Source of the DNA: Rhodoferax sp.
Lineage (GTDB): Bacteria; Pseudomonadota; Gammaproteobacteria; Burkholderiales; Burkholderiaceae_C
Length of the DNA: 60,109 nucleotides
Assembly: GCF_028689305.1 (NCBI RefSeq)
Contig: NZ_JAQTWM010000012.1
Location: forward strand, 1-60,109
Direction of reading: 5' to 3'
Each line of letters opens with the position of its first letter. The stretch's first letter is position 1. The notes under the pieces are model-generated. The model had not been told where the DNA came from. It did not search any database and saw nothing but the letters and a program-made list of their open reading frames with translations. Both the position numbers and the translations under genes were made by a program. Shown here one piece after another: positions 1 to 60,109 of the stretch.

Positions 1-672
1 CTGCGTCGTTTTGGCCTGGTGCGCAACCAGATCCATTTCCTGGGCAACTACTCGTTGGGCATCATCAGCGTGTCGGGCCTGTTCGTGGGTTTTGTCATGG
101 CGTTGCAGGGCTACTACACCTTGCAGGATTTTGGTTCGGCTGACGCGCTGGGACAGCTGGTGGCGCTGAGCCTGGTGCGTGAATTGGGGCCGGTGGTTTC
201 GGCGCTGTTGTTTGCCGGGCGGGCCGGCACCTCGCTCACGGCGGAAATTGGTCTGATGAAGGCCGGCGAGCAGCTCAGTGCGATGGAAATGATGGCGGTG
301 GACCCGGTCAGCCGCATTCTGGCGCCGCGTTTCTGGGGAGGCGTGATCGCCCTGCCGGTACTGGCGGCGGTGTTCAGCGCGGTGGGCATCATCGGCGGCT
401 GGTTTGTCGGTGTGGTGATGATTGGTGTCGACGGTGGCGCGTTCTGGAGCCAGATGCAGGGGGGGGTGGACGTCTGGAGCGACATCGGAAACAGTGTCCT
501 CAAGAGCTTGGTGTTTGGTGTGACCGTGACTTTTGTCGCCCTGCTGCAAGGGCACGTGGCGCAGGCCACGCCTGAAGGTGTGTCGCTCGCAACGACGCGC
601 ACGGTGGTGATGTCCTCGCTGGCGGTGCTGGGGCTTGACTTTGTGTTGACCGCCGTGATGTTTGGTATTTGA
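1..672 (+). CDS. mlaE: MlaE, phospholipid ABC transporter permease (5' end outside window)
   Basis: Inner-membrane permease of the Mla system, which moves phospholipids between the outer and inner membranes. The reading frame is open from base 1, so the start and roughly the first 35-40 residues lie upstream; a GTG at 19 is internal. Visible MlaE hallmarks are LRELGPV-type sequence ([19 protein letters not shown]), [18 protein letters not shown] and the C-terminal [13 protein letters not shown]. Several hydrophobic segments fit a polytopic protein. The partner ATPase gene mlaF is expected just upstream, outside the window; mlaD follows. Confidence 0.95.
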
Positions 673-742
673 AACCTGGTGATCAGGGGCACGGCCATTG
701 TGGCGCGTGGTCCTGCTTGCCAAACCATGTGGGAGAGAGCTG

Positions 743-1231
743 ATGCAACGCTCCAGAACGGACGTGTGGGTGGGTTTGTTTGTGCTGATCGGTGCTGCTG
801 CAGTGCTGTTCATGGCGCTGCAGGCTGCCAATTTGCTGAGCCTGAATTTTCAGAAGACGTATGCCGTGGTGGCCACGTTTGATAATATTGGCGGGCTCAA
901 ACCCAAGGCTGCGGTAAAAAGTGCCGGCGTGGTCGTGGGGCGCGTGGAAAGTATTGCTTTTGATGACAAAAGCTTTCAGGCCCGGGTCACCCTGGCGCTG
1001 GAAAAGCGTTATGTCTTCCCCAAGGACAGCTCCCTGAAAATCCTGACCAGCGGCCTGCTGGGGGACCAGTATCTGGGGATTGAGGCGGGGGCTGACGATA
1101 AAAATCTGGCTTCGGGCGACGTGATCTCCAACACGCAGTCTGCGGTGGTGCTGGAGAACCTGATTGGCCAGTTTTTGTACAACAAGGCGGCGGAGCCAGC
1201 CGGTTCTGCGGCTTCCGGCGCTGCCAAATAA
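743..1231 (+). CDS. mlaD: MlaD, MCE-domain substrate-binding component
   Basis: Periplasmic, membrane-anchored lipid-binding subunit of the Mla transporter, 162 aa. An N-terminal transmembrane helix (about residues 8-28) precedes one MCE domain containing NIGGLKPKAAVKSAGVVVG. I chose ATG 743, preceded by GGGAGAG, over an upstream in-frame TTG at 698 that would add 15 unlike residues. The C-terminus is Ala/Gly-rich and low in complexity. It lies between mlaE and mlaA in the usual order for Burkholderiales. Confidence 0.93.
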   Translation: MQRSRTDVWVGLFVLIGAAAVLFMALQAANLLSLNFQKTYAVVATFDNIGGLKPKAAVKSAGVVVGRVESIAFDDKSFQARVTLALEKRYVFPKDSSLKILTSGLLGDQYLGIEAGADDKNLASGDVISNTQSAVVLENLIGQFLYNKAAEPAGSAASGAAK

Positions 1232-1237
1232 GACATC

Positions 1238-1993
1238 ATGAAGAAAAAAAATATTGTTCAGGGATTCAACCGTATCACCAGGCGTTTGTGCGCCGGGGCG
1301 GCCGTCCTGTTGCTGACTGCCTGCGCCGCGGCGCCGGGAGGCCATCCACGCGATCCGCTGGAATCCTTCAACCGGGGGGTCTATGGTTTTAATGATGCGC
1401 TTGACCGTGCGGTGATCAAGCCGGTGGCAACCACCTACCGTGATGTGATGCCGTCACCAGTGCGCACCGGGGTCACCAATTTTTTTGCCAATTTGCAGGA
1501 CGCCTGGTCTGCCGTGAACAATGCCTTGCAGCTCAAAGGTGAGGCAGCGGGCAACAGTCTGGTGCGTTTTGGGGTCAACAGCGTGTTTGGCCTGGCGGGG
1601 GTGCTGGACCTTGCCACCGAGATGGGCATTGAGCGCCACACCCGGGATTTTGGCCACACCCTGGGTTATTGGGGTGTTGGTCCCGGCCCGTATCTGGTGT
1701 TGCCGCTGCTGGGGCCGTCCACGGTTCGTGATACGGTGGCGCTGCCGGTGGACGATCAAGGCAATCCGTTGTCCCGCGCGGATGTGCCCAGCCGCAATGC
1801 TGCCACCGCCTTGAAGCTGGTGAACACACGGGCCCAACTGCTGCAGGCTTCGGAGATGCTTGGCCAGGTGGCGCTGGACCCCTACACCTTTACCCGTGAC
1901 GCCTATTTGCAGAGCCGCCGCAACGCCGTGTATGACGGCAATCCACCAGACGAGGAAGTGATCCCTGCCCCTGGTGACAAGGCTGACCAATAA
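1238..1993 (+). CDS. mlaA: MlaA (VacJ) outer-membrane lipoprotein
   Basis: Outer-membrane lipoprotein that removes phospholipids from the outer leaflet and hands them to MlaC. 251 aa. A lipoprotein signal ends in the lipobox LTAC with the lipidated Cys at residue 29. The family core DPLESFNRGVYGFNDALDR follows the mature N-terminus, and GYWGVGPGPYLVLPLLGPS lies in the middle. In enterobacteria vacJ is unlinked from mlaFEDCB; here it is inside the operon between mlaD and mlaC, as is usual in Burkholderiales. It begins 6 bp after mlaD. Confidence 0.95.
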   Translation: MKKKNIVQGFNRITRRLCAGAAVLLLTACAAAPGGHPRDPLESFNRGVYGFNDALDRAVIKPVATTYRDVMPSPVRTGVTNFFANLQDAWSAVNNALQLKGEAAGNSLVRFGVNSVFGLAGVLDLATEMGIERHTRDFGHTLGYWGVGPGPYLVLPLLGPSTVRDTVALPVDDQGNPLSRADVPSRNAATALKLVNTRAQLLQASEMLGQVALDPYTFTRDAYLQSRRNAVYDGNPPDEEVIPAPGDKADQ

Positions 1994-2015
1994 TTAATTT
2001 CTGGATGGGAGTGAC

Positions 2016-2681
2016 ATGATCATGCAAAGACGTTTCCTGCTTCGATGGTTATCCCTGGTGGGGGGTGTCGCCCTCACTCTCGGCACCTTGCCTGCGCGGG
2101 CAGCGGATGAGGCACCCGATGCGCTGATTGGCCGGCTGACCAAGGACGCACTCGATACCATTCAGGCGGACAAGGCCATCCAGGCCGGTGATGTGGATCG
2201 CATCATCGAACTGATGGACCAGAAAGTCATGCCTTACGTGAATTTCCAGCGGATGACCTCTTCTGCGGTTGGTCCGGCCTGGCGCAAGGCGACCCCGGAA
2301 CAGCGCGCCCGACTGGAGTCTGAGTTCAAGAAGCTCCTGGTGCGCACCTACTCCGGAGCCATGAGCCAGGCCAAGAACCTGACCTTCAGCATCAAACCCA
2401 TGCGGGCCGCGCCCGAGGACAAGGAAGTCATTGTGCGCACCCTGATCAAGGGGCGTGGTGACCCGGTGCAGCTCGATTACCGGCTGGAAAAAACCGCTGG
2501 TGAAGGTGCAGGCTGGAAAATTTACAACCTCAATGTGCTCGGCGTCTGGCTGGTGGACACCTATCGCAGCCAGTTTTCCCAAGAGATCAATGCCAAGGGC
2601 CTTGACGGGCTGATTGCCACGCTGACCGAGCGTAACAAGGCCAATGCTGCCGCGGGGGCTGCCAAACCCGCCAAAGGTTGA
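2016..2681 (+). CDS. mlaC: MlaC, periplasmic phospholipid shuttle
   Basis: Soluble periplasmic carrier (Tgt2/MlaC family) that moves phospholipid between MlaA and MlaD. 221 aa with a Sec signal peptide ending near ARA (about residue 29). The MlaC-type core includes KVMPYVNFQRMTSSAVG and the late block YNLNVLGVWLVDTYRSQF. ATG 2016 has a GGGAG upstream; ATG 2022 is an alternative giving two fewer residues. The stop overlaps the start region of the next gene. Confidence 0.94.
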   Translation: MIMQRRFLLRWLSLVGGVALTLGTLPARAADEAPDALIGRLTKDALDTIQADKAIQAGDVDRIIELMDQKVMPYVNFQRMTSSAVGPAWRKATPEQRARLESEFKKLLVRTYSGAMSQAKNLTFSIKPMRAAPEDKEVIVRTLIKGRGDPVQLDYRLEKTAGEGAGWKIYNLNVLGVWLVDTYRSQFSQEINAKGLDGLIATLTERNKANAAAGAAKPAKG

Positions 2682-2956
2682 ATGTGCTGACCTTGCCGCA
2701 GACGCTGACGCTGGCCACGGCGACCGACTGCCTGCGTGAGCTGGGAGCGGTGTTGCAGGCAGAGTCGACCGTGGTGGAGGTGGATGCGGTCAATCTGAGC
2801 CAGTTTGACTCTGCCGCGCTGGCGGTGCTGTTGGCGCTGCGCCGCCAGGCCCTGACGCGCGGCAGGTCTTTCCGTCTGGTTGGGTGGCCCCCGCGCCTGG
2901 CGGATCTGGCAGGCCTGTATGGCATTGCCGAACTGCTGTCGGCGCCGGTGACCTGA
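2678..2956 (+). CDS. mlaB: MlaB-like STAS-domain protein
   Basis: Small cytoplasmic STAS-domain protein, about 90-92 aa, expected to bind and stabilise the MlaF ATPase. The characteristic block is VNLSQFDSAALAVLLALRR, with the Ser/Thr turn before the central helix. No ATG is in frame: translation must start at TTG 2678 (overlapping the mlaC stop as TTGA) or GTG 2684, suggesting coupling to mlaC. The family is diverse, so the assignment rests mainly on position. Confidence 0.85.
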   Translation: MNVLTLPQTLTLATATDCLRELGAVLQAESTVVEVDAVNLSQFDSAALAVLLALRRQALTRGRSFRLVGWPPRLADLAGLYGIAELLSAPVT

Positions 2957-2979
2957 CCCGCCGGTAAAATCGCCAACCC

Positions 2980-3927
2980 ATGCCTGCGATCTCATTTCAA
3001 TCCGTTTCCAAAGCCTACCCTTCTCCGCGCGGTCCTCAGGGCAGCACCTTTCTGGCGCTTGACAACGTCAGCCTGAACATCGAGCAAGGAGAGTTTTTTG
3101 GTCTGCTTGGCCCCAATGGGGCTGGCAAAACCACCCTGATCACCATTCTGGCCGGACTCGCCAAAGCGACGTCCGGGCGTGCCAGCGTGATGGGCCACGA
3201 TGTCCAGACCGATTTTGCCGCTGCCCGGCGGGCGATTGGCGTCGTGCCGCAGGAGCTGGTGTTTGACCCGTTTTTCAATGTGCGCGAAGCCTTGCGGTTT
3301 CAGTCCGGATACTTCGGTGTGCAACACAACGATGACTGGATTGACGAACTGCTCGACAGTCTGGGTCTGGCCGACAAGGCCAACGCCAACATGCGGGCGC
3401 TGTCAGGCGGCATGAAACGCCGGGTGCTGGTCGGGCTGGCGCTGGTGCACAAGCCCCCGGTGATCGTGCTGGATGAACCTACCGCCGGCGTGGATGTGGA
3501 GCTGCGCCAGACCTTGTGGCACTTCATTGCCAAACTCAATAAACAGGGCCACACCGTGCTGCTGACCACCCACTACCTGGAAGAGGCGGAGGCGCTGTGT
3601 GGCCGTATTGCGATGCTCAAGACCGGCCGGGTGGTGGCGCTGGACAGCACCAGTGCGCTGCTCAAGGCGGCGTCCAGCAATGTGCTGCGTTTCAAGGTCG
3701 ACCGCGACCTGCCGCCCGCCCTGGCCGCGGGCGCCCGCGTGACCGGCCGGGTGGTACAGGTGCCTGCGCAGGACGCGTTGGCGGTTGAGCGTTATCTGGC
3801 GCTGGTTCGCGAGGCGGGTTTGATCGCCCACGATATCGAAATTCGCCGGGCCGACCTGGAAGATGTTTTCCTGGACGTGATGAACCGGCATGCCGATTCG
3901 GCAGGGGCCAGAGGAGCGCAGTCATGA
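2980..3927 (+). CDS. ABC-2 exporter ATPase, YadG-like
   Basis: ATP-binding subunit of an ABC-2 type exporter, 315 aa. Walker A GPNGAGKTT at residues 44-52, signature LSGGMKRR near 141-148, Walker B VIVLDEPTAG near 162-171, and the switch histidine in TTHYLEEAE. Length and sequence resemble E. coli YadG. It is not MlaF, which is shorter and should lie upstream of mlaE. The permease gene overlaps its stop by 4 bp (ATGA). The substrate is unknown; placement between mlaB and ibaG suggests envelope-related transport. Confidence 0.9.
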   Translation: MPAISFQSVSKAYPSPRGPQGSTFLALDNVSLNIEQGEFFGLLGPNGAGKTTLITILAGLAKATSGRASVMGHDVQTDFAAARRAIGVVPQELVFDPFFNVREALRFQSGYFGVQHNDDWIDELLDSLGLADKANANMRALSGGMKRRVLVGLALVHKPPVIVLDEPTAGVDVELRQTLWHFIAKLNKQGHTVLLTTHYLEEAEALCGRIAMLKTGRVVALDSTSALLKAASSNVLRFKVDRDLPPALAAGARVTGRVVQVPAQDALAVERYLALVREAGLIAHDIEIRRADLEDVFLDVMNRHADSAGARGAQS

Positions 3928-4679
3928 CCGGCTGGCAAATGCTGTTCTACAAGGAAGTGCTGCGGTTCTGGCGGGTGGCGGCGCAGACCATCACCGGCCC
4001 GGTGTTGACGGCCATGCTGTATCTGCTGATTTTTGGCCATGCGCTCGAATCCCACGTCAAGGTCTATGACCTGGTGAGTTACACCGCTTTTCTGGTGCCT
4101 GGCCTGGCCATGATGAGCCTGCTGCAGAATGCCTTCGCCAACAGCTCGTCGTCATTGATCGCCAGCAAGGTCATGGGCAATCTGGTGTTCCTGCTGTTGA
4201 CGCCGCTGTCGCACGTGCATTGGTTCGTGGCCTATGTGGGGGCCGCCATTGTTCGCGGGCTGGTGGTTGGTCTGGGGGTGTTTGTGGTGTCGGCCTTTTT
4301 CACCGACTTCAGTTTCGTGGCCCCGGCGTGGATTGTGGTGTTCGCGTTGATGGGGGCGGCGCTGATGGGCGCGCTGGGCATCATTGCCGGCTTGTGGTCT
4401 GAAAAATTCGACCAACTGGCGGCGTTCCAGAACTTTGTGGTGATGCCCATGACGTTTTTGAGTGGTGTGTTTTATTCCATCCATTCCTTGCCGCCGTTCT
4501 GGCAAACCGTGAGCCACTTCAATCCATTTTTCTACATGATTGATGGTTTTCGTTATGGCTTTTTCGGCATCAGTGATGTGTCGCCGTGGCTGAGTCTGGG
4601 TGTTGTGGGCGCAACCACACTGGGGGTCAGCGCTGTTGCGCTGTACCTGTTGCGCATTGGTTACCGTATTCGTTCCTGA
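3924..4679 (+). CDS. ABC-2 exporter permease, YadH-like
   Basis: Membrane subunit of the ABC-2 exporter, 251 aa with about six hydrophobic segments. The late block PMTFLSGVFYSIHSLPPFWQ followed by FNPFFYMIDGFRYGFFG is typical of the ABC-2 membrane family and YadH. ATGA overlap with the ATPase gene indicates translational coupling and a two-subunit exporter. Confidence 0.9.
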   Translation: MTGWQMLFYKEVLRFWRVAAQTITGPVLTAMLYLLIFGHALESHVKVYDLVSYTAFLVPGLAMMSLLQNAFANSSSSLIASKVMGNLVFLLLTPLSHVHWFVAYVGAAIVRGLVVGLGVFVVSAFFTDFSFVAPAWIVVFALMGAALMGALGIIAGLWSEKFDQLAAFQNFVVMPMTFLSGVFYSIHSLPPFWQTVSHFNPFFYMIDGFRYGFFGISDVSPWLSLGVVGATTLGVSAVALYLLRIGYRIRS

Positions 4680-4693
4680 TTTTTTGGATTTTT

Positions 4694-4936
4694 ATGACAG
4701 CTGACCAGCTTAAAGCACTGATTGCCGCCGGATTGCCGTGTGGGCACCTCGAAGTGGAGGGTGACGGGCGCCACTGGTATGCCACCCTGGTTTCGGCCGA
4801 GTTTGAGGGCAAGCGCGCCATCCAGCGCCACCAGCGGGTATATGCCACGCTGGGTGACCGGATGAAAACCGACGAGGTGCACGCCCTGTCCATCAAGGCG
4901 TTCACCCCGGCTGAGTGGGCAGCGTTGAACGCCTGA
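4694..4936 (+). CDS. ibaG: IbaG/BolA-family protein
   Basis: BolA-like protein of 80 aa, thought to partner monothiol glutaredoxins in Fe-S or redox regulation. The family core is [10 protein letters not shown]-like ([17 protein letters not shown]) followed by [19 protein letters not shown] and a late [14 protein letters not shown] 4694 gives the normal BolA length; the upstream in-frame extension overlaps the permease gene and is not protein-like. Order mlaB-ibaG-murA is conserved with E. coli apart from the inserted exporter. Confidence 0.93.
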
Positions 4937-4940
4937 AGCC

Positions 4941-6212
4941 ATGGACAAATTACTGATTCGCGGCGGTCGTGCCCTCAATGGCGAAGTCACCATCTCCGGC
5001 GCCAAGAATGCCGCTCTGCCTGAACTCTGCGCCGCCTTGCTGACGGCCGAACCGGTTACCCTGCGCAATGTGCCACGCCTGCAGGATGTAGCCACCATGC
5101 TCAAACTCATTCGCAACATGGGGGTGAGTGCCGAGCGTTCTGACGACGGCCTGGTGTTGATCGATGCGGGTGCTTTGAACAACCCTCAGGCCCCTTACGA
5201 GCTGGTCAAAACCATGCGCGCCTCGGTGCTGGCGCTGGGGCCTTTGCTGGCCCGTTTTGGCCACGCCAAGGTGTCGCTGCCCGGCGGCTGCGCGATTGGC
5301 TCACGCCCGGTGGATCAGCACATCAAGGGACTGACCGCCATGGGCGCCGAAATCGTGGTCGAACACGGCTACATGGTGGCCAGGTTGCCCGCGGGCCGCA
5401 CCCGCCTGAAAGGGGCCCGCATCACCACCGACATGGTCACCGTCACCGGCACCGAAAACTTTCTGATGGCCGCCACCCTGGCCGAAGGCGAAACCATTCT
5501 GGAAAACGCCGCGCAAGAGCCCGAGATCCCCGACCTGGCAGAAATGCTGATCAAGATGGGTGCCAGGATCGAGGGCCACGGCACCAGCCGCATCCGCATC
5601 CAGGGCGTGGAAAAACTCCATGGCTGCACCCACCAGGTGGTGGCCGACCGCATCGAAGCGGGCACCTTTTTGTGCGCCGTGGCCGTGGCCGGGGGCGACG
5701 TGCTGGCCCAACATGGCCGCATCGACCACCTGGAAGCCGTGGTCGAGAAACTGCGCGATGCTGGCGTGACCGTCACCGCCGAGCCAGACGGCATCCGGGT
5801 GCAGTCGCCGGGTGCGGCGCACCTCAAGGCTCAGAGCTTTCGCACCACCGAATACCCAGGCTTTCCGACCGACATGCAGGCCCAGTTCATGGCGCTCAAC
5901 GCGGTGGCCAGGGGTGCATCCAAGGTCACCGAGACCATCTTCGAAAACCGCTTCATGCACGTCAACGAGCTGGTGCGCCTGGGGGCCAACATCCAGATCG
6001 ACGGCAAGGTGTCGATGGTTGAAGGGGTGCCGCAACTCTCGGGTGCCACCGTCATGGCGACCGACTTGCGCGCCTCGGCCAGCCTGGTGATTGCCGCCTT
6101 GGTGGCCGAAGGCGAAACCCTGGTCGACCGCATCTATCACCTGGACCGTGGTTACGACCAGATGGAAACCAAGCTGCGCGCCCTGGGTGCCGACATCGAG
6201 CGCGTCAAGTAA
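4941..6212 (+). CDS. murA: UDP-N-acetylglucosamine 1-carboxyvinyltransferase
   Basis: Catalyses the first committed step of peptidoglycan synthesis: enolpyruvyl transfer from PEP to UDP-GlcNAc in the cytoplasm. 423 aa, full length. Active-site Cys is residue 117 in [13 protein letters not shown], so the enzyme has the fosfomycin-sensitive Cys rather than Asp. N-terminal Lys/Asn pair is in SGAKNAALP. It starts 4 bp after ibaG. Confidence 0.98.
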
Positions 6213-6237
6213 CAGCCAGCCGCAGCAGCTATAAGAT

Positions 6238-6286
6238 GCTATTGTTTTAATAGCTGTTTGCGCATGTTTTATAAGGGCTAGAGGCC
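6238..6286 (+). repeat. 49-bp double-hairpin repeat, copy 1 (murA-hisG)
   Basis: Ten elements of this family occur in the window; the orientation given puts the GCTAT-ATAGC stem first. Here GCTAT (6238), N7, ATAGC (6250-6254), 20 nt, then GGGCTAGAGGCC (6275-6286). It ends 3 bp before the hisG ATG, and its GAGG is the only purine-rich stretch available as a hisG ribosome site. Confidence 0.85.
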
Positions 6287-6289
6287 AAA

Positions 6290-6925
6290 ATGATCACTAT
6301 TGCACTGTCCAAGGGACGTATCTTTGAAGAAACCCTGCCGCTGCTCAAAGCCGCAGGCATCGAGGTGCTGGAAGACCCCGAAAAATCCCGCAAACTCATT
6401 TTGACCACCAACCAGCCCGACGTGCGGGTGCTGGTGGTGCGCGCCACCGACGTGCCCACCTACGTGCAATACGGCGGGGCCGACATGGGCATCACCGGCA
6501 AGGACACGCTGCTGGAGCACGGCAGCGATGGCCTGTACCAGCCGCTGGATTTGCAGATTGCCAAATGCCGCATCAGCGTGGCGGTGCGCTCGGACTTTGA
6601 CTACCAAAGCGCCGTCAAAAAAGGTTCGCGCCTGACGGTGGCCACCAAATACGTGGCGATTTCACGCGAGTTTTTCGCCAGCAAAGGCGTGCACGTGGAC
6701 CTGATCAAGCTCTACGGCAGCATGGAACTCGCCCCTCTGGTCGGCATGGCCGATGCCATCGTGGACCTGGTCTCCACCGGCAACACCCTCAAGGCCAACC
6801 ACCTGGTGGAGGTGGAACACATCATGGACATCAGCTCCCGCCTGGTGGTCAACCAGGCCGCGCTGAAGCTCAAACAGGCACCGATTCGCCGCATCATTGA
6901 CGCGTTTGAGTCGGCGGTGGGGTGA
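6290..6925 (+). CDS. hisG: ATP phosphoribosyltransferase, short form
   Basis: First enzyme of histidine synthesis (ATP + PRPP to phosphoribosyl-ATP). At 211 aa it is the short HisG form lacking the C-terminal regulatory domain, which in known cases needs HisZ for activity; no hisZ is visible in this window. Typical blocks are [15 protein letters not shown] at the N-terminus, [12 protein letters not shown], and [14 protein letters not shown] for PRPP binding. Leads the his operon. Confidence 0.97.
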
Positions 6926-7241
6926 TCAGCGTTCTTGCCCCAGGCGGCTGAGCGCATCCAGCGGGCTGCCTGTGCCGCCCGCGGCCACTTGGAGCACATG
7001 CAAGCCCACTGAACCGGATGAAGCAGCGTACCCAGTACACACAAGCCGGTTCATTAAAGTGTTGATGAAATCGGGACTTTGACCCTTTTGAATCGTCCCG
7101 GGCTTGACCCGTTTTCATGGGCACATGGGGCTTCCACATGGGGCTTCCTATGGAAGCTCAGGAATCGGCTGATTTTCTGCTCTAATGATTTTTCTTGATG
7201 CTTTCTTTCGAATTTGTTGGCCGAAAGGAGATTTACCAATC
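6926..7241 (+). other. Gene-poor gap after hisG with inverted and tandem repeats
   Basis: No confident gene in 316 bp. On the minus strand an ATG frame of 42 codons (7054 down to 6926) ends exactly tail-to-tail with hisG; I do not recognise it. It contains 8-bp inverted arms TGAACCGG (7010-7017) and CCGGTTCA (7046-7053). A perfect 13-bp tandem duplication CACATGGGGCTTC lies at 7122-7134 and 7135-7147, overlapping a 6-bp-stem hairpin GCTTCC-TAT-GGAAGC (7143-7157). This marks the left edge of the accessory block inserted in the his operon. Confidence 0.5.
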
Positions 7242-7823
7242 ATGCGCAAGCTGATCGTCTGCAACATCATTTCGCTTGACGGGTTTTTCTCCGGCCCAGG
7301 CGGGAACATCATGGCCATGCCGTTCGACAGCGGCTTCTCCGACTACAACGCGGAACGGCTCCGGGCGGCCGGCACGCTGCTACTCGGGCGTCAGTCGTTC
7401 GAGGCCTTCCGCTCCTACTGGCCCGCGGTTGCCGAGGACGCGAGTCAGCCGGCGGTGGAGCGCGAAATCTCGCGTCTCAACACCACTATCGAGAAGGTGG
7501 TGGTCTCGAACAGCCTGAAGCCAGAGGAGGTCGAGGGGTGGGGGCCGACCCGTGTCGTACCGCGTGCCAGTGCACACGCGGAGGTCGCGGCACTCAAGAA
7601 GGGGCTGGGGCGGGAAATCCTGGTATTTGGCAGTCACGTCCTCTGGAACGATCTTCTCGCCGCTGGCTTGGTCGATGAGCTGCATTTCATGATCGGCGCT
7701 GGTGTTGTTGGTGAGGGTGTCCGGGCCTTCGAGACCCGGTCGCCTGGCTCGCTTCGCCTGCTGGACACCCGCACCTTCGATGGCTCAAGCCTGCTTCTGG
7801 TTCGGTACGCCGTCGAGCGCTGA
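7242..7823 (+). CDS. Dihydrofolate reductase / RibD C-terminal domain protein
   Basis: 193-aa single-domain protein of the RibD_C (DHFR-like) superfamily, like YyaP/YwjB; probably an NADPH-dependent reductase of unknown substrate. Evidence: N-terminal KLIVCNIISLDGFFSGPGG, the GTLLLGRQSFEAF block, EILVFGSHVLWNDLLAAGLVDEL and a C-terminal strand. AAAGGAG precedes ATG 7242, favouring it over 7185. It is the first gene of the block between hisG and hisD and is followed by an attC-like site, consistent with a captured gene cassette. It is not a histidine enzyme. Confidence 0.8.
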   Translation: MRKLIVCNIISLDGFFSGPGGNIMAMPFDSGFSDYNAERLRAAGTLLLGRQSFEAFRSYWPAVAEDASQPAVEREISRLNTTIEKVVVSNSLKPEEVEGWGPTRVVPRASAHAEVAALKKGLGREILVFGSHVLWNDLLAAGLVDELHFMIGAGVVGEGVRAFETRSPGSLRLLDTRTFDGSSLLLVRYAVER

Positions 7824-7847
7824 TTGCCGGTGCACGACAAGGCCTAC

Positions 7848-7927
7848 GCCTGACATGGCGCTCAACCTCGCTCCCTACGGTCGCTGCGCGATGAAGCCGA
7901 GCAGCGTCGGTGACTTCAAACGTTGGC
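7848..7927 (+). other. Candidate integron attC-like recombination site
   Basis: An 80-bp segment directly after the reductase gene begins with GCCTGAC (cf. R'' box RYYYAAC) and CGCTCAAC, and ends with ACTTCAAACGTTGGC (cf. L' and R' GTTRRRY). Both boxes deviate from consensus by one or two bases. The next gene starts 13 bp after the putative core site, a spacing usual for cassettes. No integrase gene is in the window. Confidence 0.4.
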
Positions 7928-7940
7928 TCCACCAGGCATC

Positions 7941-8765
7941 ATGAGACTACTTGCTCATCTCTTATTTTGCGCAGCATGTTATGGCAATGCGTATGCTGCA
8001 TGTGAACACAAGACGTTATCTGTGCGAGGCATTGATCGTACGGGAATGGTTTGCGCACCGGCTTCCACGACTGCGCCTGCGCCAACGGTGCTTGCCTTCC
8101 ATGGGCGTGGAAGCAGTGCCAAGGAAATGGCAATGGGCACGCGCCTGCACATCGAGTGGCCGGAAGCATTGGTGGTGTATCTCGATGGCCTTCCTGGCAA
8201 CCCTGCTCCATACGACCGGGAAGGTCTGCATCCAGGGTGGCAGATCAACCCCGGCGACATGAACGACCGCGATGTCGCATTGACCGATGCGACGCTGGAT
8301 GCGTTGGCCCAGCATTACAAAATTGACCAGCGAAGGGTGTTTGCAGTCGGGCATTCAAACGGGGCACGTTTTGTCGGAATTTTATGGGCGCTGCGCGGGC
8401 ATCGTTTTGCCGCGCTAGCATTTTCTGCTGCCCAGGCCGACACACTGATCGACGTGGCTGAGCCACGTTCCGTTTTTATGGGGATGGGTATCCGGGACGA
8501 TATCGTTCCCTTTGAATGGCAACGCCAATCCATCAAGTACGCTGCTGCTCGGTTTGGCATCATTTCGGTTGAAGCCAAACAAGATGAAGTCAGTCTTGCA
8601 AGAAACAGCGACGGTGTTGAATTAGTGACTTTCATCCATAGCGGCAACCACGCTTGGCCTGCCAGACAGACACAAATGATCGTCAGCTTTTTCCGTCGGC
8701 AAAGCCAACAGCCCAACGTTGCAGTCAGCAGGGACGCGCCGCAAGCCGTGCGCCCGTTACCTTGA
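7941..8765 (+). CDS. Secreted PHB-depolymerase/feruloyl-esterase-like hydrolase
   Basis: 274-aa alpha/beta hydrolase of the LpqC/PHB depolymerase-like esterase group. A Sec signal peptide ends near AYA (about residue 19). HGRGSSAKEM supplies the oxyanion loop, GHSNGAR the nucleophile elbow (Ser in G-H-S-N-G), RDDIVPFEW a likely catalytic Asp, and HSGNHAWP the catalytic His. Expected to be periplasmic or exported; the substrate is unknown. Base composition looks lower in GC than the neighbouring his genes, fitting acquisition. Confidence 0.8.
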   Translation: MRLLAHLLFCAACYGNAYAACEHKTLSVRGIDRTGMVCAPASTTAPAPTVLAFHGRGSSAKEMAMGTRLHIEWPEALVVYLDGLPGNPAPYDREGLHPGWQINPGDMNDRDVALTDATLDALAQHYKIDQRRVFAVGHSNGARFVGILWALRGHRFAALAFSAAQADTLIDVAEPRSVFMGMGIRDDIVPFEWQRQSIKYAAARFGIISVEAKQDEVSLARNSDGVELVTFIHSGNHAWPARQTQMIVSFFRRQSQQPNVAVSRDAPQAVRPLP

Positions 8766-8781
8766 ACATTGGACATACACG

Positions 8782-9285
8782 ATGCGAGCGCTGTCCGTTG
8801 AAGACCAAATTTCTTGCCTCAGATCTACCATGAGGTTTGCGCCTCACATGCACAAGTGGTTTCTGGCTGGGGCTGCAACAGGCGTCATTGCAGCGGTTGT
8901 CTTCTGGCACCCTGTGCCATTGATGATGGCCGCTTTCCTGGGTGTCGTTGGATTCTCTGAGCAACGTGCCGGTCCCAACATTGTGTCAGCGATCGTGGCC
9001 TACGATTCTGGCAAGGCGACCGACGGGGAGGTTTCCGTTGCAGTCACATCCTGGGACACAGACAACACGTACCATGCCACTGTGTGTGAAGTAGGCCATC
9101 CTGATTGGACGTACGAGTTCATTCCACAGGGGTGGCAACCCGCTAGCCGTTGCTATCCGGCAAGGATATGGCGAACGGAGCCCGAAGGTCGACCTGTTTT
9201 GGCGGTTGTCGAAGAGGGAATCCTTGTCCCCCGTTATCCCCCCAAACTGGCCAACAGCCGGGATGGCCAGACCAATCATGCCTAA
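8782..9285 (+). CDS. Hypothetical membrane-anchored protein
   Basis: Unrecognised protein, 167 aa from ATG 8782; ATG 8830 (151 aa) is an equally possible start and neither has a clear ribosome site. One or two hydrophobic segments (WFLAGAATGVIAAVVFW and PLMMAAFLGVVGF) are followed by a soluble domain with two Cys and several Trp that probably faces the periplasm. Its TAA stop lies inside a GCCTAAC box, a typical arrangement for the last codon of an integron cassette gene. Confidence 0.5.
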   Translation: MRALSVEDQISCLRSTMRFAPHMHKWFLAGAATGVIAAVVFWHPVPLMMAAFLGVVGFSEQRAGPNIVSAIVAYDSGKATDGEVSVAVTSWDTDNTYHATVCEVGHPDWTYEFIPQGWQPASRCYPARIWRTEPEGRPVLAVVEEGILVPRYPPKLANSRDGQTNHA

Positions 9286-9335
9286 CCATCGCTTCGAGGA
9301 GACCGCCGGGCGGCCACTCAAGCCCATCAGGAGAT
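9280..9335 (+). other. Truncated attC-like site
   Basis: GCCTAAC (9280-9286) matches the attC R'' box exactly and contains the stop codon of the upstream gene. CATCGCTTCGAGGAGACCG resembles the left half of known attC sites, with a short GC hairpin (ACCGCC/GGCGG) and ACTCAAG. The expected right GTTRRRY box is degenerate (CATCAGG), so the site looks decayed. Confidence 0.4.
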
Positions 9336-9343
9336 TTTCTGAA

Positions 9344-10090
9344 ATGGACATCCCGCGGATCTTCAACATCACCGAAAGCGCCCACCGCATCCATAACCCG
9401 ATCACCCCCGAAAAGCTCGCCACGCTCGGTGCGGCGCTGCGGCTGGCATCGGGAGCCCGGGTGCTCGACCTCGGCAGCGGTTCGGGGGAGATGCTGTGCA
9501 CCTGGGCACGCGACCACGGCGTCATCGGCACCGGCATCGACATGAGCCAGCTGTTCACCGAGCAAGCGAAACGCCGTGCGGTAGAACTCGGCGTTGCCGA
9601 TCAAGTCAAGTTCATCCATGGCGATGCGTCCGGTTACGTCTCCGACGAAAAGGCCGATGTGGCAGCCTGTGTCGGTGCCACCTGGATCGGCGGGGGAGTC
9701 GCCGGCACCATCGGGCTGCTGGCGCGGAGCGTGTACACCGCAGGGATCATCCTCATCGGCGAACCCTTCTGGCGGCAGTTGCCGCCGACGGAGGAGGTTG
9801 CCAAGGGGTGTCTTGCCAATGCCATCTCCGACTTTCTCATGCTCCCGGAACTGCTCGCGTCTTTCGGCCACCTTGGCTACGATGTTGTTGAAATGGTGCT
9901 GGCTGACCAGGACGGCTGGGACAGATACGAGGCGGCCAAATGGCTCACCATGCGCCGATGGCTGGAAGCCAATCCAGACGACGAGTTGGCGAAAGAGGTT
10001 CGCGCCCAACTGACCTCCGAACCCGAGCGCTACGCCGCTTACACGCGTGACTACCTGGGCTGGGGGGTGTTCGCGCTGATAAAACGATAG
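9344..10090 (+). CDS. Class I SAM-dependent methyltransferase
   Basis: 248-aa methyltransferase with motif I VLDLGSGSGEMLC (SAM binding), an acidic GTGIDMSQLF and DVAACVGATWIGGG (post-motif II). The target is unknown. ATG 9344, 10 bp after CAGGAG, starts the conserved-looking MDIPRIFNITESAHRIHNP; the longer frame from 9206 overlaps the upstream gene and attC remnant. Third enzyme of the hisG-hisD accessory block. Confidence 0.8.
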   Translation: MDIPRIFNITESAHRIHNPITPEKLATLGAALRLASGARVLDLGSGSGEMLCTWARDHGVIGTGIDMSQLFTEQAKRRAVELGVADQVKFIHGDASGYVSDEKADVAACVGATWIGGGVAGTIGLLARSVYTAGIILIGEPFWRQLPPTEEVAKGCLANAISDFLMLPELLASFGHLGYDVVEMVLADQDGWDRYEAAKWLTMRRWLEANPDDELAKEVRAQLTSEPERYAAYTRDYLGWGVFALIKR

Positions 10091-10136
10091 CCGTCATGTC
10101 TGGGGTGCGGAGGAGTTTGTCTTGTTGGCATATTTA

Positions 10137-10185
10137 GCCTTTTTGCCCGCACAAAATAAGCATAGTAAGCTATATTTAACATAGC
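10137..10185 (-). repeat. 49-bp double-hairpin repeat, copy 2
   Basis: On the plus strand: GCCTTTTTGCCC (10137-10148), 20 nt, GCTAT (10169-10173), N7, ATAGC (10181-10185). It lies upstream of the small membrane-protein gene at 10241 and in the same orientation as copy 3 downstream of it. Confidence 0.75.
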
Positions 10186-10240
10186 AAAATAGAGCTTTGC
10201 TGGCGAAGTTGTTTCGGCAAAAATTTCACTGGGAGCGATC

Positions 10241-10570
10241 ATGATACTTTCGAAACTCAACAAGCCAATTCTCGCGAAAGCGCTTCTCGCCATCGTGCTT
10301 TTGTCATTGCTGGTGGGCGTTGCCGGCTCCCAACTGGTGCCCAAGATGCCGTTGCATCTGGTCTTGTTTTATAGCGTGGTCGGCGTCACGGCGTTGTTCG
10401 TGGTCCTGGTTCTTGCTGTGGTTGTCACGCTCACCTTTGCACAATTCATTCTGCGCATGGGGGGCACCGACCCTCAGTGGTTCTGGTTTTCCGCCGAGCC
10501 TCCAGGCTTGGTTCACTTGCGCGAGCAGGCCTGCGAAGCCCAATCCCAGGCCACGCGCAGCGATGAATGA
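10241..10570 (+). CDS. Small two-helix membrane protein, unknown
   Basis: 109 aa, not recognised. Two hydrophobic helices (about residues 11-30 and 39-68) are followed by a Trp-rich GGTDPQWFWFSAEPPG stretch and a polar tail. GGGAG lies 6 bp before ATG 10241. It stands alone between methyltransferase and hisD and is bracketed by two same-orientation copies of the 49-bp repeat (copies 2 and 3). Confidence 0.5.
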   Translation: MILSKLNKPILAKALLAIVLLSLLVGVAGSQLVPKMPLHLVLFYSVVGVTALFVVLVLAVVVTLTFAQFILRMGGTDPQWFWFSAEPPGLVHLREQACEAQSQATRSDE

Positions 10571-10572
10571 GA

Positions 10573-10610
10573 TCTGACGAGTCAGACCAGACTTCCTGGT
10601 CCGGCACCGG
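10573..10610 (+). terminator. Possible hairpin pair after membrane-protein gene
   Basis: Two adjacent inverted repeats, TCTGAC-GA-GTCAGA (10573-10586) and ACCAG-ACTTC-CTGGT, directly follow the gene. No T-run follows, so an intrinsic terminator is uncertain. Confidence 0.3.
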
Positions 10611-10652
10611 CACCGCACAACCCGCTGGATGCCACCTGTTATGTGTGTTTTA

Positions 10653-10701
10653 TGCCTATAGCCCGCGTAAAATAAGCCTATATAGCTATATATAGGATAG
10701 C
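10653..10701 (-). repeat. 49-bp double-hairpin repeat, copy 3 (upstream of hisD)
   Basis: TGCCTATAGCCC (10653-10664), 20 nt, GCTAT (10685-10689), N7, ATAGC (10697-10701). It also contains the 8-bp stem CCTATATA-GCTA-TATATAGG. Lies 89 bp before hisD. Confidence 0.8.
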
Positions 10702-10790
10702 TGTCTGTCTCGTCGATGGCATGGATTGCCCCCGCGCACGCTCATGCTGCCACTGCCCGCTAAACTTGAGCCAACCTCAAACCGATCACC

Positions 10791-12116
10791 ATGAATTCCA
10801 TCGCTACCCCCGCCCGTTTATCCACCGCCAGCAGCACTTTTGAGGCTGAATTCAAAGCCCGTCTGCATTGGTCAGCGGACACCGATGCCGGCATTGAGCA
10901 ACGCGTGGCCGACATTCTGGCGGACGTGCAACAGCGCGGTGATGTCGCTGTGCTGGACTACACCGCCCGTTTTGACGGCCTGCAGGCCAGCGCCGTGGCC
11001 GAGCTGGAGCTGACTCAGGCCGAACTCAAAGCCGCGTTTGATGCCTTGCCCGACGTGCAGCGCAGCGCCCTGGAGTCCGCCGCCCGCCGGGTGCGCAGCT
11101 ACCACGAAGCGCAAAAGAAGGCCAGTGGCGAGAGCTGGAGCTACCGCGATGCAGACGGCACGCTGTTGGGCCAGAAGGTCACGCCGCTGGACCGCGTCGG
11201 CATTTACGTGCCCGGCGGCAAGGCGGCGTACCCCTCCAGCGTGTTGATGAACGCCATCCCGGCCCATGTGGCCGGTGTGGGTGAGATCATCATGGTGGTG
11301 CCCACCCCCAAGGGTGAAAAAAACGCGCTGGTGCTGGCCGCCGCCTATGTGGCTGGCGTGACCCGGGCCTTCACCATCGGCGGTGCGCAAGCTGTGGCGG
11401 CGCTGGCTTACGGCACCGCCACGGTGCCCAAGGTGGACAAGATCACCGGCCCGGGCAACGCCTATGTGGCCAGCGCCAAAAAGCGTGTGTTCGGCGTGGT
11501 CGGCATCGACATGATCGCCGGGCCGAGCGAGATTCTGGTGCTGGCCGATGGCAGCACGCCGCCGGACTGGGTGGCGATGGACCTGTTCAGCCAGGCCGAG
11601 CACGACGAGCTGGCGCAGAGCATTTTGCTGTGCCCGGATGCCGCGTACATCGACCAGGTGCAGGCATCCATCAACCGCCTGCTGCCGGAGATGCCCCGGC
11701 GCGACATCATCGCCAAGTCGCTCACCGACCGTGGTGCGCTGATTTTGACCCGCAGCATGGAAGAGGCTTGTGACATCAGCAACCTGATCGCGCCGGAACA
11801 CCTGGAAGTCTCCAGCCGTGAGTCACACCTGTGGGAGCCCCTGCTCAGGCACGCCGGGGCGATCTTTCTGGGGGCATTCACCAGTGAGAGCCTGGGCGAC
11901 TACTGCGCCGGCCCCAACCATGTGCTGCCCACCAGCGGCACGGCGCGTTTCAGTTCCCCGCTGGGTGTGTACGACTTCCAGAAGCGCAGCAGCCTGATCG
12001 AGGTCAGCCAGACTGGTGCCCAGACGCTGGGCCAGATTGCCTCGGTGCTGGCGCATGGTGAGGGCCTGCAAGCCCACGCCCGCGCGGCCGAGATGCGTTT
12101 GAAGCCGAAGAACTGA
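10791..12116 (+). CDS. hisD: Histidinol dehydrogenase
   Basis: Last two steps of histidine synthesis: histidinol to histidine with two NAD+, zinc dependent. 441 aa. Zinc-binding Gln/His in [11 protein letters not shown] (about residues 265-275), catalytic Glu-His in LIAPEHLEV (about 334), and the late zinc ligand region of [14 protein letters not shown]. Separated from hisG by the accessory block and from hisC by the hox genes. Confidence 0.98.
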
Positions 12117-12216
12117 GCCTGACGGCAGAGCATGGTTTGACGCGTTGCTGGCTCTGGCCTTCGTGATGGGGTAAGCTGCTCCACTGGTACCATTTCACAG
12201 GCCACCTGTCCAAGCC

Positions 12217-14028
12217 ATGAGTCCAACCTGTCCGACCATCGAATTGCCATCCGCAGAGCTGGCGCAACTGCTGGCACGTCACCACCATGAACCCGGAGCG
12301 CTGGTACAGATTCTGCGTGAACTACAGGCGCTGCAGGGCTGGTTACCCCGGTCCGCCTTGAGTCAGATTGCCAACACCCTGGGTCTGACGCTGGCCCATG
12401 TGGAAGGGGTAGCGGGGTTTTACCGCTTTTTTCACATGCAGCCGGTTGGAACCTACCGCATTTTGTTCAGTGACAACATCACTGACCGCCTGCTGGGCAG
12501 CGAGGCTTTGCTGCGTGATCTCTGCACCCGGCTGGGTGTGCAGCCGGGGCAGATGCGCGCTGATGGCCGGGTCAGTGTCGCCACCACCTCATGCACCGGT
12601 TTGTGTGACCAGGGGCCGGCTTTGCTGGTCAATCACCAGCAGGTGGTCACGCGGCTCACCCCTGAGCGGGTGGCGCAGTTGGCGGCGTTGATTGAACAGC
12701 AGGTACCGCCGGACCTGTGGCCGGTCGAATGGTCACGGGTGGAGGATCAGATCCGGCGGGCGGATGTCAAACTCGGCTTGCAGCCGGTTCCCGGACAGGC
12801 GCTGGCGGCCGCGTTGGCGCGTGGGCCGCAGGCCATGCTTGAAGAGGTCAAGTCCGCCAAGTTGCGAGGTCGTGGTGGTGCCGGCTATGCCACCGGCCTC
12901 AAATGGCAGCTATGCCGCAATGCCCCGGGGCAGGCGCATTATGTGGTGTGTAACGCTGACGAGGGCGAGCCTGGCACCTTCAAGGACCGGGTGCTGCTGA
13001 CCAGTTATGCCGATGCGGTGGTGGAAGGCATGACGGTGGCGGCCCTGGTGGTGGGGGCACGCCAGGGGCTGATGTATCTGCGCGGCGAATACCACTACCT
13101 GCTTGGCCACCTGCAGGCGGTCTTGCAGCGCCGCCGTGAGCAGGGGCTGCTCGGGACCAATATCCAGGGCCGGGCCGGTTTTGATTTTGACATCGCCATT
13201 CACGTGGGCGCTGGCGCCTATGTCTGCGGTGAAGAGTCGGCATTGATCGAGTCACTGGAAGGCAAGCGCGGGACGCCGCGCATCCGCCCGCCGTTTCCGG
13301 TGGAGTGCGGTTATCAGGGGCAGCCCACCACGGTCAACAATGTGGAAACCTTCTGCGCCGTTACCCACATTGCCTTGCGTGGCGGGGCCTGGTGGAGCGG
13401 CATTGGCACGGCTCAGTCCACCGGCACCAAAATCCACTCGGTCTCAGGTGACTGTGAGCGTCCTGGCATTTACGAATACCCGTTTGGCACGCGTATTGGG
13501 CGCATTTTGGAAGACTGTGGTGCCCACGATACCCAAGCGGTGCAGGTCGGGGGGCCGTCCGGCGTCTGTCTGTCGGTCTCTGAATTTGGTCGACGCATCG
13601 GGTTTGAGGATGTGCCCACCGCTGGCGCCTTCATGGTGTTCGACCGCTCACGTGACATGTTTGAGGTGGCGCGCAACTTCGCGCATTTTTTCGCGCATGA
13701 GAGTTGCGGTTTTTGCACGCCATGCCGTGTCGGCAACGAACTGGTGGTGCGCCGCCTGGATAAATTGCAGCGGGGTCATGGTTCCAGCCAGGATGTCCAG
13801 GAGTTGTATGAACTGGACAAACTCATGCACGGCGCCACCCACTGTGGCCTGGGGGCTGCAGCCTGCAACCCCTTGCGTGACACCATTGCCAAGTTTCGCC
13901 CGGCTTATGAGCGACATTTGACATCCCTGCACTTTGTGCCGGGGTTTGATCTGGATGCCGAGCTGTCCCAAGCCCGCCAGGCGACTGCCCGCAACGATGC
14001 CGGCGCCCATCTGGAGACACTGCCATGA
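12217..14028 (+). CDS. hoxF: NAD-reducing hydrogenase diaphorase subunit HoxF
   Basis: Flavin subunit (603 aa) of the cytoplasmic bidirectional NAD-reducing [NiFe] hydrogenase; exchanges electrons with NAD(H). Residues about 1-160 are NuoE-like and about 180-580 NuoF-like: NADH/FMN sites LRGRGGAGYATG and NADEGEPGTFKDR, and a [4Fe-4S] site SCGFCTPCR (about 497-503) plus a Cys near 543. In the NuoE-like part only the second Cys pair (SCTGLC) is present; the first pair is replaced in FSDNITD. Starts 100 bp after hisD; hoxU overlaps its stop (ATGA). Confidence 0.96.
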   Translation: MSPTCPTIELPSAELAQLLARHHHEPGALVQILRELQALQGWLPRSALSQIANTLGLTLAHVEGVAGFYRFFHMQPVGTYRILFSDNITDRLLGSEALLRDLCTRLGVQPGQMRADGRVSVATTSCTGLCDQGPALLVNHQQVVTRLTPERVAQLAALIEQQVPPDLWPVEWSRVEDQIRRADVKLGLQPVPGQALAAALARGPQAMLEEVKSAKLRGRGGAGYATGLKWQLCRNAPGQAHYVVCNADEGEPGTFKDRVLLTSYADAVVEGMTVAALVVGARQGLMYLRGEYHYLLGHLQAVLQRRREQGLLGTNIQGRAGFDFDIAIHVGAGAYVCGEESALIESLEGKRGTPRIRPPFPVECGYQGQPTTVNNVETFCAVTHIALRGGAWWSGIGTAQSTGTKIHSVSGDCERPGIYEYPFGTRIGRILEDCGAHDTQAVQVGGPSGVCLSVSEFGRRIGFEDVPTAGAFMVFDRSRDMFEVARNFAHFFAHESCGFCTPCRVGNELVVRRLDKLQRGHGSSQDVQELYELDKLMHGATHCGLGAAACNPLRDTIAKFRPAYERHLTSLHFVPGFDLDAELSQARQATARNDAGAHLETLP

Positions 14029-14753
14029 GTAACCAGCGTATTGACGCCCTGAGTCCGGGCACGTTCACGTTTGATGATCAGGACATCGAATTTGCGCCGG
14101 GTGACACCATCATGCAGGCGGTGACCCGCGCTGGCGGCTACATTCCGCACCTGTGCTGGCGTGACGGGCTGCATGCCCATGGCTCGTGCCGCTTGTGTAC
14201 CGTCAAGGTCAATGGTCGCATGGGGGCGGCCTGCACTGTGCAGGCCAGTGCCGGCCAGAACGTCGAGAGCAACACGGAAGAGTTGCGCACCCTGCGCCGC
14301 ACCCTGTTGCAAATGTTGTTTGTCGAGGGCAATCACTTTTGCCCCTCGTGTGAAAAAAGTGGCAACTGCCGCCTGCAGGCCACGGCCTACGAGGCGGGCA
14401 TGACCGACCCGCATTTTGAAGAGTTCTACCCCAATCGCAAGGTGGACGCCAGCCACCCGGACCTGCTGCTGGACCTCAACCGTTGCATCCTGTGTGAGCA
14501 GTGTGTGCGCGCCAGTCGCGATCTGGATGGCAAGAATGTGTTTGCCGTCAGTGGCCATGGGGTCCAGACCCGCCTGGTGGTCAACAGCCCAAGTGGCCTG
14601 CTGGGCGACAGCCAGATCGCGGCCACGGATCACGCGGCCCAGGTGTGTCCGGTCGGCGCCATCTTGCCCAAGCGGCGCGGTTTTGTCATCCCGATTGGTC
14701 AGCGCCGTTTTGATCTTGAGCCGATTTCACAAACCCAGGAGGGGGCCGCATGA
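14025..14753 (+). CDS. hoxU: NAD-reducing hydrogenase Fe-S subunit HoxU
   Basis: Electron-transfer subunit (242 aa) resembling the N-terminus of NuoG. An N-terminal [2Fe-2S] ferredoxin domain carries LCWRDGLHAHGSCRLC with a later Cys. A His/Cys cluster region NHFCPSCEKSGNC and a [4Fe-4S] motif CILCEQC with a distal CPVGAIL follow. It links HoxF to HoxY. ATGA overlaps on both sides imply coupled translation with hoxF and hoxY. Confidence 0.96.
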   Translation: MSNQRIDALSPGTFTFDDQDIEFAPGDTIMQAVTRAGGYIPHLCWRDGLHAHGSCRLCTVKVNGRMGAACTVQASAGQNVESNTEELRTLRRTLLQMLFVEGNHFCPSCEKSGNCRLQATAYEAGMTDPHFEEFYPNRKVDASHPDLLLDLNRCILCEQCVRASRDLDGKNVFAVSGHGVQTRLVVNSPSGLLGDSQIAATDHAAQVCPVGAILPKRRGFVIPIGQRRFDLEPISQTQEGAA

Positions 14754-15328
14754 ACGGCACGCCAGACCACACCGTGCCGCTGTATCAGCCACGCAAACTC
14801 AAGGTCGCCACGGTCTCGCTGGCCGGGTGTTTTGGCTGCCACATGTCGATTCTGGATATCGACGAACGTCTGTTGACGCTGCTGGAACACATCGAGTTTG
14901 ACCGCTCCCCGCTGACCGACATCAAGACCATCGGTCGCTGCGACATCGGTCTGGTGGAGGGCGGGCTGTGCAATGCCGAAAACGTCGAGGTGCTGCGAGA
15001 GTTTCGCGCCCACTGCAAGACCCTGGTGGCCGTCGGCGCCTGCGCCATCAACGGTGGCCTGCCGGCGCAGCGCAACCCGCTGGATGTCGGCCAGATGCTG
15101 CGTGACGTGTATTGCAGCCACCGGGGAACCTCCACGGCCAGTCAGGTTCCCAACGACCCTGAGCTGCCGTTGCCGCTGAACCATGTGCACCCGATCCATG
15201 AGGTGGTGCATGTGGACTACTTTTTGCCTGGTTGTCCACCCAGCGCAGACGCCATCTGGTCGTTTCTGACCGACCTGTTGGCCGGACGCACCCCGCAGCT
15301 GGGCCACGGGCTTTTGCATTACGACTGA
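14750..15328 (+). CDS. hoxY: NAD-reducing hydrogenase small subunit HoxY
   Basis: Small subunit (192 aa) of the hydrogenase module, carrying the proximal [4Fe-4S] cluster next to the NiFe site. Expected Cys ligands are visible in LAGCFGCHMSILD, VGACAINGG and FLPGCPPSAD. It has no Tat signal, consistent with a cytoplasmic enzyme. Overlaps hoxU by ATGA and is followed 10 bp later by hoxH. Confidence 0.96.
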   Translation: MNGTPDHTVPLYQPRKLKVATVSLAGCFGCHMSILDIDERLLTLLEHIEFDRSPLTDIKTIGRCDIGLVEGGLCNAENVEVLREFRAHCKTLVAVGACAINGGLPAQRNPLDVGQMLRDVYCSHRGTSTASQVPNDPELPLPLNHVHPIHEVVHVDYFLPGCPPSADAIWSFLTDLLAGRTPQLGHGLLHYD

Positions 15329-15338
15329 GGTTGCCGTC

Positions 15339-16829
15339 ATGACTTTTGCTTTGGAAACTGCTGCCCACCCCGAAGGGTTGCGCCGCGTGGCGATTGACCC
15401 GGTGTCACGTGTCGAAGGGCACGGCAAGGTCACGCTGCTGCTGGATGAGCACCATCACATCCAGCAGGTGCGCCTGCACATCGTCGAGTTTCGTGGCTTC
15501 GAAAAATTCATTGAAGGCCGCCCGTATTGGGAAGTGCCGGTGATGGTGCAGCGCTTGTGCGGCATCTGCCCGGTGTCGCACCACCTGGCCGCGGCCAAGG
15601 CTTTTGACCGGATTGTCGGTGCCAGGCCGGTGACCGCCAGTGCCACGGCGGTGCGCCGATTGATGCACTACGGCCAGATGCTGCAGTCCCATGCTCTGCA
15701 TTTTTTCCATCTGTCTTCACCCGACCTGCTGTTTGGCTTTGACTCCGATGTGGCCAAACGCAACATTGTTGGCGTGGCGCAGGCGCATCCCGAGATCGCC
15801 AAAAAGGGTATTTTGCTGCGCAAGTTTGGCCAGGAGATCATTCGCATCACCTCGGGCAAGCGGGTGCATGGCACCGGTGCAGTGCCCGGCGGCGTCAACA
15901 AACTGGTCACCAAGCAGGAGCGCGACAGCCTGCTGCACGACCTGCCTCAAATGCTGAGCTGGGCGCAGGACGCGGTGGACATTGCCAAAGCCCTGCATGC
16001 GCAGAACCCGGCGCTGTACAACCAGTTTGGCAGCTTTGAGTCGAACCTGTTGTCATTGGTGCGGGCCGATGGCGCCATGGACTTGTACGACGGTGTGTTG
16101 CGGGTGCGGGATGCGGCTGGGCGGATATTGTTTGATGGTGTGGAAGATCAGCGTTATCTGGAGCTGATCGAGGAGGAAGTGCGCCCCTGGAGTTACATGA
16201 AGTTCCCGCATTTGCGCAGCCTCGGTGCCGAACGTGGCTGGTACCGCGTCGGGCCGCTGGCGCGGGTGCAGAACTGCGACTTCATTCCCAGCGAGCGGGC
16301 TGAGACCGAACGCCAGGCCTTTGTGGCCTGGGGACGGGGTGAACTGGTGCATGCCTCACTGGCCTACCACTGGGCGCGCATGATTGAGCTGTTGCACTGT
16401 GTCGAGGTGATTGGTCAGCTGCTGGCCGACCCGGCCCTGCTGGCAGGTGACCTGGTGACCAGCGGCGTGCGCCAGCGCAGTGGTGTGGGCATGATCGAGG
16501 CGCCGCGCGGCACCCTGATCCATGACTACGACGTGGGTGACGATGATCTGGTCACCCGCTGCAATCTGATCGTCTCCACCACCCACAACAACCAGGCCAT
16601 GAACGAGGCGGTGCGGTCCGTGGCGCGTGAATATCTCGATGGTCGGGAGCTCACCGAGGGCCTGCTCAACCACATCGAGGTGGCCATTCGTGCTTATGAC
16701 CCCTGCCTGTCCTGTGCCACCCACGCGCTTGGCCAGATGCCGCTGGACGTGACGCTGCTGGCTGCCGACGGCACCCGGCTGGACCAGGTGCAGAAATCTT
16801 CCACGGGCGAATTCGTGCATGTCGACTGA
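15339..16829 (+). CDS. hoxH: NAD-reducing hydrogenase large subunit HoxH
   Basis: Catalytic [NiFe] subunit, 496 aa. L1 motif RLCGICPVSHH gives Cys74 and Cys77; L2 motif DPCLSCATH gives Cys456 and Cys459 with His462. The 34 residues after His462 are the expected C-terminal peptide removed by a maturation protease after nickel insertion. All four Ni ligands are present, so the enzyme should be functional if hyp maturation genes exist elsewhere; none are in this window. Confidence 0.97.
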   Translation: MTFALETAAHPEGLRRVAIDPVSRVEGHGKVTLLLDEHHHIQQVRLHIVEFRGFEKFIEGRPYWEVPVMVQRLCGICPVSHHLAAAKAFDRIVGARPVTASATAVRRLMHYGQMLQSHALHFFHLSSPDLLFGFDSDVAKRNIVGVAQAHPEIAKKGILLRKFGQEIIRITSGKRVHGTGAVPGGVNKLVTKQERDSLLHDLPQMLSWAQDAVDIAKALHAQNPALYNQFGSFESNLLSLVRADGAMDLYDGVLRVRDAAGRILFDGVEDQRYLELIEEEVRPWSYMKFPHLRSLGAERGWYRVGPLARVQNCDFIPSERAETERQAFVAWGRGELVHASLAYHWARMIELLHCVEVIGQLLADPALLAGDLVTSGVRQRSGVGMIEAPRGTLIHDYDVGDDDLVTRCNLIVSTTHNNQAMNEAVRSVAREYLDGRELTEGLLNHIEVAIRAYDPCLSCATHALGQMPLDVTLLAADGTRLDQVQKSSTGEFVHVD

Positions 16830-16838
16830 CCCCCTGGC

Positions 16839-17297
16839 ATGACAGCGCCGCTGCTGATTCTGGGCTGGGGCAACCCGAGCCGCGGTGATGATGCGCTGGG
16901 GCCGATGCTGTTGGCCGCCTTACGTCAGAGCCTGCTGGCGGCCCTGGGTGACCAGGTGGAGCTGCTGGAGGACTACCAACTGCAGGTCGAGCACGCGCTG
17001 GACCTGGTGGGACGCTCCCGGGTGTTGCTGGTGGACGCCAGCCTGAGTGCTGCGGCACCTTTTGAGGTGTCTGCGCTGCAGGCCGCGCCAGACAGCAGCT
17101 ACACCACCCATAGCCTGTCTCCGCAGGCGCTGCTGCAGGTGTATCAGAACCTGCAGGGGCAGACGCCGCCGCCATGCACCTTGTTGGCTATCCGTGGCAG
17201 CGGTTTTGAGCTGGGCCAGCCTCCCAGCCCGAGCGCGCTGGCGCATTTGGCGGCAGCCTTGTCATGGGTCAGGACGACGTGGTTGCCGGCGGGCTGA
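16839..17297 (+). CDS. hoxW: Hydrogenase maturation endopeptidase HoxW
   Basis: 152-aa protease of the HycI/HybD/HoxW family that trims the HoxH C-terminus. LGWGNPSRGDDALGPMLL holds the conserved GN and acidic residues that sense nickel; VDASLSA and THSLSPQALLQVY supply the second Asp and the His. Starts 9 bp after hoxH and ends the hox set; hisC begins 71 bp downstream. Confidence 0.92.
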   Translation: MTAPLLILGWGNPSRGDDALGPMLLAALRQSLLAALGDQVELLEDYQLQVEHALDLVGRSRVLLVDASLSAAAPFEVSALQAAPDSSYTTHSLSPQALLQVYQNLQGQTPPPCTLLAIRGSGFELGQPPSPSALAHLAAALSWVRTTWLPAG

Positions 17298-17368
17298 AGT
17301 CAGGCTTTACACTGGATGCCCATGTTGCTGCGCGCTGTTGTTTCCCCTTTGTTGCTGAGTCCCTTGCC

Positions 17369-18478
17369 ATGTCGGCGTTAAAAGACCTGATTGCCTCGCG
17401 CATCCGTCCTGACGTCCAGGCCATGCAGGCCTATGTGGTTCATGATGCCAGCGGCATGGTCAAGCTTGACGCCATGGAGAACCCCTATGGCCTGCCGCCT
17501 GAGTATCAGGCGCAGCTGGGGCAGCGGCTGGGTGCGCTGGCGCTCAACCGTTATCCGGGGCCAGGTGTCCACGATTTGCAGGCCGCCTTGCGCCGTTTTG
17601 TCCCGGTGCCCGAGGGGTTTGACCTGATGCTGGGCAATGGCTCGGATGAACTCATCAGCCTGTTGGCGCTGGCGTGTGCCCGTCCGCCCGAGGCGGCCTG
17701 TGGTTTTCAAAAGGCCAGTGTGCTGGCGCCTGAGCCAGGGTTTGTCATGTACGCCATGAGTGCGCAATGGCAGGGGCTGGACTTTCACGGTGTGCCGCTG
17801 ACGGCGGACTTTGAACTGGATGTGCCGGCCATGCTGGCCGCGATTGCCCGGCACCGACCGGCCATCACCTATCTGGCCTACCCGAACAACCCGAGCGCGA
17901 ATTTGTGGGACGACGCTGCCATGCTGGCGGTGGTCGAGGCGGCGGGGCAGGCCGGTGGTCTGGTGGTGATTGACGAGGCCTACCAGCCGTTCGCCGCCAA
18001 AAGCTGGTTGGACCAACTGCCCCGCCACTGCCACGTGCTGTTGCTGCGCACTCTGAGCAAGTTTGGCCTTGCCGGCGTGCGCCTGGGGTATTTGGTCGGG
18101 CCCCAGGCGCTGGTGGCCGAGATCAACAAGGTGCGGCCACCGTACAACGTGAGTGTGCTCAACTGCGAGGCGGCCTTGTTTGCGCTTGAACATGCGGATG
18201 TATTTGAGGCACAAGCCCGCGAGATACGGGCACAGCGCGCGATGCTGATGCAGGCGCTGGCAAAACTGCCCGGTGTCCGGGTGTTCCCCAGCGAGGCCAA
18301 TATGATCCTGCTGCGTGTGCCGCAGGCACAAAAAACCTTTGATGGCCTGGTGGCCCATGGTGTGCTGGTCAAGAACGTTTCTAAAATGCACTCTCTCCTG
18401 AACAACTGCCTGCGCCTGACAGTGGGCACGGCGCCCGAGAACCGCCAGCTGTTGGACGCCCTGGAAGCCTCGTTATGA
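17369..18478 (+). CDS. hisC: Histidinol-phosphate aminotransferase
   Basis: PLP-dependent class I/II aminotransferase converting imidazole acetol-phosphate to histidinol-phosphate. 369 aa from ATG 17369; an in-frame upstream extension overlaps hoxW and is rejected. Schiff-base Lys231 lies in [16 protein letters not shown], with [10 protein letters not shown] and [10 protein letters not shown] for cofactor binding. Its stop overlaps the hisB start (ATGA), so the original his operon resumes here. Confidence 0.97.
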
Positions 18479-19113
18479 CAAACTATCCCTTGACCGAACT
18501 CCCTGAAGCCCTGGCCACCCGTGTCCCGCGGATCGCCGAGCTTTCCCGCAACACGGCAGAGACGCAGATTTCGGTGCGCGTCAACCTGGACGGCACCGGC
18601 GTGTCGCGCCTGCACACCGGTATTGGTTTTTTTGACCACATGCTCGATCAGATTGCCCGCCATGGCCTGATTGACCTGGACATTGACGCCGAAGGCGACC
18701 TGCACATCGATGGCCACCACACGGTGGAAGATGTCGGTATCACACTGGGGCAGGCGGTGCACAAGGCGGTGGGTGACAAAAAAGGCATCCGCCGCTACGG
18801 CCATGCCTATGTGCCGCTGGACGAAGCACTCTCCCGGGTGGTGGTCGACTTTTCCGGTCGGCCTGGCCTGGTGATGGATGTGCCATTCAAAAGCGCCATG
18901 GTTGGCACGTTTGACACCCAGCTGGTGCACGAGTTTTTCCAGGGTTTTGTCAACCACGCGTTTGTCACGCTGCACATTGACAACCTCAAGGGGGAAAACG
19001 CCCATCACCAGGCCGAAACCGTGTTCAAGGCCTTTGCCCGCGCGCTGCGCAGTGCGCTGGAGTTTGACCCCCGCGCCCTGGGCAGCATCCCGTCGACCAA
19101 GGGGTCGCTCTAG
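18475..19113 (+). CDS. hisB: Imidazoleglycerol-phosphate dehydratase
   Basis: Monofunctional dehydratase of histidine synthesis, 212 aa, without the N-terminal phosphatase domain found in enterobacteria. The two metal-binding blocks are [10 protein letters not shown] and the later [12 protein letters not shown], with [13 protein letters not shown] between the start and the first block. ATGA overlap with hisC. Confidence 0.98.
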
Positions 19114-19129
19114 TTTTATATGAAAAATT

Positions 19130-19178
19130 GGCTTTTAGTCCGCGCATCCATTGCCTAGATAGCTATGAATTTAATAGT
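19130..19178 (-). repeat. 49-bp double-hairpin repeat, copy 4 (hisB-hisH)
   Basis: GGCTTTTAGTCC (19130-19141), 20 nt, GCTAT (19162-19166), N7, ATAGT (19174-19178). The hisH ATG (19165-19167) lies within this stem, so the element spans the hisH translation start. Confidence 0.8.
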
Positions 19179-19848
19179 AAACAAGACCTCGGGAAAAACC
19201 GTGGTGGTGGTCGATTACGGCATGGGCAACCTGCGCTCGGTGTCGCAGGCGGTGCAAGTGGCGGCGCAGGGCAGTGGTTACCGGGTGGTGATCACGGCGG
19301 ACCCGGAACAGGTGCGTGCCGCCGAGCGTGTGGTGTTGCCGGGCCAGGGTGCCATGCCCGACTGCATGCGTGAGTTGCGCGAATCAGGATTGCAGGAGTC
19401 GGTGCTTGAAGCGGCCGCCAGCAAGCCGCTGTTCGGGGTGTGTGTGGGCATGCAGATGTTGCTGGACCACAGTGCCGAGGGCGACACCCCGGGCCTGGGG
19501 CTGATCCACGGCGAGGTGCTTCGGTTCGAGCTGGCTGGTCAGCTGCAGCCCGATGGCAGCCGCTACAAGGTGCCCCAAATGGGCTGGAACCAGGTCTGGC
19601 GCAACAACCATGGCGGCGCGCCGCACCCGGTGTGGGGCGCGGTGCCCGACGGCAGTTATTTCTACTTCGTGCATAGTTTTTATGTCAAACCGTCGGATGC
19701 ACGCCACAGCGTGGGCGAGACCGACTATGGCCAGCGTTTCAGTTCGGCCATTGCGCGTGATAATATTTTTGCTACACAATTTCATCCTGAAAAAAGCGCC
19801 GAACACGGTTTGTCCCTGTACCGCAACTTCCTTCACTGGAACCCTTGA
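19165..19848 (+). CDS. hisH: Imidazole glycerol phosphate synthase, glutaminase subunit
   Basis: Class I glutamine amidotransferase that feeds ammonia to HisF. 227 aa from ATG 19165. Catalytic Cys93 in FGVCVGMQM, His207 and Glu209 in [10 protein letters not shown]. The first 11 residues before [10 protein letters not shown] are extra and come partly from repeat copy 4. A GTG near 19201 is an alternative start giving a conventional N-terminus; no strong ribosome site is visible for either. Confidence 0.95.
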
Positions 19849-19984
19849 CCCAGTTTCGCCTGACGCCACCATGTCATCGTTTTTTTGTTCTGTGCGCCTC
19901 CCGCGCACTGCCTGAGCGGGCTCTCATGGCTTGTTCCGTGCCTGCTTCCAGTTCCGTTTTCTTCCACCCTCAGCCTTAAGCATC

Positions 19985-20725
19985 ATGCTTTTAATTCCCG
20001 CGATCGATCTCAAAGACGGCCACTGTGTGCGCCTGCAGCAAGGTGACATGACACTTGCCACCACCTTCAGCGAAGAACCTTCGGTGATGGCACGCAGTTG
20101 GGTGGACAAGGGCGCGCGGCGGGTGCATCTGGTGGACCTGAACGGCGCTTTTGCCGGCCAGCCGAAAAACGAGGCCGCCATCCGCAAGATCCTCAAGACC
20201 ATCGGCAGCGAGGTGGATGTCCAGCTTGGCGGCGGCATCCGTGACCTGGATACCATCGAACGTTACTTGGACGCCGGCCTGCGTTACGTCATCATCGGCA
20301 CGGCGGCGGTGCGCAACCCGGGCTTCCTGCAGGACGCCTGCACCGCGTTTGGTGGCCACATCATCGTTGGCCTGGACGCCAAGGACGGCAAGGTGGCCAC
20401 CGACGGCTGGAGCAAGCTCACCAAACACGATGTGGTTGACCTGGGCAAGAAGTTTGAAGACTTCGGTGTCGAGTCCATCATCTACACCGACATTGGCCGC
20501 GACGGCATGCTCAGCGGCATCAACATCGACGCCACCGTGCGCCTGGCCCAGGCCCTGACGATTCCGGTGATCGCCTCGGGCGGCCTGTCCAGCATCACTG
20601 ACATCGAGGCCCTGTGTGAGGTGGAAGATGAAGGTATTGAAGGGGTCATCTGCGGGCGTGCCATCTACAGCGGCGACCTCGATTTTGAAGCCGCCCAGGC
20701 GCGTGCGGATGAACTCAACGGCTGA
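19985..20725 (+). CDS. hisA: ProFAR isomerase
   Basis: Isomerises ProFAR to PRFAR in histidine synthesis; a (beta/alpha)8 barrel of 246 aa. Catalytic Asp8 in IPAIDLKDG and Asp131 in [14 protein letters not shown]; phosphate-binding [13 protein letters not shown] and [11 protein letters not shown] 19985 gives the family-typical [10 protein letters not shown] start. A 136-bp leader after hisH contains nothing I can assign. Confidence 0.98.
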
Positions 20726-20767
20726 CATCACGCCGCTGCCCGAACTTTTTTGATTTGCAAGGACACT

Positions 20768-21547
20768 GTGCTCGCTAAACGCATCATCCCCTGTCTGGAC
20801 GTCACTGGTGGCCGCGTGGTCAAAGGCGTCAACTTTGTCGAACTGCGTGATGCCGGTGACCCGGTGGAGATTGCCGCGCGGTACAACGATCAGGGGGCCG
20901 ATGAGCTGACCTTTCTGGACATCACGGCCACCAGCGACGGCCGTGACCTGATCCTGCACATCATCGAAGCCGTGGCCAGCCAGGTGTTCATTCCGCTGAC
21001 CGTGGGCGGCGGTGTGCGTACCGTGGACGATGTGCGCCGCCTGCTCAACGCCGGGGCGGACAAGACCAGCTTCAATTCGGCCGCGATTGCCAACCCGCAG
21101 GTCATCCGGGATGCTTCACGCAAATACGGTGCCCAGTGCATTGTGGTGGCCATTGACGCCAAGCGGCGCTTTGGTGAGGACATGCTCAACCGTGGCGAAG
21201 GCTGGGACGTCTACAGCCATGGCGGGCGCAAGAACACCGGGCTTGACGCGCTGGCCTGGGCCAAACAGATGGCCGACTATGGCGCTGGCGAGATTCTGCT
21301 CACCAGCATGGACCGCGATGGTACCAAGGCCGGATTTGATCTGGCGCTGACTCGCGCGGTGAGTGATGCGGTCAGTGTGCCGGTGATTGCCTCCGGCGGC
21401 GTCGGCACACTCGACCATCTGGCGGATGGCATTCAGCAGGGTGGGGCCGATGCGGTGCTGGCGGCCAGCATTTTTCACTATGGCGAATTCACCGTGGCGC
21501 AGGCCAAGGCGCGTATGGCCGAACGCGGCATTCCGGTACGTTTATAA
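20768..21547 (+). CDS. hisF: Imidazole glycerol phosphate synthase, cyclase subunit
   Basis: Cyclase partner of HisH; makes imidazole glycerol phosphate and AICAR. 259 aa barrel. The start is GTG 20768, preceded by GCAAGGA and giving the canonical [11 protein letters not shown]; the longer TTG frame from 20750 is unlikely. Catalytic Asp11 (CLDV) and Asp130 (AIDAKRRFG). Confidence 0.97.
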
Positions 21548-21554
21548 GGTTTTT

Positions 21555-21603
21555 GAGTGCTAGCCCACGTATTCATTGGGTTTTAAGCTATCAAAAAAAG
21601 AGT
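21555..21603 (-). repeat. 49-bp double-hairpin repeat, copy 5 (hisF-hisI)
   Basis: GAGTGCTAGCCC (21555-21566), 20 nt, GCTAT (21587-21591), N7, AGAGT (21599-21603). The outer arm of the stem is degenerate, but the spacing matches the other copies. Confidence 0.65.
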
Positions 21604-21628
21604 GTTTCAGATCGTCGACAATGCGGGC

Positions 21629-22018
21629 ATGAATTATCTGGACAGCATCAAGTGGGACGCGCAGGGGCTGGTGCCGGCGATTGCCCAGGAGCAGGGCAGC
21701 GGCGACGTGCTGATGCTGGCGTGGATGAACCGCGAAGCCCTGGAAAAAACCGTGGCTCTGGGGCGGGCGGTGTATTTCAGCCGTTCGCGCAACCAACTCT
21801 GGTTCAAGGGTGAAGAGTCCGGTCATGTCCAGACCGTGCATGAAATCCGTGTCGATTGTGATGCGGATGTGGTCCTGCTCAAGGTCACCCAGCTCGGACA
21901 CACGCCTGGCATTGCCTGCCATACCGGGCGCCATAGCTGCTTTTTCAGCGTTCTCAAGGACGGGGTCTGGCAAGCCAGCGAACCGGTTCTGAAAGACCCG
22001 CAAACCATTTACAAGTGA
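21629..22018 (+). CDS. hisI: Phosphoribosyl-AMP cyclohydrolase
   Basis: Opens the adenine ring of PR-AMP; Zn/Mg enzyme of 129 aa, separate from HisE. Family blocks [36 protein letters not shown] and [13 protein letters not shown] provide the metal-binding Asp and Cys residues. ATG 21629 is chosen over GTG 21602, which would add nine residues from the repeat region. Confidence 0.97.
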
Positions 22019-22023
22019 ACAAC

Positions 22024-22410
22024 ATGCCCGCAAGCCCTTCCTGTCCTGATGCCCTGGCCGCGTTGGCGGCGGTGATCGAGAGCCGCCTGCCGGCGCGTGG
22101 TGGCGACCCGCAGGCCAGTTATGTGGCGCGTCTGCTGCACAAGGGGCCGGATGCCTTCCTGAAAAAAATAGGTGAGGAAGCCACTGAAGTGGTCATGGCC
22201 GCCAAGGATGCCGACCACGGCGGTGACAAGGCCAAGATTGTTTATGAAGTGGCCGATCTGTGGTTTCACAGCATGGTGGCGCTGGCGCATTACGGCTTGA
22301 GTCCGGCGGACGTGGTGGCGGAACTGCAGCGGCGCGAGGGCACCAGTGGTCTGGAAGAAAAAGCCATGCGCAAGGTACTGGCGCGTGAGGGTGATTCATC
22401 TGGAGGATGA
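22024..22410 (+). CDS. hisE: Phosphoribosyl-ATP pyrophosphatase
   Basis: Second step of histidine synthesis, PR-ATP to PR-AMP + PPi. 128 aa; the all-alpha MazG-like core includes [16 protein letters not shown] and [14 protein letters not shown]. Starts 5 bp after hisI at ATG 22024; a GTG overlapping the hisI stop is a possible alternative. Last his gene of the operon. Confidence 0.96.
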
Positions 22411-22411
22411 C

Positions 22412-22831
22412 ATGACTGAAGATGACACGCAGCAGGAGCGGATGCAGGCGTCTGTGGACCGCGTGGCGCTGGAGCGTCTCAATGCGCTGAACACCGTCGG
22501 CACCATCAGTTATGTGCTGCATCTGATCGTGGCGGTGGGGGCGCTGATCCCGGGCGGCCAGTTCGGCCCGGTGCTGCTGGTGGCGGCCCTGGTGCTGGAT
22601 CTGGTGAAGCGTGATGACGCCCAGGGGACTTGGCACGCTTCCCACTTTCGCTGGCGCATCCGCACGGTCATCATCGCGGCGTTGCTGTATCTGGTGACCG
22701 CGCCGCTGTGGGCGTTGTTTTTGGTGCCAGGTTGGATCGCCTGGTTGTTGATTTCAGTCTGGTTCCTGTACCGTATCGTCAGTGGCATGGTACGCATGAA
22801 CAAGGGCTTGCCGATGGAGTTGCCGACATGA
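22412..22831 (+). CDS. Small polytopic membrane protein, DUF4870-like
   Basis: 139-aa protein with about three hydrophobic segments: GTISYVLHLIVAVGALIPGG, the VLLVAALVLDLV region, and a long C-terminal hydrophobic pair ending in MVRMNKG. It resembles the short membrane proteins found between hisE and the HIT gene in Burkholderiales. No catalytic motif is seen and the function is unknown. GGAGGA precedes ATG 22412. Confidence 0.75.
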   Translation: MTEDDTQQERMQASVDRVALERLNALNTVGTISYVLHLIVAVGALIPGGQFGPVLLVAALVLDLVKRDDAQGTWHASHFRWRIRTVIIAALLYLVTAPLWALFLVPGWIAWLLISVWFLYRIVSGMVRMNKGLPMELPT

Positions 22832-23202
22832 GTGAACTTGCGTTGCACACGGACCCCGATTGTCTGTTTTGCAAGATTGTGGCGGGCAAGATTCCGTCCA
22901 GGATGGTGTACCAGGACGACGAGTTGTATGCCTTCCATGACATTCATCCCTGGGCACCGGTGCACTTTCTGCTGATTCCCAAACAGCATATCGCGTCCAT
23001 GGCCCAACTCACCGATGCCCATGCGGCGATGATGGGACGCATGATGGTGCTGGTGCCAAAGTTGGCGCTGCTGGAGGGTTGTAATCCTTACCCGGCGGGG
23101 GGATTTCGCATGCTCAGCAACACGGGTGCCGAGGGTGGGCAGGAGGTGCACCACCTGCATATTCATGTCATGGGTGGCCCGCGTCCCTGGTTGCGGGGAT
23201 AA
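22828..23202 (+). CDS. HIT-family nucleotide-binding protein (HinT-like)
   Basis: 124-aa histidine-triad protein, probably an AMP-lysine phosphoramidase like HinT. The triad is [10 protein letters not shown] near the C-terminus, and [13 protein letters not shown] marks the N-terminus with two Cys of the possible zinc site. ATGA overlap with the upstream membrane-protein gene. Confidence 0.93.
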
Positions 23203-23270
23203 TCCGCGGCGTTGGGTACAGACGCAGCACTTGCCCGTCTAAAATTTCAATATTCGTTAGGAGATTCACG

Positions 23271-23510
23271 ATGGGTTCTTTTTCTATCTGGCACTGGCTG
23301 ATCGTTCTGCTGATCGTCGTCATGGTGTTTGGCACCAAAAAGCTCAAAAACCTGGGCAGTGACCTTGGCGGTGCGGTCAAGGGTTTCAAGGAAGGCATGA
23401 AGGACGGTGGTGCATCGGCTGAAGACAAACCGGCCGAGCCGTCCCAGGTCGCGGCCGCCAAACCGGCTGAAAAAACCACGATCGACGTGGAAGCCAAGCA
23501 GAAGTCCTGA
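23271..23510 (+). CDS. tatA: Twin-arginine translocase subunit TatA
   Basis: 79 aa. One N-terminal membrane helix ([17 protein letters not shown]), then the [20 protein letters not shown] amphipathic helix, and an acidic/Ala tail. With TatB and TatC it exports folded proteins across the inner membrane. GTTAGGAG lies upstream of ATG 23271. Confidence 0.96.
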
Positions 23511-23540
23511 TGCCCCTGACTGGTTGGACACAGGGTTGGC

Positions 23541-24014
23541 ATGATTGATCTGGGTATTTCCAAGCTGGCCATGATTGGCGCGGTGGCGCTGATCGTGATC
23601 GGGCCGGAGAAACTGCCGCGGGTGGCCCGTACCGTGGGCACCCTGATTGGCAAGGCGCAACGTTACGTGGGTGATGTCAAGGCCGAAGTCAACCGTGCCA
23701 TGGAGCTCGATGAGCTCAAGAAGATGAAGCAGACGGTGGAAGACGCGGCGCAGGACGTGCAGCAGTCGATCCAGACCAATGCGGCCGACTTTGAAAAATC
23801 GTGGGCCGAGGCGACGGCCACGGCATCGGAAGGCATTGCCGACTACCGTCCCAGCTTGTCTGAGCCCGTACCCGAATACCGTCATCCCAAGAAAAACTGG
23901 CGCTTGAAACAGGGCGCCATGCCGAACTGGTACAAGGCCCGCGCCGGCGTGCGTACCAAGGCTTTGTCGGGGGCCGCCCGGGTGGCGCGCTTTCGACCGA
24001 CCAAATCAAGTTAA
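23541..24014 (+). CDS. tatB: Twin-arginine translocase subunit TatB
   Basis: 157 aa. [26 protein letters not shown] is the characteristic TatB helix with the conserved GPEKLP hinge, followed by an amphipathic and coiled-coil region. The stop overlaps the tatC start (TAATG). Confidence 0.96.
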
Positions 24015-24802
24015 TGACAGATTCCTCCCAAAAAGAAGACGAGTTGGCCGGCACCGAGCAGCCGTTTGTGCAACACCTGGTGGAGTTGCGTGATCGCCTG
24101 GTCAAGGCCTTCATCGCCATTGCCGTGGTGGCGGTGGCCTTGGCCTTGTACCCTGGCCCCGGGGCGCTGTATGACATGCTGGCGGCGCCACTGGTGGCGC
24201 ATCTGCCGGCCGGGGCCACACTGATTGCCACCTCGGTCATTTCCCCCTTCATGGTGCCGCTCAAGGTGATGCTGATGACGGCGTTCCTGATTGCCTTGCC
24301 GGTGGTGTTGTACCAGTTGTGGGCCTTTGTGGCGCCTGGCCTGTATTCCCATGAAAAAAAGCTGGTGTTGCCGCTGGTGGTGTCCAGCACGCTGCTGTTT
24401 TTTGTCGGGGTGGCCTTTTGCTACTTTTTTGTGTTCGGCCGCGTGTTTGCGTTCATCCAGAGTTTTGCCCCCAAAAGCATCACGGCGTCACCGGACATCG
24501 AGGCTTACCTGAGTTTTGTGCTGTCGATGTTTCTGGCATTTGGCCTGGCGTTTGAAGTGCCGGTGGTGGTGGTGGTGCTGGCTCGCATGGGCATTTTCAG
24601 CATCCAGAAGCTCAAGGATTTTCGGGGCTATTTTGTCGTGCTGGCGTTCATCATTGCCGCCATCGTGACCCCGCCCGACGTGGTGTCCCAGCTGGCGCTG
24701 GCGATCCCGATGTGCCTGCTGTATGAAATTGGCATCTGGGCGGCCCAAGTGTTCATCCGGCACACCAAGGCGCCGGATGAGGATGCTGCCACCAGTTCCT
24801 GA
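24014..24802 (+). CDS. tatC: Twin-arginine translocase subunit TatC
   Basis: 262 aa, six transmembrane segments; the receptor for twin-arginine signal peptides. Conserved HLVELRDRL near the N-terminus, LYQLWAFVAPGLYSHEKK in the first cytoplasmic loop, FGLAFEVPVVVV and ATPPD-like VTPPDVVSQ. Convergent with the protease gene 7 bp downstream. Confidence 0.97.
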   Translation: MTDSSQKEDELAGTEQPFVQHLVELRDRLVKAFIAIAVVAVALALYPGPGALYDMLAAPLVAHLPAGATLIATSVISPFMVPLKVMLMTAFLIALPVVLYQLWAFVAPGLYSHEKKLVLPLVVSSTLLFFVGVAFCYFFVFGRVFAFIQSFAPKSITASPDIEAYLSFVLSMFLAFGLAFEVPVVVVVLARMGIFSIQKLKDFRGYFVVLAFIIAAIVTPPDVVSQLALAIPMCLLYEIGIWAAQVFIRHTKAPDEDAATSS

Positions 24803-24809
24803 GAAAAGC

Positions 24810-25952
24810 CTACTGCGCCGGCTGCTGGCGCGGTCTGGGTCGGACACCGGGCGCAATCTGCAAGGTGGCTGCGCCTTGCTGGCGCTGGACTTCAAAGGCC
24901 ACCGCTGCTGCGGGTTTGAGCGCCGCCACGCTGGTCAACAGCTCCGCCACATTGTGCACCTCCTGACCCGCCACACGGGTCACCACGTCGCCAGGTTTCA
25001 TGCCGCCCTTGGCAGCCGGTCCGTTTTGCAGGACGCCAGTGATGATGACACCCTGGGTCGCGGCCACACCAAAAGTCTGGGCCAGCTCGGGGGTGAGTTC
25101 AGCGGGTTCGACACCGATCCAGCCGCGGGTGACCTGGCCGTCTTTCACAATGCCTTCCAGCACCATCTTGGCCGTTGATACCGGGATGGCGAATCCAATC
25201 CCCATGCTGCCGCCGGAGCGCGAGTAAATCGCGGTATTGATGCCCAGCAGGTTGCCATTGGTGTCAACCAGTGCACCACCCGAGTTACCGGGGTTGATGG
25301 CGGCATCGGTCTGGATGAAGTTCTCGAAGGTGTTGATGCCCAGATGGTTGCGTCCGAGGGCGCTGACGATGCCGCTGGTCACGGTCTGGCCGACGCCAAA
25401 CGGGTTGCCAATGGCCAGCACCTGGTCTCCCACCTGCAAGGTATTGGAGTTGCCCAGCACGATCACCGGTAGGCGATCCAGCTGGATTTTCAGGACGGCC
25501 AGATCCGAATCGGGGTCGGTGCCGATGATTTTGGCATTGGTGCGTCGGCTGTCGTTGAGAATGACTTCAATCTCGTCGGCACCCTCCACCACGTGGTTAT
25601 TGGTCAGGATATAGCCATCCGCACTGACGATCACACCGCTGCCCAGGCCGACCTGGGGCTGGTCCTGCTGGTCACCAAAAAAGAAACGGAACCAGGGGTC
25701 GTTGTCATGCGGACCCTGGCGGGCATTTTTGCTGGTGTTGATGCTGACCACCGCGGACGACGATTTTTGTGCTGCCTGCCGGAAACTTCCTGCCGGCACG
25801 GCACCCCCAGCCGCTGGCGGTGCCTCGATGACCGCAACCGAGCCGCTGCTCACACGTTGCGGCAGCCAGGCAGGCTTGAGCGTGCCAACGACAAAATAGG
25901 CGGCCAGCAACACGGTGACCGATTGGGAGAACAACAACCAGAAGCGTTTCAT
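24810..25952 (-). CDS. DegS/DegQ-type serine protease (trypsin + one PDZ)
   Basis: 380 aa from ATG 25952. An N-terminal hydrophobic helix (about 5-22) anchors or exports it. Trypsin domain with catalytic His120 (TNNHVVEG), Asp150 (DSDLAVLKI) and Ser224 (PGNSGGALVD), then a single PDZ domain ending in a Pro/Arg/Gln tail. One PDZ plus an uncleaved-looking helix suggests DegS-like architecture. An in-frame upstream start at 26042 adds 30 residues and is less likely. Confidence 0.92.
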   Translation of the reverse strand: MKRFWLLFSQSVTVLLAAYFVVGTLKPAWLPQRVSSGSVAVIEAPPAAGGAVPAGSFRQAAQKSSSAVVSINTSKNARQGPHDNDPWFRFFFGDQQDQPQVGLGSGVIVSADGYILTNNHVVEGADEIEVILNDSRRTNAKIIGTDPDSDLAVLKIQLDRLPVIVLGNSNTLQVGDQVLAIGNPFGVGQTVTSGIVSALGRNHLGINTFENFIQTDAAINPGNSGGALVDTNGNLLGINTAIYSRSGGSMGIGFAIPVSTAKMVLEGIVKDGQVTRGWIGVEPAELTPELAQTFGVAATQGVIITGVLQNGPAAKGGMKPGDVVTRVAGQEVHNVAELLTSVAALKPAAAVAFEVQRQQGAATLQIAPGVRPRPRQQPAQ

Positions 25953-26090
25953 GGACAATGAGGAGGCAGCAGCCCCCAGAAATGAGGTTGAATCAAGGTG
26001 ATGCCGCCGTTGGCAGGATGCCAGCGCAGCGAACAGGTCCAAGCTAATACGGCAGTTCGACTTAAATTGTAGGTGGCGCGCCTGATTTCA

Positions 26091-26474
26091 ATGCCCAAGA
26101 CCCGCACAACCCTCTATATTTTTCCGCAGGCACCCGACAAGCCGGCACTTGGCGCTGCTTGTAATGGTTGTGGTGTCTGTTGTTTGCTGGAACCCTGTCC
26201 CCTCGGGGTGCTGTTGTCGGGCCATCGCCGCGGGGCTTGTTCGGCTCTGCGTTGGCAGGCTGACGCTGGCATCTACCGTTGTGGAGCCATCGTGGCGCCG
26301 CAGGAGGTGCTGCAAGCGCGGCTGCCGTCCTGGTTGCATGGCGCCGGGTTCTGGTGGGGGTGGTTGTTGCGTCGATCGGCGCGGCGTTGGGTGGGTGCCG
26401 GTATCGGTTGTGATTGTGATGTGCAGGCCGAGCGGCTGCAGCCGTCGCCCGACGTCCCGGGGGCACAGGTGTAG
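26091..26474 (+). CDS. Cysteine-cluster protein, YkgJ-like
   Basis: 127 aa. The N-terminal part has a dense Cys motif CNGCGVCCLLEPCPLG plus further Cys (GACSALRW, YRCGAI, GCDCDV), suggesting a metal-binding site like YkgJ-family proteins. Part of the middle is hydrophobic and Trp-rich. Function unknown. Divergent from the DegS-like gene and 42 bp ahead of the NIF3 gene. Confidence 0.6.
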   Translation: MPKTRTTLYIFPQAPDKPALGAACNGCGVCCLLEPCPLGVLLSGHRRGACSALRWQADAGIYRCGAIVAPQEVLQARLPSWLHGAGFWWGWLLRRSARRWVGAGIGCDCDVQAERLQPSPDVPGAQV

Positions 26475-26516
26475 CGCACGGTTCGCTGTGGCGCCCGTCC
26501 CTTATCATGGTGGCCC

Positions 26517-27275
26517 ATGATGCACCGTGATGAACTTCTGGCAGTTTTTGATGGCTTGTTGCAGCCTGAGCGTTTTCGCGACTACGGCCCCAATGGCCTT
26601 CAGGTCGAAGGCACAACATTTGTGCGCAAGATCGTTTCTGGGGTCACCGCCAGTCGGGCACTGATCGAGGCGGCCATCACCGCTGGCGCGGACACCATTT
26701 TTGTCCATCATGGTCTGTTCTGGCGCGGGCAGTCCGGCTGCGTGACGGGCTGGATGAAACAACGCCTGGCATTGTTGCTGGCCCATGACATCAATCTGCT
26801 GGCTTATCACTTGCCGCTGGACGCCCACCCGGAGTTGGGCAACAACGCCCAGCTTGGCCTGAAACTCGGGCTGGTAGGTCAGTGCCGTTTTGGTGAGCAG
26901 GACCTGGGTTGGCTCGGTGAACGTGCTGACGGCCAGTCCTTTGCCTCGGTACACGACCTGGCAGATCACCTTGGTCATGTATTAAACCGGGCTGTAGCCC
27001 ACGTTCATACGGGTGACGGTGCTATTAAAAAGATAGCTTGGTGCAGCGGGGGTGGGCAGAGCTATTTTGAGGCGGCCATCGCTGCCGGTGCCGATGCCTT
27101 TATCACTGGCGAAATGTCGGAGCCGCAGGCCCACCTGGCGCGTGAGTGTGGTGTGGCGTATCTGGCCTGTGGCCATCATGCCAGCGAGCGTTACGGCGCG
27201 CCGGCGGTGGCCGCCCATGTGGCCAGCCAATGCGGGCTGGCGCATGAATTCATCGAGATCGACAACCCGGCCTGA
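26517..27275 (+). CDS. NIF3-family (YbgI/DUF34) metal-binding protein
   Basis: 252 aa. Family blocks DYGPNGLQVEG at the N-terminus, TIFVHHGLFWRG (metal-binding His pair), AYHLPLDAHPELGNNAQL, and late ITGEMSEPQAHLARE and GHHASERYG. GTP cyclohydrolase I type 2 is a common but doubtful annotation for this family. Codons 158-174 or so are supplied by repeat copy 6, with the frame kept open. Confidence 0.92.
   Translation: MMHRDELLAVFDGLLQPERFRDYGPNGLQVEGTTFVRKIVSGVTASRALIEAAITAGADTIFVHHGLFWRGQSGCVTGWMKQRLALLLAHDINLLAYHLPLDAHPELGNNAQLGLKLGLVGQCRFGEQDLGWLGERADGQSFASVHDLADHLGHVLNRAVAHVHTGDGAIKKIAWCSGGGQSYFEAAIAAGADAFITGEMSEPQAHLARECGVAYLACGHHASERYGAPAVAAHVASQCGLAHEFIEIDNPA
26989..27037 (-). repeat. 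49-bp double-hairpin repeat, copy 6 (inside NIF3 gene)
   Basis: GGGCTGTAGCCC (26989-27000), 20 nt, GCTAT (27021-27025), N7, ATAGC (27033-27037). Both stems are perfect. The whole element is translated in the NIF3 frame. Confidence 0.85.
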
Positions 27276-27296
27276 GTGCCATTTGAAAGTTCAGCC

Positions 27297-28355
27297 ATGA
27301 AATTGCCCATCGCCATCACCCAGGGGGACGCTGCTGGCATTGGCCCTGAAATCATCGTCAAGGCGTTTCGTGACGCCCCGCAAGAGACGCAGGGCTGTTT
27401 TGTGGTGGGGGACGTTGCCAGCCTGCGCCGCGCGGCCCAGGTTGTGGCCGGCGGCGGGGTGCGCCTGCCGGTGGTAGAGCTGTCTGAAGCCGCGGAGGCT
27501 TGGCATTGCCCGCCGCGCTGTGTTCCCCTCTTGTCCATCGCCTCATCGGCAGCGTTGGCTGGCCTGCCGCCGGTGCCTTTTGGGCAGGTGAGTGCGCGTG
27601 CCGGGCAAATGGCCGGTGATTGTGTGGTGTGGGCTGCCAATGCGGCGCTACGGCGTGAGTTGGCGGCGCTGGTCACGGCGCCGTTGAACAAGGCCGCGTT
27701 GTCGCTGGCGGGGACGCCGTATGACACCTTTCCGGGACACACCGAGTTGTTGCAGTCGCTGGCGGCGGCCCATGCGGGTCAATCCATTGCGCAGTGGCCG
27801 GTGCGCATGATGCTGGCCAACGACGAGCTGCGCGTGGTGCTGGTCAGCATCCATGTGTCGCTGCGTGCGGCGCTGGCTGCGGTGACGTTTGACAATGTGC
27901 TGCAAACCCTGTTGATCACCCACCGGTCATTGCAGGCGGTGCTGGGACGCACGCCCCGCATCGGCGTGGCGGGCCTCAACCCCCACGCGGGGGAGGGGGG
28001 CTTGTTTGGTACCGAGGAGCAGGACATCATTGGGCCGGCCGTGGCTGCTGCGCGTTTGCAGGGGCTGCAGGTGAGTGAACCGCTGGCGCCTGATACGGTG
28101 TTCATGCGGGCACGCGCCAAAGCCGGTGAACCTGGTGAATTTGACGTGGTGCTGGCGATGTACCACGATCAGGGCCTGATTCCGGTGAAATACCTGGGGG
28201 TCGACAAGGGGGTCAATGTGACACTGGGCTTGCCGTTGGTGCGGACCAGCCCGGACCATGGCACGGCTTTTGATATTGCCGGCACGGGGCGGGCTGATGC
28301 GGCCAGCCTGATTGAAGCCATCCGCATGGCCCGGCAATTGAGCCAAACTTCGTAA
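27297..28355 (+). CDS. pdxA: 4-hydroxythreonine-4-phosphate dehydrogenase family protein
   Basis: 352 aa, PdxA family, NAD-dependent oxidative decarboxylation in pyridoxal-phosphate synthesis. Blocks: ITQGDAAGIGPEI, APLNKAALSLAG with FPGHTE, GLNPHAGEGGLFG, and AMYHDQGLIPVK with SPDHGTAFDIAG carrying the metal His residues. A PdxA2-type role (D-threonate/erythronate phosphate) cannot be excluded by eye. ATG 27297 is chosen over 27276. Convergent with mscL across repeat copy 7. Confidence 0.92.
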   Translation: MKLPIAITQGDAAGIGPEIIVKAFRDAPQETQGCFVVGDVASLRRAAQVVAGGGVRLPVVELSEAAEAWHCPPRCVPLLSIASSAALAGLPPVPFGQVSARAGQMAGDCVVWAANAALRRELAALVTAPLNKAALSLAGTPYDTFPGHTELLQSLAAAHAGQSIAQWPVRMMLANDELRVVLVSIHVSLRAALAAVTFDNVLQTLLITHRSLQAVLGRTPRIGVAGLNPHAGEGGLFGTEEQDIIGPAVAAARLQGLQVSEPLAPDTVFMRARAKAGEPGEFDVVLAMYHDQGLIPVKYLGVDKGVNVTLGLPLVRTSPDHGTAFDIAGTGRADAASLIEAIRMARQLSQTS

Positions 28356-28362
28356 CAAAACA

Positions 28363-28411
28363 GCCGTTCAGCCCAGATAATTGTTGGTTATGTAGCTATA
28401 TTTTTAGTAGC
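28363..28411 (-). repeat. 49-bp double-hairpin repeat, copy 7 (pdxA-mscL)
   Basis: GCCGTTCAGCCC (28363-28374), 20 nt, GCTAT (28395-28399), N7, GTAGC (28407-28411). It lies between convergent genes 8 bp after the pdxA stop, and its stem overlaps the mscL TAG stop codon (28413-28411 on the minus strand). Confidence 0.8.
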
Positions 28412-28839
28412 TATTTCTTGAGGTTATCCCTGATTTCGCGCAGCAGGAGCACGTCTTCTGGGGTGACGGGTGCAGCTGCAGGCGCTGGCGGTGCGGCTTT
28501 TTTCAGGCGGTTGATCTGTTTGATCATCATGAAGATGATGAAGGCCAGAATGGTGAAATTGACCGCCACCGTGATGAAGCTGCCATAAGCCAGAATGGGC
28601 ACCCCGGCCTTTTTCAGGGCATCAAGTGTCATGGCGGTGCCTTCGGGGGCCTTGCCCAGGACGATGAACAGATTGGAAAAGTCGAGTTTGCCGAAAATGC
28701 TGCCAACCACGGGCATCACCAGGTCGTTCACCACCGAGTCGACGATTTTTCCGAAGGCCCCGCCAATGATGACCCCGACCGCGAGGTCCATGACGTTGCC
28801 TTTGACCGCGAATTCCTTGAACTCAGTCATCATGCTCAT
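28411..28839 (-). CDS. mscL: Large-conductance mechanosensitive channel
   Basis: 142 aa, inner-membrane osmotic safety valve. [27 protein letters not shown] is split over the N-terminal helix and TM1, followed by the NDLVMPVVG pore-lining continuation; TM2 is [19 protein letters not shown] Pro/Ala linker leads to the C-terminal helix [15 protein letters not shown]. The stop codon comes from repeat copy 7. Confidence 0.97.
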
Positions 28840-29011
28840 GGGGTTTCCTTTCTGAAATGGTTGCTAGAGGGTGTGAAGTATCGCGGAAGAGGGGCGGAAA
28901 TGTCGGGCCGGAGGACCGTGTCCGTGCCCTGGCGGTCAGTTTCGTGACAAAGTAGCTCAGCTACAATCGAAAAGTTGTAATCTGTTGTGGTCTTTGTCAT
29001 TGAGGATTCCC

Positions 29012-29626
29012 ATGAGTGAAGCTCTTGCCGATAGCGGTTCGGTTGATGCCAGCAAGCGGACCTGGCTCATTGCATCAGGCTGTGCCGGTGCCATTGGTGG
29101 TGCGGCAGCTGTGGTGCCGTTTGTCAGTTCTTTCCAGCCTTCCGAAAAAGCCAGGGCAGCTGGTGCTGCTGTTGAAGCTGACATTTCAGCCCTCAAGCCC
29201 GGTGAAAAAATGACGGTGGAGTGGCGCGGTAAGCCGGTCTGGATTGTGCGGCGTACCCCGGAGCAGCTCGCAGCGCTGCCCAAGCTCGATGGTCAATTGG
29301 CGGATCCGGATTCGACGCGCAAACCTGAGGAGCAGGCGCCGGCTTATGCCCGCAATGCCACCCGATCGATCAAGCCGGAGTTCTTCGTGACGGTGGGGAT
29401 CTGTACCCATCTGGGCTGTTCGCCGTCAGACAAGTTCCAGACCGGTGCGCAGCCTTCCTTGCCCGATGACTGGCAAGGTGGTTTCCTGTGCCCCTGCCAC
29501 GGTTCCACCTTCGACATGGCGGGCCGGGTGTTCAAGAACAAGCCGGCACCGGATAACCTTGAAGTGCCGCCGCACATGTATCTCTCGGACACCAAGCTGC
29601 TCATTGGTGAAGATAAGAAAGCCTAA
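29012..29626 (+). CDS. petA: Ubiquinol-cytochrome c reductase Rieske iron-sulfur subunit
   Basis: 204 aa Rieske protein of the bc1 complex. N-terminal Tat-like region ([20 protein letters not shown]) and a single membrane anchor, then the [2Fe-2S] motifs CTHLGC and [12 protein letters not shown] 29012 follows GAGGATTCCC. First gene of petABC. Confidence 0.97.
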
Positions 29627-29637
29627 GGAACCATAAC

Positions 29638-31038
29638 ATGGCTGAATTTCACGAAATTTCTCCCAACGCCCCGGTGGCTGAGAAAGCCCTTAACTGGGTC
29701 GACAACCGGTTCCCGTTGTCCAAGCTCTTCAAAGAGCACATGAGCGAGTACTACGCGCCCAAGAACTTCAATGTCTGGTACATCTTTGGTTCCTTGTCGC
29801 TGCTGGTGCTGGTCATCCAGATCGTGACCGGCATTTTCCTGGTGATGCACTACAAGCCGGACGCCGCGTTGGCGTTTGGCTCGGTGGAATACATCATGCG
29901 GGACGTGCCTTGGGGCTGGTTGATCCGGTACATGCATTCGACCGGGGCCTCTGCTTTCTTTGTGATGGTTTACCTGCACATGTTCCGTGGTCTGATGTAC
30001 GGCAGCTATCGCAAGCCGCGTGAGCTGGTCTGGCTGTTTGGCTGTGGCATTTTCCTGGCATTGATGGCTGAGGCCTTCATGGGTTATTTGTTGCCCTGGG
30101 GACAGATGAGTTACTGGGGGGCCCAGGTGATCGTCAATTTGTTCTCGGCCATTCCTTTCATTGGCCCAGATCTGGCGTTGCTGATTCGTGGTGACTTCGT
30201 GGTGGGTGATGCAACACTGAATCGCTTCTTCAGCTTCCATGTGATCGCTGTGCCGTTGGTGCTGCTGGGTTTGGTGGTGGCGCACATCATTGCCTTGCAC
30301 GAAGTGGGTTCGAACAATCCGGATGGTGTTGAGATCAAAGCTACCAAAGATGCCAATGGCATTCCTCTGGATGGTGTGCCGTTTCATCCCTACTACACGG
30401 TGCACGACATTTTTGGTGTCAGTGTGTTCCTGTTTGTGTTCTCGGCCATCGTGTTTTTTGCGCCTGAGATGGGAGGATACTTCCTGGAGTACAACAACTT
30501 TATCCCGGCAGACCCGTTCCAGACGCCGTTGCACATCGCACCGGTGTGGTATTTCACGCCGTTCTACTCCATGCTGCGCGCTGTCACGACCGAGTTGATG
30601 TATGTGCTCATGGTGTGTGTGGTGCTGGGTGCTGGTCTGGCTGTGCTGAAGGTCAAGATGCCTGCTTTGTTCAAGGCCATCATTGTGGGCGGGGCGGTTG
30701 TGGTGCTGGCCATGATGATGTCCATTGACGCCAAGTTCTGGGGTGTTGTGGCCATGGGGGGTGGCGTGGTGATTCTTTTCTTCCTGCCCTGGTTGGACAA
30801 CAGTGCTGTGAAGTCGATTCGTTATCGCCCTGATTGGCACAAATACCTGTACGCCGTTTTCGTCGTTGATTTTCTGGTGCTGGGTTATCTCGGTATGTTG
30901 CCGCCGTCAGTGATTGGTGGTCGGGTGTCTCAGGTCGGTACCCTGTTTTATTTTGGCTTCTTTTTGTTGATGCCCTGGTGGAGTCGCCTGGGAGCCTTCA
31001 AGCCCGTGCCGAGCCGCGTTACCTTCACGGCTCACTGA
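29638..31038 (+). CDS. petB: Cytochrome b subunit of bc1 complex
   Basis: 466 aa, polytopic quinol-oxidising subunit. Heme-ligand histidines are in [15 protein letters not shown] with VYLHMFRG, and in [21 protein letters not shown]; the Q-site motif is PEWY-like as [12 protein letters not shown]. The C-terminal domain has three to four more helices. Sits 11 bp after petA. Confidence 0.97.
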
Positions 31039-31052
31039 TTCGGAGAATATTC

Positions 31053-31826
31053 ATGACAACCATGGGTTTGACTAAAAAGATTTTGTCGGGACTGTTGCTG
31101 GTCTGCGGGATCAGTATGGTGGCACAGGCCAACACCGGTGGCCCGACTTGGGACAAGGCGCCGAACCGGATCAATGACATGGGTGCCTTGCAAAATGGTG
31201 CCAAATTGTTTGTGAACTACTGCCTGAATTGCCATTCGGCGGCGTTCATGCGTTACACCCGGCTGCAGGATATTGGTTTGACGCAGGATCAAATCAAGAG
31301 CAATCTGCTGTTGACCGATACCAAGATTGGTGACACCATGAAGGCGTCGATTGATCCTCGCCAGGCCAAGGCTTGGTTTGGCAATACACCGCCGGATTTG
31401 ACCGTGATCGCTCGCTCAAGGGCAGGTGCCAATGGAACCGGTGCGGACTATCTGTACACCTATATGCGCACCTTCTACCGTGATGACACCAAACAAACGG
31501 GCTGGAACAATCTGGTGTTCCCGAATGTCGCCATGCCGCACGCGTTATGGGAGCTGCAGGGTGAGCGCAAGGCGGTGTTTGAAGCGGTCACTGCACACGG
31601 TCAAACAACACAGCAGTTCAAAGGCTGGGAGCAAGTGACACCCGGAGCCATGACGCCGGCTCAGTATGATCAGGCGGTGGGTGATCTGGTGAACTATTTG
31701 CAATGGATGGGGGAACCTGTCCAGACGACACGCCAGCGTGTTGGTCTGTGGGTCTTGATCTTCCTGGCCGGTTTTACTTTCATTACCTGGCGGCTGAACA
31801 AGGCCTACTGGAAAGACATCAAGTAA
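31053..31826 (+). CDS. petC: Cytochrome c1 subunit of bc1 complex
   Basis: 257 aa. Signal peptide to about AQA (residue 25), heme-binding CLNCH, the axial Met region in the NVAMPHALWELQG neighbourhood, and a C-terminal membrane anchor (VGLWVLIFLAGFTFITWRL). GGAGAAT precedes ATG 31053. Ends the petABC operon at a terminator. Confidence 0.96.
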   Translation: MTTMGLTKKILSGLLLVCGISMVAQANTGGPTWDKAPNRINDMGALQNGAKLFVNYCLNCHSAAFMRYTRLQDIGLTQDQIKSNLLLTDTKIGDTMKASIDPRQAKAWFGNTPPDLTVIARSRAGANGTGADYLYTYMRTFYRDDTKQTGWNNLVFPNVAMPHALWELQGERKAVFEAVTAHGQTTQQFKGWEQVTPGAMTPAQYDQAVGDLVNYLQWMGEPVQTTRQRVGLWVLIFLAGFTFITWRLNKAYWKDIK

Positions 31827-31873
31827 CCGTATTCATCAGTTCGGGTGACACTCAGATGTGGCCCGAATCGCTC

Positions 31874-31914
31874 AGAGTGGAGTGGTGACAAGCCCTCCGC
31901 TCTTTTATTTTTTT
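31874..31914 (+). terminator. Intrinsic terminator after petABC
   Basis: Stem AGAGTGGAG (31874-31882) pairs with CTCCGCTCT (31895-31903, one G-T wobble), followed by a T-rich run TTTTATTTTTTT. Separates petABC from sspA. Confidence 0.7.
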
Positions 31915-31927
31915 AGGAGTTCCCACC

Positions 31928-32539
31928 ATGATGGTGCTTTATTCGGGTACGACATGTCCTTTTTCTCATCGTTGCCGGTTTGTCCTTTTTGAAAAGGGCA
32001 TGGACTTTGAGATCCGGGATGTTGACCTTTACAACAAGCCTGAAGATATCAGTGTGATGAATCCTTATGGGCAGGTTCCGATTTTGGTGGAACGTGACCT
32101 GATTCTGTATGAGTCCAACATCATCAATGAGTACATTGATGAGCGTTTTCCCCACCCTCAGTTGATGCCTGGTGATCCGGTGGATCGGGCTCGTGTACGA
32201 CTCTTCCTTCTTAATTTCGAGAAAGAGCTGTTTGTTCACGTGTCAACGCTGGAATCGCGTTCGGCCAAGTCCAATGAAAAAATGCTGGAAAAGGCGCGGG
32301 CTCACATTCGTGATCGTTTGACCCAGTTGGCCCCCGTGTTTTTGAAAAATAAATACATGCTGGGTGAGGGTTTTTCGATGCTGGATGTGGCCATTGCGCC
32401 ACTGCTGTGGCGTCTGGATTACTATGGCATTGAACTCAGCAAGAATGCCGCGCCGTTGCTCAAGTACGCCGAACGCATCTTTTCCAGGCCCGCCTACATT
32501 GAGGCATTGACGCCGTCCGAGAAGGTGATGCGCAAGTAA
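31928..32539 (+). CDS. sspA: Stringent starvation protein A (GST-fold)
   Basis: 203 aa with a glutathione S-transferase fold: N-terminal YSGTTCPFSHRCRFVLFEKG thioredoxin-like part and NPYGQVPILVERDLILYES, then an all-helical C-terminal domain. SspA binds RNA polymerase and affects stress and stationary-phase transcription. AGGAG lies 8 bp before ATG 31928. Confidence 0.95.
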   Translation: MMVLYSGTTCPFSHRCRFVLFEKGMDFEIRDVDLYNKPEDISVMNPYGQVPILVERDLILYESNIINEYIDERFPHPQLMPGDPVDRARVRLFLLNFEKELFVHVSTLESRSAKSNEKMLEKARAHIRDRLTQLAPVFLKNKYMLGEGFSMLDVAIAPLLWRLDYYGIELSKNAAPLLKYAERIFSRPAYIEALTPSEKVMRK

Positions 32540-32550
32540 GCGAAGGTTCC

Positions 32551-33075
32551 ATGAGCGATACATCAGAAACCGAGCCAACGTCGACTCGCCCCTATTTCAT
32601 ACGGGCGATGCATGAGTGGTGTTGTGACAATGGTTACACACCACACATCACAGTCGCCGTTGACCACTCGGTCCAGGTGCCGCGTGAATACGTCAAGGAC
32701 GGTGAAATTGTGCTCAATGTCGGGTTGACTGCTACCGGTGGGCTGCAACTGGGCAACGACTACATTACTTTCAAGGCACGTTTTGGCGGCGTCGCCAGGG
32801 ACATCATGGTCCCGGTGGATCAAGTCATTGCCATTTTTGCCAGAGAGAACGGGCAAGGCATGGCATTTCCCAAACCCAGCCGAATTGATCTTGCGCCTGT
32901 TGAGGCCGCAACTTGGCCTGAAAAAGATGACCAGAAGCCGGCATTTGCGGTGGCCAAGAGCGAGAATACAGCGGCTGGCGCAGAGGTTGGCATAGAGTCT
33001 GCCAGCACTTCGCCTGTTGCGCCGTCTGAAAGACCTGCTGGTGGTACAAAACCTGTTTTGAAACGGATCAAGTAA
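32551..33075 (+). CDS. sspB: ClpXP protease specificity-enhancing factor SspB
   Basis: 174 aa. The structured N-terminal domain (RPYFIRAMHEWCCDNGYTPH, then VNVGLTATGGLQLGND-like VLNVGLTATGGLQLGND and FGGVARDIMVP) binds ssrA-tagged substrates. An Ala/Glu/Pro-rich linker and a short hydrophobic C-terminal tail (PVLKRIK) that docks ClpX follow. Paired with sspA. Confidence 0.95.
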   Translation: MSDTSETEPTSTRPYFIRAMHEWCCDNGYTPHITVAVDHSVQVPREYVKDGEIVLNVGLTATGGLQLGNDYITFKARFGGVARDIMVPVDQVIAIFARENGQGMAFPKPSRIDLAPVEAATWPEKDDQKPAFAVAKSENTAAGAEVGIESASTSPVAPSERPAGGTKPVLKRIK

Positions 33076-33114
33076 CAGGTTTCACTGGCTCCAGTCATGT
33101 AAAATAAACCCAGT

Positions 33115-33190
33115 GCCGATTTAGCTCAGTTGGTAGAGCAACCGCCTTGTAAGCGGTAGGTCGTCAGTTCGAATCCGACAATCGGCACCA
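33115..33190 (+). tRNA. tRNA-Thr (anticodon TGT)
   Basis: 76-nt cloverleaf including encoded CCA. Acceptor GCCGATT pairs with AATCGGC, D-arm GCTC/GAGC, anticodon stem ACCGC/GCGGT with loop CTTGTAA (TGT at 33148-33150), T-arm with GTTCGAATC. A TAAAAT box lies 10-15 bp upstream. Confidence 0.97.
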
Positions 33191-33193
33191 TTT

Positions 33194-33502
33194 CTATTTT
33201 TCCCGGTTCACTTTAAGCCGGATGGCCTTGACCTCCAGGTTCTTGGCCTTCAGTCGTGTGGCAAAGTCCGGCAGAAGCTGGCGCAGCTTGGCTGCAGTCG
33301 TGTTGTTGCTCAGTAACAGGCACCATACGCCATCTTCAATCGGTCCGCACTGCACATGGCTTCGTAGTGCGGCCGGGATGAGCGGCTCAATGACCTTGAG
33401 CCTGTCTCGGGATTCCTCCTGTAATGCCATCAGCTTGGCCAATCCTGGGTTGTTCTGGCTGGCCTGGAGCAGGGTAAAGGGTTGATGTCGGCGTAGGTTC
33501 AT
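33194..33502 (-). CDS. DUF721/DciA-like protein
   Basis: 102-aa protein with the DciA/DUF721 pattern: helical N-terminus, IPAALRSHVQCGPIEDGVWCLLLSNNTTAAKLRQLLP (given here in part as IPAALRSHVQ and WCLLLSNNTTAAKLRQ), then a basic KHR-type end. DciA loads the DnaB helicase in bacteria lacking DnaC. Immediately upstream of secA region, where DUF721 genes are often found. Divergent from the M23 gene; convergent with the tRNA. Confidence 0.75.
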   Translation of the reverse strand: MNLRRHQPFTLLQASQNNPGLAKLMALQEESRDRLKVIEPLIPAALRSHVQCGPIEDGVWCLLLSNNTTAAKLRQLLPDFATRLKAKNLEVKAIRLKVNREK

Positions 33503-33525
33503 GCGTTTGGATGGAGTAACAACAG

Positions 33526-34512
33526 ATGCAATTGATCGTGACGGATGCTTGGCTGGCTAAGTCTCGCGCAGTCAGTCTGACCGGATGGCAACTCATCGCG
33601 GCGTTTGTGCTGAGTGCTTTTGTGCTGATGTTACTCACGCTTGGCCTGTATCACTGGGTATTTCTCAAAGGAGCGCGTGAAGGCTGGCCGGTGATCGGGT
33701 CCCTGGTCAGAATGGTGGCTAAGGATGATTTTGAACAGCGAGACCGTTTCCTGAGGGAAAATCTGGATGTCATGGCTCGCCGGTTAGGCGAAATGCAGGC
33801 CAAATTGACCCAGCTGGAATCTTTGGGGGAGCGGGTGTCTGGACTGGCCGGTATGACGCCTCCAGCAGCCAAGATGCTGCCGGGGTCAGGTGGTCCTCTG
33901 GTGGCTTCACATGCCTTGTCGCAGGAGGAAATCCTGTCTGTCATGACGGGACTGGAGCACTTGACGGACCAGCGCACCGACTTTTTCACCGGCCTGGAAT
34001 CACAGTTGTTTGATCTCAAGATGAAACGCATGATGATCCCGACGCAACAGCCGGTTGCACAGCATGACGTGGGGTCTGCTTTCGGTTGGCGACTTGATCC
34101 ACTCACGGGCCGCTCGGCCCTGCATACCGGGCTTGATTTCCCTGCGTCGACCGGTACCCCTGTTCTCGCCGCTGCGGGTGGTGTGGTGGTGGTGCAGGAA
34201 TATCACCCGGAATACGGCAACATGATCGAAATTGACCACGGCAATGATCTGATCACCCGCTACGCGCATGCGTCCAAAATACTGGTCAAAAAGGGCGACC
34301 TGATCAAGCGGGGCCAAAAAATTTCAGAGATCGGGACCAGCGGGCGTTCGACCGGATCACACCTCCATTTTGAAGTGCTGGTTCGCGGCATCCCTCAGGA
34401 TCCGCAAAAATTCCTGTCAGCCGGGCGGCAGGCTTCTGGTGTGCAGGTGGCAGCCATGGGGCGCTCCCCCGGGGAGCAGAAGCCACGTGTTGCCGTGCCT
34501 GGTGCTCAGTGA
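33526..34512 (+). CDS. M23-family (LytM) peptidoglycan factor
   Basis: 328 aa. One N-terminal membrane helix (about 24-45), a coiled-coil-like stretch (FLRENLDVMARRLGEMQAK), then a C-terminal LytM domain: HTGLDFPASTGTPV and GSHLHFEVLV provide the HxxxD and HxH zinc ligands. Likely a periplasmic peptidoglycan endopeptidase or amidase activator. GGAG precedes ATG 33526. Upstream of secA, as in many proteobacteria. Confidence 0.9.
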   Translation: MQLIVTDAWLAKSRAVSLTGWQLIAAFVLSAFVLMLLTLGLYHWVFLKGAREGWPVIGSLVRMVAKDDFEQRDRFLRENLDVMARRLGEMQAKLTQLESLGERVSGLAGMTPPAAKMLPGSGGPLVASHALSQEEILSVMTGLEHLTDQRTDFFTGLESQLFDLKMKRMMIPTQQPVAQHDVGSAFGWRLDPLTGRSALHTGLDFPASTGTPVLAAAGGVVVVQEYHPEYGNMIEIDHGNDLITRYAHASKILVKKGDLIKRGQKISEIGTSGRSTGSHLHFEVLVRGIPQDPQKFLSAGRQASGVQVAAMGRSPGEQKPRVAVPGAQ

Positions 34513-34644
34513 CTTTTTCCCGGTCTGCGGCGCAAAGGTAAAATCGCCGATTCCAGCCTGCGCAGGGGTTTTCCCGGTGTGGGCTTGTGTTAATGCCGCT
34601 TATCCCCATTTCAGTTAGATTGTAAAAATAGGACAGTGCTGCAC

Positions 34645-34664
34645 GTTTGCCATGATTGGCAAAC
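34645..34664 (+). promoter_or_regulatory. Hairpin in secA leader
   Basis: Perfect inverted repeat GTTTGCC-ATGATT-GGCAAAC ends 18 bp before the secA ATG. No T-run follows, so it is either an operator or an mRNA leader hairpin. No secM is present. Confidence 0.4.
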
Positions 34665-34682
34665 ATCGCGCGCCCCGCATTC

Positions 34683-37433
34683 ATGGCCACCAACTTTCTC
34701 ACCAAAATTTTCGGCAGTCGCAATGATCGCCTGCTCAAAAAATACCGCCATTCTGTCGCCAAGATCAATGCTTTGGAGGCCAGTTTTGAGCAGCTTTCGG
34801 ATGAGGCCTTGCGCGCCAAGACGGAGGAGTTCAAACAACGGGTGAGCCAGGGGGAGTCACTCGATGCACTGCTGCCGGAAGCGTTTGCCGTGGTGCGTGA
34901 GGGTTCCAAGCGTGTCATGAAGATGCGCCATTTTGATGTGCAGTTGCTCGGTGGCATGTCGCTGCACTATGGCAAGATTTCCGAAATGGGCACCGGTGAA
35001 GGCAAGACCCTGACCGCCACCTTGCCGGTGTACTTGAACGCCTTGTCCGGCAAGGGGGTTCATGTGGTGACCGTCAATGACTACCTGGCCAGTCGTGATG
35101 CCCAATGGATGGGCAAGTTGTACAACTTTTTGGGTTTGACGGTCGGCATCAACCTGCCCAACGTGCCGCGCGAAGAAAAACAGGCGGCTTACCGTGCGGA
35201 CATCACCTACGGCACCAACAACGAATACGGTTTTGACTATCTGCGCGACAACATGGTGTATGAGGCGGCAGACCGTGTACAGCGCGGCCTGAACTATGCC
35301 ATCGTCGACGAGGTTGACTCGATCCTGATTGATGAAGCGCGCACACCCTTGATCATCAGTGGTCAGGCCGAAGACCAGACCAATTTGTACCAGGCCATCA
35401 AGCTCATCGTGCCGCAACTGGAGAAGCAGGAAGGTGAAGCCGATCCGCACACTGGCGAAGGTATCACCAAGCCCGGTGACTTCACGATGGATGAAAAAAG
35501 TCATCAGGTGTTCCTGACCGAGCGTGGCCATGAAAACGCCGAGCGCATCTTGTTTGAGATGGGATTGCTCCCCGAAGGGGCGAGCCTCTATGACCCGGCC
35601 AACATCACGCTGATGCACCATTTGTACGCGGCATTGCGCGCGCAGCATCTCTATCACCGCGACCAGCATTACGTGGTGCAGGCCGGCGAAATTGTGATCG
35701 TGGATGAGTTCACGGGTCGCTTGATGACCGGACGGCGCTGGAGTGATGGTTTGCATCAGGCGGTGGAGGCCAAGGAGGGGGTGGCGATCCAGCCCGAAAA
35801 CCAAACCATGGCGTCCATCACGTTCCAGAACTATTTCCGCCTGTATGGCAAGCTGGCCGGCATGACCGGGACGGCCGACACGGAAGCTTATGAGTTTCAG
35901 GAAATCTACGGCCTGGAGACCGTGGTCATTCCGCCCAACCGGCCCAGCCGTCGTGACGATCAGCTTGATCGGGTCTACAAGACCACCCGCGAGAAATACG
36001 ATGCTGCCATCAAGGACATCCGCGAGTGTTACGAGCGTGGCCAACCGGTGCTGGTTGGTACCACCTCCATTGAGAACTCCGAGATCATCTCGCAGTTGCT
36101 CGAGAAGGAAAAGTTGCCGCACCAGGTGCTCAATGCCAAGCAGCATGCCCGCGAAGCCGATATCGTGGCACAGGCTGGCCGACCCAAGATGATCACGATT
36201 GCGACCAACATGGCCGGTCGCGGGACTGACATCGTGCTGGGGGGCAACATCAGCAAGTCCATCGAAGCCATGGAGGCTGACGAAACCCTCGACGCCGCGC
36301 AAAAGCAGCAGAAGATCGAGGCCCTGCGCACTCAATGGTCGCAGGACCATGAGCTGGTGACCAAACTGGGCGGTTTGCGCATCATCGCCACCGAGCGCCA
36401 TGAGTCGCGCCGTATTGACAACCAGCTGCGTGGCCGTTCCGGCCGGCAAGGTGACCCGGGGTCGTCGCGCTTTTATTTGAGTCTGGATGACTCCTTGATG
36501 CGCATCTTTGCCGGTGACCGGGTCAAAGCCATCATGGACCGGCTGAAGATGCCCGAAGGTGAGGCGATTGAAGCGGGCATCGTGACACGCAGCATTGAAA
36601 GCGCCCAACGCAAGGTGGAGGCTCGTAACTTCGACATGCGCAAGCAGTTGTTGGAGTACGACGATGTGGCCAATGATCAGCGCAAAGTGATTTACCAGCA
36701 GCGTAATGAGATTCTGGATGCGTCGGACCTGTCAGCGCAGATTCAGTCCTTGCGTGAAGGCTGCTTCGAGGACATCGTTCGTCAGTATGTCCCGCTGGAG
36801 TCGGTCGAAGAGCAATGGAGCCTGAAGGCCCTCGAAAAAGTGCTGGTTGATGAGTGGCAGATCCAACTGCCGCTGCAACAAAAAGTGAGTGCTGCCAGTG
36901 CCATCACTGACCACGACATCGTGGAGATGGTGCGGGCGCAGGCGAATGAGCTGTTTGATGCCAAGGTCGCGCTGGTTGGTGTTGACAACTTCACCCAGTT
37001 CGAGCGCATGGTGTTGTTGCAGGGTATTGACACGCATTGGCGTGATCACCTGAGTGCGCTGGACTACTTGCGCCAGGGTATCCATTTGCGCGGCTATGCC
37101 CAGAAGCAGCCCAAGCAGGAATACAAGCGTGAAGCGTTTGAACTGTTCGGCCAGATGCTGGACTCGGTCAAGAACGAGGTCACCAAGGTGCTGATGACGG
37201 TGCGGATTCAATCCAATGATGCCGTCGAACAGGCTGCAGCAGAAATGGAGAGTCGCGGTGAGCACATTGCCAACGTCACCTACAGTGCACCCAGTGAAAC
37301 CGGTGAGGTTCAGGTCACCGTGGATGACGATACCGTGATTAAAAATGCCACCGTGCCACGAGTTGGCCGCAATGATCCCTGTCCTTGCGGTAGTGGCAAA
37401 AAGTACAAACAATGCCACGGCAAGCTGGCCTGA
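34683..37433 (+). CDS. secA: Protein translocase motor ATPase SecA
   Basis: 916 aa, full length. Walker A in [14 protein letters not shown], Walker [14 protein letters not shown], the DEAD-motor motif [14 protein letters not shown] and [10 protein letters not shown]. The C-terminal zinc-binding tail [17 protein letters not shown] binds SecB and phospholipid. ATG 34683 gives [14 protein letters not shown]; upstream in-frame start adds nine residues. Confidence 0.98.
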
Positions 37434-37446
37434 AAGTCAGCCTTCA

Positions 37447-37470
37447 AAATCGGGCTCAGGCCCGATTTTT
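37447..37470 (+). terminator. Intrinsic terminator after secA
   Basis: AATCGGGC-TCAG-GCCCGATT stem followed by TTTT, 14 bp after the secA stop. Confidence 0.85.
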
Positions 37471-37512
37471 CATTGCCTGATCCTTCTCCGAGTTGATTCC
37501 TGAAAGCCCACC

Positions 37513-38742
37513 ATGTCTGTCAACCTCACTGCTCCCAACCCAGCCGAACTGTTCCCGATTGCCGGTGTACGTATCGGTGTGACCGAAGCCGGTATTCGCA
37601 AAGCCAACCGCAAGGATTTGACGGTGGTGCTGATGGATGAGGCGGCCTCGGTGGCTGGCGTGTTTACCCAGAACCGTTTTTGTGCTGCGCCGGTGCAGGT
37701 TTGTCGCGAGCATCTGGCGGCCGGGCAGGGCATCCGTGCCATGTTGGTCAATACCGGCAACGCCAACGCCGGCACCGGCGCCGATGGTCTGGCGCGTGCC
37801 AAGAGTACCTGTCAGGCGCTGGCCAGCCGGCTTGGTCTCCTGCCCGAACAGGTGCTGCCATTTTCGACCGGGGTGATCATGGAGCCCTTGCCACACGACC
37901 GCATTGAAGCCGGCCTGGAGGCGGCGCTGGCCGATGCCCGTGCCGACAACTGGGCGCGTGCTGCCGAGGCCATCATGACCACCGATACCGTGGCCAAGGC
38001 ATTTGGTGCACAGGTCTTGATTGACGGTGTGCAAGTCAGCATCACCGGGATCAGCAAGGGCGCCGGCATGATCCGCCCGAACATGGCCACCATGCTGGGT
38101 TTCATGGCGACGGACGCCTGTGTCAGCCCGGACCTGATGAAGCAACTCGCCATCGATCTGGCCGAGGGCTCGTTCAACCGCGTCACGGTCGACGGCGATA
38201 CCTCCACCAATGACTCGTTTGTGCTGATCGCCACCAACCGCGCGGCCCACGCCCTGATCACCTCGCTGGACAGTGCGGCGGGTCAGGCCTTGCGTGCGGC
38301 CATGCTCGATGTGGCGAAGAAGCTGGCGCAGGCGATTGTGCGTGACGGTGAGGGTGCCACCAAGTTCATCACCATCCAGGTGGATGGCGGCAGGACGCAA
38401 GCCGAGTGCCGTCAGGTTGCCTATGCCATCGCCCATTCACCCTTGGTCAAGACCGCATTCTTCGCCAGCGACCCCAATCTGGGCCGGATTCTGGCGGCGG
38501 TTGGTTACGCCGGCATCACCGATCTGGACCAGGCCGGCATTGACCTGTACCTTGATGATGTTCTTGTCGCGCACCAGGGCGGGCGCCATCCGGCTTATCG
38601 TGAAGAAGATGGTCAACGCGTCATGAAGCAGAGCGAAATCACCGTGCGGGTGCTGCTGGGGCGTGGCAGCGCGTCGGACACCGTCTGGACCTGTGACCTG
38701 AGCCACGACTATGTGTCCATCAATGCCGATTACCGCTCATGA
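37513..38742 (+). CDS. argJ: Bifunctional ornithine acetyltransferase/N-acetylglutamate synthase
   Basis: 409 aa. Transfers acetyl groups from N-acetylornithine to glutamate in arginine synthesis. Self-cleavage site in [15 protein letters not shown], where Thr of ATML becomes the nucleophile; oxyanion region NTGNANAGTG. C-terminal [13 protein letters not shown] is typical. Confidence 0.97.
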
Positions 38743-39617
38743 GTGGCAACTTTGACCACCTGTTGCAGCGTGCTGAACAACTCATGGCGCGCCTTGAGCT
38801 GGTGCTGCCGCAACCACTGGCGCAGCCGGATTGGTCGGCCTCCAGCGCCTTCCGTTACCGTAAACGCAGCGCAGGCCGCAGCAGTCTGGAGCCGGTGCGC
38901 CATGTGGGGGCCATGCGACTGGATGACCTGAAGGAAATCGAGCCACAAAAAGAAAAAATCCGGCGCAACACCCTGCAGTTTGTGCGTGGTCAACTGGCCA
39001 ACAACGTGCTGCTGACCGGCGCCCGTGGCACCGGCAAGTCATCACTGATTCGCGCCTGCCTCAACGAATATGCGGCCCAGGGCTTGCGCCTGATCGAAGT
39101 GGACAAAGCCGATTTGACGGATCTGCCTGATATCGTGGACCTGGTGTCAGAGCGGCCCGAGAAATTCATCGTTTTTTGTGATGATTTGAGTTTTGAGGAC
39201 GGTGAACCGGGCTACAAGGCGCTCAAGTCGATCCTGGACGGCTCGGTTGCGGCCACCACCCCTAACGTACTGATTTACGCCACCAGCAACCGGCGCCATC
39301 TGTTGCCTGAGTACATGAAGGAAAACCTCAGCTACACCCACAGTGAGGACGGCGAGGTTCACCCGGGTGAAGGGGTGGAAGAAAAAATTTCCTTGTCCGA
39401 GCGTTTTGGCCTGTGGGTCAGCTTTTACTCCTTCAGCCAGGACGAATACCTGGGCATCGTCGCGCAGTGGTTGAGCTCGTTCGGCGTCAATTCACAGGCT
39501 GTGGAAGCGGCGCGGCCGCAGGCATTGGTCTGGGCGTTGGAGCGTGGTGCCCGCAGTGGCCGGGTGGCTTACCAGTTTGCCCGTGACTACGCTGGTCAGA
39601 ACGCCAGCCAGGCATGA
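38739..39617 (+). CDS. DUF815-family AAA ATPase
   Basis: 292 aa. P-loop [15 protein letters not shown] near residue 95, Walker [11 protein letters not shown], and sensor-type [13 protein letters not shown]815 proteins sit near argJ/mutT in many Burkholderiales; the biological role is not established. ATGA overlaps with both argJ and the Nudix gene. Confidence 0.88.
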
Positions 39618-40087
39618 CGGCGTTGACGACCCCTCTGGTGGCGGATGCTCACCAGGCGCGGCTGGGTGGACCGGATCGCCCCGTGGTGGATGTGGCGGTG
39701 GGGGTGCTGATCCAGCCAAATGGCGAGTTTTTGCTGACCTCACGGCCGCAGGGCAAGGTCTATGCCGGGTATTGGGAATTCCCCGGTGGCAAGTTGGAGG
39801 CTGGCGAAACGGTGGAGCAGGCGCTGGTACGTGAACTGCACGAAGAACTGGGTATTCACATCGGCCAGATCGTCCGTTGGCGCGAAGAAATGGTGGACTA
39901 CCCGCACGCACTGGTACGCCTGCATTTTTGCAAGGTGCTGGACTGGACCGGGGCATTGCAGATGCGCGAGGCGCAAAGTTTTGCCTGGCAACACTTGCCG
40001 GTCACCGTGGCGCCGATCCTGCCGGGCACGGTGCCGGTGCTGCAATGGTTGGCCGCGGATGCCGGTTTTTCGGATGCTATCTATTAG
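39614..40087 (+). CDS. Nudix hydrolase, MutT-like
   Basis: 157 aa. Complete Nudix box GGKLEAGETVEQALVRELHEELGI-type (G-x5-E-x7-R-E-x2-E-E-x-G). VGVLIQPNGEFLLTSRPQGK and FPGGKLE match MutT 8-oxo-dGTP pyrophosphatases. The last residues and TAG stop lie inside repeat copy 8, so the native C-terminus may have been altered. Confidence 0.9.
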   Translation: MTALTTPLVADAHQARLGGPDRPVVDVAVGVLIQPNGEFLLTSRPQGKVYAGYWEFPGGKLEAGETVEQALVRELHEELGIHIGQIVRWREEMVDYPHALVRLHFCKVLDWTGALQMREAQSFAWQHLPVTVAPILPGTVPVLQWLAADAGFSDAIY

Positions 40088-40124
40088 ATAGCTGTTTGTG
40101 CTTGTTTCATGCGGGCTAAGGGCC
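40076..40124 (+). repeat. 49-bp double-hairpin repeat, copy 8 (end of Nudix gene)
   Basis: GCTAT (40076-40080), N7, ATAGC (40088-40092), 20 nt, GGGCTAAGGGCC (40113-40124). The seven-base loop contains the TAG stop (40085-40087) of the Nudix gene. Confidence 0.85.
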
Positions 40125-40188
40125 TGTTTTTCATAAATTCCCAGAAAAACGCCGAAGTGTCACCGGTTTCCCCGGCGGTGCACCTACC

Positions 40189-40665
40189 TCAGGCCATGTG
40201 GCCCGTGGCAAAGCCGTTTTGCCGCCAAGCCTCAAAAACAGTCACGGCCACGGCGTTGGACAGGTTTAGGCTGCGCTGACCGGCGACCATGGGCAATTTG
40301 ATCGCACCGGCAGGGGTAAAAGATTGGCGCACCGTCTCACTCAGTCCTCGGGTTTCTGAGCCAAACACCAGGAAGTCCCCTGGGGCGAAGCGCGTGTCAA
40401 ACACGCTGTGTCGGGCTCGCGTGGTCAGGGCAAACAGGTGTTCGGGCGCCGGCTTTTCGGCCGCCAGAAAGGCTGACCAGTCGGCGTGGCGCTTGACGGT
40501 GGCGTACTCGTGGTAATCCAGCCCGGCGCGGCGCATGTGTTTGTCATCCATGGAGAAACCCAGGGGCTCCACCAGGTGCAGGGTACAGCCGGTGTTGGCC
40601 GCCAGACGGATGACGTTGCCAGTATTCGGGGGGATTTCAGGCTCGACCAGGACAATATGAAACAT
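40189..40665 (-). CDS. trmL: tRNA (cytidine/uridine-2'-O-)-methyltransferase TrmL
   Basis: 158-aa SPOUT methyltransferase of the wobble nucleotide in certain leucine tRNAs. MFHIVLVEPEIPPNTGN at the N-terminus, LVFGSETRGL and SLNLSNAVAVTVFEA form the trefoil knot SAM site. ATG 40665 is chosen over a longer frame from 40704. Confidence 0.95.
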   Translation of the reverse strand: MFHIVLVEPEIPPNTGNVIRLAANTGCTLHLVEPLGFSMDDKHMRRAGLDYHEYATVKRHADWSAFLAAEKPAPEHLFALTTRARHSVFDTRFAPGDFLVFGSETRGLSETVRQSFTPAGAIKLPMVAGQRSLNLSNAVAVTVFEAWRQNGFATGHMA

Positions 40666-40687
40666 GCCGCCATTGTCGCGCAGCGAC

Positions 40688-41401
40688 CTACTCGGTGCGT
40701 GCAATCACCAGTCCGGTGACATGGCGGGCACCCGCTGCCTTGAGCACACTGGCCGCCTTGAAGAGCGAGGCACCAGTGGTCATCACATCGTCTACCAGGA
40801 TCACCCGCCGGTTTTTCACCTCGGCAACATGCAGCGGGTCCACGGCAAAAGCGTGATTCAGGACGGTCAACCGTTCGGCGCGTTTGAGGGTGTGTTGTGC
40901 CGGGGTGTCCTTGATCCGCAGCAGGACATCGGCATTGGTTTTGTGGGGGGCCAGCTGCCGTGCCAGCAGCAGCGCCTGGTTGTAGCCCCGCTGCTTCAAC
41001 CGGGCGGCTGACAGCGGCATCGGCAGCAGCAGGTCGGTTTGCTCCAGCTCAGCTTCCACCCAGGGGGCGGCCCGCAGCAAAGCAGCAAAGCTGCGCACCA
41101 GACCGGGCTCGGCGTGAAACTTGTAGTCCTGAATCAAGCTGGACCACGGATAGGCATAGGCCACGGCGGCCAGGCATCGATCCAATGGTGGCGTCTGTTT
41201 CAGGCAGGCGCCGCACCGGCGCCGGTCACCCGGCAGTGGCAGCGCGCAGGTTTCACAGCGCTGTTGGGGCTGGGCAAACTGGTGGACGCAGGCTTCACAC
41301 ACTGGCTGCGCCGGCCAGGCACGACACACCCGGCACTGGCTGGGCAGCCAGGACAACGCCGAACGGTTGGACAACAGCCCTGAAAGCAACTTGGCAAACA
41401 T
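40688..41401 (-). CDS. comF: ComF-family phosphoribosyltransferase
   Basis: 237 aa. N-terminal zinc-ribbon-like CRVCRAWPAQPVCEAC and CETCALPLPGDRRRCGAC, then a phosphoribosyltransferase domain with the PRPP loop VILVDDVMTTGAS. ComF supports DNA uptake in competent bacteria; in others its role is unclear. Divergent from the BioC-like gene, separated by 36 bp. Confidence 0.92.
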   Translation of the reverse strand: MFAKLLSGLLSNRSALSWLPSQCRVCRAWPAQPVCEACVHQFAQPQQRCETCALPLPGDRRRCGACLKQTPPLDRCLAAVAYAYPWSSLIQDYKFHAEPGLVRSFAALLRAAPWVEAELEQTDLLLPMPLSAARLKQRGYNQALLLARQLAPHKTNADVLLRIKDTPAQHTLKRAERLTVLNHAFAVDPLHVAEVKNRRVILVDDVMTTGASLFKAASVLKAAGARHVTGLVIARTE

Positions 41402-41437
41402 GGAGTCAATATACTCGCGGCCAGCCAAAGTTTTCCC

Positions 41438-42364
41438 ATGCCACATCTTCAGCCCCCCACCATCGACTCGCAGGCCGCCCGGCGTTGGCGGCATTTGCCG
41501 GCCAGCGAATCACCATGGCTGCATGAGGAAGTGGCGCGCCGCATGCAGGAACGACTGGACTGGATCAAGCAACAACCCGCCAGCTGGGTGCATTGGGAGC
41601 CGGTGCGTGGTGGCTGGCAAGCCCATGGACTGTTGCGGCAGCGTTATCCCAAGGCCGTTTGTACCATCCTGGAGTCCTCTGTTGCAGGCGCCGCGCAGGC
41701 GCGGCTGGCGCTACGCCTGCCCTGGTGGCAGCCACAACGCTGGTTGCGCGCTCCAACCCCGGTGGTGACCCAGATTGACCTCCCGGCGCAGATGGTGTGG
41801 TCCAACATGGCGCTGCACATGGTGGCGGATCCCCGGGGGCTGATGGCGCAGTGGCATCAGGCCCTCGATGTGGACGGTTTCCTGATGTTTTCCTGCCTCG
41901 GGCCCGACACCCTGAAGGAGTTGCAGACGCTTTACCGGGCCTTGCAGTGGCCCGCGCCAGCGCACGATTTCACTGACATGCATGACTGGGGCGACATGCT
42001 GGTGTCTGCCGGGTTTGCCGAACCAGTGATGGATATGGAACGCATCACGCTGACCTTTGAGACCCCTGAGCGCTTGCTGCAGGAGCTGCGTGGCCTGGGG
42101 CGCAATCTGTCTGTCGGGCGGTTTGCTGGCTTGCGCGGGCGTCGCTGGCATCAGCACCTGTTGCAGGCGTTGGCGCGGCAGCCGTTGCAGCTGACCTTCG
42201 AGGTGATTTATGGCCATGCTTTCAGGCCGCCTGCCCGATTGACCGTGGGCACACACAGTGAAATCAGTCTGGACGACATGCGCGCCACTTTGGCGCGCGG
42301 CCGCGGCATGCCACACCAGCAAAGCCGCGCGCATGCGCAAATCGGCAAGGGAAATCCGAGATGA
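41438..42364 (+). CDS. BioC-like SAM methyltransferase
   Basis: 308 aa. Resembles malonyl-ACP O-methyltransferase BioC: LHEEVARRMQERLDWI at the N-terminus, SNMALHMVADPRGLMAQW and DGFLMFSCLGPDTLKEL, with a late FTDMHDWGDMLVSAGF. Motif I is weak (CTILESSVAGA), so SAM binding is inferred from the overall pattern. The next gene overlaps its stop by ATGA. Confidence 0.75.
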   Translation: MPHLQPPTIDSQAARRWRHLPASESPWLHEEVARRMQERLDWIKQQPASWVHWEPVRGGWQAHGLLRQRYPKAVCTILESSVAGAAQARLALRLPWWQPQRWLRAPTPVVTQIDLPAQMVWSNMALHMVADPRGLMAQWHQALDVDGFLMFSCLGPDTLKELQTLYRALQWPAPAHDFTDMHDWGDMLVSAGFAEPVMDMERITLTFETPERLLQELRGLGRNLSVGRFAGLRGRRWHQHLLQALARQPLQLTFEVIYGHAFRPPARLTVGTHSEISLDDMRATLARGRGMPHQQSRAHAQIGKGNPR

Positions 42365-42588
42365 ACGAATTCAATTTTCGCTGGGCCCTGATGGTGGCCT
42401 GTCTGCTGATTTTTACCGTGTCGTTCCTGGCCCTGTTGGTGGCCGCCTGGCGGCATCATCGAGCCGACAAACTCGGGCAGGAGAATTTTCACAGTTCGCT
42501 TTGGGTGGAAATTTCCTGGACCATCGTGCCCTGTGTGATTGTGTTGGCGCTGGTGTGGCCGACGGCACGGGTGTTCTGGACACCCTGA
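42361..42588 (+). CDS. Small protein resembling the COX2 transmembrane hairpin
   Basis: 75 aa with two membrane helices (MVACLLIFTVSFLALLVAAW and EISWTIVPCVIVLALVWP). The second helix with its preceding SLWVEISWTIVP matches the subunit II pattern seen before the CuA domain, but no CuA domain follows. Coupled to the BioC-like gene by ATGA and 143 bp before coxB. Could be an oxidase accessory subunit or a vestige; the function is not established. Confidence 0.55.
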   Translation: MNEFNFRWALMVACLLIFTVSFLALLVAAWRHHRADKLGQENFHSSLWVEISWTIVPCVIVLALVWPTARVFWTP

Positions 42589-42681
42589 TCACAGCGATTT
42601 GGCACGGCCATGGATGCCAAAGTATCGGGTTTCCCCGATCACTTTGCGGGCAGCTATAGCCCATTCGTCGACTAGAATCGT

Positions 42682-42695
42682 TTGATAAAGATCAA
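42682..42695 (+). promoter_or_regulatory. FNR/ANR-type binding site upstream of coxB
   Basis: TTGAT-AAAG-ATCAA is an exact match to the FNR/ANR consensus TTGAT-N4-ATCAA and extends to a 16-bp palindrome. Centred about 43 bp before the coxB ATG and 4 bp downstream of a possible -10 box (TAGAAT, 42673-42678); a site here would favour repression under low oxygen. Confidence 0.7.
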
Positions 42696-42731
42696 ATGAT
42701 CTGCAAATCTCGATGTGAAGGACCGTGAAAT

Positions 42732-43583
42732 ATGCGTAGTTTGTACAGGTTTGGCTTGGGCGTTCTGGCTGCTTTGGGGTCGGTGGCGGCCTGGGCTGGG
42801 TATGCCTTCAATTTTCCAGAGCCAGTGACCCCGATTGCACGCGAAACACTGCACATGCACAACCTGGTGATGGTGGTGATCCTGGTGTTGTTCTTTCTCG
42901 TTTTTGGATTGTTGCTGTACTCGTTTCGTACCCATCGGAAATCTGCCGGGTTCAAAGCGGCCACGTTCACGGCTCCCGTCGGCCGCAAGCAGTGGCTGTG
43001 GGTGCTTTCGCCGTTTGCCTTGCTGTTTTTCATTGATTACATTGTTTTTGGCATCCCGGCACTGCATGCGGTATTGATGTATGAAGACACCAAGACGGAT
43101 GCTGAACTGGTGGTCAAGGTCACGGGTAGCCAGTGGCTGTGGCAATATGAGTTTCCGGCCGAAGGGGTGAGTTTTTCCAGTCGTCTGGTGACACCGCGTG
43201 ACCAGATTGACAGTGGTGCAGCCAAAACCCCCAACTACCTGCTGGAAGTGGATAACCCCCTGGTGCTGCCCGCCGGCAAGAAAGTGCGTTTCATCACCAC
43301 CTCCAATGATGTGATTCACAGCTGGTGGGTGCCGGCTTTTGGGGTTAAACGTGACGCCGTGCCTGGTTTTCTGCGCGAGTTCTGGGCCACGGTTGATAAG
43401 CCTGGTACCTATCGTGGTCAGTGTTCAGAGTTGTGTGGCAAGGAACACGGCTTCATGCCGGTGGTGGTCAATGTTGTGAGTCCGGAAGAGTTTGCCAAGT
43501 GGCTGGCCAGCAAGAAAGCGCCTGTGGCAGCCGCCGCTGTGCCCGAGACCAAAGTGGCTGTGGTGGCCAAAGCGGCTCAATAA
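42732..43583 (+). CDS. coxB: Cytochrome c oxidase subunit II
   Basis: 283 aa. Signal-like N-terminus, two or three hydrophobic segments, then the periplasmic CuA domain: HSWWVPAFGVKRDAVPG and CSELCGKEHGFMP (C-x3-C-x3-H-x2-M). QWLWQYEFP is the electron-entry Trp region. An Ala/Val-rich low-complexity tail follows. GAAGGA precedes ATG 42732. Confidence 0.96.
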   Translation: MRSLYRFGLGVLAALGSVAAWAGYAFNFPEPVTPIARETLHMHNLVMVVILVLFFLVFGLLLYSFRTHRKSAGFKAATFTAPVGRKQWLWVLSPFALLFFIDYIVFGIPALHAVLMYEDTKTDAELVVKVTGSQWLWQYEFPAEGVSFSSRLVTPRDQIDSGAAKTPNYLLEVDNPLVLPAGKKVRFITTSNDVIHSWWVPAFGVKRDAVPGFLREFWATVDKPGTYRGQCSELCGKEHGFMPVVVNVVSPEEFAKWLASKKAPVAAAAVPETKVAVVAKAAQ

Positions 43584-43626
43584 GCCTGCGCAATCAGTTT
43601 TAGAAATTCAGTAGAAGGAGTTGGGA

Positions 43627-45231
43627 ATGGCACACGATATGGCGCATGGTTTGCCGGGGGCGGATTCGCATGGCGAACATTATTCGGGTGGCTTTGTCCG
43701 GTGGCTGGAAACCACCAACCACAAAGACATCGGCATCATGTACCTGATTTTTGGTTTTGTCATGTTGTTTGTGGGTGGTGCCATGATTCTGGCGGTTCGG
43801 GCAGAACTGTTTCAGCCAGGCCTGCAACTCATGCAGCCCGAGTTTTTCAACCAGTTGATCACCCTGCACGGCCTGGTGATGGTGTTCGGTTTTGCCATGC
43901 CGGTGGCCACCGGTCTGGCCAACTACATGTTGCCATTGGTGCTGGGGGCGCCTGACATGGCCTTGCCCCGCTTGAACAACTGGGGCTTCTGGATTCTGCC
44001 GCCGGCGGCGATCATGCTGACCTTGCCGTTTGTGCTGGGGATGTTCGGTGTTGGGCCAGGTGGTGTGGATACGGGTTGGACCTTGTATGCGCCACTGTCC
44101 ATTCAAAGTGGCTGGGGTATGGACTTCGCCATTTTTGCCATCCACATGCTGGGTGTGTCTTCCATTCTGGGGTCGATCAACGTCATTGTGACGGTCTTGA
44201 ACATGCGCGCGCCCGGCATGACACTGATGAAGATGCCTTTGTTTGCCCATGGTTTCCTGATGACTGCCGTGCTGCTGATCACCATCATGCCGGTGTTTGC
44301 CGGTGGTGTGACCATGGTGCTGATGGATCGTCACTTTGATACGCATTTCTTTAATGCTGCGGGTGGTGGTGACCCGGTGTTGTGGCAACACATTTTCTGG
44401 TTCATGGGGCATCCTGAGGTGTATGTGTTGTTGTTGCCGATTGCCGGTGCCATTCCGCACGTGTTGTCAGCGTTCACCCGCAAGCCTACTTATGGCTACA
44501 AGGCGCAGGTGTATTCCTTCTGGGCGATTGCCGGCCTGGGGCTGATTGTCTGGGCGCACCACATGTTCACCAGCGGCATGTCGTTGGGTGGGCAGATTTA
44601 CTTCATGTACGTGACCATGGCCATTTCGTTCCCGTTGGCTGTGTTGTTCTTTTGCTGGATTGCCTCGGTGTGGAAGGGCTCCATGACCTTTGAAACACCC
44701 ATGCTGTTTGCCTTGGGTTTCCTGGTGTTGTTTGGTTGGGGCGGGCTGACGGGTCTGGCTTTGTCCGATGCTGCAGCTGATCCGCAGTACCACAACGCCT
44801 ATTTCCTGGTGGCGCATTTTCACTACGCCTTTTACCCATCTGCCGTGATGGGGGCGATGGCTGCCATTTACTACTGGTTGCCCAAATGGACCGGTCACAT
44901 GCTGGATGAAACTCTCGGCAAGTGGCATTTCTGGGTGGCGGTGGTGGGTTTCAACATCACCTTCATCCCGCAGTTTTTTGTCGGTCTGGCAGGTATGCCG
45001 CGGCGTATTCCCGACTATCCGCTGATGTTTGCGGAGTGGAACATGATCTCCAGTATTGGTGCTTTCATCCTGGGCGCTTCGCACCTGATTTTTGTCTACA
45101 ACGTGATCAAGAACATCCGTGGTGGAGAAAAAGCAGAAGCCAAAGCCTGGGAGGGGGCCGAAGGTCTGGAGTGGACCGTGCCATCGCCGGCACCCTATCA
45201 CACCTTTGAAACACCGCCGGAAATCAAGTAA
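43627..45231 (+). CDS. coxA: Cytochrome c oxidase subunit I
   Basis: 534 aa, the proton-pumping heme a/a3-CuB subunit. LHGLVMVFGFAMP carries a heme a His; WFMGHPEVYVLLLP is the CuB His-Tyr site; WAHHMFTSGM supplies further CuB His; VAHFHYAFYPSAV carries the heme a3 and heme a His. AAGGAG lies 7 bp before ATG 43627; the in-frame TTG at 43621 is discounted. Confidence 0.97.
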   Translation: MAHDMAHGLPGADSHGEHYSGGFVRWLETTNHKDIGIMYLIFGFVMLFVGGAMILAVRAELFQPGLQLMQPEFFNQLITLHGLVMVFGFAMPVATGLANYMLPLVLGAPDMALPRLNNWGFWILPPAAIMLTLPFVLGMFGVGPGGVDTGWTLYAPLSIQSGWGMDFAIFAIHMLGVSSILGSINVIVTVLNMRAPGMTLMKMPLFAHGFLMTAVLLITIMPVFAGGVTMVLMDRHFDTHFFNAAGGGDPVLWQHIFWFMGHPEVYVLLLPIAGAIPHVLSAFTRKPTYGYKAQVYSFWAIAGLGLIVWAHHMFTSGMSLGGQIYFMYVTMAISFPLAVLFFCWIASVWKGSMTFETPMLFALGFLVLFGWGGLTGLALSDAAADPQYHNAYFLVAHFHYAFYPSAVMGAMAAIYYWLPKWTGHMLDETLGKWHFWVAVVGFNITFIPQFFVGLAGMPRRIPDYPLMFAEWNMISSIGAFILGASHLIFVYNVIKNIRGGEKAEAKAWEGAEGLEWTVPSPAPYHTFETPPEIK

Positions 45232-45251
45232 CTTGTTGTCGGTGTGAACCC

Positions 45252-45398
45252 ATGAATTTGCCGAAACCTCCCGAGCAGCAGTTTGACCCAGAAGAGTGGG
45301 CCAAACGCAAGAGTGCCAACAAGCGGCTCGGCATTTTGTTTGGTGTGATTGTGCTGTTGATCTTTCTGGGCTCCATATGGAAATATCGCCCGTTATGA
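45252..45398 (+). CDS. Cytochrome oxidase small assembly protein
   Basis: 48-aa protein: a charged N-terminus (NLPKPPEQQFDPEEWAKRK), one membrane helix (GILFGVIVLLIFLGSIW) and YRPL end. Small single-helix proteins of this type are encoded between coxA and ctaG in Burkholderiales. ATGA overlap (45395) with ctaG supports translation. Confidence 0.8.
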   Translation: MNLPKPPEQQFDPEEWAKRKSANKRLGILFGVIVLLIFLGSIWKYRPL

Positions 45399-45949
45399 CA
45401 GCACAGTCACTGGTGGATCGCCAGCGCAGCAACATGCGGCTGGCGATGCGGCTGTCCTTTGTGGCGCTGTTTTTTACCGCCTTTGGTTTTGCCATGGTTC
45501 CGTTGTATGACGTGATCTGCACGCTGACCGGGTTGAATGGCAAAACCAATGCCGTGGCCATGGTGGCAGACAAGAACACCCAGGTCGATACCACCCGGTG
45601 GGTCAATGTGGAGTTCTTGAGCCACACCATGCCTGGTGTCGGATTGCAGTTCAAGGCGGAACAGTTTTCCCTGCGTGTTCACCCGGGGGCCATCAACCAC
45701 ATCAATTACACCGTGACCAATACCACCGATCAAGTGTTTGTTGGGCAGGCCATTCCCAGCATTACACCCGCAGTGGCGGCGACTCATTTCGAAAAACTGG
45801 AGTGTTTTTGCTTCCGTCAGCAAACGTTCCAGCCCGGTGAGTCGCGCACGATGCCGGTGGTCTTTGTGGTGAATCCCAAGATGGACCGCGACCTGGGCAC
45901 CGTCACGCTTTCGTACACATTTTTTGAGGCCGTCAAGGCCAAGAGTTGA
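45395..45949 (+). CDS. ctaG: Cytochrome oxidase assembly protein CtaG/Cox11
   Basis: 184 aa. One N-terminal membrane helix, then the periplasmic copper-chaperone domain that delivers CuB to subunit I. Copper site KLECFCFRQQ (C-x-C), with FTVNPKMDRD-like VFVVNPKMDRDL. ATG 45395 overlaps the stop of the small assembly gene. Confidence 0.95.
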   Translation: MTAQSLVDRQRSNMRLAMRLSFVALFFTAFGFAMVPLYDVICTLTGLNGKTNAVAMVADKNTQVDTTRWVNVEFLSHTMPGVGLQFKAEQFSLRVHPGAINHINYTVTNTTDQVFVGQAIPSITPAVAATHFEKLECFCFRQQTFQPGESRTMPVVFVVNPKMDRDLGTVTLSYTFFEAVKAKS

Positions 45950-45965
45950 GCCAGAAGGAAATCAC

Positions 45966-46829
45966 ATGACACATGCAACAGCTTCTGCCGGACGCGGCCA
46001 CTATTTTGTGCCAGCGGCCAGCAATTACTCCACCTATCTGTCGGTGGGCGTTTTTCTGACCGCGTTAGGGTTCATTTTCCAGATCAATGGCACGCCCGCC
46101 GGTGTCTGGAGCATGCTGGCCGGTGCTGCACTCATTCTTTATGTGGTGGTTGGCTGGTTTGGCGAACTCATCAGTGAAAACGTGCGTGGTGTTTACACCA
46201 AGTGGGAAGACCGCTCTTATCGTATCGGTATGGTGTGGTTCATCTTCTCGGAAGTGATGTTTTTTGCCTGTTTTTTTGGTGCGCTGTATTACATCCGGCG
46301 CATTGCCCTGCCGGAACTCGGTGGCTATGAAGAGATCTTCACTCCTTACCTGAAGTTCACCAGTGCCTGGCCCAGTGCCGGCCCTCTGGGTGATCCGTTT
46401 TCTCCGATGCACGCCTGGGGGATTCCGGCGATCAACACCTTGTTGCTGCTGACTTCCGGTGCCACTTTGACCTGGGCACATTGGGGCTTGATCAAGGGTA
46501 AACGCAGTCAGCTCAATATCGGGCTGGCGCTGACAGTCTTGCTGGGCATGACCTTCATGGGTTTTCAGGTGTACGAATACGCCCACGCCTATGCCGAAAT
46601 GGGTTTGACCCTGGGGGCCGGTGTTTACGGTGCCACTTTTTACATCCTGACCGGTTTTCACGGTTTTCACGTGACGCTGGGCACCATCATGCTGATCGTG
46701 ATGCTGGGGCGCGGCATGAAAGGTCACTTTTCCGAACACAACCACTTTGCGTTTGAAGCAGTTGCCTGGTATTGGCACTTTGTTGACGTGGTGTGGCTGA
46801 TCCTGTTTGTGTTTGTCTATATCCTCTGA
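45966..46829 (+). CDS. coxC: Cytochrome c oxidase subunit III
   Basis: 287 aa, seven helices. Family blocks FIFSEVMFFACFFGALYY, LLLTSGATLTWAHW, and the late GFHGFHVTLGTIML with FAFEAVAWYWHFVDVVWL. Begins 16 bp after ctaG. The DUF2970 gene often found between ctaG and coxC in relatives is absent here. Confidence 0.97.
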   Translation: MTHATASAGRGHYFVPAASNYSTYLSVGVFLTALGFIFQINGTPAGVWSMLAGAALILYVVVGWFGELISENVRGVYTKWEDRSYRIGMVWFIFSEVMFFACFFGALYYIRRIALPELGGYEEIFTPYLKFTSAWPSAGPLGDPFSPMHAWGIPAINTLLLLTSGATLTWAHWGLIKGKRSQLNIGLALTVLLGMTFMGFQVYEYAHAYAEMGLTLGAGVYGATFYILTGFHGFHVTLGTIMLIVMLGRGMKGHFSEHNHFAFEAVAWYWHFVDVVWLILFVFVYIL

Positions 46830-46845
46830 ACCGTTGGGCGCAAAA

Positions 46846-46870
46846 TCCACTGTGCCCGGTGCACGGTGGA
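46846..46870 (-). terminator. Hairpin between coxC and twin-TM gene
   Basis: TCCACTGTGC (46846-46855) and GCACGGTGGA (46861-46870) form a 10-bp stem with one G-T pair and a 5-nt loop. On the minus strand TTTT follows, so it can terminate the twin-transmembrane gene; it may act in both directions. Confidence 0.55.
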
Positions 46871-46885
46871 CCCATCAGGCATCGA

Positions 46886-47092
46886 TCACCCCCGCCCGGG
46901 GATGAGACCAAAATAAATACTGGCCAGCAACGTCAAAAACAGCCCGATGGACAGGCTGATGCGCACGGTCAGGGCTTGTACCACCCGTTTGCGCTTGCTG
47001 GCATCGTCATTTTTGAACAGCAAGGCCAGCGCGCTGAACAAGCTGGCCAGAATCATCACCAGGGTTACCAGAATTAAAATTTTTGCCAGCAT
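46886..47092 (-). CDS. Twin transmembrane protein (DUF2909-like)
   Basis: 68 aa with two membrane helices (KILILVTLVMILASLFSALA and ISLSIGLFLTLLASIYFG) linked by the basic FKNDDASKRKRVVQALTVR. Belongs to a small conserved family near SURF1 genes; function unknown. Start ATG 47092; an upstream TTG adds one residue. Divergent from the SURF1 gene. Confidence 0.75.
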   Translation of the reverse strand: MLAKILILVTLVMILASLFSALALLFKNDDASKRKRVVQALTVRISLSIGLFLTLLASIYFGLIPGRG

Positions 47093-47153
47093 CAATCACT
47101 CATCCAGAAGTTTTGGTGCATTATGCTTTTTTTCACCTTGGTGCATCACTTCC

Positions 47154-47864
47154 GTGCGTTTCGAATTCAGATGGCTTCCCGCCACCGCCACTTTGCTGGG
47201 CATGGTGCTTTTTGTTTACCTGGGCTTGTGGCAGTCCGGTAAAGGTGACAAGCTGGAGGCCGAACTGGCCCAGCATGCGGCCCGCCACCAGCTTGGCGCT
47301 GTGACCGTGGGCGCGTCTTTGGTGGATGCCAGCCAGCTGCGCGACGCGCCGATCACCGCCACCGGGTATTACGAACCGCAATATCAGATTTTTCTGGACA
47401 ACCGACAGGACAACGGCCAGCCTGGTGTGCATGTCATTACGCCATTAAAAATCGAAGGAACGCAGAACCGGATCCTAGTCAACCGTGGCTGGGTCGGCTG
47501 GCCCCAGGGGCGCTCTGTGTTGCCCACGGTGGCGACTCCGGCCGGCCGGGTGCAGGTGACTGGGCTGGCCTTTGTGCCGTCGACCAAGAAGTTTTTTCTG
47601 ATGCCCGATCATCCGGAAGTGTCCCCCCAATTGTGGTCCCGGCTGGATCTGGCCCGTTTTTCCGCTTTGCTGGGGCATCCTCTGCAGCCGGTGGTACTGT
47701 TGCAAAACAGCGGTGACGCCAACGACACGCTGGTGCGGCGTTGGGATCCGCCGGAAAACCGGGTCGGCATGCATCGTGGTTATGCCTTCCAGTGGTTTGG
47801 CATGGCGCTGGCCTTGCTGATTTTTTATCTGCTTGCCAGTATTCGCAAAGGTGATCGCACATGA
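47154..47864 (+). CDS. SURF1-family cytochrome oxidase assembly protein
   Basis: 236 aa. N-terminal helix (LPATATLLGMVLFVYLGLWQ), periplasmic domain with FLDNRQDNGQPGVHVITPL and ILVNRGWVGWPQG, and C-terminal helix (GYAFQWFGMALALLIFYLLA). No in-frame ATG precedes the conserved start, so GTG 47154 (MRFEFRWLP) is assigned. Involved in heme a insertion into subunit I. Confidence 0.92.
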   Translation: MRFEFRWLPATATLLGMVLFVYLGLWQSGKGDKLEAELAQHAARHQLGAVTVGASLVDASQLRDAPITATGYYEPQYQIFLDNRQDNGQPGVHVITPLKIEGTQNRILVNRGWVGWPQGRSVLPTVATPAGRVQVTGLAFVPSTKKFFLMPDHPEVSPQLWSRLDLARFSALLGHPLQPVVLLQNSGDANDTLVRRWDPPENRVGMHRGYAFQWFGMALALLIFYLLASIRKGDRT

Positions 47865-48541
47865 GCCAGTCGGAAGCAGACAAGGTGCTTGAGTTGTCCG
47901 TGCATTCCCTGCCAAATCCGGCAGAAGCGGGGCGGCCGGCGTTGATCACCAGCCGCGTCAAATTGCTGGCGATTGTGTTCATCTGTTCCTTGCCAGTGTT
48001 GTTGGCGTACCTGACTTTTTACGTGGTGCGTCCGCAAGGGGAGGCTTCTTTTGGCCAACTGATTTCTCCGGTGCGGGTGTTGCCCGAGGCACCGGCCACG
48101 AACCTGGACGGTCAGCCCGTGCCATTGAGTTCACTCAAAGGGCAATGGCTGCTGGTCAAGGTCGATGGTGGTGCCTGCGCTCAGAACTGTCAGAAGCAAT
48201 TGTTGTTGCTGCGCCAGTTCCGCTTGACGCTGGGCAAGGACATGGACCGGGTGGACTGGGTCTGGCTGATCAACGACCAGACAGCGGTGGAGCCGGTGTT
48301 ACGGCAGGGGCTGACCAAGGACAAGGCCACGCTGCTGCGACTGGCCCCACCGGCATTGCAGGCCTGGTTTGACGTGCCGGCCGGCAAATCGCTGTCGGAC
48401 TACATTTTTGTGGTGGATCCGATGGGCAACACCATGATGCGTTTTCCAGCACCATTTGACACCGCCGGTGCGGCCAAGGCGCGCCGCGATATGGACCACT
48501 TGCTGCGCGCCTCCCTGCCCTGGGATCCTCCCGGACGATGA
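47861..48541 (+). CDS. SCO-like membrane-anchored thioredoxin-fold protein
   Basis: 226 aa. One membrane helix (LLAIVFICSLPVLLAYLTFYV), then a periplasmic domain with a SCO-like layout: LSSLKGQWLLVKVDGGACAQNCQKQ gives a C-x3-C pair and YIFVVDPMGNTMM a late strand. The His typical of SCO copper chaperones is not obvious. Coupled by ATGA to SURF1 and followed by ctaA, so an oxidase-assembly role is inferred. Confidence 0.7.
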   Translation: MSQSEADKVLELSVHSLPNPAEAGRPALITSRVKLLAIVFICSLPVLLAYLTFYVVRPQGEASFGQLISPVRVLPEAPATNLDGQPVPLSSLKGQWLLVKVDGGACAQNCQKQLLLLRQFRLTLGKDMDRVDWVWLINDQTAVEPVLRQGLTKDKATLLRLAPPALQAWFDVPAGKSLSDYIFVVDPMGNTMMRFPAPFDTAGAAKARRDMDHLLRASLPWDPPGR

Positions 48542-48554
48542 AGGTGAACGAGTC

Positions 48555-49718
48555 ATGAACGCTCAGTCGCTCTACGATTTTTCGCCACTGATCAGCCTGT
48601 TGCTGGTGGGGGTGCTGCTGGCTCTGGGACCGGTTGCCTGGGTGTGGCTGCGGCATCGGCACACCTCGCCGCTGAAAAAAGTGCAGGCGCTGCGCCTGCT
48701 GACCCTGTTTTTGACCTTTGACCTGGTGCTGTTTGGCGCTTTCACCCGCTTGACCGACTCGGGGCTGGGGTGTCCCGACTGGCCGGGTTGTTATGGCCAG
48801 AGCTCTCCGTTGGGGGCGTCCGATCATATCGCTGCGGCCCAGGCCGCTTTGCCATCCGGTCCGGTGACACATGCCAAAGCCTGGATCGAAATGTTGCATC
48901 GTTATCTGGCCATGGGGGTTGGCGTTCTGATTGTGTGCTTGGCTGCGTTGAGTTGGCGCGACTGGTGGCATCAGCGCAAGGTGGCGCGGGTGCCATTTCC
49001 CTGGTTGCCCACCGCCACCTTGCTGTGGGTGTGTCTGCAAGGGGCGTTTGGTGCCTTGACGGTGACCATGAAGCTGTTTCCGGCCATCGTGACCCTGCAC
49101 TTGCTTGGGGCGTTGGGGTTGCTGGTGTTGTTGTGTCTGCCGGTGGCGCGCGAGGCCAAGACACGAGCCACCCGCCCCATGACGGCCGGACTGCGGCGCT
49201 GGTGGGGCTGGGCGTTTGCCGCGCTGCTGGTACAAGTGGCGCTGGGGGCCTGGGTCAGCACCAACTATGCCGTGCTGGCTTGCAGTGATTTTCCGACTTG
49301 CCAGGGGCGCTGGTGGCCTGACATGGACTTCCGCCAGGGCTTTGAATTGTGGCGCCCCCTGGGGTTCACCGCCACAGGGGTGCACATCAGTTTTGCAGCC
49401 TTGACGGCGATTCACTATGCGCACCGCCTGATGGCAGGGCTGGCCATGGTGTTGCTGATCGCACTGGCCTGGCAGCTCAATCGTGTCAAGCCATGGCGTG
49501 TTCACTCGCGTGTGCTGGCCGGGTTGATTGGCCTGCAACTGGCCACGGGTCTGAGCAACGTCGTGTTGGGCTGGCCACTGCTGGCTGCGCTGTTGCATAC
49601 CGGTGGCGCCAGTGCTCTGGTGCTGACATTGACCTGGGTGGTGGCCGGTGGCCAGCCTCAAGAGACGTCATCAGGGCTGGCATCACGTGGTCAGCCTGTG
49701 GTCAGGGCGGCGGTATGA
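48555..49718 (+). CDS. ctaA: Heme A synthase CtaA/Cox15
   Basis: 387 aa, about eight helices. [21 protein letters not shown] is the conserved first loop (with Cys), [12 protein letters not shown] and [12 protein letters not shown] and [14 protein letters not shown] carry heme-binding His. Oxidises heme O to heme A for the aa3 oxidase. Coupled by ATGA to the farnesyltransferase gene. Confidence 0.95.
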
Positions 49719-50626
49719 GCAAGGGGACGACGGCCGCCGCTGCGGCACCGACCTTACCGGTGTGGGCCCAGTATTACGCGCTGACCAAGCCGCGGGTGGT
49801 GCAACTGATTGTGTTTTGTGCCTTGATCGGCATGGTGCTGGCTGTACCCGGCGTGCCCTCTTGGCACGAAGTGGGTGTGGCCTTGCTGGCCTGCCTGGGC
49901 ATCTGGCTGGTGGCTGGCGCTGCTGCCGCGTTCAACTGCATCATTGAAAAAAGCATTGATGCCAAGATGAAACGCACGTCCTGGCGCCCCACGGCCAAAG
50001 GAGAGTTGGGTGACCGCCAAACCTTGCTGTTCTCAGCCGCCCTATGTGGATTGGGCTCGGTGCTGCTGTATGTCTGGGTCAACCCGCTGACCATGTGGCT
50101 GACTTTTGCCACTTTCATCGGTTATGCCGTGATCTACACCGTGATTCTGAAACCCCTGACACCGCAAAACATTGTGATTGGTGGTGCGTCTGGCGCCATG
50201 CCACCGGTGCTGGGCTGGGCCGCGATGGCAGGGCAGGTCGGGCCGGAGGCGCTGATCCTGTTTCTGATCATCTTCCTGTGGACGCCACCACATTTCTGGG
50301 CCCTGGCCCTGTACCGGGTGGAAGACTACCGCAAGTCAGGCCTGCCGATGCTGCCGGTGACGCATGGCAGCGAGTTCACCCGCTTGATGGTGCTGCTCTA
50401 CACCTTTATCCTGTTGGCGGCCTGCCTGCTGCCGTTCATCTACGGCATGAGTTCCTGGTTGTACTTGGTGGTGGCGCTGGGCTTGAGCATTGGGTTTTGC
50501 CTGCATGCGTATGGGCTGTGGCGTGATTATTCCGACCTGCTGGCTCGCAAGACCTTCCGCTTTTCCCTGATTCACCTGAGTGCGCTGTTTGCTGCGCTGC
50601 TGATTGACCATTACGTGCTGCCCTGA
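49715..50626 (+). CDS. ctaB: Protoheme IX farnesyltransferase
   Basis: 303 aa, UbiA superfamily (CyoE/CtaB/Cox10), makes heme O. The two Asp-rich motifs are [20 protein letters not shown] (N-x3-D-x3-M-x-R) and [15 protein letters not shown]. About nine helices. Follows ctaA directly. Confidence 0.96.
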
Positions 50627-50674
50627 GTCGCCCGAACGAGGGTCTGCCGTGTTGGCCTGAATGGCTGGCAGTTT

Positions 50675-51298
50675 ATGATGCACCGCATGAACAAACGAAA
50701 TGCTCTTCAACTGATCGTTGCCTGTGCCGCCTGGAGCGGGGTTGTCAGCCAAATCACCGCCTGCTCTGACAGCACGCCCAAATTCACTGCGATTGACCTG
50801 ACCGGCGCTGATTACGCCCGTGACTTTGCCCTGAAGGACCACAACGGTCAGTTGCGGACCCTGAAAGATTTCCAGGGCAAGATCGTCATGATGTTCTTTG
50901 GATACACCCAGTGCCCGGATGTCTGCCCGACCTCCATGACCGAAATGGTGGCCATCAGAAAACTGCTGGGCAAGGATGCCGATAAGGTTCAGTGCCTGTT
51001 TGTCACTATCGACCCCGAGCGCGACAAACCCGCCATGCTCAAGGACTACATGGCTGCCTTTGACCCGTCGTTTCTGGCGCTGGTGCCCGCACCCGAACAG
51101 CTGGCGGCACTGGCCAAAGACTACAAGGTGTATTACAAAAAGGTGGAAGGTCCCACGCCCACCAGTTACACCATGGATCACACGGCTGGCAGCTATGTCT
51201 ATGACACCAAAGGGAAACTGCGGCTGTTTACCCGTTATGGCACCCAGCCGGAGCTGACGGCTGCCGACTTGCGCATCCTGCTGCAGCAGGCCGGCTAA
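50675..51298 (+). CDS. SCO1/SenC copper chaperone
   Basis: 207 aa. Lipoprotein-like N-terminus with SQITACSDS; thioredoxin fold with the copper site CPDVCPTSM (C-x3-C) and the His in YTMDHTAGSYVYD. Delivers copper to the CuA centre of CoxB. Starts at 50675, 50678 and 50687 are all possible. Confidence 0.92.
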   Translation: MMHRMNKRNALQLIVACAAWSGVVSQITACSDSTPKFTAIDLTGADYARDFALKDHNGQLRTLKDFQGKIVMMFFGYTQCPDVCPTSMTEMVAIRKLLGKDADKVQCLFVTIDPERDKPAMLKDYMAAFDPSFLALVPAPEQLAALAKDYKVYYKKVEGPTPTSYTMDHTAGSYVYDTKGKLRLFTRYGTQPELTAADLRILLQQAG

Positions 51299-51321
51299 AG
51301 ACCGACCGCCGGCGCGCCTGG

Positions 51322-52311
51322 TTATTGGCTGCTGATGGCCAAGGACTTGATGATGCGGCCCAGCAGGACCGCGTCAGACTGGATGCGGTTGGACAATCCT
51401 TCCGGTGAAGAGCCCACCACCTGCCAGCCTTGCTGGAAGAGTTTTTGCCGCACCTCGGGTGAGCGTGCAATCTCACTGATCAGTGTGGAAAGCCTGGCCA
51501 CGACTGGGGCCGGCATGGATTTGGGCGCCGCCACCGCGTTCCAGATTTCCAGATTGAAGTTGGCCACCCCCACCTCAGCCATACTTGGCAGATCGGGGGC
51601 CAGGGGGCTACGCCCGCTGCTGGTCACACCGATGGCCCGCAGTCTGCCGCCCTTGACCTGGGCGGTGGCCAGTGCTGGCGGCAACATCGACAGATGCAAT
51701 TGCCCACCGATCATCGCGTTGGCCACCTGGGCGTAGCCGGGGTAGGGTACATGCACCGGCTTGATCCCGGTTTGGGCCTTGAACAGCTCCATGCCGATGT
51801 GACCCACCGTGCCAACGCCGGGTGAACCGTAACTCCAACCGTCACCGGCTTGCCGGGCTGCCGCCAGAAAAGCCGGTCCATCCGCGCCTGGCGCATTTTG
51901 CGGGGCCATCAACACCAGCGGAGACACGCCAACCAGGCTCACGGGTTTGAAATCCTTGAGCGGGTCATAGGGCACTTTCGGGTTGAGCAGCTTGGCAATG
52001 GTCAGGTTGCCGTTGATCATCAGACCCAGCGTGTGGTTGTCGGTGGCTTTGGCGACCAGATCAGCGGCAATATTGCCGCCGGCTCCCACGCGGTTTTCCA
52101 CAATCACCGGCTGACCGAGTGCCTTGGACAACGGTTCGGCCAGGGTGCGCGCTGTCAGGTCGGGTGACGAACCACCGGGAAAACCGACAATGATGCGCAC
52201 CGCTTTGTTGGGCCATGGCGCATTTTGTGTGTTATTTTGGGCGCTAGCCCAGGTAAACATTGATGATATAGCTATGAAAAATAGAGCATTTCGACGATGA
52301 CTCGAACGCAT
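51322..52311 (-). CDS. Bug/TctC-type tripartite tricarboxylate transporter binding protein
   Basis: 329 aa periplasmic binding protein. WPNKAVRIIVGFPGGSSPDLTAR at the mature N-terminus, then VENRVGAGGNIAADLVAKA and PVHVPYPGYAQVANAMIGGQ are Bug-family hallmarks. The ligand cannot be predicted; no TctAB genes are adjacent. The signal peptide (cleavage near WASA-Q) is encoded by repeat copy 9. ATG 52311 is chosen over an extended frame from 52413 that overlaps the rpoH terminator. Confidence 0.92.
   Translation of the reverse strand: MRSSHRRNALFFIAISSMFTWASAQNNTQNAPWPNKAVRIIVGFPGGSSPDLTARTLAEPLSKALGQPVIVENRVGAGGNIAADLVAKATDNHTLGLMINGNLTIAKLLNPKVPYDPLKDFKPVSLVGVSPLVLMAPQNAPGADGPAFLAAARQAGDGWSYGSPGVGTVGHIGMELFKAQTGIKPVHVPYPGYAQVANAMIGGQLHLSMLPPALATAQVKGGRLRAIGVTSSGRSPLAPDLPSMAEVGVANFNLEIWNAVAAPKSMPAPVVARLSTLISEIARSPEVRQKLFQQGWQVVGSSPEGLSNRIQSDAVLLGRIIKSLAISSQ
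52239..52287 (-). repeat. 49-bp double-hairpin repeat, copy 9 (signal peptide of Bug protein)
   Basis: GGGCGCTAGCCC (52239-52250), 20 nt, GCTAT (52271-52275), N7, AGAGC (52283-52287). Translated on the minus strand it covers residues about 9-24 of the Bug protein. Confidence 0.85.
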
Positions 52312-52330
52312 GAACCGGTCTCCTGTGTGC

Positions 52331-52368
52331 AAAAAAATGCCCCCAGAGCAAGGTGCTGTGCTGGGGGC
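52331..52368 (-). terminator. Intrinsic terminator after rpoH
   Basis: Minus strand: GCCCCCAG (52368-52361) pairs with CTGGGGGC (52346-52339), followed by ATTTTTTT. Perfect 8-bp stem about 30 bp after the rpoH stop. Confidence 0.85.
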
Positions 52369-52399
52369 TGGGTCTGGCGGGAATCTGATTGAGGCCGGA

Positions 52400-53341
52400 T
52401 CAGGCGAATTCAACCAGCGACTTCTTCATCTTCTTCATGGCCGCCACTTCAATCTGGCGGATGCGTTCGGCGCTGACGCCGTAGACCGCCGCCAGGTCAT
52501 GCAACGTCATGCCGCCGGAGTTGTCGTCGTTCACCTTGAGCCAGCGCTCCTCCACAATGTGGCGGCTGCGGGCGTCCAGTGTGTCCAACGCCTGGGCCAG
52601 GCCATCACTGGCCAGCAGGTCACGGTGATGGGCTTCCAGCATGGCGGTGGGCTCATGGCTGGCATCGGTCAGGTAGGCAATCGGGCCATAGGCATCTTCG
52701 CCGTCATCGGACGGACTGGGGTCCAGCAGCACGTCACCGCCTGCCAGACGGGCTTCCATCTCGATCACCTCTTCACGCTTGACATTGAGCTCGGTGGCCA
52801 TGGCATTGATCTGGCTGTCACTCAAGGTGTCTCGGTGAGTGTCCAGATCGGCCAGCGCGTTGTCGCTGCGAAAACGCTGCTTCATCGAGCGCAGGTTGAA
52901 AAACAGCTTGCGCTGGGCCTTGGTGGTGGCCACCTTGACCATGCGGCAGTTTTTCAGGATGTATTCGTGAATCTCGGCCTTGATCCAGTGCAGCGCGTAA
53001 CTCACCAGGCGCACACCTTGATCCGGGTCAAAACGTTTGACGGCTTTCATCAGCCCCACATTGCCTTCCTGAATCAGGTCGCCATGCGGCAGGCCGTAGC
53101 CCAGATATTGACGGGCGGTGGACACCACCAGCCGCAGGTGCGACAGCACCAACTTTCCAGCGGCATCCAGGTCGTTGTCCTGGCGGAACTTGCGTGCGTA
53201 AGACTGCTCTTCCTCCGGGGTGAGCATGGGCATGCGGTTGACCGCCGAGATATAGGCGTCCAGATTGCCCAGCGAAGGCGTCAGCGCCCAAGGGTTGGCC
53301 AAAGTCATTGCAGAGCTTGTGGTGCCAGTGTGAATTGTCAT
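52400..53341 (-). CDS. rpoH: RNA polymerase heat-shock sigma factor RpoH (sigma-32)
   Basis: 313 aa. Region 2 GDLIQEGNVGLMKAVKRFDPDQGVR and VSYALHWIKAEIHEYILKN, the RpoH box AQRKLFFNLRSMKQ, and region 4 LHDLAAVYGVSAERIRQIE. AGGAG lies 8 bp before ATG 53341, deciding against the 320-aa frame from 53362. A CIRCE operator lies 32 bp upstream of this start, implying HrcA control. Confidence 0.96.
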   Translation of the reverse strand: MTIHTGTTSSAMTLANPWALTPSLGNLDAYISAVNRMPMLTPEEEQSYARKFRQDNDLDAAGKLVLSHLRLVVSTARQYLGYGLPHGDLIQEGNVGLMKAVKRFDPDQGVRLVSYALHWIKAEIHEYILKNCRMVKVATTKAQRKLFFNLRSMKQRFRSDNALADLDTHRDTLSDSQINAMATELNVKREEVIEMEARLAGGDVLLDPSPSDDGEDAYGPIAYLTDASHEPTAMLEAHHRDLLASDGLAQALDTLDARSRHIVEERWLKVNDDNSGGMTLHDLAAVYGVSAERIRQIEVAAMKKMKKSLVEFA

Positions 53342-53372
53342 GCCAGTACTCCTATTGCTCAATACTTCTATA

Positions 53373-53399
53373 TTAGCACTCCCTAAGAGAGAGTGCTAA
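53373..53399 (-). promoter_or_regulatory. CIRCE element (HrcA operator) upstream of rpoH
   Basis: TTAGCACTC-N9-GAGTGCTAA, an exact match to the CIRCE consensus. On the minus strand its left half can serve as a -35 (TTAGCA) and TAATAT at its right end as a -10 with 18-bp spacing, so HrcA binding would block the promoter. Confidence 0.93.
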
Positions 53400-53449
53400 T
53401 TGAAAAGTTCAATCACTTGATTGAAGACGGCTTTCAAAAAGTAACAGCG

Positions 53450-53486
53450 CCCGAGCCTGGTGTCCGCCTTGGGTACCAGGCTCGGG
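53450..53486 (-). terminator. Terminator hairpin after maeB
   Basis: CCCGAGCCTGGT (53450-53461) and ACCAGGCTCGGG (53475-53486) form a perfect 12-bp stem. On the minus strand it lies 26 bp after the maeB stop and is followed by a T-rich stretch (TTACTTTTT). Confidence 0.8.
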
Positions 53487-53512
53487 TAAGCACCCTCTGG
53501 GTGATTTCGGGG

Positions 53513-55816
53513 TCAGCGCAGGGCGTTCACATCGGCCACGGCCAGTGCCGTCATGTTCACCACGCGGCGCACGGTACTGGAGGGGTTCAACACGTGGGCG
53601 GTGGCGGCGGCGCCCAGCAGGATCGGCCCCACTGTCACGCCGTTGCCACCGGTCATCTTGAGCACGTTGAACAGGATGTTGGCGGCATCCAGGTTCGGGC
53701 AGATCAGGATGTTGGCGCGGTCGCTGAGGGTGTTGCCGATCAGCGCATGGCGGCGAATCTCTTCGGACAGCGCTGCGTCGCCTTGCAATTCGCCGTCGCA
53801 CTCCACGTCCGGGCAAGCGGCCTTGAACAGTTCAGTGGCGCGGCGCATCTTGCGGGCCGAGGCCCGTTGGGAGGACCCATAGTTGGAGTGTGACAGAAAC
53901 GCCACCTTGGCCGGCAGACCAAAGCGCCGCACCTCATCTGCTGCCATGCGGGCGATGGCACACAACTGTTCGGCACTGGGGTCTTCGTTGACATAGGTGT
54001 CGGCGACAAAAATCGAGTGGTGTTCCAGCATCAGGGCATTGAGCGTGGCAAAGGTATCGACCCCGGCCTTGCGGCCAATCACGTCGCGCACATGGTCCAG
54101 ATGCACGTCAAAACGGCCATGCAGGCCACACAGCATGGCGTCGGCATCACCGAGCTTGATCATCAGCGCGGCAATGATGGTGGTGCTGCGCCGCACGGCC
54201 GCCTTGGCGGCCTCGGGGCTGACACCCTGGCGCCCCAGCAGCTGGTGGTAGGTTTCCCAATACTGGCGGAAACGCGGGTCCTCCTCGGGGTTGACGCAGT
54301 CCACATCACGCCCGAGTTGCAGGCGCAGGCCGGCTTTGGCAATACGCGCTTCGATCACTGCCGGGCGGCCGATCAGGATCGGACGGGCCAACCCTCCTTC
54401 GATGACGATCTGGGCGGCGCGCAGCACCCGTTCATCCTCACCTTCGGCGTAGGCCACGCGCTTGGCATTGGCGGGGGCGGTACGGGCGGCGTTGAACACC
54501 GGCTCCATCAACAGGCCGGTGGAATAGATGAAGCGCGACAGCTCGCGGCGGTAGGCTTCCATGTCCTTGATCGGTCGTGTGGCCACACCGGACTTTTCGG
54601 CCGCTGCCGCCACGGCCGGGGCAATGCGCAAAATCAGGCGCGAATCAAACGGTTTGGGGATGATGAAGTCCACGCCAAAGGCCAGCTCCTGGCCGGCGTA
54701 GGCGCTGGCCACCTCCTCGCTGATGTCGGCCTTGGCCAGATCGGCAATCTCGCGGACACAGGCCAGCTTCATTTCCTCGGTGATCTTGGTGGCGCCGCAG
54801 TCCAGCGCGCCGCGGAAGATGTAGGGGAAACACAGCACGTTGTTGACCTGGTTCGGGTAGTCCGAACGGCCGGTGGCAATGATGCAGTCCGGGCGCACGG
54901 CCTTGGCCAGCTCCGGGCGGATTTCCGGCTCGGGGTTGGCCAGCGCCAGAATGATGGGCTTGGGGGCCATGGTCTTGACCATGTCCGCTGTCAGCACCCC
55001 GGCGGCGGAGCAGCCCAGGAACACATCGGCGCCATTGACCGCATCGGCCAGCGTGCGCATCTCGGTGGCCTGGGCAAACCGGGCCTTGGACTCGTCATAA
55101 CCACCGGGCCGGCCCTGGTAGATCACCCCCTTGGAGTCACAGACTGTCACATTCTTGACCTGCACGCCCAGGCCGACCATCACGGTCAGGCAGGCAATGG
55201 CCGCGGCACCGGCACCGGACACCGCCACCCGGACGTCGGCGATGTTTTTGTCCACCAGTTCCAGGCCGTTGAGCAGCGCCGCGCTGGAGATGATGGCCGT
55301 GCCGTGCTGGTCGTCATGAAACACCGGGATGCCCATGCGTTCGCTGAGCTTTTTCTCGATATAGAAACACTCTGGCGCCTTGATGTCTTCCAGGTTGATG
55401 CCGCCCAGCGTGGGCTCCAGTGCCGCGATGATCTCGATCAGCTTGTCGGGGTCGCGTTCGGCCAGTTCGATGTCAAACACATCGACGCCGGCAAATTTCT
55501 TGAACAGGCAGCCCTTGCCCTCCATCACCGGCTTGCCCGCCAGGGGGCCGATGTCCCCCAGGCCCAGCACTGCCGTGCCATTGGTGATCACCGCCACCAG
55601 GTTGCCGCGGCTGGTGTAGTCGTGTGCCAGCGCGGGATTGGCCTGGATTTCCAGGCAAGGGTAGGCGACGCCGGGCGAATAGGCCAACGACAGGTCGCGC
55701 TGGTTCATCAGCGGCTTGGTGGCGTTGACCGAAATCTTGCCACGGGTGGGGAAGCGGTGGTAGTCGGCAGCGGCGTCGCGCAGGGCTTGCTCGGCAGGGG
55801 AAAGCTTGTCAGTCAT
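53513..55816 (-). CDS. maeB: NADP-dependent malic enzyme with phosphotransacetylase-like domain
   Basis: 767 aa. Malic enzyme domain (about 1-420): [43 protein letters not shown], and [10 protein letters not shown] for NADP. The C-terminal 330 residues resemble phosphate acetyltransferase ([25 protein letters not shown]), regulatory in MaeB. Converts malate to pyruvate + CO2. ATG 55816 with GGAG upstream is preferred over 55831. Confidence 0.96.
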
Positions 55817-55889
55817 GGTGTCTCCAGTCAAATGCTGAATCAGGACTGTACACCTGCCACCCCGGCATTGGCCTGACAGCCCGGAGACA

Positions 55890-57365
55890 TCAACGGACGC
55901 CAGTGTTGCGCGCAGTGGACGACTGGCCTGGTGCGCCGTTGAAAAACAGATTCAGTGTGATGGCACTCAGGCTGGCCAGCAAAATGCCGGAATCAATCAG
56001 CGGGTGGACACTGTGCGGCAGCCATTGTTTGAAGTTCGGCGCGATCAGGGGCACCATGCCCAGGCCCAACGAAATTGCCACAATCATGGCGTTGAAGCGG
56101 TTGGTCTTGAAGTCCACCCCGGCCAGGATCCGGATCCCGGTGGCCGCCACCATGCCAAACATCACCAGCCCGGCACCGCCAAGCACCACGGTGGGCAGGG
56201 ATTCCACCAGGGCCGCCATCTTGGGCATCAAGCCCATGAGCATCAGCAACAGGCCACCGGCCACACAGACGAAGCGGCTCTTGACCCCCGTCACCGCCAC
56301 CAGCCCCACGTTTTGCGAAAAACTGGTGTGGGGGAAAGTGTTGAGCAAGCCTCCCAACAGGGTGCCCAGGCCATCGGTGCGCAAACCCCGCGCCAGCGCA
56401 ACCTGATCCACCGCACGGTCCGTCATTTCGCCCAGCGCCAGGAACATGCCGGTGGACTCGATCATGACCACCACCATCACCAGGGTCATGGTGGCGATCA
56501 GCACCGGGTCAAATTGCGGCAGGCCAAAGTGAAATGGCAGCACCAGCTCGAACCAGGGGGCCTGACTGACCTTGCTGAAGTTCATCCAGCCCAGCAGGGT
56601 GGCCACGATGCCGCCAATCACCAGCCCCAGCAGCACGGAGATATTGGCGACAAAACTGCGGCCATAACGCGCCAGCAGCAGGATCGAGACCAGCACCAGC
56701 GCCGAAATGGCGATGCCCGCCGGGCTGGCGTATTGGGGGTTGGGCAGGCTGGGGGCCAGCGTCAGCCCGGGCGGCACCGCCGGCAGGGTGGCTCCCGCAG
56801 CCGCTGTCGCCCGGCTGATCTCGGCCAGCCACTGGGCATGTTCGGGATTGACGATGAGCGCCCCGTTCGGGCCGCTCGGGTTGCCAAATATCCAGTGGAT
56901 GCCGATACGCATCAGGCTGATCCCGATCACCAGAATGATGCTGCCGGTGACCAGGGGCGGGAAAAAACGCAGCAGGCGGCTGAACACTGGCGCGATCAGC
57001 ATCGAGAGCAAGCCGGCCCCGATGGTGGCGCCAAAAATCAGTTGGGCGCCGACGTCGCCTGGGTTGCCCTGGGCAATCGCGACCATCGGTGGCACCGAGG
57101 CAAAGGTGACCCCCATCATCACCGGCAACCGGATGCCGAACCAGCGGGTGGCGCCAAACGACTGGATCAGCGTGACCAGACCGCAGCAAAACAGGTCGGC
57201 CGAGATCAGGTAGGCCACCTCCTGCGGGCTGAGTTTGAGCGCGCGCCCGACGATCAGCGGCACGGCAATGGCACCGGCATACATCACCAGCACATGCTGC
57301 AGCCCCAGGGCGGCCAGCCTGGCCGTGGGCAGCACTTCGTCCACCGGGTGTACTGTGCTTGTCAT
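55890..57365 (-). CDS. NCS2-family nucleobase (xanthine/uracil) permease
   Basis: 491 aa, about 12-14 helices. QHVLVMYAGAIAVPLIVG at helix 1, the Gln/Glu-containing VMIESTGMFLALGE and the NCS2 motif NTFPHTSFSQNVGLVAVTGV. Purine (xanthine/uric acid) specificity is inferred from the neighbouring ureide genes. Start ATG 57365; the longer frame overlaps the M20 gene. Confidence 0.93.
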   Translation of the reverse strand: MTSTVHPVDEVLPTARLAALGLQHVLVMYAGAIAVPLIVGRALKLSPQEVAYLISADLFCCGLVTLIQSFGATRWFGIRLPVMMGVTFASVPPMVAIAQGNPGDVGAQLIFGATIGAGLLSMLIAPVFSRLLRFFPPLVTGSIILVIGISLMRIGIHWIFGNPSGPNGALIVNPEHAQWLAEISRATAAAGATLPAVPPGLTLAPSLPNPQYASPAGIAISALVLVSILLLARYGRSFVANISVLLGLVIGGIVATLLGWMNFSKVSQAPWFELVLPFHFGLPQFDPVLIATMTLVMVVVMIESTGMFLALGEMTDRAVDQVALARGLRTDGLGTLLGGLLNTFPHTSFSQNVGLVAVTGVKSRFVCVAGGLLLMLMGLMPKMAALVESLPTVVLGGAGLVMFGMVAATGIRILAGVDFKTNRFNAMIVAISLGLGMVPLIAPNFKQWLPHSVHPLIDSGILLASLSAITLNLFFNGAPGQSSTARNTGVR

Positions 57366-57375
57366 GGCGCGTTGG

Positions 57376-58605
57376 TCACTGCAGCAGGTCGGCCAGAGTG
57401 CGGGCGATGACCTGGGTGGCACGGCGCAGGTCGGCCAGATCAAGGTGTTCGTCGGCGCGTTTGGCGTTGGACTCACGCACCGTGCGCGGTCCGGCGCCGT
57501 AAATCACGCCGGGGATGCCCTGTTGCGCAAACAGCCGCACATCGGTGTACAGCGGTGTGCCTAAAGCGGGAATGGGCTCGCCAAACACGATTTCGCCATG
57601 CTTTTGGATGGCCTGCACCAGCGGCTGGTTGCCGGGCAGCGGTTTCATGGACTGGGCCAAGAGGATGCGTTTGACATCAACGCTGATGCCAGGACTTTCG
57701 GCGGCGGTCCTGGCGATCAGCTCACGCAGCCCGGCTTCCACTTCGGTCGCGTTCTCCTCGGGAATCATGCGCCGGTCCAGCTTGAAACTGACCTTGCCGG
57801 GGATCACGTTGGTGTTGGTGCCGCCCTGGATCAGGCCGACATTCAGGTAGGGGTGGGTGATGCCTTCGACCTGGGAGCGAATGCTGGCGCGGTACACCTC
57901 GTTTTGCGCGTACAACACGGTGAGGATTTTGACGGCAGCCTGCAAAGCATCGACGCCGGACTCGGGAATCGCCGCGTGGGCCATCTGGCCGTGCACCGTC
58001 ACCTCCAGTTGCAGGCAGCCGTTGTGCGCGGTGATGACCTGGTAGCTGAAGCCTGCCGCAATCATCAGGTCGGGGCGGGTCAGATGGTGCTGGAGCAGCC
58101 AGCCGGGGCCCACCTCGCCGCCAAACTCCTCGTCGTAGGTGAACAGCAATTCAAGTTGGCCGCGTTGTGGCGGGCACACCGCCTCCAGCGCCCGCAGGGC
58201 AAAGGTGTAGGTGGCAAAGTCGCATTTGCTCACGGCGCTGGCGCGGCCATAAATCTTGCCGTCTTCGATCTCGCCACCGTAGGGGTCGTGCGTCCAGCCC
58301 TCGCCAGGCGGCACCACGTCGCCATGGGCGTTGAGCGCAATGGTTTTGCCGCCTGCGCCATAGGAACGGCGCACGATCAGGTTGGTGATGCTTTGCAGTC
58401 CGGCGGCTTGCACCTCGGCTTGCGGCACCGGGTGTTTTTCCGCTTCAAGGCCCATGGCCGCCAGCAGCGCTGCCGTGCGCTCGGCATGCGGCGCGTTGTT
58501 GCCCGGCGGGGTGTCGGTGGGAACGCGGATGAGTTCTTGCAGAAAGCGCACCTGTTCGTCAAAGTGCGCTTCAATCCATTGGTCCAGGGCGGTGTAGGTG
58601 CTCAT
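57376..58605 (-). CDS. M20-family peptidase/deacetylase (ArgE/DapE-like)
   Basis: 409 aa zinc-dependent hydrolase. Metal ligands in LNAHGDVVPPGEGW, GRASAVSKCDFATY and FTYDEEFGGEVG; dimerisation domain with HGQMAHAAIPESG; late TPLYTDVRLF. Substrate unknown; the position between the permease and allantoate amidohydrolase suggests a ureide or N-carbamoyl/N-acyl intermediate. ATG overlaps the upstream stop (ATGA). Confidence 0.88.
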   Translation of the reverse strand: MSTYTALDQWIEAHFDEQVRFLQELIRVPTDTPPGNNAPHAERTAALLAAMGLEAEKHPVPQAEVQAAGLQSITNLIVRRSYGAGGKTIALNAHGDVVPPGEGWTHDPYGGEIEDGKIYGRASAVSKCDFATYTFALRALEAVCPPQRGQLELLFTYDEEFGGEVGPGWLLQHHLTRPDLMIAAGFSYQVITAHNGCLQLEVTVHGQMAHAAIPESGVDALQAAVKILTVLYAQNEVYRASIRSQVEGITHPYLNVGLIQGGTNTNVIPGKVSFKLDRRMIPEENATEVEAGLRELIARTAAESPGISVDVKRILLAQSMKPLPGNQPLVQAIQKHGEIVFGEPIPALGTPLYTDVRLFAQQGIPGVIYGAGPRTVRESNAKRADEHLDLADLRRATQVIARTLADLLQ

Positions 58606-60109
58606 GAGGTGGTGCTTCGGTGATGATCTGCCTGGCCGTCATCCGCAGCCAGTTGGGTTAACAGGTTATGAAAGGCTTCCACCGCCAGCTGCATGTCGTC
58701 GCTGGTGGTGGATTCGAGTGGGTTGTGGCTGATGCCGGCATTCTGGCCGCGCACAAACAGCATGGCTTGGGGCATAACCTCGTGCAGTTTCATGGCATCG
58801 TGCCCAGCCCCGCTGGGCAGGTGGTGCAGCGGCAAGCCCAAGGCCGCCACGGCGGTTTCCCAGCGCTGCTGCCACGCGGGCGCGCTGGGGGCGGCGCTGG
58901 CGCGCAGCGTCTGCTGCAACTCCAACGTCAGGCCGCGCCGCTGGCAGATGTGCGCCAATTGTTGCAGCACATCACCCTCCAATTGCTTGCGCTGCAGGTC
59001 GTTGGGTGCCCGCAAGTCCAGGCTGAAAGTGCAGCGGCCCGGCACCACGTTGACGCTGCCGCCGGGCACGTTGATCTGGCCCATGGTGGCCACTGAATCG
59101 CCGTCCTGCGCGGCGCGCTGCTCCAGGTACAAGGCCAACTCGGCGACCGCGCCCAGGGCATCGCGGCGCTGGTTCATCGGGGTGGTGCCGGCGTGGCTGG
59201 CCTGGCCGGTGACGCTGCCGGTGTAGCGCACGCTGGCGTTGATGGCCGTCACCACGCCCAGCGGCAGGTTCAGCGCATTGAGCACCGGGCCTTGTTCGAT
59301 GTGCACCTCGACAAAACCCAGGTACTGCGCCGGGTCGCGCTTCAGGCTGGCGATGCGTGCCAGCACCGCATCCAGAGGCTCTGCGCCGCACAACCCGGCT
59401 TGCTGCATGGCGGCGTGCATCGTCACGCCATCGGCATCCTGCTGCGCAAGCCACTCGGGCTTGAAGTCGCCCACCAGCGCGCCGGAGCCGAGAAAGGTGG
59501 CGGCAAAGCGCTGGCCTTCTTCTTCGGCAAAGGCCACCACTTCGATGGCAAACGGCAGGCGGCGGCCAGTGCGGTGTAACGCACGCACGCAGGCCATCGG
59601 CGCCAAAATGCCCAGGCGGCCATCGTATTTGCCGCCGTTGCGCACCGTGTCGTAGTGGCTGCCGGTCAGCAGGGCGGCAGTATTTGCAGGCTTTTCAGGG
59701 GGGTAGCCCGCGTGTTGATTGCCTATGTAGCTATTATTTTCATAGCGTCCAACCACATTGCCTACCGCGTCGATGGTCACCGAGTCAAAACCGCAGGCCC
59801 GCATCTGGGTGAACAACCAGGCGGCGCAGGCGCGGTGGGCGTCACTCAGGTAAGTCACGGTGAGCTGGCCGTGCTCGGCATAACCGGGTTCGGAAAACAC
59901 ACTGAGCTGTTCGTGCCAGTCCCACACCTGGTGGCCCAGCGTGGGGGACTGGCCAAACTTGTCGTTCAGGCGGAGCTCGGCAATGCGGTGGATGTTGCGC
60001 AGGCATTCCTGCAACTCAAAATCGGGGTGGTTTTGCAGGCGGCGGGTAAAGGTGGCGATGATCTCGGCGCGGCTCAAGCCGGTGCCACGCGGGCCGCGCA
60101 CCGCCAGGA
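58602..60109 (-). CDS. UraD (C-terminal part) fused to allantoate amidohydrolase (5' end outside window)
   Basis: Open to the window edge. The first residues (LAVRGPRGTGLSRAEI to RLNDKFG) match the C-terminus of OHCU decarboxylase UraD, which completes uric acid breakdown to allantoin. The rest is an M20 amidohydrolase: GSHYDTVRNGGKYDGRLG, FAEEEGQRFAATFLGS, EVHIEQGPVLN and GQASHAGTTPMNQRRD, fitting allantoate amidohydrolase (AllC/HyuC). GTG 60101 is internal. Repeat copy 10 adds about 16 codons between VVGRY and EKPAN. Confidence 0.88.
   Translation of the reverse strand, partial: LAVRGPRGTGLSRAEIIATFTRRLQNHPDFELQECLRNIHRIAELRLNDKFGQSPTLGHQVWDWHEQLSVFSEPGYAEHGQLTVTYLSDAHRACAAWLFTQMRACGFDSVTIDAVGNVVGRYENNSYIGNQHAGYPPEKPANTAALLTGSHYDTVRNGGKYDGRLGILAPMACVRALHRTGRRLPFAIEVVAFAEEEGQRFAATFLGSGALVGDFKPEWLAQQDADGVTMHAAMQQAGLCGAEPLDAVLARIASLKRDPAQYLGFVEVHIEQGPVLNALNLPLGVVTAINASVRYTGSVTGQASHAGTTPMNQRRDALGAVAELALYLEQRAAQDGDSVATMGQINVPGGSVNVVPGRCTFSLDLRAPNDLQRKQLEGDVLQQLAHICQRRGLTLELQQTLRASAAPSAPAWQQRWETAVAALGLPLHHLPSGAGHDAMKLHEVMPQAMLFVRGQNAGISHNPLESTTSDDMQLAVEAFHNLLTQLAADDGQADHHRSTTS
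59698..59746 (-). repeat. 49-bp double-hairpin repeat, copy 10 (inside allantoate amidohydrolase gene)
   Basis: GGGGGGTAGCCC (59698-59709), 20 nt, GCTAT (59730-59734), N7, ATAGC (59742-59746). The stem is perfect; the 12-mer keeps only GGGCTA. The frame stays open through the element. Confidence 0.8.

Follow-up and report, generated by a model that had tools for sequence, protein, structure and literature searches.

Related repeat families

The closest described systems to the repeat analysed here, a 49-bp element dispersed in Rhodoferax genomes, are the REPs associated with RAYT (TnpA_REP) transposases, i.e., the GTAG-tagged REPs and REPtrons. The Rhodoferax element shares with them a high copy number, mostly extragenic placement, a bias towards gene ends, a copy adjoining an HUH/Y1 transposase gene, and a type of repeat that matches the genome; it differs in its length of 49 bp with an AT-rich dyad and in having sites common to several species. 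The conserved 5' tag, GTAG/GTGG or CGTC, is absent in the 74 copies compared, in which the tetranucleotide nearest to GTAG is ATAG, with A in 67 copies and G in seven. Unlike in REPINs or BIMEs, no inverted close pair is present among the ten copies of the window, the whole 60,109-nt stretch of a Rhodoferax sp. contig analysed here (source genome G000).

TIRYTs, the transposases of TIRtrons (Di Nocera 2013), carry the GGGGWSAS motif in their flanks (PMC3733652), and motifs of the GGGGAC and GGGGTCAG types similarly follow the RAYT gene of G000 on the 3' side. In contrast to the TIRYT system, the dispersed unit here is the segment from the stop codon to the motif, and the GGGGWSAS-type terminal repeat is not dispersed; GGGGTCAGATTCCAATTA, considered as the dispersed unit, has no exact copies in G000. 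With its ~234 aa, C-terminal extension and GGGG-type motif this RAYT resembles TnpA_Y1 subclass 2.1, i.e., RAYT group 1, the likeness being judged by these features. Whereas subclass 2.1 genes are described in the cited part of PMC6006769 as having no REP-like sequence nearby, here an element-like copy adjoins the gene, and the element may supply a repeat partner for a RAYT type reported without one. RAYTs are presented in the relevant passage of PMC8049555 as single-copy genes inherited vertically over millions of years; the present family may allow the study of how such repeats persist so long.

The betaproteobacterial repeat element, BRE (Hot 2011), is likewise an interspersed repeat reported from Comamonadaceae, with four copies in R. 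ferrireducens; the cited section of its description (PMC3110155) gives a length of ~90 bp (75-91 in Bordetella), 69% G+C there, and a frequent tandem arrangement. The Rhodoferax element, in contrast, is 49 bp long with 28-57% G+C (over 54-nt matches), and BRE as the same family was ruled out on size, G+C, and arrangement, being set apart by its own description. Searches for described families found no named family of the GCTAT-N7-ATAGC form. Judged from its sequence features, the element is a new REP-like variant. It appears to be linked to a domesticated enzyme of mobile DNA: our preferred reading, to which we give a probability of about 0.55, is that this REP-like repeat, non-autonomous and for the most part intergenic, most likely arose from the RAYT (HUH/Y1 transposase) of these bacteria, which once spread it.

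Ten copies in the window

A preceding sequence-only reading had placed ten copies of the element in the window, and all its coordinates are correct, with two copies on the + strand and eight on the - strand. They are given below with the state of the orthologous sites in related genomes.

6238..6286, + strand: copy in the murA-hisG gap, ending 3 nt short of the ATG predicted for hisG (6290); site filled in G054, G010, G116, G100, and G112, not filled in G101, where the gap is 9 nt
10137..10185, - strand: copy following a methyltransferase-like ORF; flanks not colinear in any relative compared
10653..10701, - strand: copy upstream of hisD; no colinear flanks in the relatives compared
19130..19178, - strand: copy between hisB and hisH, containing the likely hisH ATG (19165); recognised by eye, unscored, in 19 of 26 readable relatives
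21555..21603, - strand: copy between hisA and a hisI-like gene; filled in G054, G010, G101, G116, G100, and G004
26989..27037, - strand: copy within the NIF3 (DUF34) coding sequence; filled in G054, G010, G101, G116, and G100
28363..28411, - strand: copy filling the convergent pdxA-mscL gap; filled in G101, weakly in G116
40076..40124, + strand: copy at the 3' end of a NUDIX gene, containing its stop codon (40085-40087); filled in G054 and G112, and probably in G100, where the left flank alone aligned and a copy just past it was taken as orthologous
52239..52287, - strand: copy on the 5' side of a TctC-family gene, in a long ORF ahead of the Pfam domain; filled in G054
59698..59746, - strand: copy inside ORF 58602-60101 (-), ahead of its M20-peptidase domain; no colinear flanks in the relatives compared

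In a weight-matrix scan of the window these copies score 44-59 bits and the next best site 11. The motif GCTAT-N7-ATAGC, ascribed earlier to all ten, is perfect in six; the other four have one or two changes, in the 5' arm only (ACTAT at 19130, ACTCT at 21555, GCTAC at 28363, and GCTCT at 52239), while the ATAGC arm is unchanged in 10/10. The constancy of the 7-nt loop and the 20-nt spacer stands in all ten copies, and when the model matches of the window and of 38 further stretches are aligned, 67 of the 74 need no gap. The loop centre is A/T in columns 11-12 of 74/74 copies and in column 13 of 72/74. Such strict spacing and an A/T loop centre would also fit a binding site of a host protein of the nucleoid, chromosome-organising or global regulator type, with GCTAT-N7-ATAGC as an AT-rich dyad and GGGCTA as a second half-site; selection would keep the sites, the core would drift with the specificity of the protein, and erosion would follow where the protein was lost. 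We consider this alternative possible but rather unlikely, and return to it below.

Copy number and distribution

The expected genome-wide excess was confirmed in the source genome, with 171 sites of GCTAT-N7-ATAGC versus one of the reversed pattern, and a model built from the ten copies matched 150/150 candidates scored there, i.e., at least 150 copies. The element is not confined to this genome: model matches occur in 73 of 89 Rhodoferax genomes (up to 64 candidates scored per genome) and in 39 of the 115 genera sampled from the family (up to 28 scored). Twenty of the stretches used in the analysis come from long contigs, several of them picked for holding matches. High copy number and mostly extragenic placement are those of a REP. 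A search of a plasmid collection yielded four records, with matches to flanking genes only.

Position relative to genes

Among 55 copies, 36 are intergenic, five partly intergenic, and 14 inside genes predicted by a crude codon-score script, as against 10% intergenic and 4% partly intergenic for random 49-mers. The 41 intergenic or partly intergenic copies occupy 27 tandem, 13 convergent, and one divergent gap, compared with 139, 20, and 38, respectively, among all gaps of 45-400 bp (p=1.5e-7); the element shuns divergent gaps and prefers gene 3' ends. This bias is unlike the placement of promoter-regulator sites and speaks against the host-protein reading. It is also worth mentioning that in eight blocks of 40-60 kb three neighbours lie no more than 600 bp apart, one of them inverted (G100).

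Pairing and covariation

The 13 copies in convergent gaps, a class with 20 members of 45-400 bp, would suit an element acting at the RNA level at 3' ends, as a terminator, processing site, or mRNA stabiliser, and the sequence-only reading had described a double hairpin. The second hairpin proved not to be general: over 74 copies in G000 arm 1 is paired in 88% of cells and the second hairpin, set in the register that relatives show, in 44%, though by eye (unscored) it is near-perfect in some of them. The whole structure has 57.7% of cells paired versus 22-43% when slid by 1-3 columns, and in the 74 copies it shows no excess over shuffles on any of five measures. RNAalifold applied to the ten copies predicted hairpin 1 alone, with no compensatory pair; in one pair of arm 1 C-G replaces U-A in 4/74 copies. 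Mutual information is strongest between neighbouring or near columns, and no stem pair is among the best 25 listed. The covarying stem pairs looked for find no support in mutual information or pair counts, and the three approaches support nothing beyond an essentially uncovarying hairpin 1. Besides covariation not above shuffles, the copies within the his operon and within coding sequences, and an Rfam scan of the window at gathering scores that matched only one tRNA and no element family, make an RNA-level role improbable.

Age of sites and change of the core

Orthologous sites could be tested in 24 cases across five element-rich relatives, and 23 of these are filled, which indicates that the sites are old; no recent movement was seen. 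At these shared sites the loop is site-specific, unlike the core, where bases 36-37 (and 39) match the genome rather than the site; bases 36 and 37 were unscored in the shared-site scan, yet were picked after the site comparisons had been seen. Since bases 36-37 follow the genome at shared sites, something acts in trans. Drift in G+C was rejected as the cause because the cores of G054 (60.9% G+C, mostly AA) and G101 (60.3%, mostly GG) differ without a difference in G+C, and replacement of whole elements was ruled out by the loop remaining site-specific.

Stable orthologous sites and cores changing genome by genome would both be expected of a host-protein site, whereas in G102, G052, and G115 the hisA-hisI gap is reduced by ~50 nt and looks as if a unit had been gained or lost, although this gap is longer in further relatives without the element. 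A further candidate is an ancient MITE from an unrelated DDE transposon, dead and decaying, which would agree with copies that are diverse (mean column identity 64-70%) and partly palindromic. Neutral decay, however, misfits the genome-wise change of bases 36-37, which were not used in finding the copies, and we regard this origin as very improbable. The 97% identity of ATAGC at shared sites is a weak point against it, the scan having favoured ATAGC and GGCTAGAGGCC, so that identity there is not independent.

Under the preferred reading, the RAYT would recognise, in single-stranded form, the part made up of ATAGC and the core, and would on rare occasions in the distant past have copied this part to new places. 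Either its own specificity or the specificity of a host protein now using the element may then have drifted lineage by lineage, dragging the cores along, and where this pull was lost the copies would have eroded. Alternatively, and in our view unlikely, a domesticated RAYT (or a partner) may rewrite the core before GGCTA in place to the current type of the genome, with no movement; this would be concerted evolution at fixed addresses, in which loops ~24 nt away keep their own history. The family can be traced address by address across species, with some lineages keeping it, others having lost it, and a core that varies per genome; selfish copying, a host binding site, and in-place conversion are therefore directly testable against one another.

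The RAYT gene and its 3' flank

The RAYT/Y1 transposase proposed earlier is present in G000 as one PF01797 gene, which at E<=0.01 matches a single PDB entry, TnpA_REP 4er8 (E=3e-4), and which scores 76.6 bits against NCBIfam REP_Tyr_transpos, just below the cut-off of 80. An element-like copy lies directly 3' of its stop codon. An anchor is present there across the family: GCT[AC][TC] occurs 10-13 nt upstream of GTCCC in 96 of 133 distinct RAYT flanks, whereas eight control windows gave 0-2. The flanks come from 190 loci, 18 of which lacked the motif; 142 flanks were distinct, and GTCCC was present in 133 of them. In most element-rich Rhodoferax an element-like core stands ahead of this anchor. 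The same anchor at fixed spacing at the RAYT 3' end argues against a host-protein site.

RAYT presence does not follow element number as the proposal would have it. PF01797 has 1-8 matches in 79 of 89 Rhodoferax genomes, including 13 of the 16 without a model match, and none was found in the element-rich G122, G058, and G051 (97%, 80%, and 70% complete); this distribution rules out RAYT presence as the sole driver of element number. In the PF01797 locus of G121 only 50 residues align, with 32% identity. G122 and G121 have at least 122 and 129 model matches, respectively, among their best-scoring loci (up to 150 scored per genome), and the persistence of elements in two genomes without the usual RAYT would fit a host-protein site. 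Judged from sequence, the RAYT is nevertheless the best candidate for the trans-acting factor.

Past the RAYT stop codon an element-like copy scoring >=13 is present in 26/38 element-rich versus 2/20 element-poor Rhodoferax genomes (p=2e-5; 62 scored, with G014, G057, and G005 dropped and 12 genomes without the gene motif excluded). The gene motif was found in 67 of 80 loci (13 missed), and nine were then set aside, seven without the flank motif and two second copies. With a looser gene finder, run on 77 genomes (64 scored, 13 dropped), the proportions were 27/37 and 1/22; among those dropped are G059, an element-rich genome with a low score, and G114, an element-poor one that had reached 14.2 in the stricter run, and counting both gives 27/38 versus 2/23. 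On the RAYT tree there are seven independent contrasts (one on well-supported branches), too few for significance, so kinship may lie behind the association. In other genera the link is weak, with an element-like core behind the RAYT at 5/19 element-rich versus 0/6 element-free loci (p=0.29; no gene could be read at 5 of 30 loci, and 13 further matches are outside the count). The RAYT-side copy could be merely another old genomic copy. In six genomes the fit of the RAYT-side cores to the elements of their own genome surpasses 718 of 720 pairings when six core positions are used, a set picked with the data already seen; it surpasses 714 at positions 36, 37, and 39, and 696 at 36 and 37.

Sequence, copy number and distribution of the element

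The 49-bp element is present in the window in ten copies, exactly at the positions given by the sequence-only reading, and its loop and spacer lengths, claimed to be constant, show no variation over the ten. The GCTAT-N7-ATAGC motif ascribed to all of them holds for the ATAGC arm, perfect in 10/10, and less strictly for the 5' arm, which is perfect in 6/10 and carries one or two changes in 4/10. In a weight matrix scan of the window the ten copies score 44–59 bits and the next best match at most 11. The consensus of 74 copies runs from GCTAT through seven bases, mostly A or T, to ATAGCTA; then come a variable segment containing a conserved GC, A-Y-S-Y, and GGGCTAGAGGCC. The source genome, G000 (3.83 Mb in 187 contigs, 86.5% complete), contains 171 GCTAT-N7-ATAGC sites versus one for the reversed pattern. 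The genome-wide search proposed earlier, with a covariance model built from the ten copies (R1), yielded at least 150 matches in G000; all 150 scored candidates match, the weakest with E=8e-6.

R1 matches are found in 73 of 89 genomes of the genus Rhodoferax and in 62 of 200 sampled genomes of the family, representing 39 of 115 genera. The GCTAT-N7-ATAGC count ranges from 0 to 181 per genome among 60 genomes of the genus, and from 0 to 10 among 40 genomes that belong to the order but to other families (reversed control, 0–18). The element is not described in the open-access literature searched, though an earlier description may exist; nor is it described in the consulted passages of PMC2817692, PMC6006769, PMC3733652, PMC2267715, PMC8049555, PMC3110155, and PMC8266576. 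None of the six taxon names looked for is present in PMC12306157.

Position relative to genes

The gene context was determined, with crude gene calls, for 55 copies from the window and 20 other stretches of G000. Thirty-six are intergenic, 5 partly intergenic, and 14 lie within predicted genes, compared with 10%, 4%, and 86%, respectively, for random 49-mers. The 41 wholly or partly intergenic copies occupy 27 tandem, 13 convergent, and one divergent gap, against a background, for all gaps of 45–400 bp, of 139, 20, and 38 (chi-square p=1.5e-7). The likely start codon of hisH and the stop codon of a NUDIX gene each fall within a copy; the copies within genes include one in the NIF3 gene and two in purL:

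L050:6385-10623 (G000 contig C23), purL-like coding sequence, two in-frame copies at residues ~324-342 and ~1135-1153

The sole Rfam match in the window is:

33115-33187, + strand, tRNA gene

Age and stability of the sites

The window sites were compared with 40–60 kb blocks of seven relatives, the testable cases being the site-by-genome combinations with colinear flanks, which the other combinations lack. In five element-rich relatives (G054, G010, G101, G116, and G100) 23 of 24 testable cases are filled, all 23 in the same orientation and with matrix scores of at least 19, the weakest being site 28363 in G116; the single unfilled case is site 6238 in G101. Both further sites in the short G004 locus are filled (2/2). 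In G003 and G112, with 0 and 12 R1 matches, 2 of 9 testable sites are filled and the remaining scores do not exceed 0.5. On the simplest account, the copies spread long ago and the family is now nearly immobile. The place orthologous to the NIF3 copy (26989-27037) is element-like in five relatives and holds at most a weak trace in G112 (score 0.5).

The hisB-hisH gap could be read in 26 relatives, and the element was recognised by eye in 19 of them. Of the other seven, five (G112, G003, G102, G111, and G047) have gaps of near-equal length (105–107 nt), as if the copies had eroded, and a partial trace remains in G047; the gap is shorter in G115 and in the element-rich G019. Three relatives (G102, G052, and G115) have a hisA-hisI gap shorter by ~50 nt, yet the gap takes other lengths in other element-free relatives.

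Genome-wise change of the core and the RAYT gene

Among 32 copies from seven sites common to the genomes, bases 36 and 37 at different sites agree in 65% of comparisons within the same genome versus 41% between genomes (p=0.0005, the floor of the test, labels permuted within sites); the effect withstands dropping any one of six genomes (p<=0.002). When all neighbouring position pairs were scanned, the genome effect was strongest at 35-38 and weaker at 21-22, 24-25, 32-34, and 38-40. The loop follows the site, with 58% identity at the same site across genomes versus 39% within one genome (68 copies), and so does the 3' end (positions 44-49; 77% versus 63%). The pull on the core is only partial, because positions 34-38 as a block show both a genome and a site effect; the G000 copy at 6238, for instance, retains the AAG form seen in other genomes. 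The family is most simply accounted for as REP-like, with a trans-acting recogniser, which would hold the core fairly uniform within each genome. The element lacks the GTAG tag of classical REPs and is therefore not classed as one, but it appears to work like one.

The most likely recogniser is the REP-associated tyrosine transposase, RAYT (HUH/Y1, PF01797). G000 carries a single PF01797 gene, the protein of which shows the HUH and Y motifs on inspection by eye, and TnpA_REP 4er8 is the only related solved structure at E<=0.01. GCT[AC][TC] sits 10–13 nt upstream of GTCCC in 96 of 133 distinct RAYT 3' flanks (control windows, 0–2), at a distance of 11 or 12 nt in 95 occurrences, and TCTGACCC lies downstream, within 150 nt of the RAYT stop, in 128 of 142 distinct flanks. 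In element-rich Rhodoferax the 30–40 nt from the RAYT stop to the anchor are mostly element-core-like: such a segment occurs in 26/38 element-rich versus 2/20 element-poor genomes (p=2e-5, kinship ignored), or in 27/37 versus 1/22 when a less strict gene finder was used (p=1e-7, kinship likewise ignored). A kinship check on the RAYT tree left only seven independent pairs, with which a sign test is unable to reach significance. The element-rich exceptions include G031 and G046, where the RAYT-side copy is truncated; outside Rhodoferax the association is weak (5/19 versus 0/6). For the RAYT-side cores of six genomes, the own-genome fit was ranked against 720 pairings: it beats 718 of them when six core positions, picked after the data were seen, are used, 714 at positions 36, 37, and 39, and 696 at 36 and 37. 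On the simplest account, the family originated from the 3' end of RAYT itself.

Many RAYT-bearing genomes are without the element family, and G122 and G121 have 122 and 129 element matches yet no usual RAYT. A host protein recognising the core would be a better fit than RAYT for the RAYT-less genomes, with RAYT still the likeliest recogniser. The loci of G121 and G122, two element-rich genomes, are L274-L303. A small repeat separate from the element, GGGGTCAGATTCCAATTA, occurs in 0–19 exact copies per genome of the genus; in places two copies are inverted relative to each other, their start positions separated by 43 nt (e.g., G102:C14:40732 and 40775).
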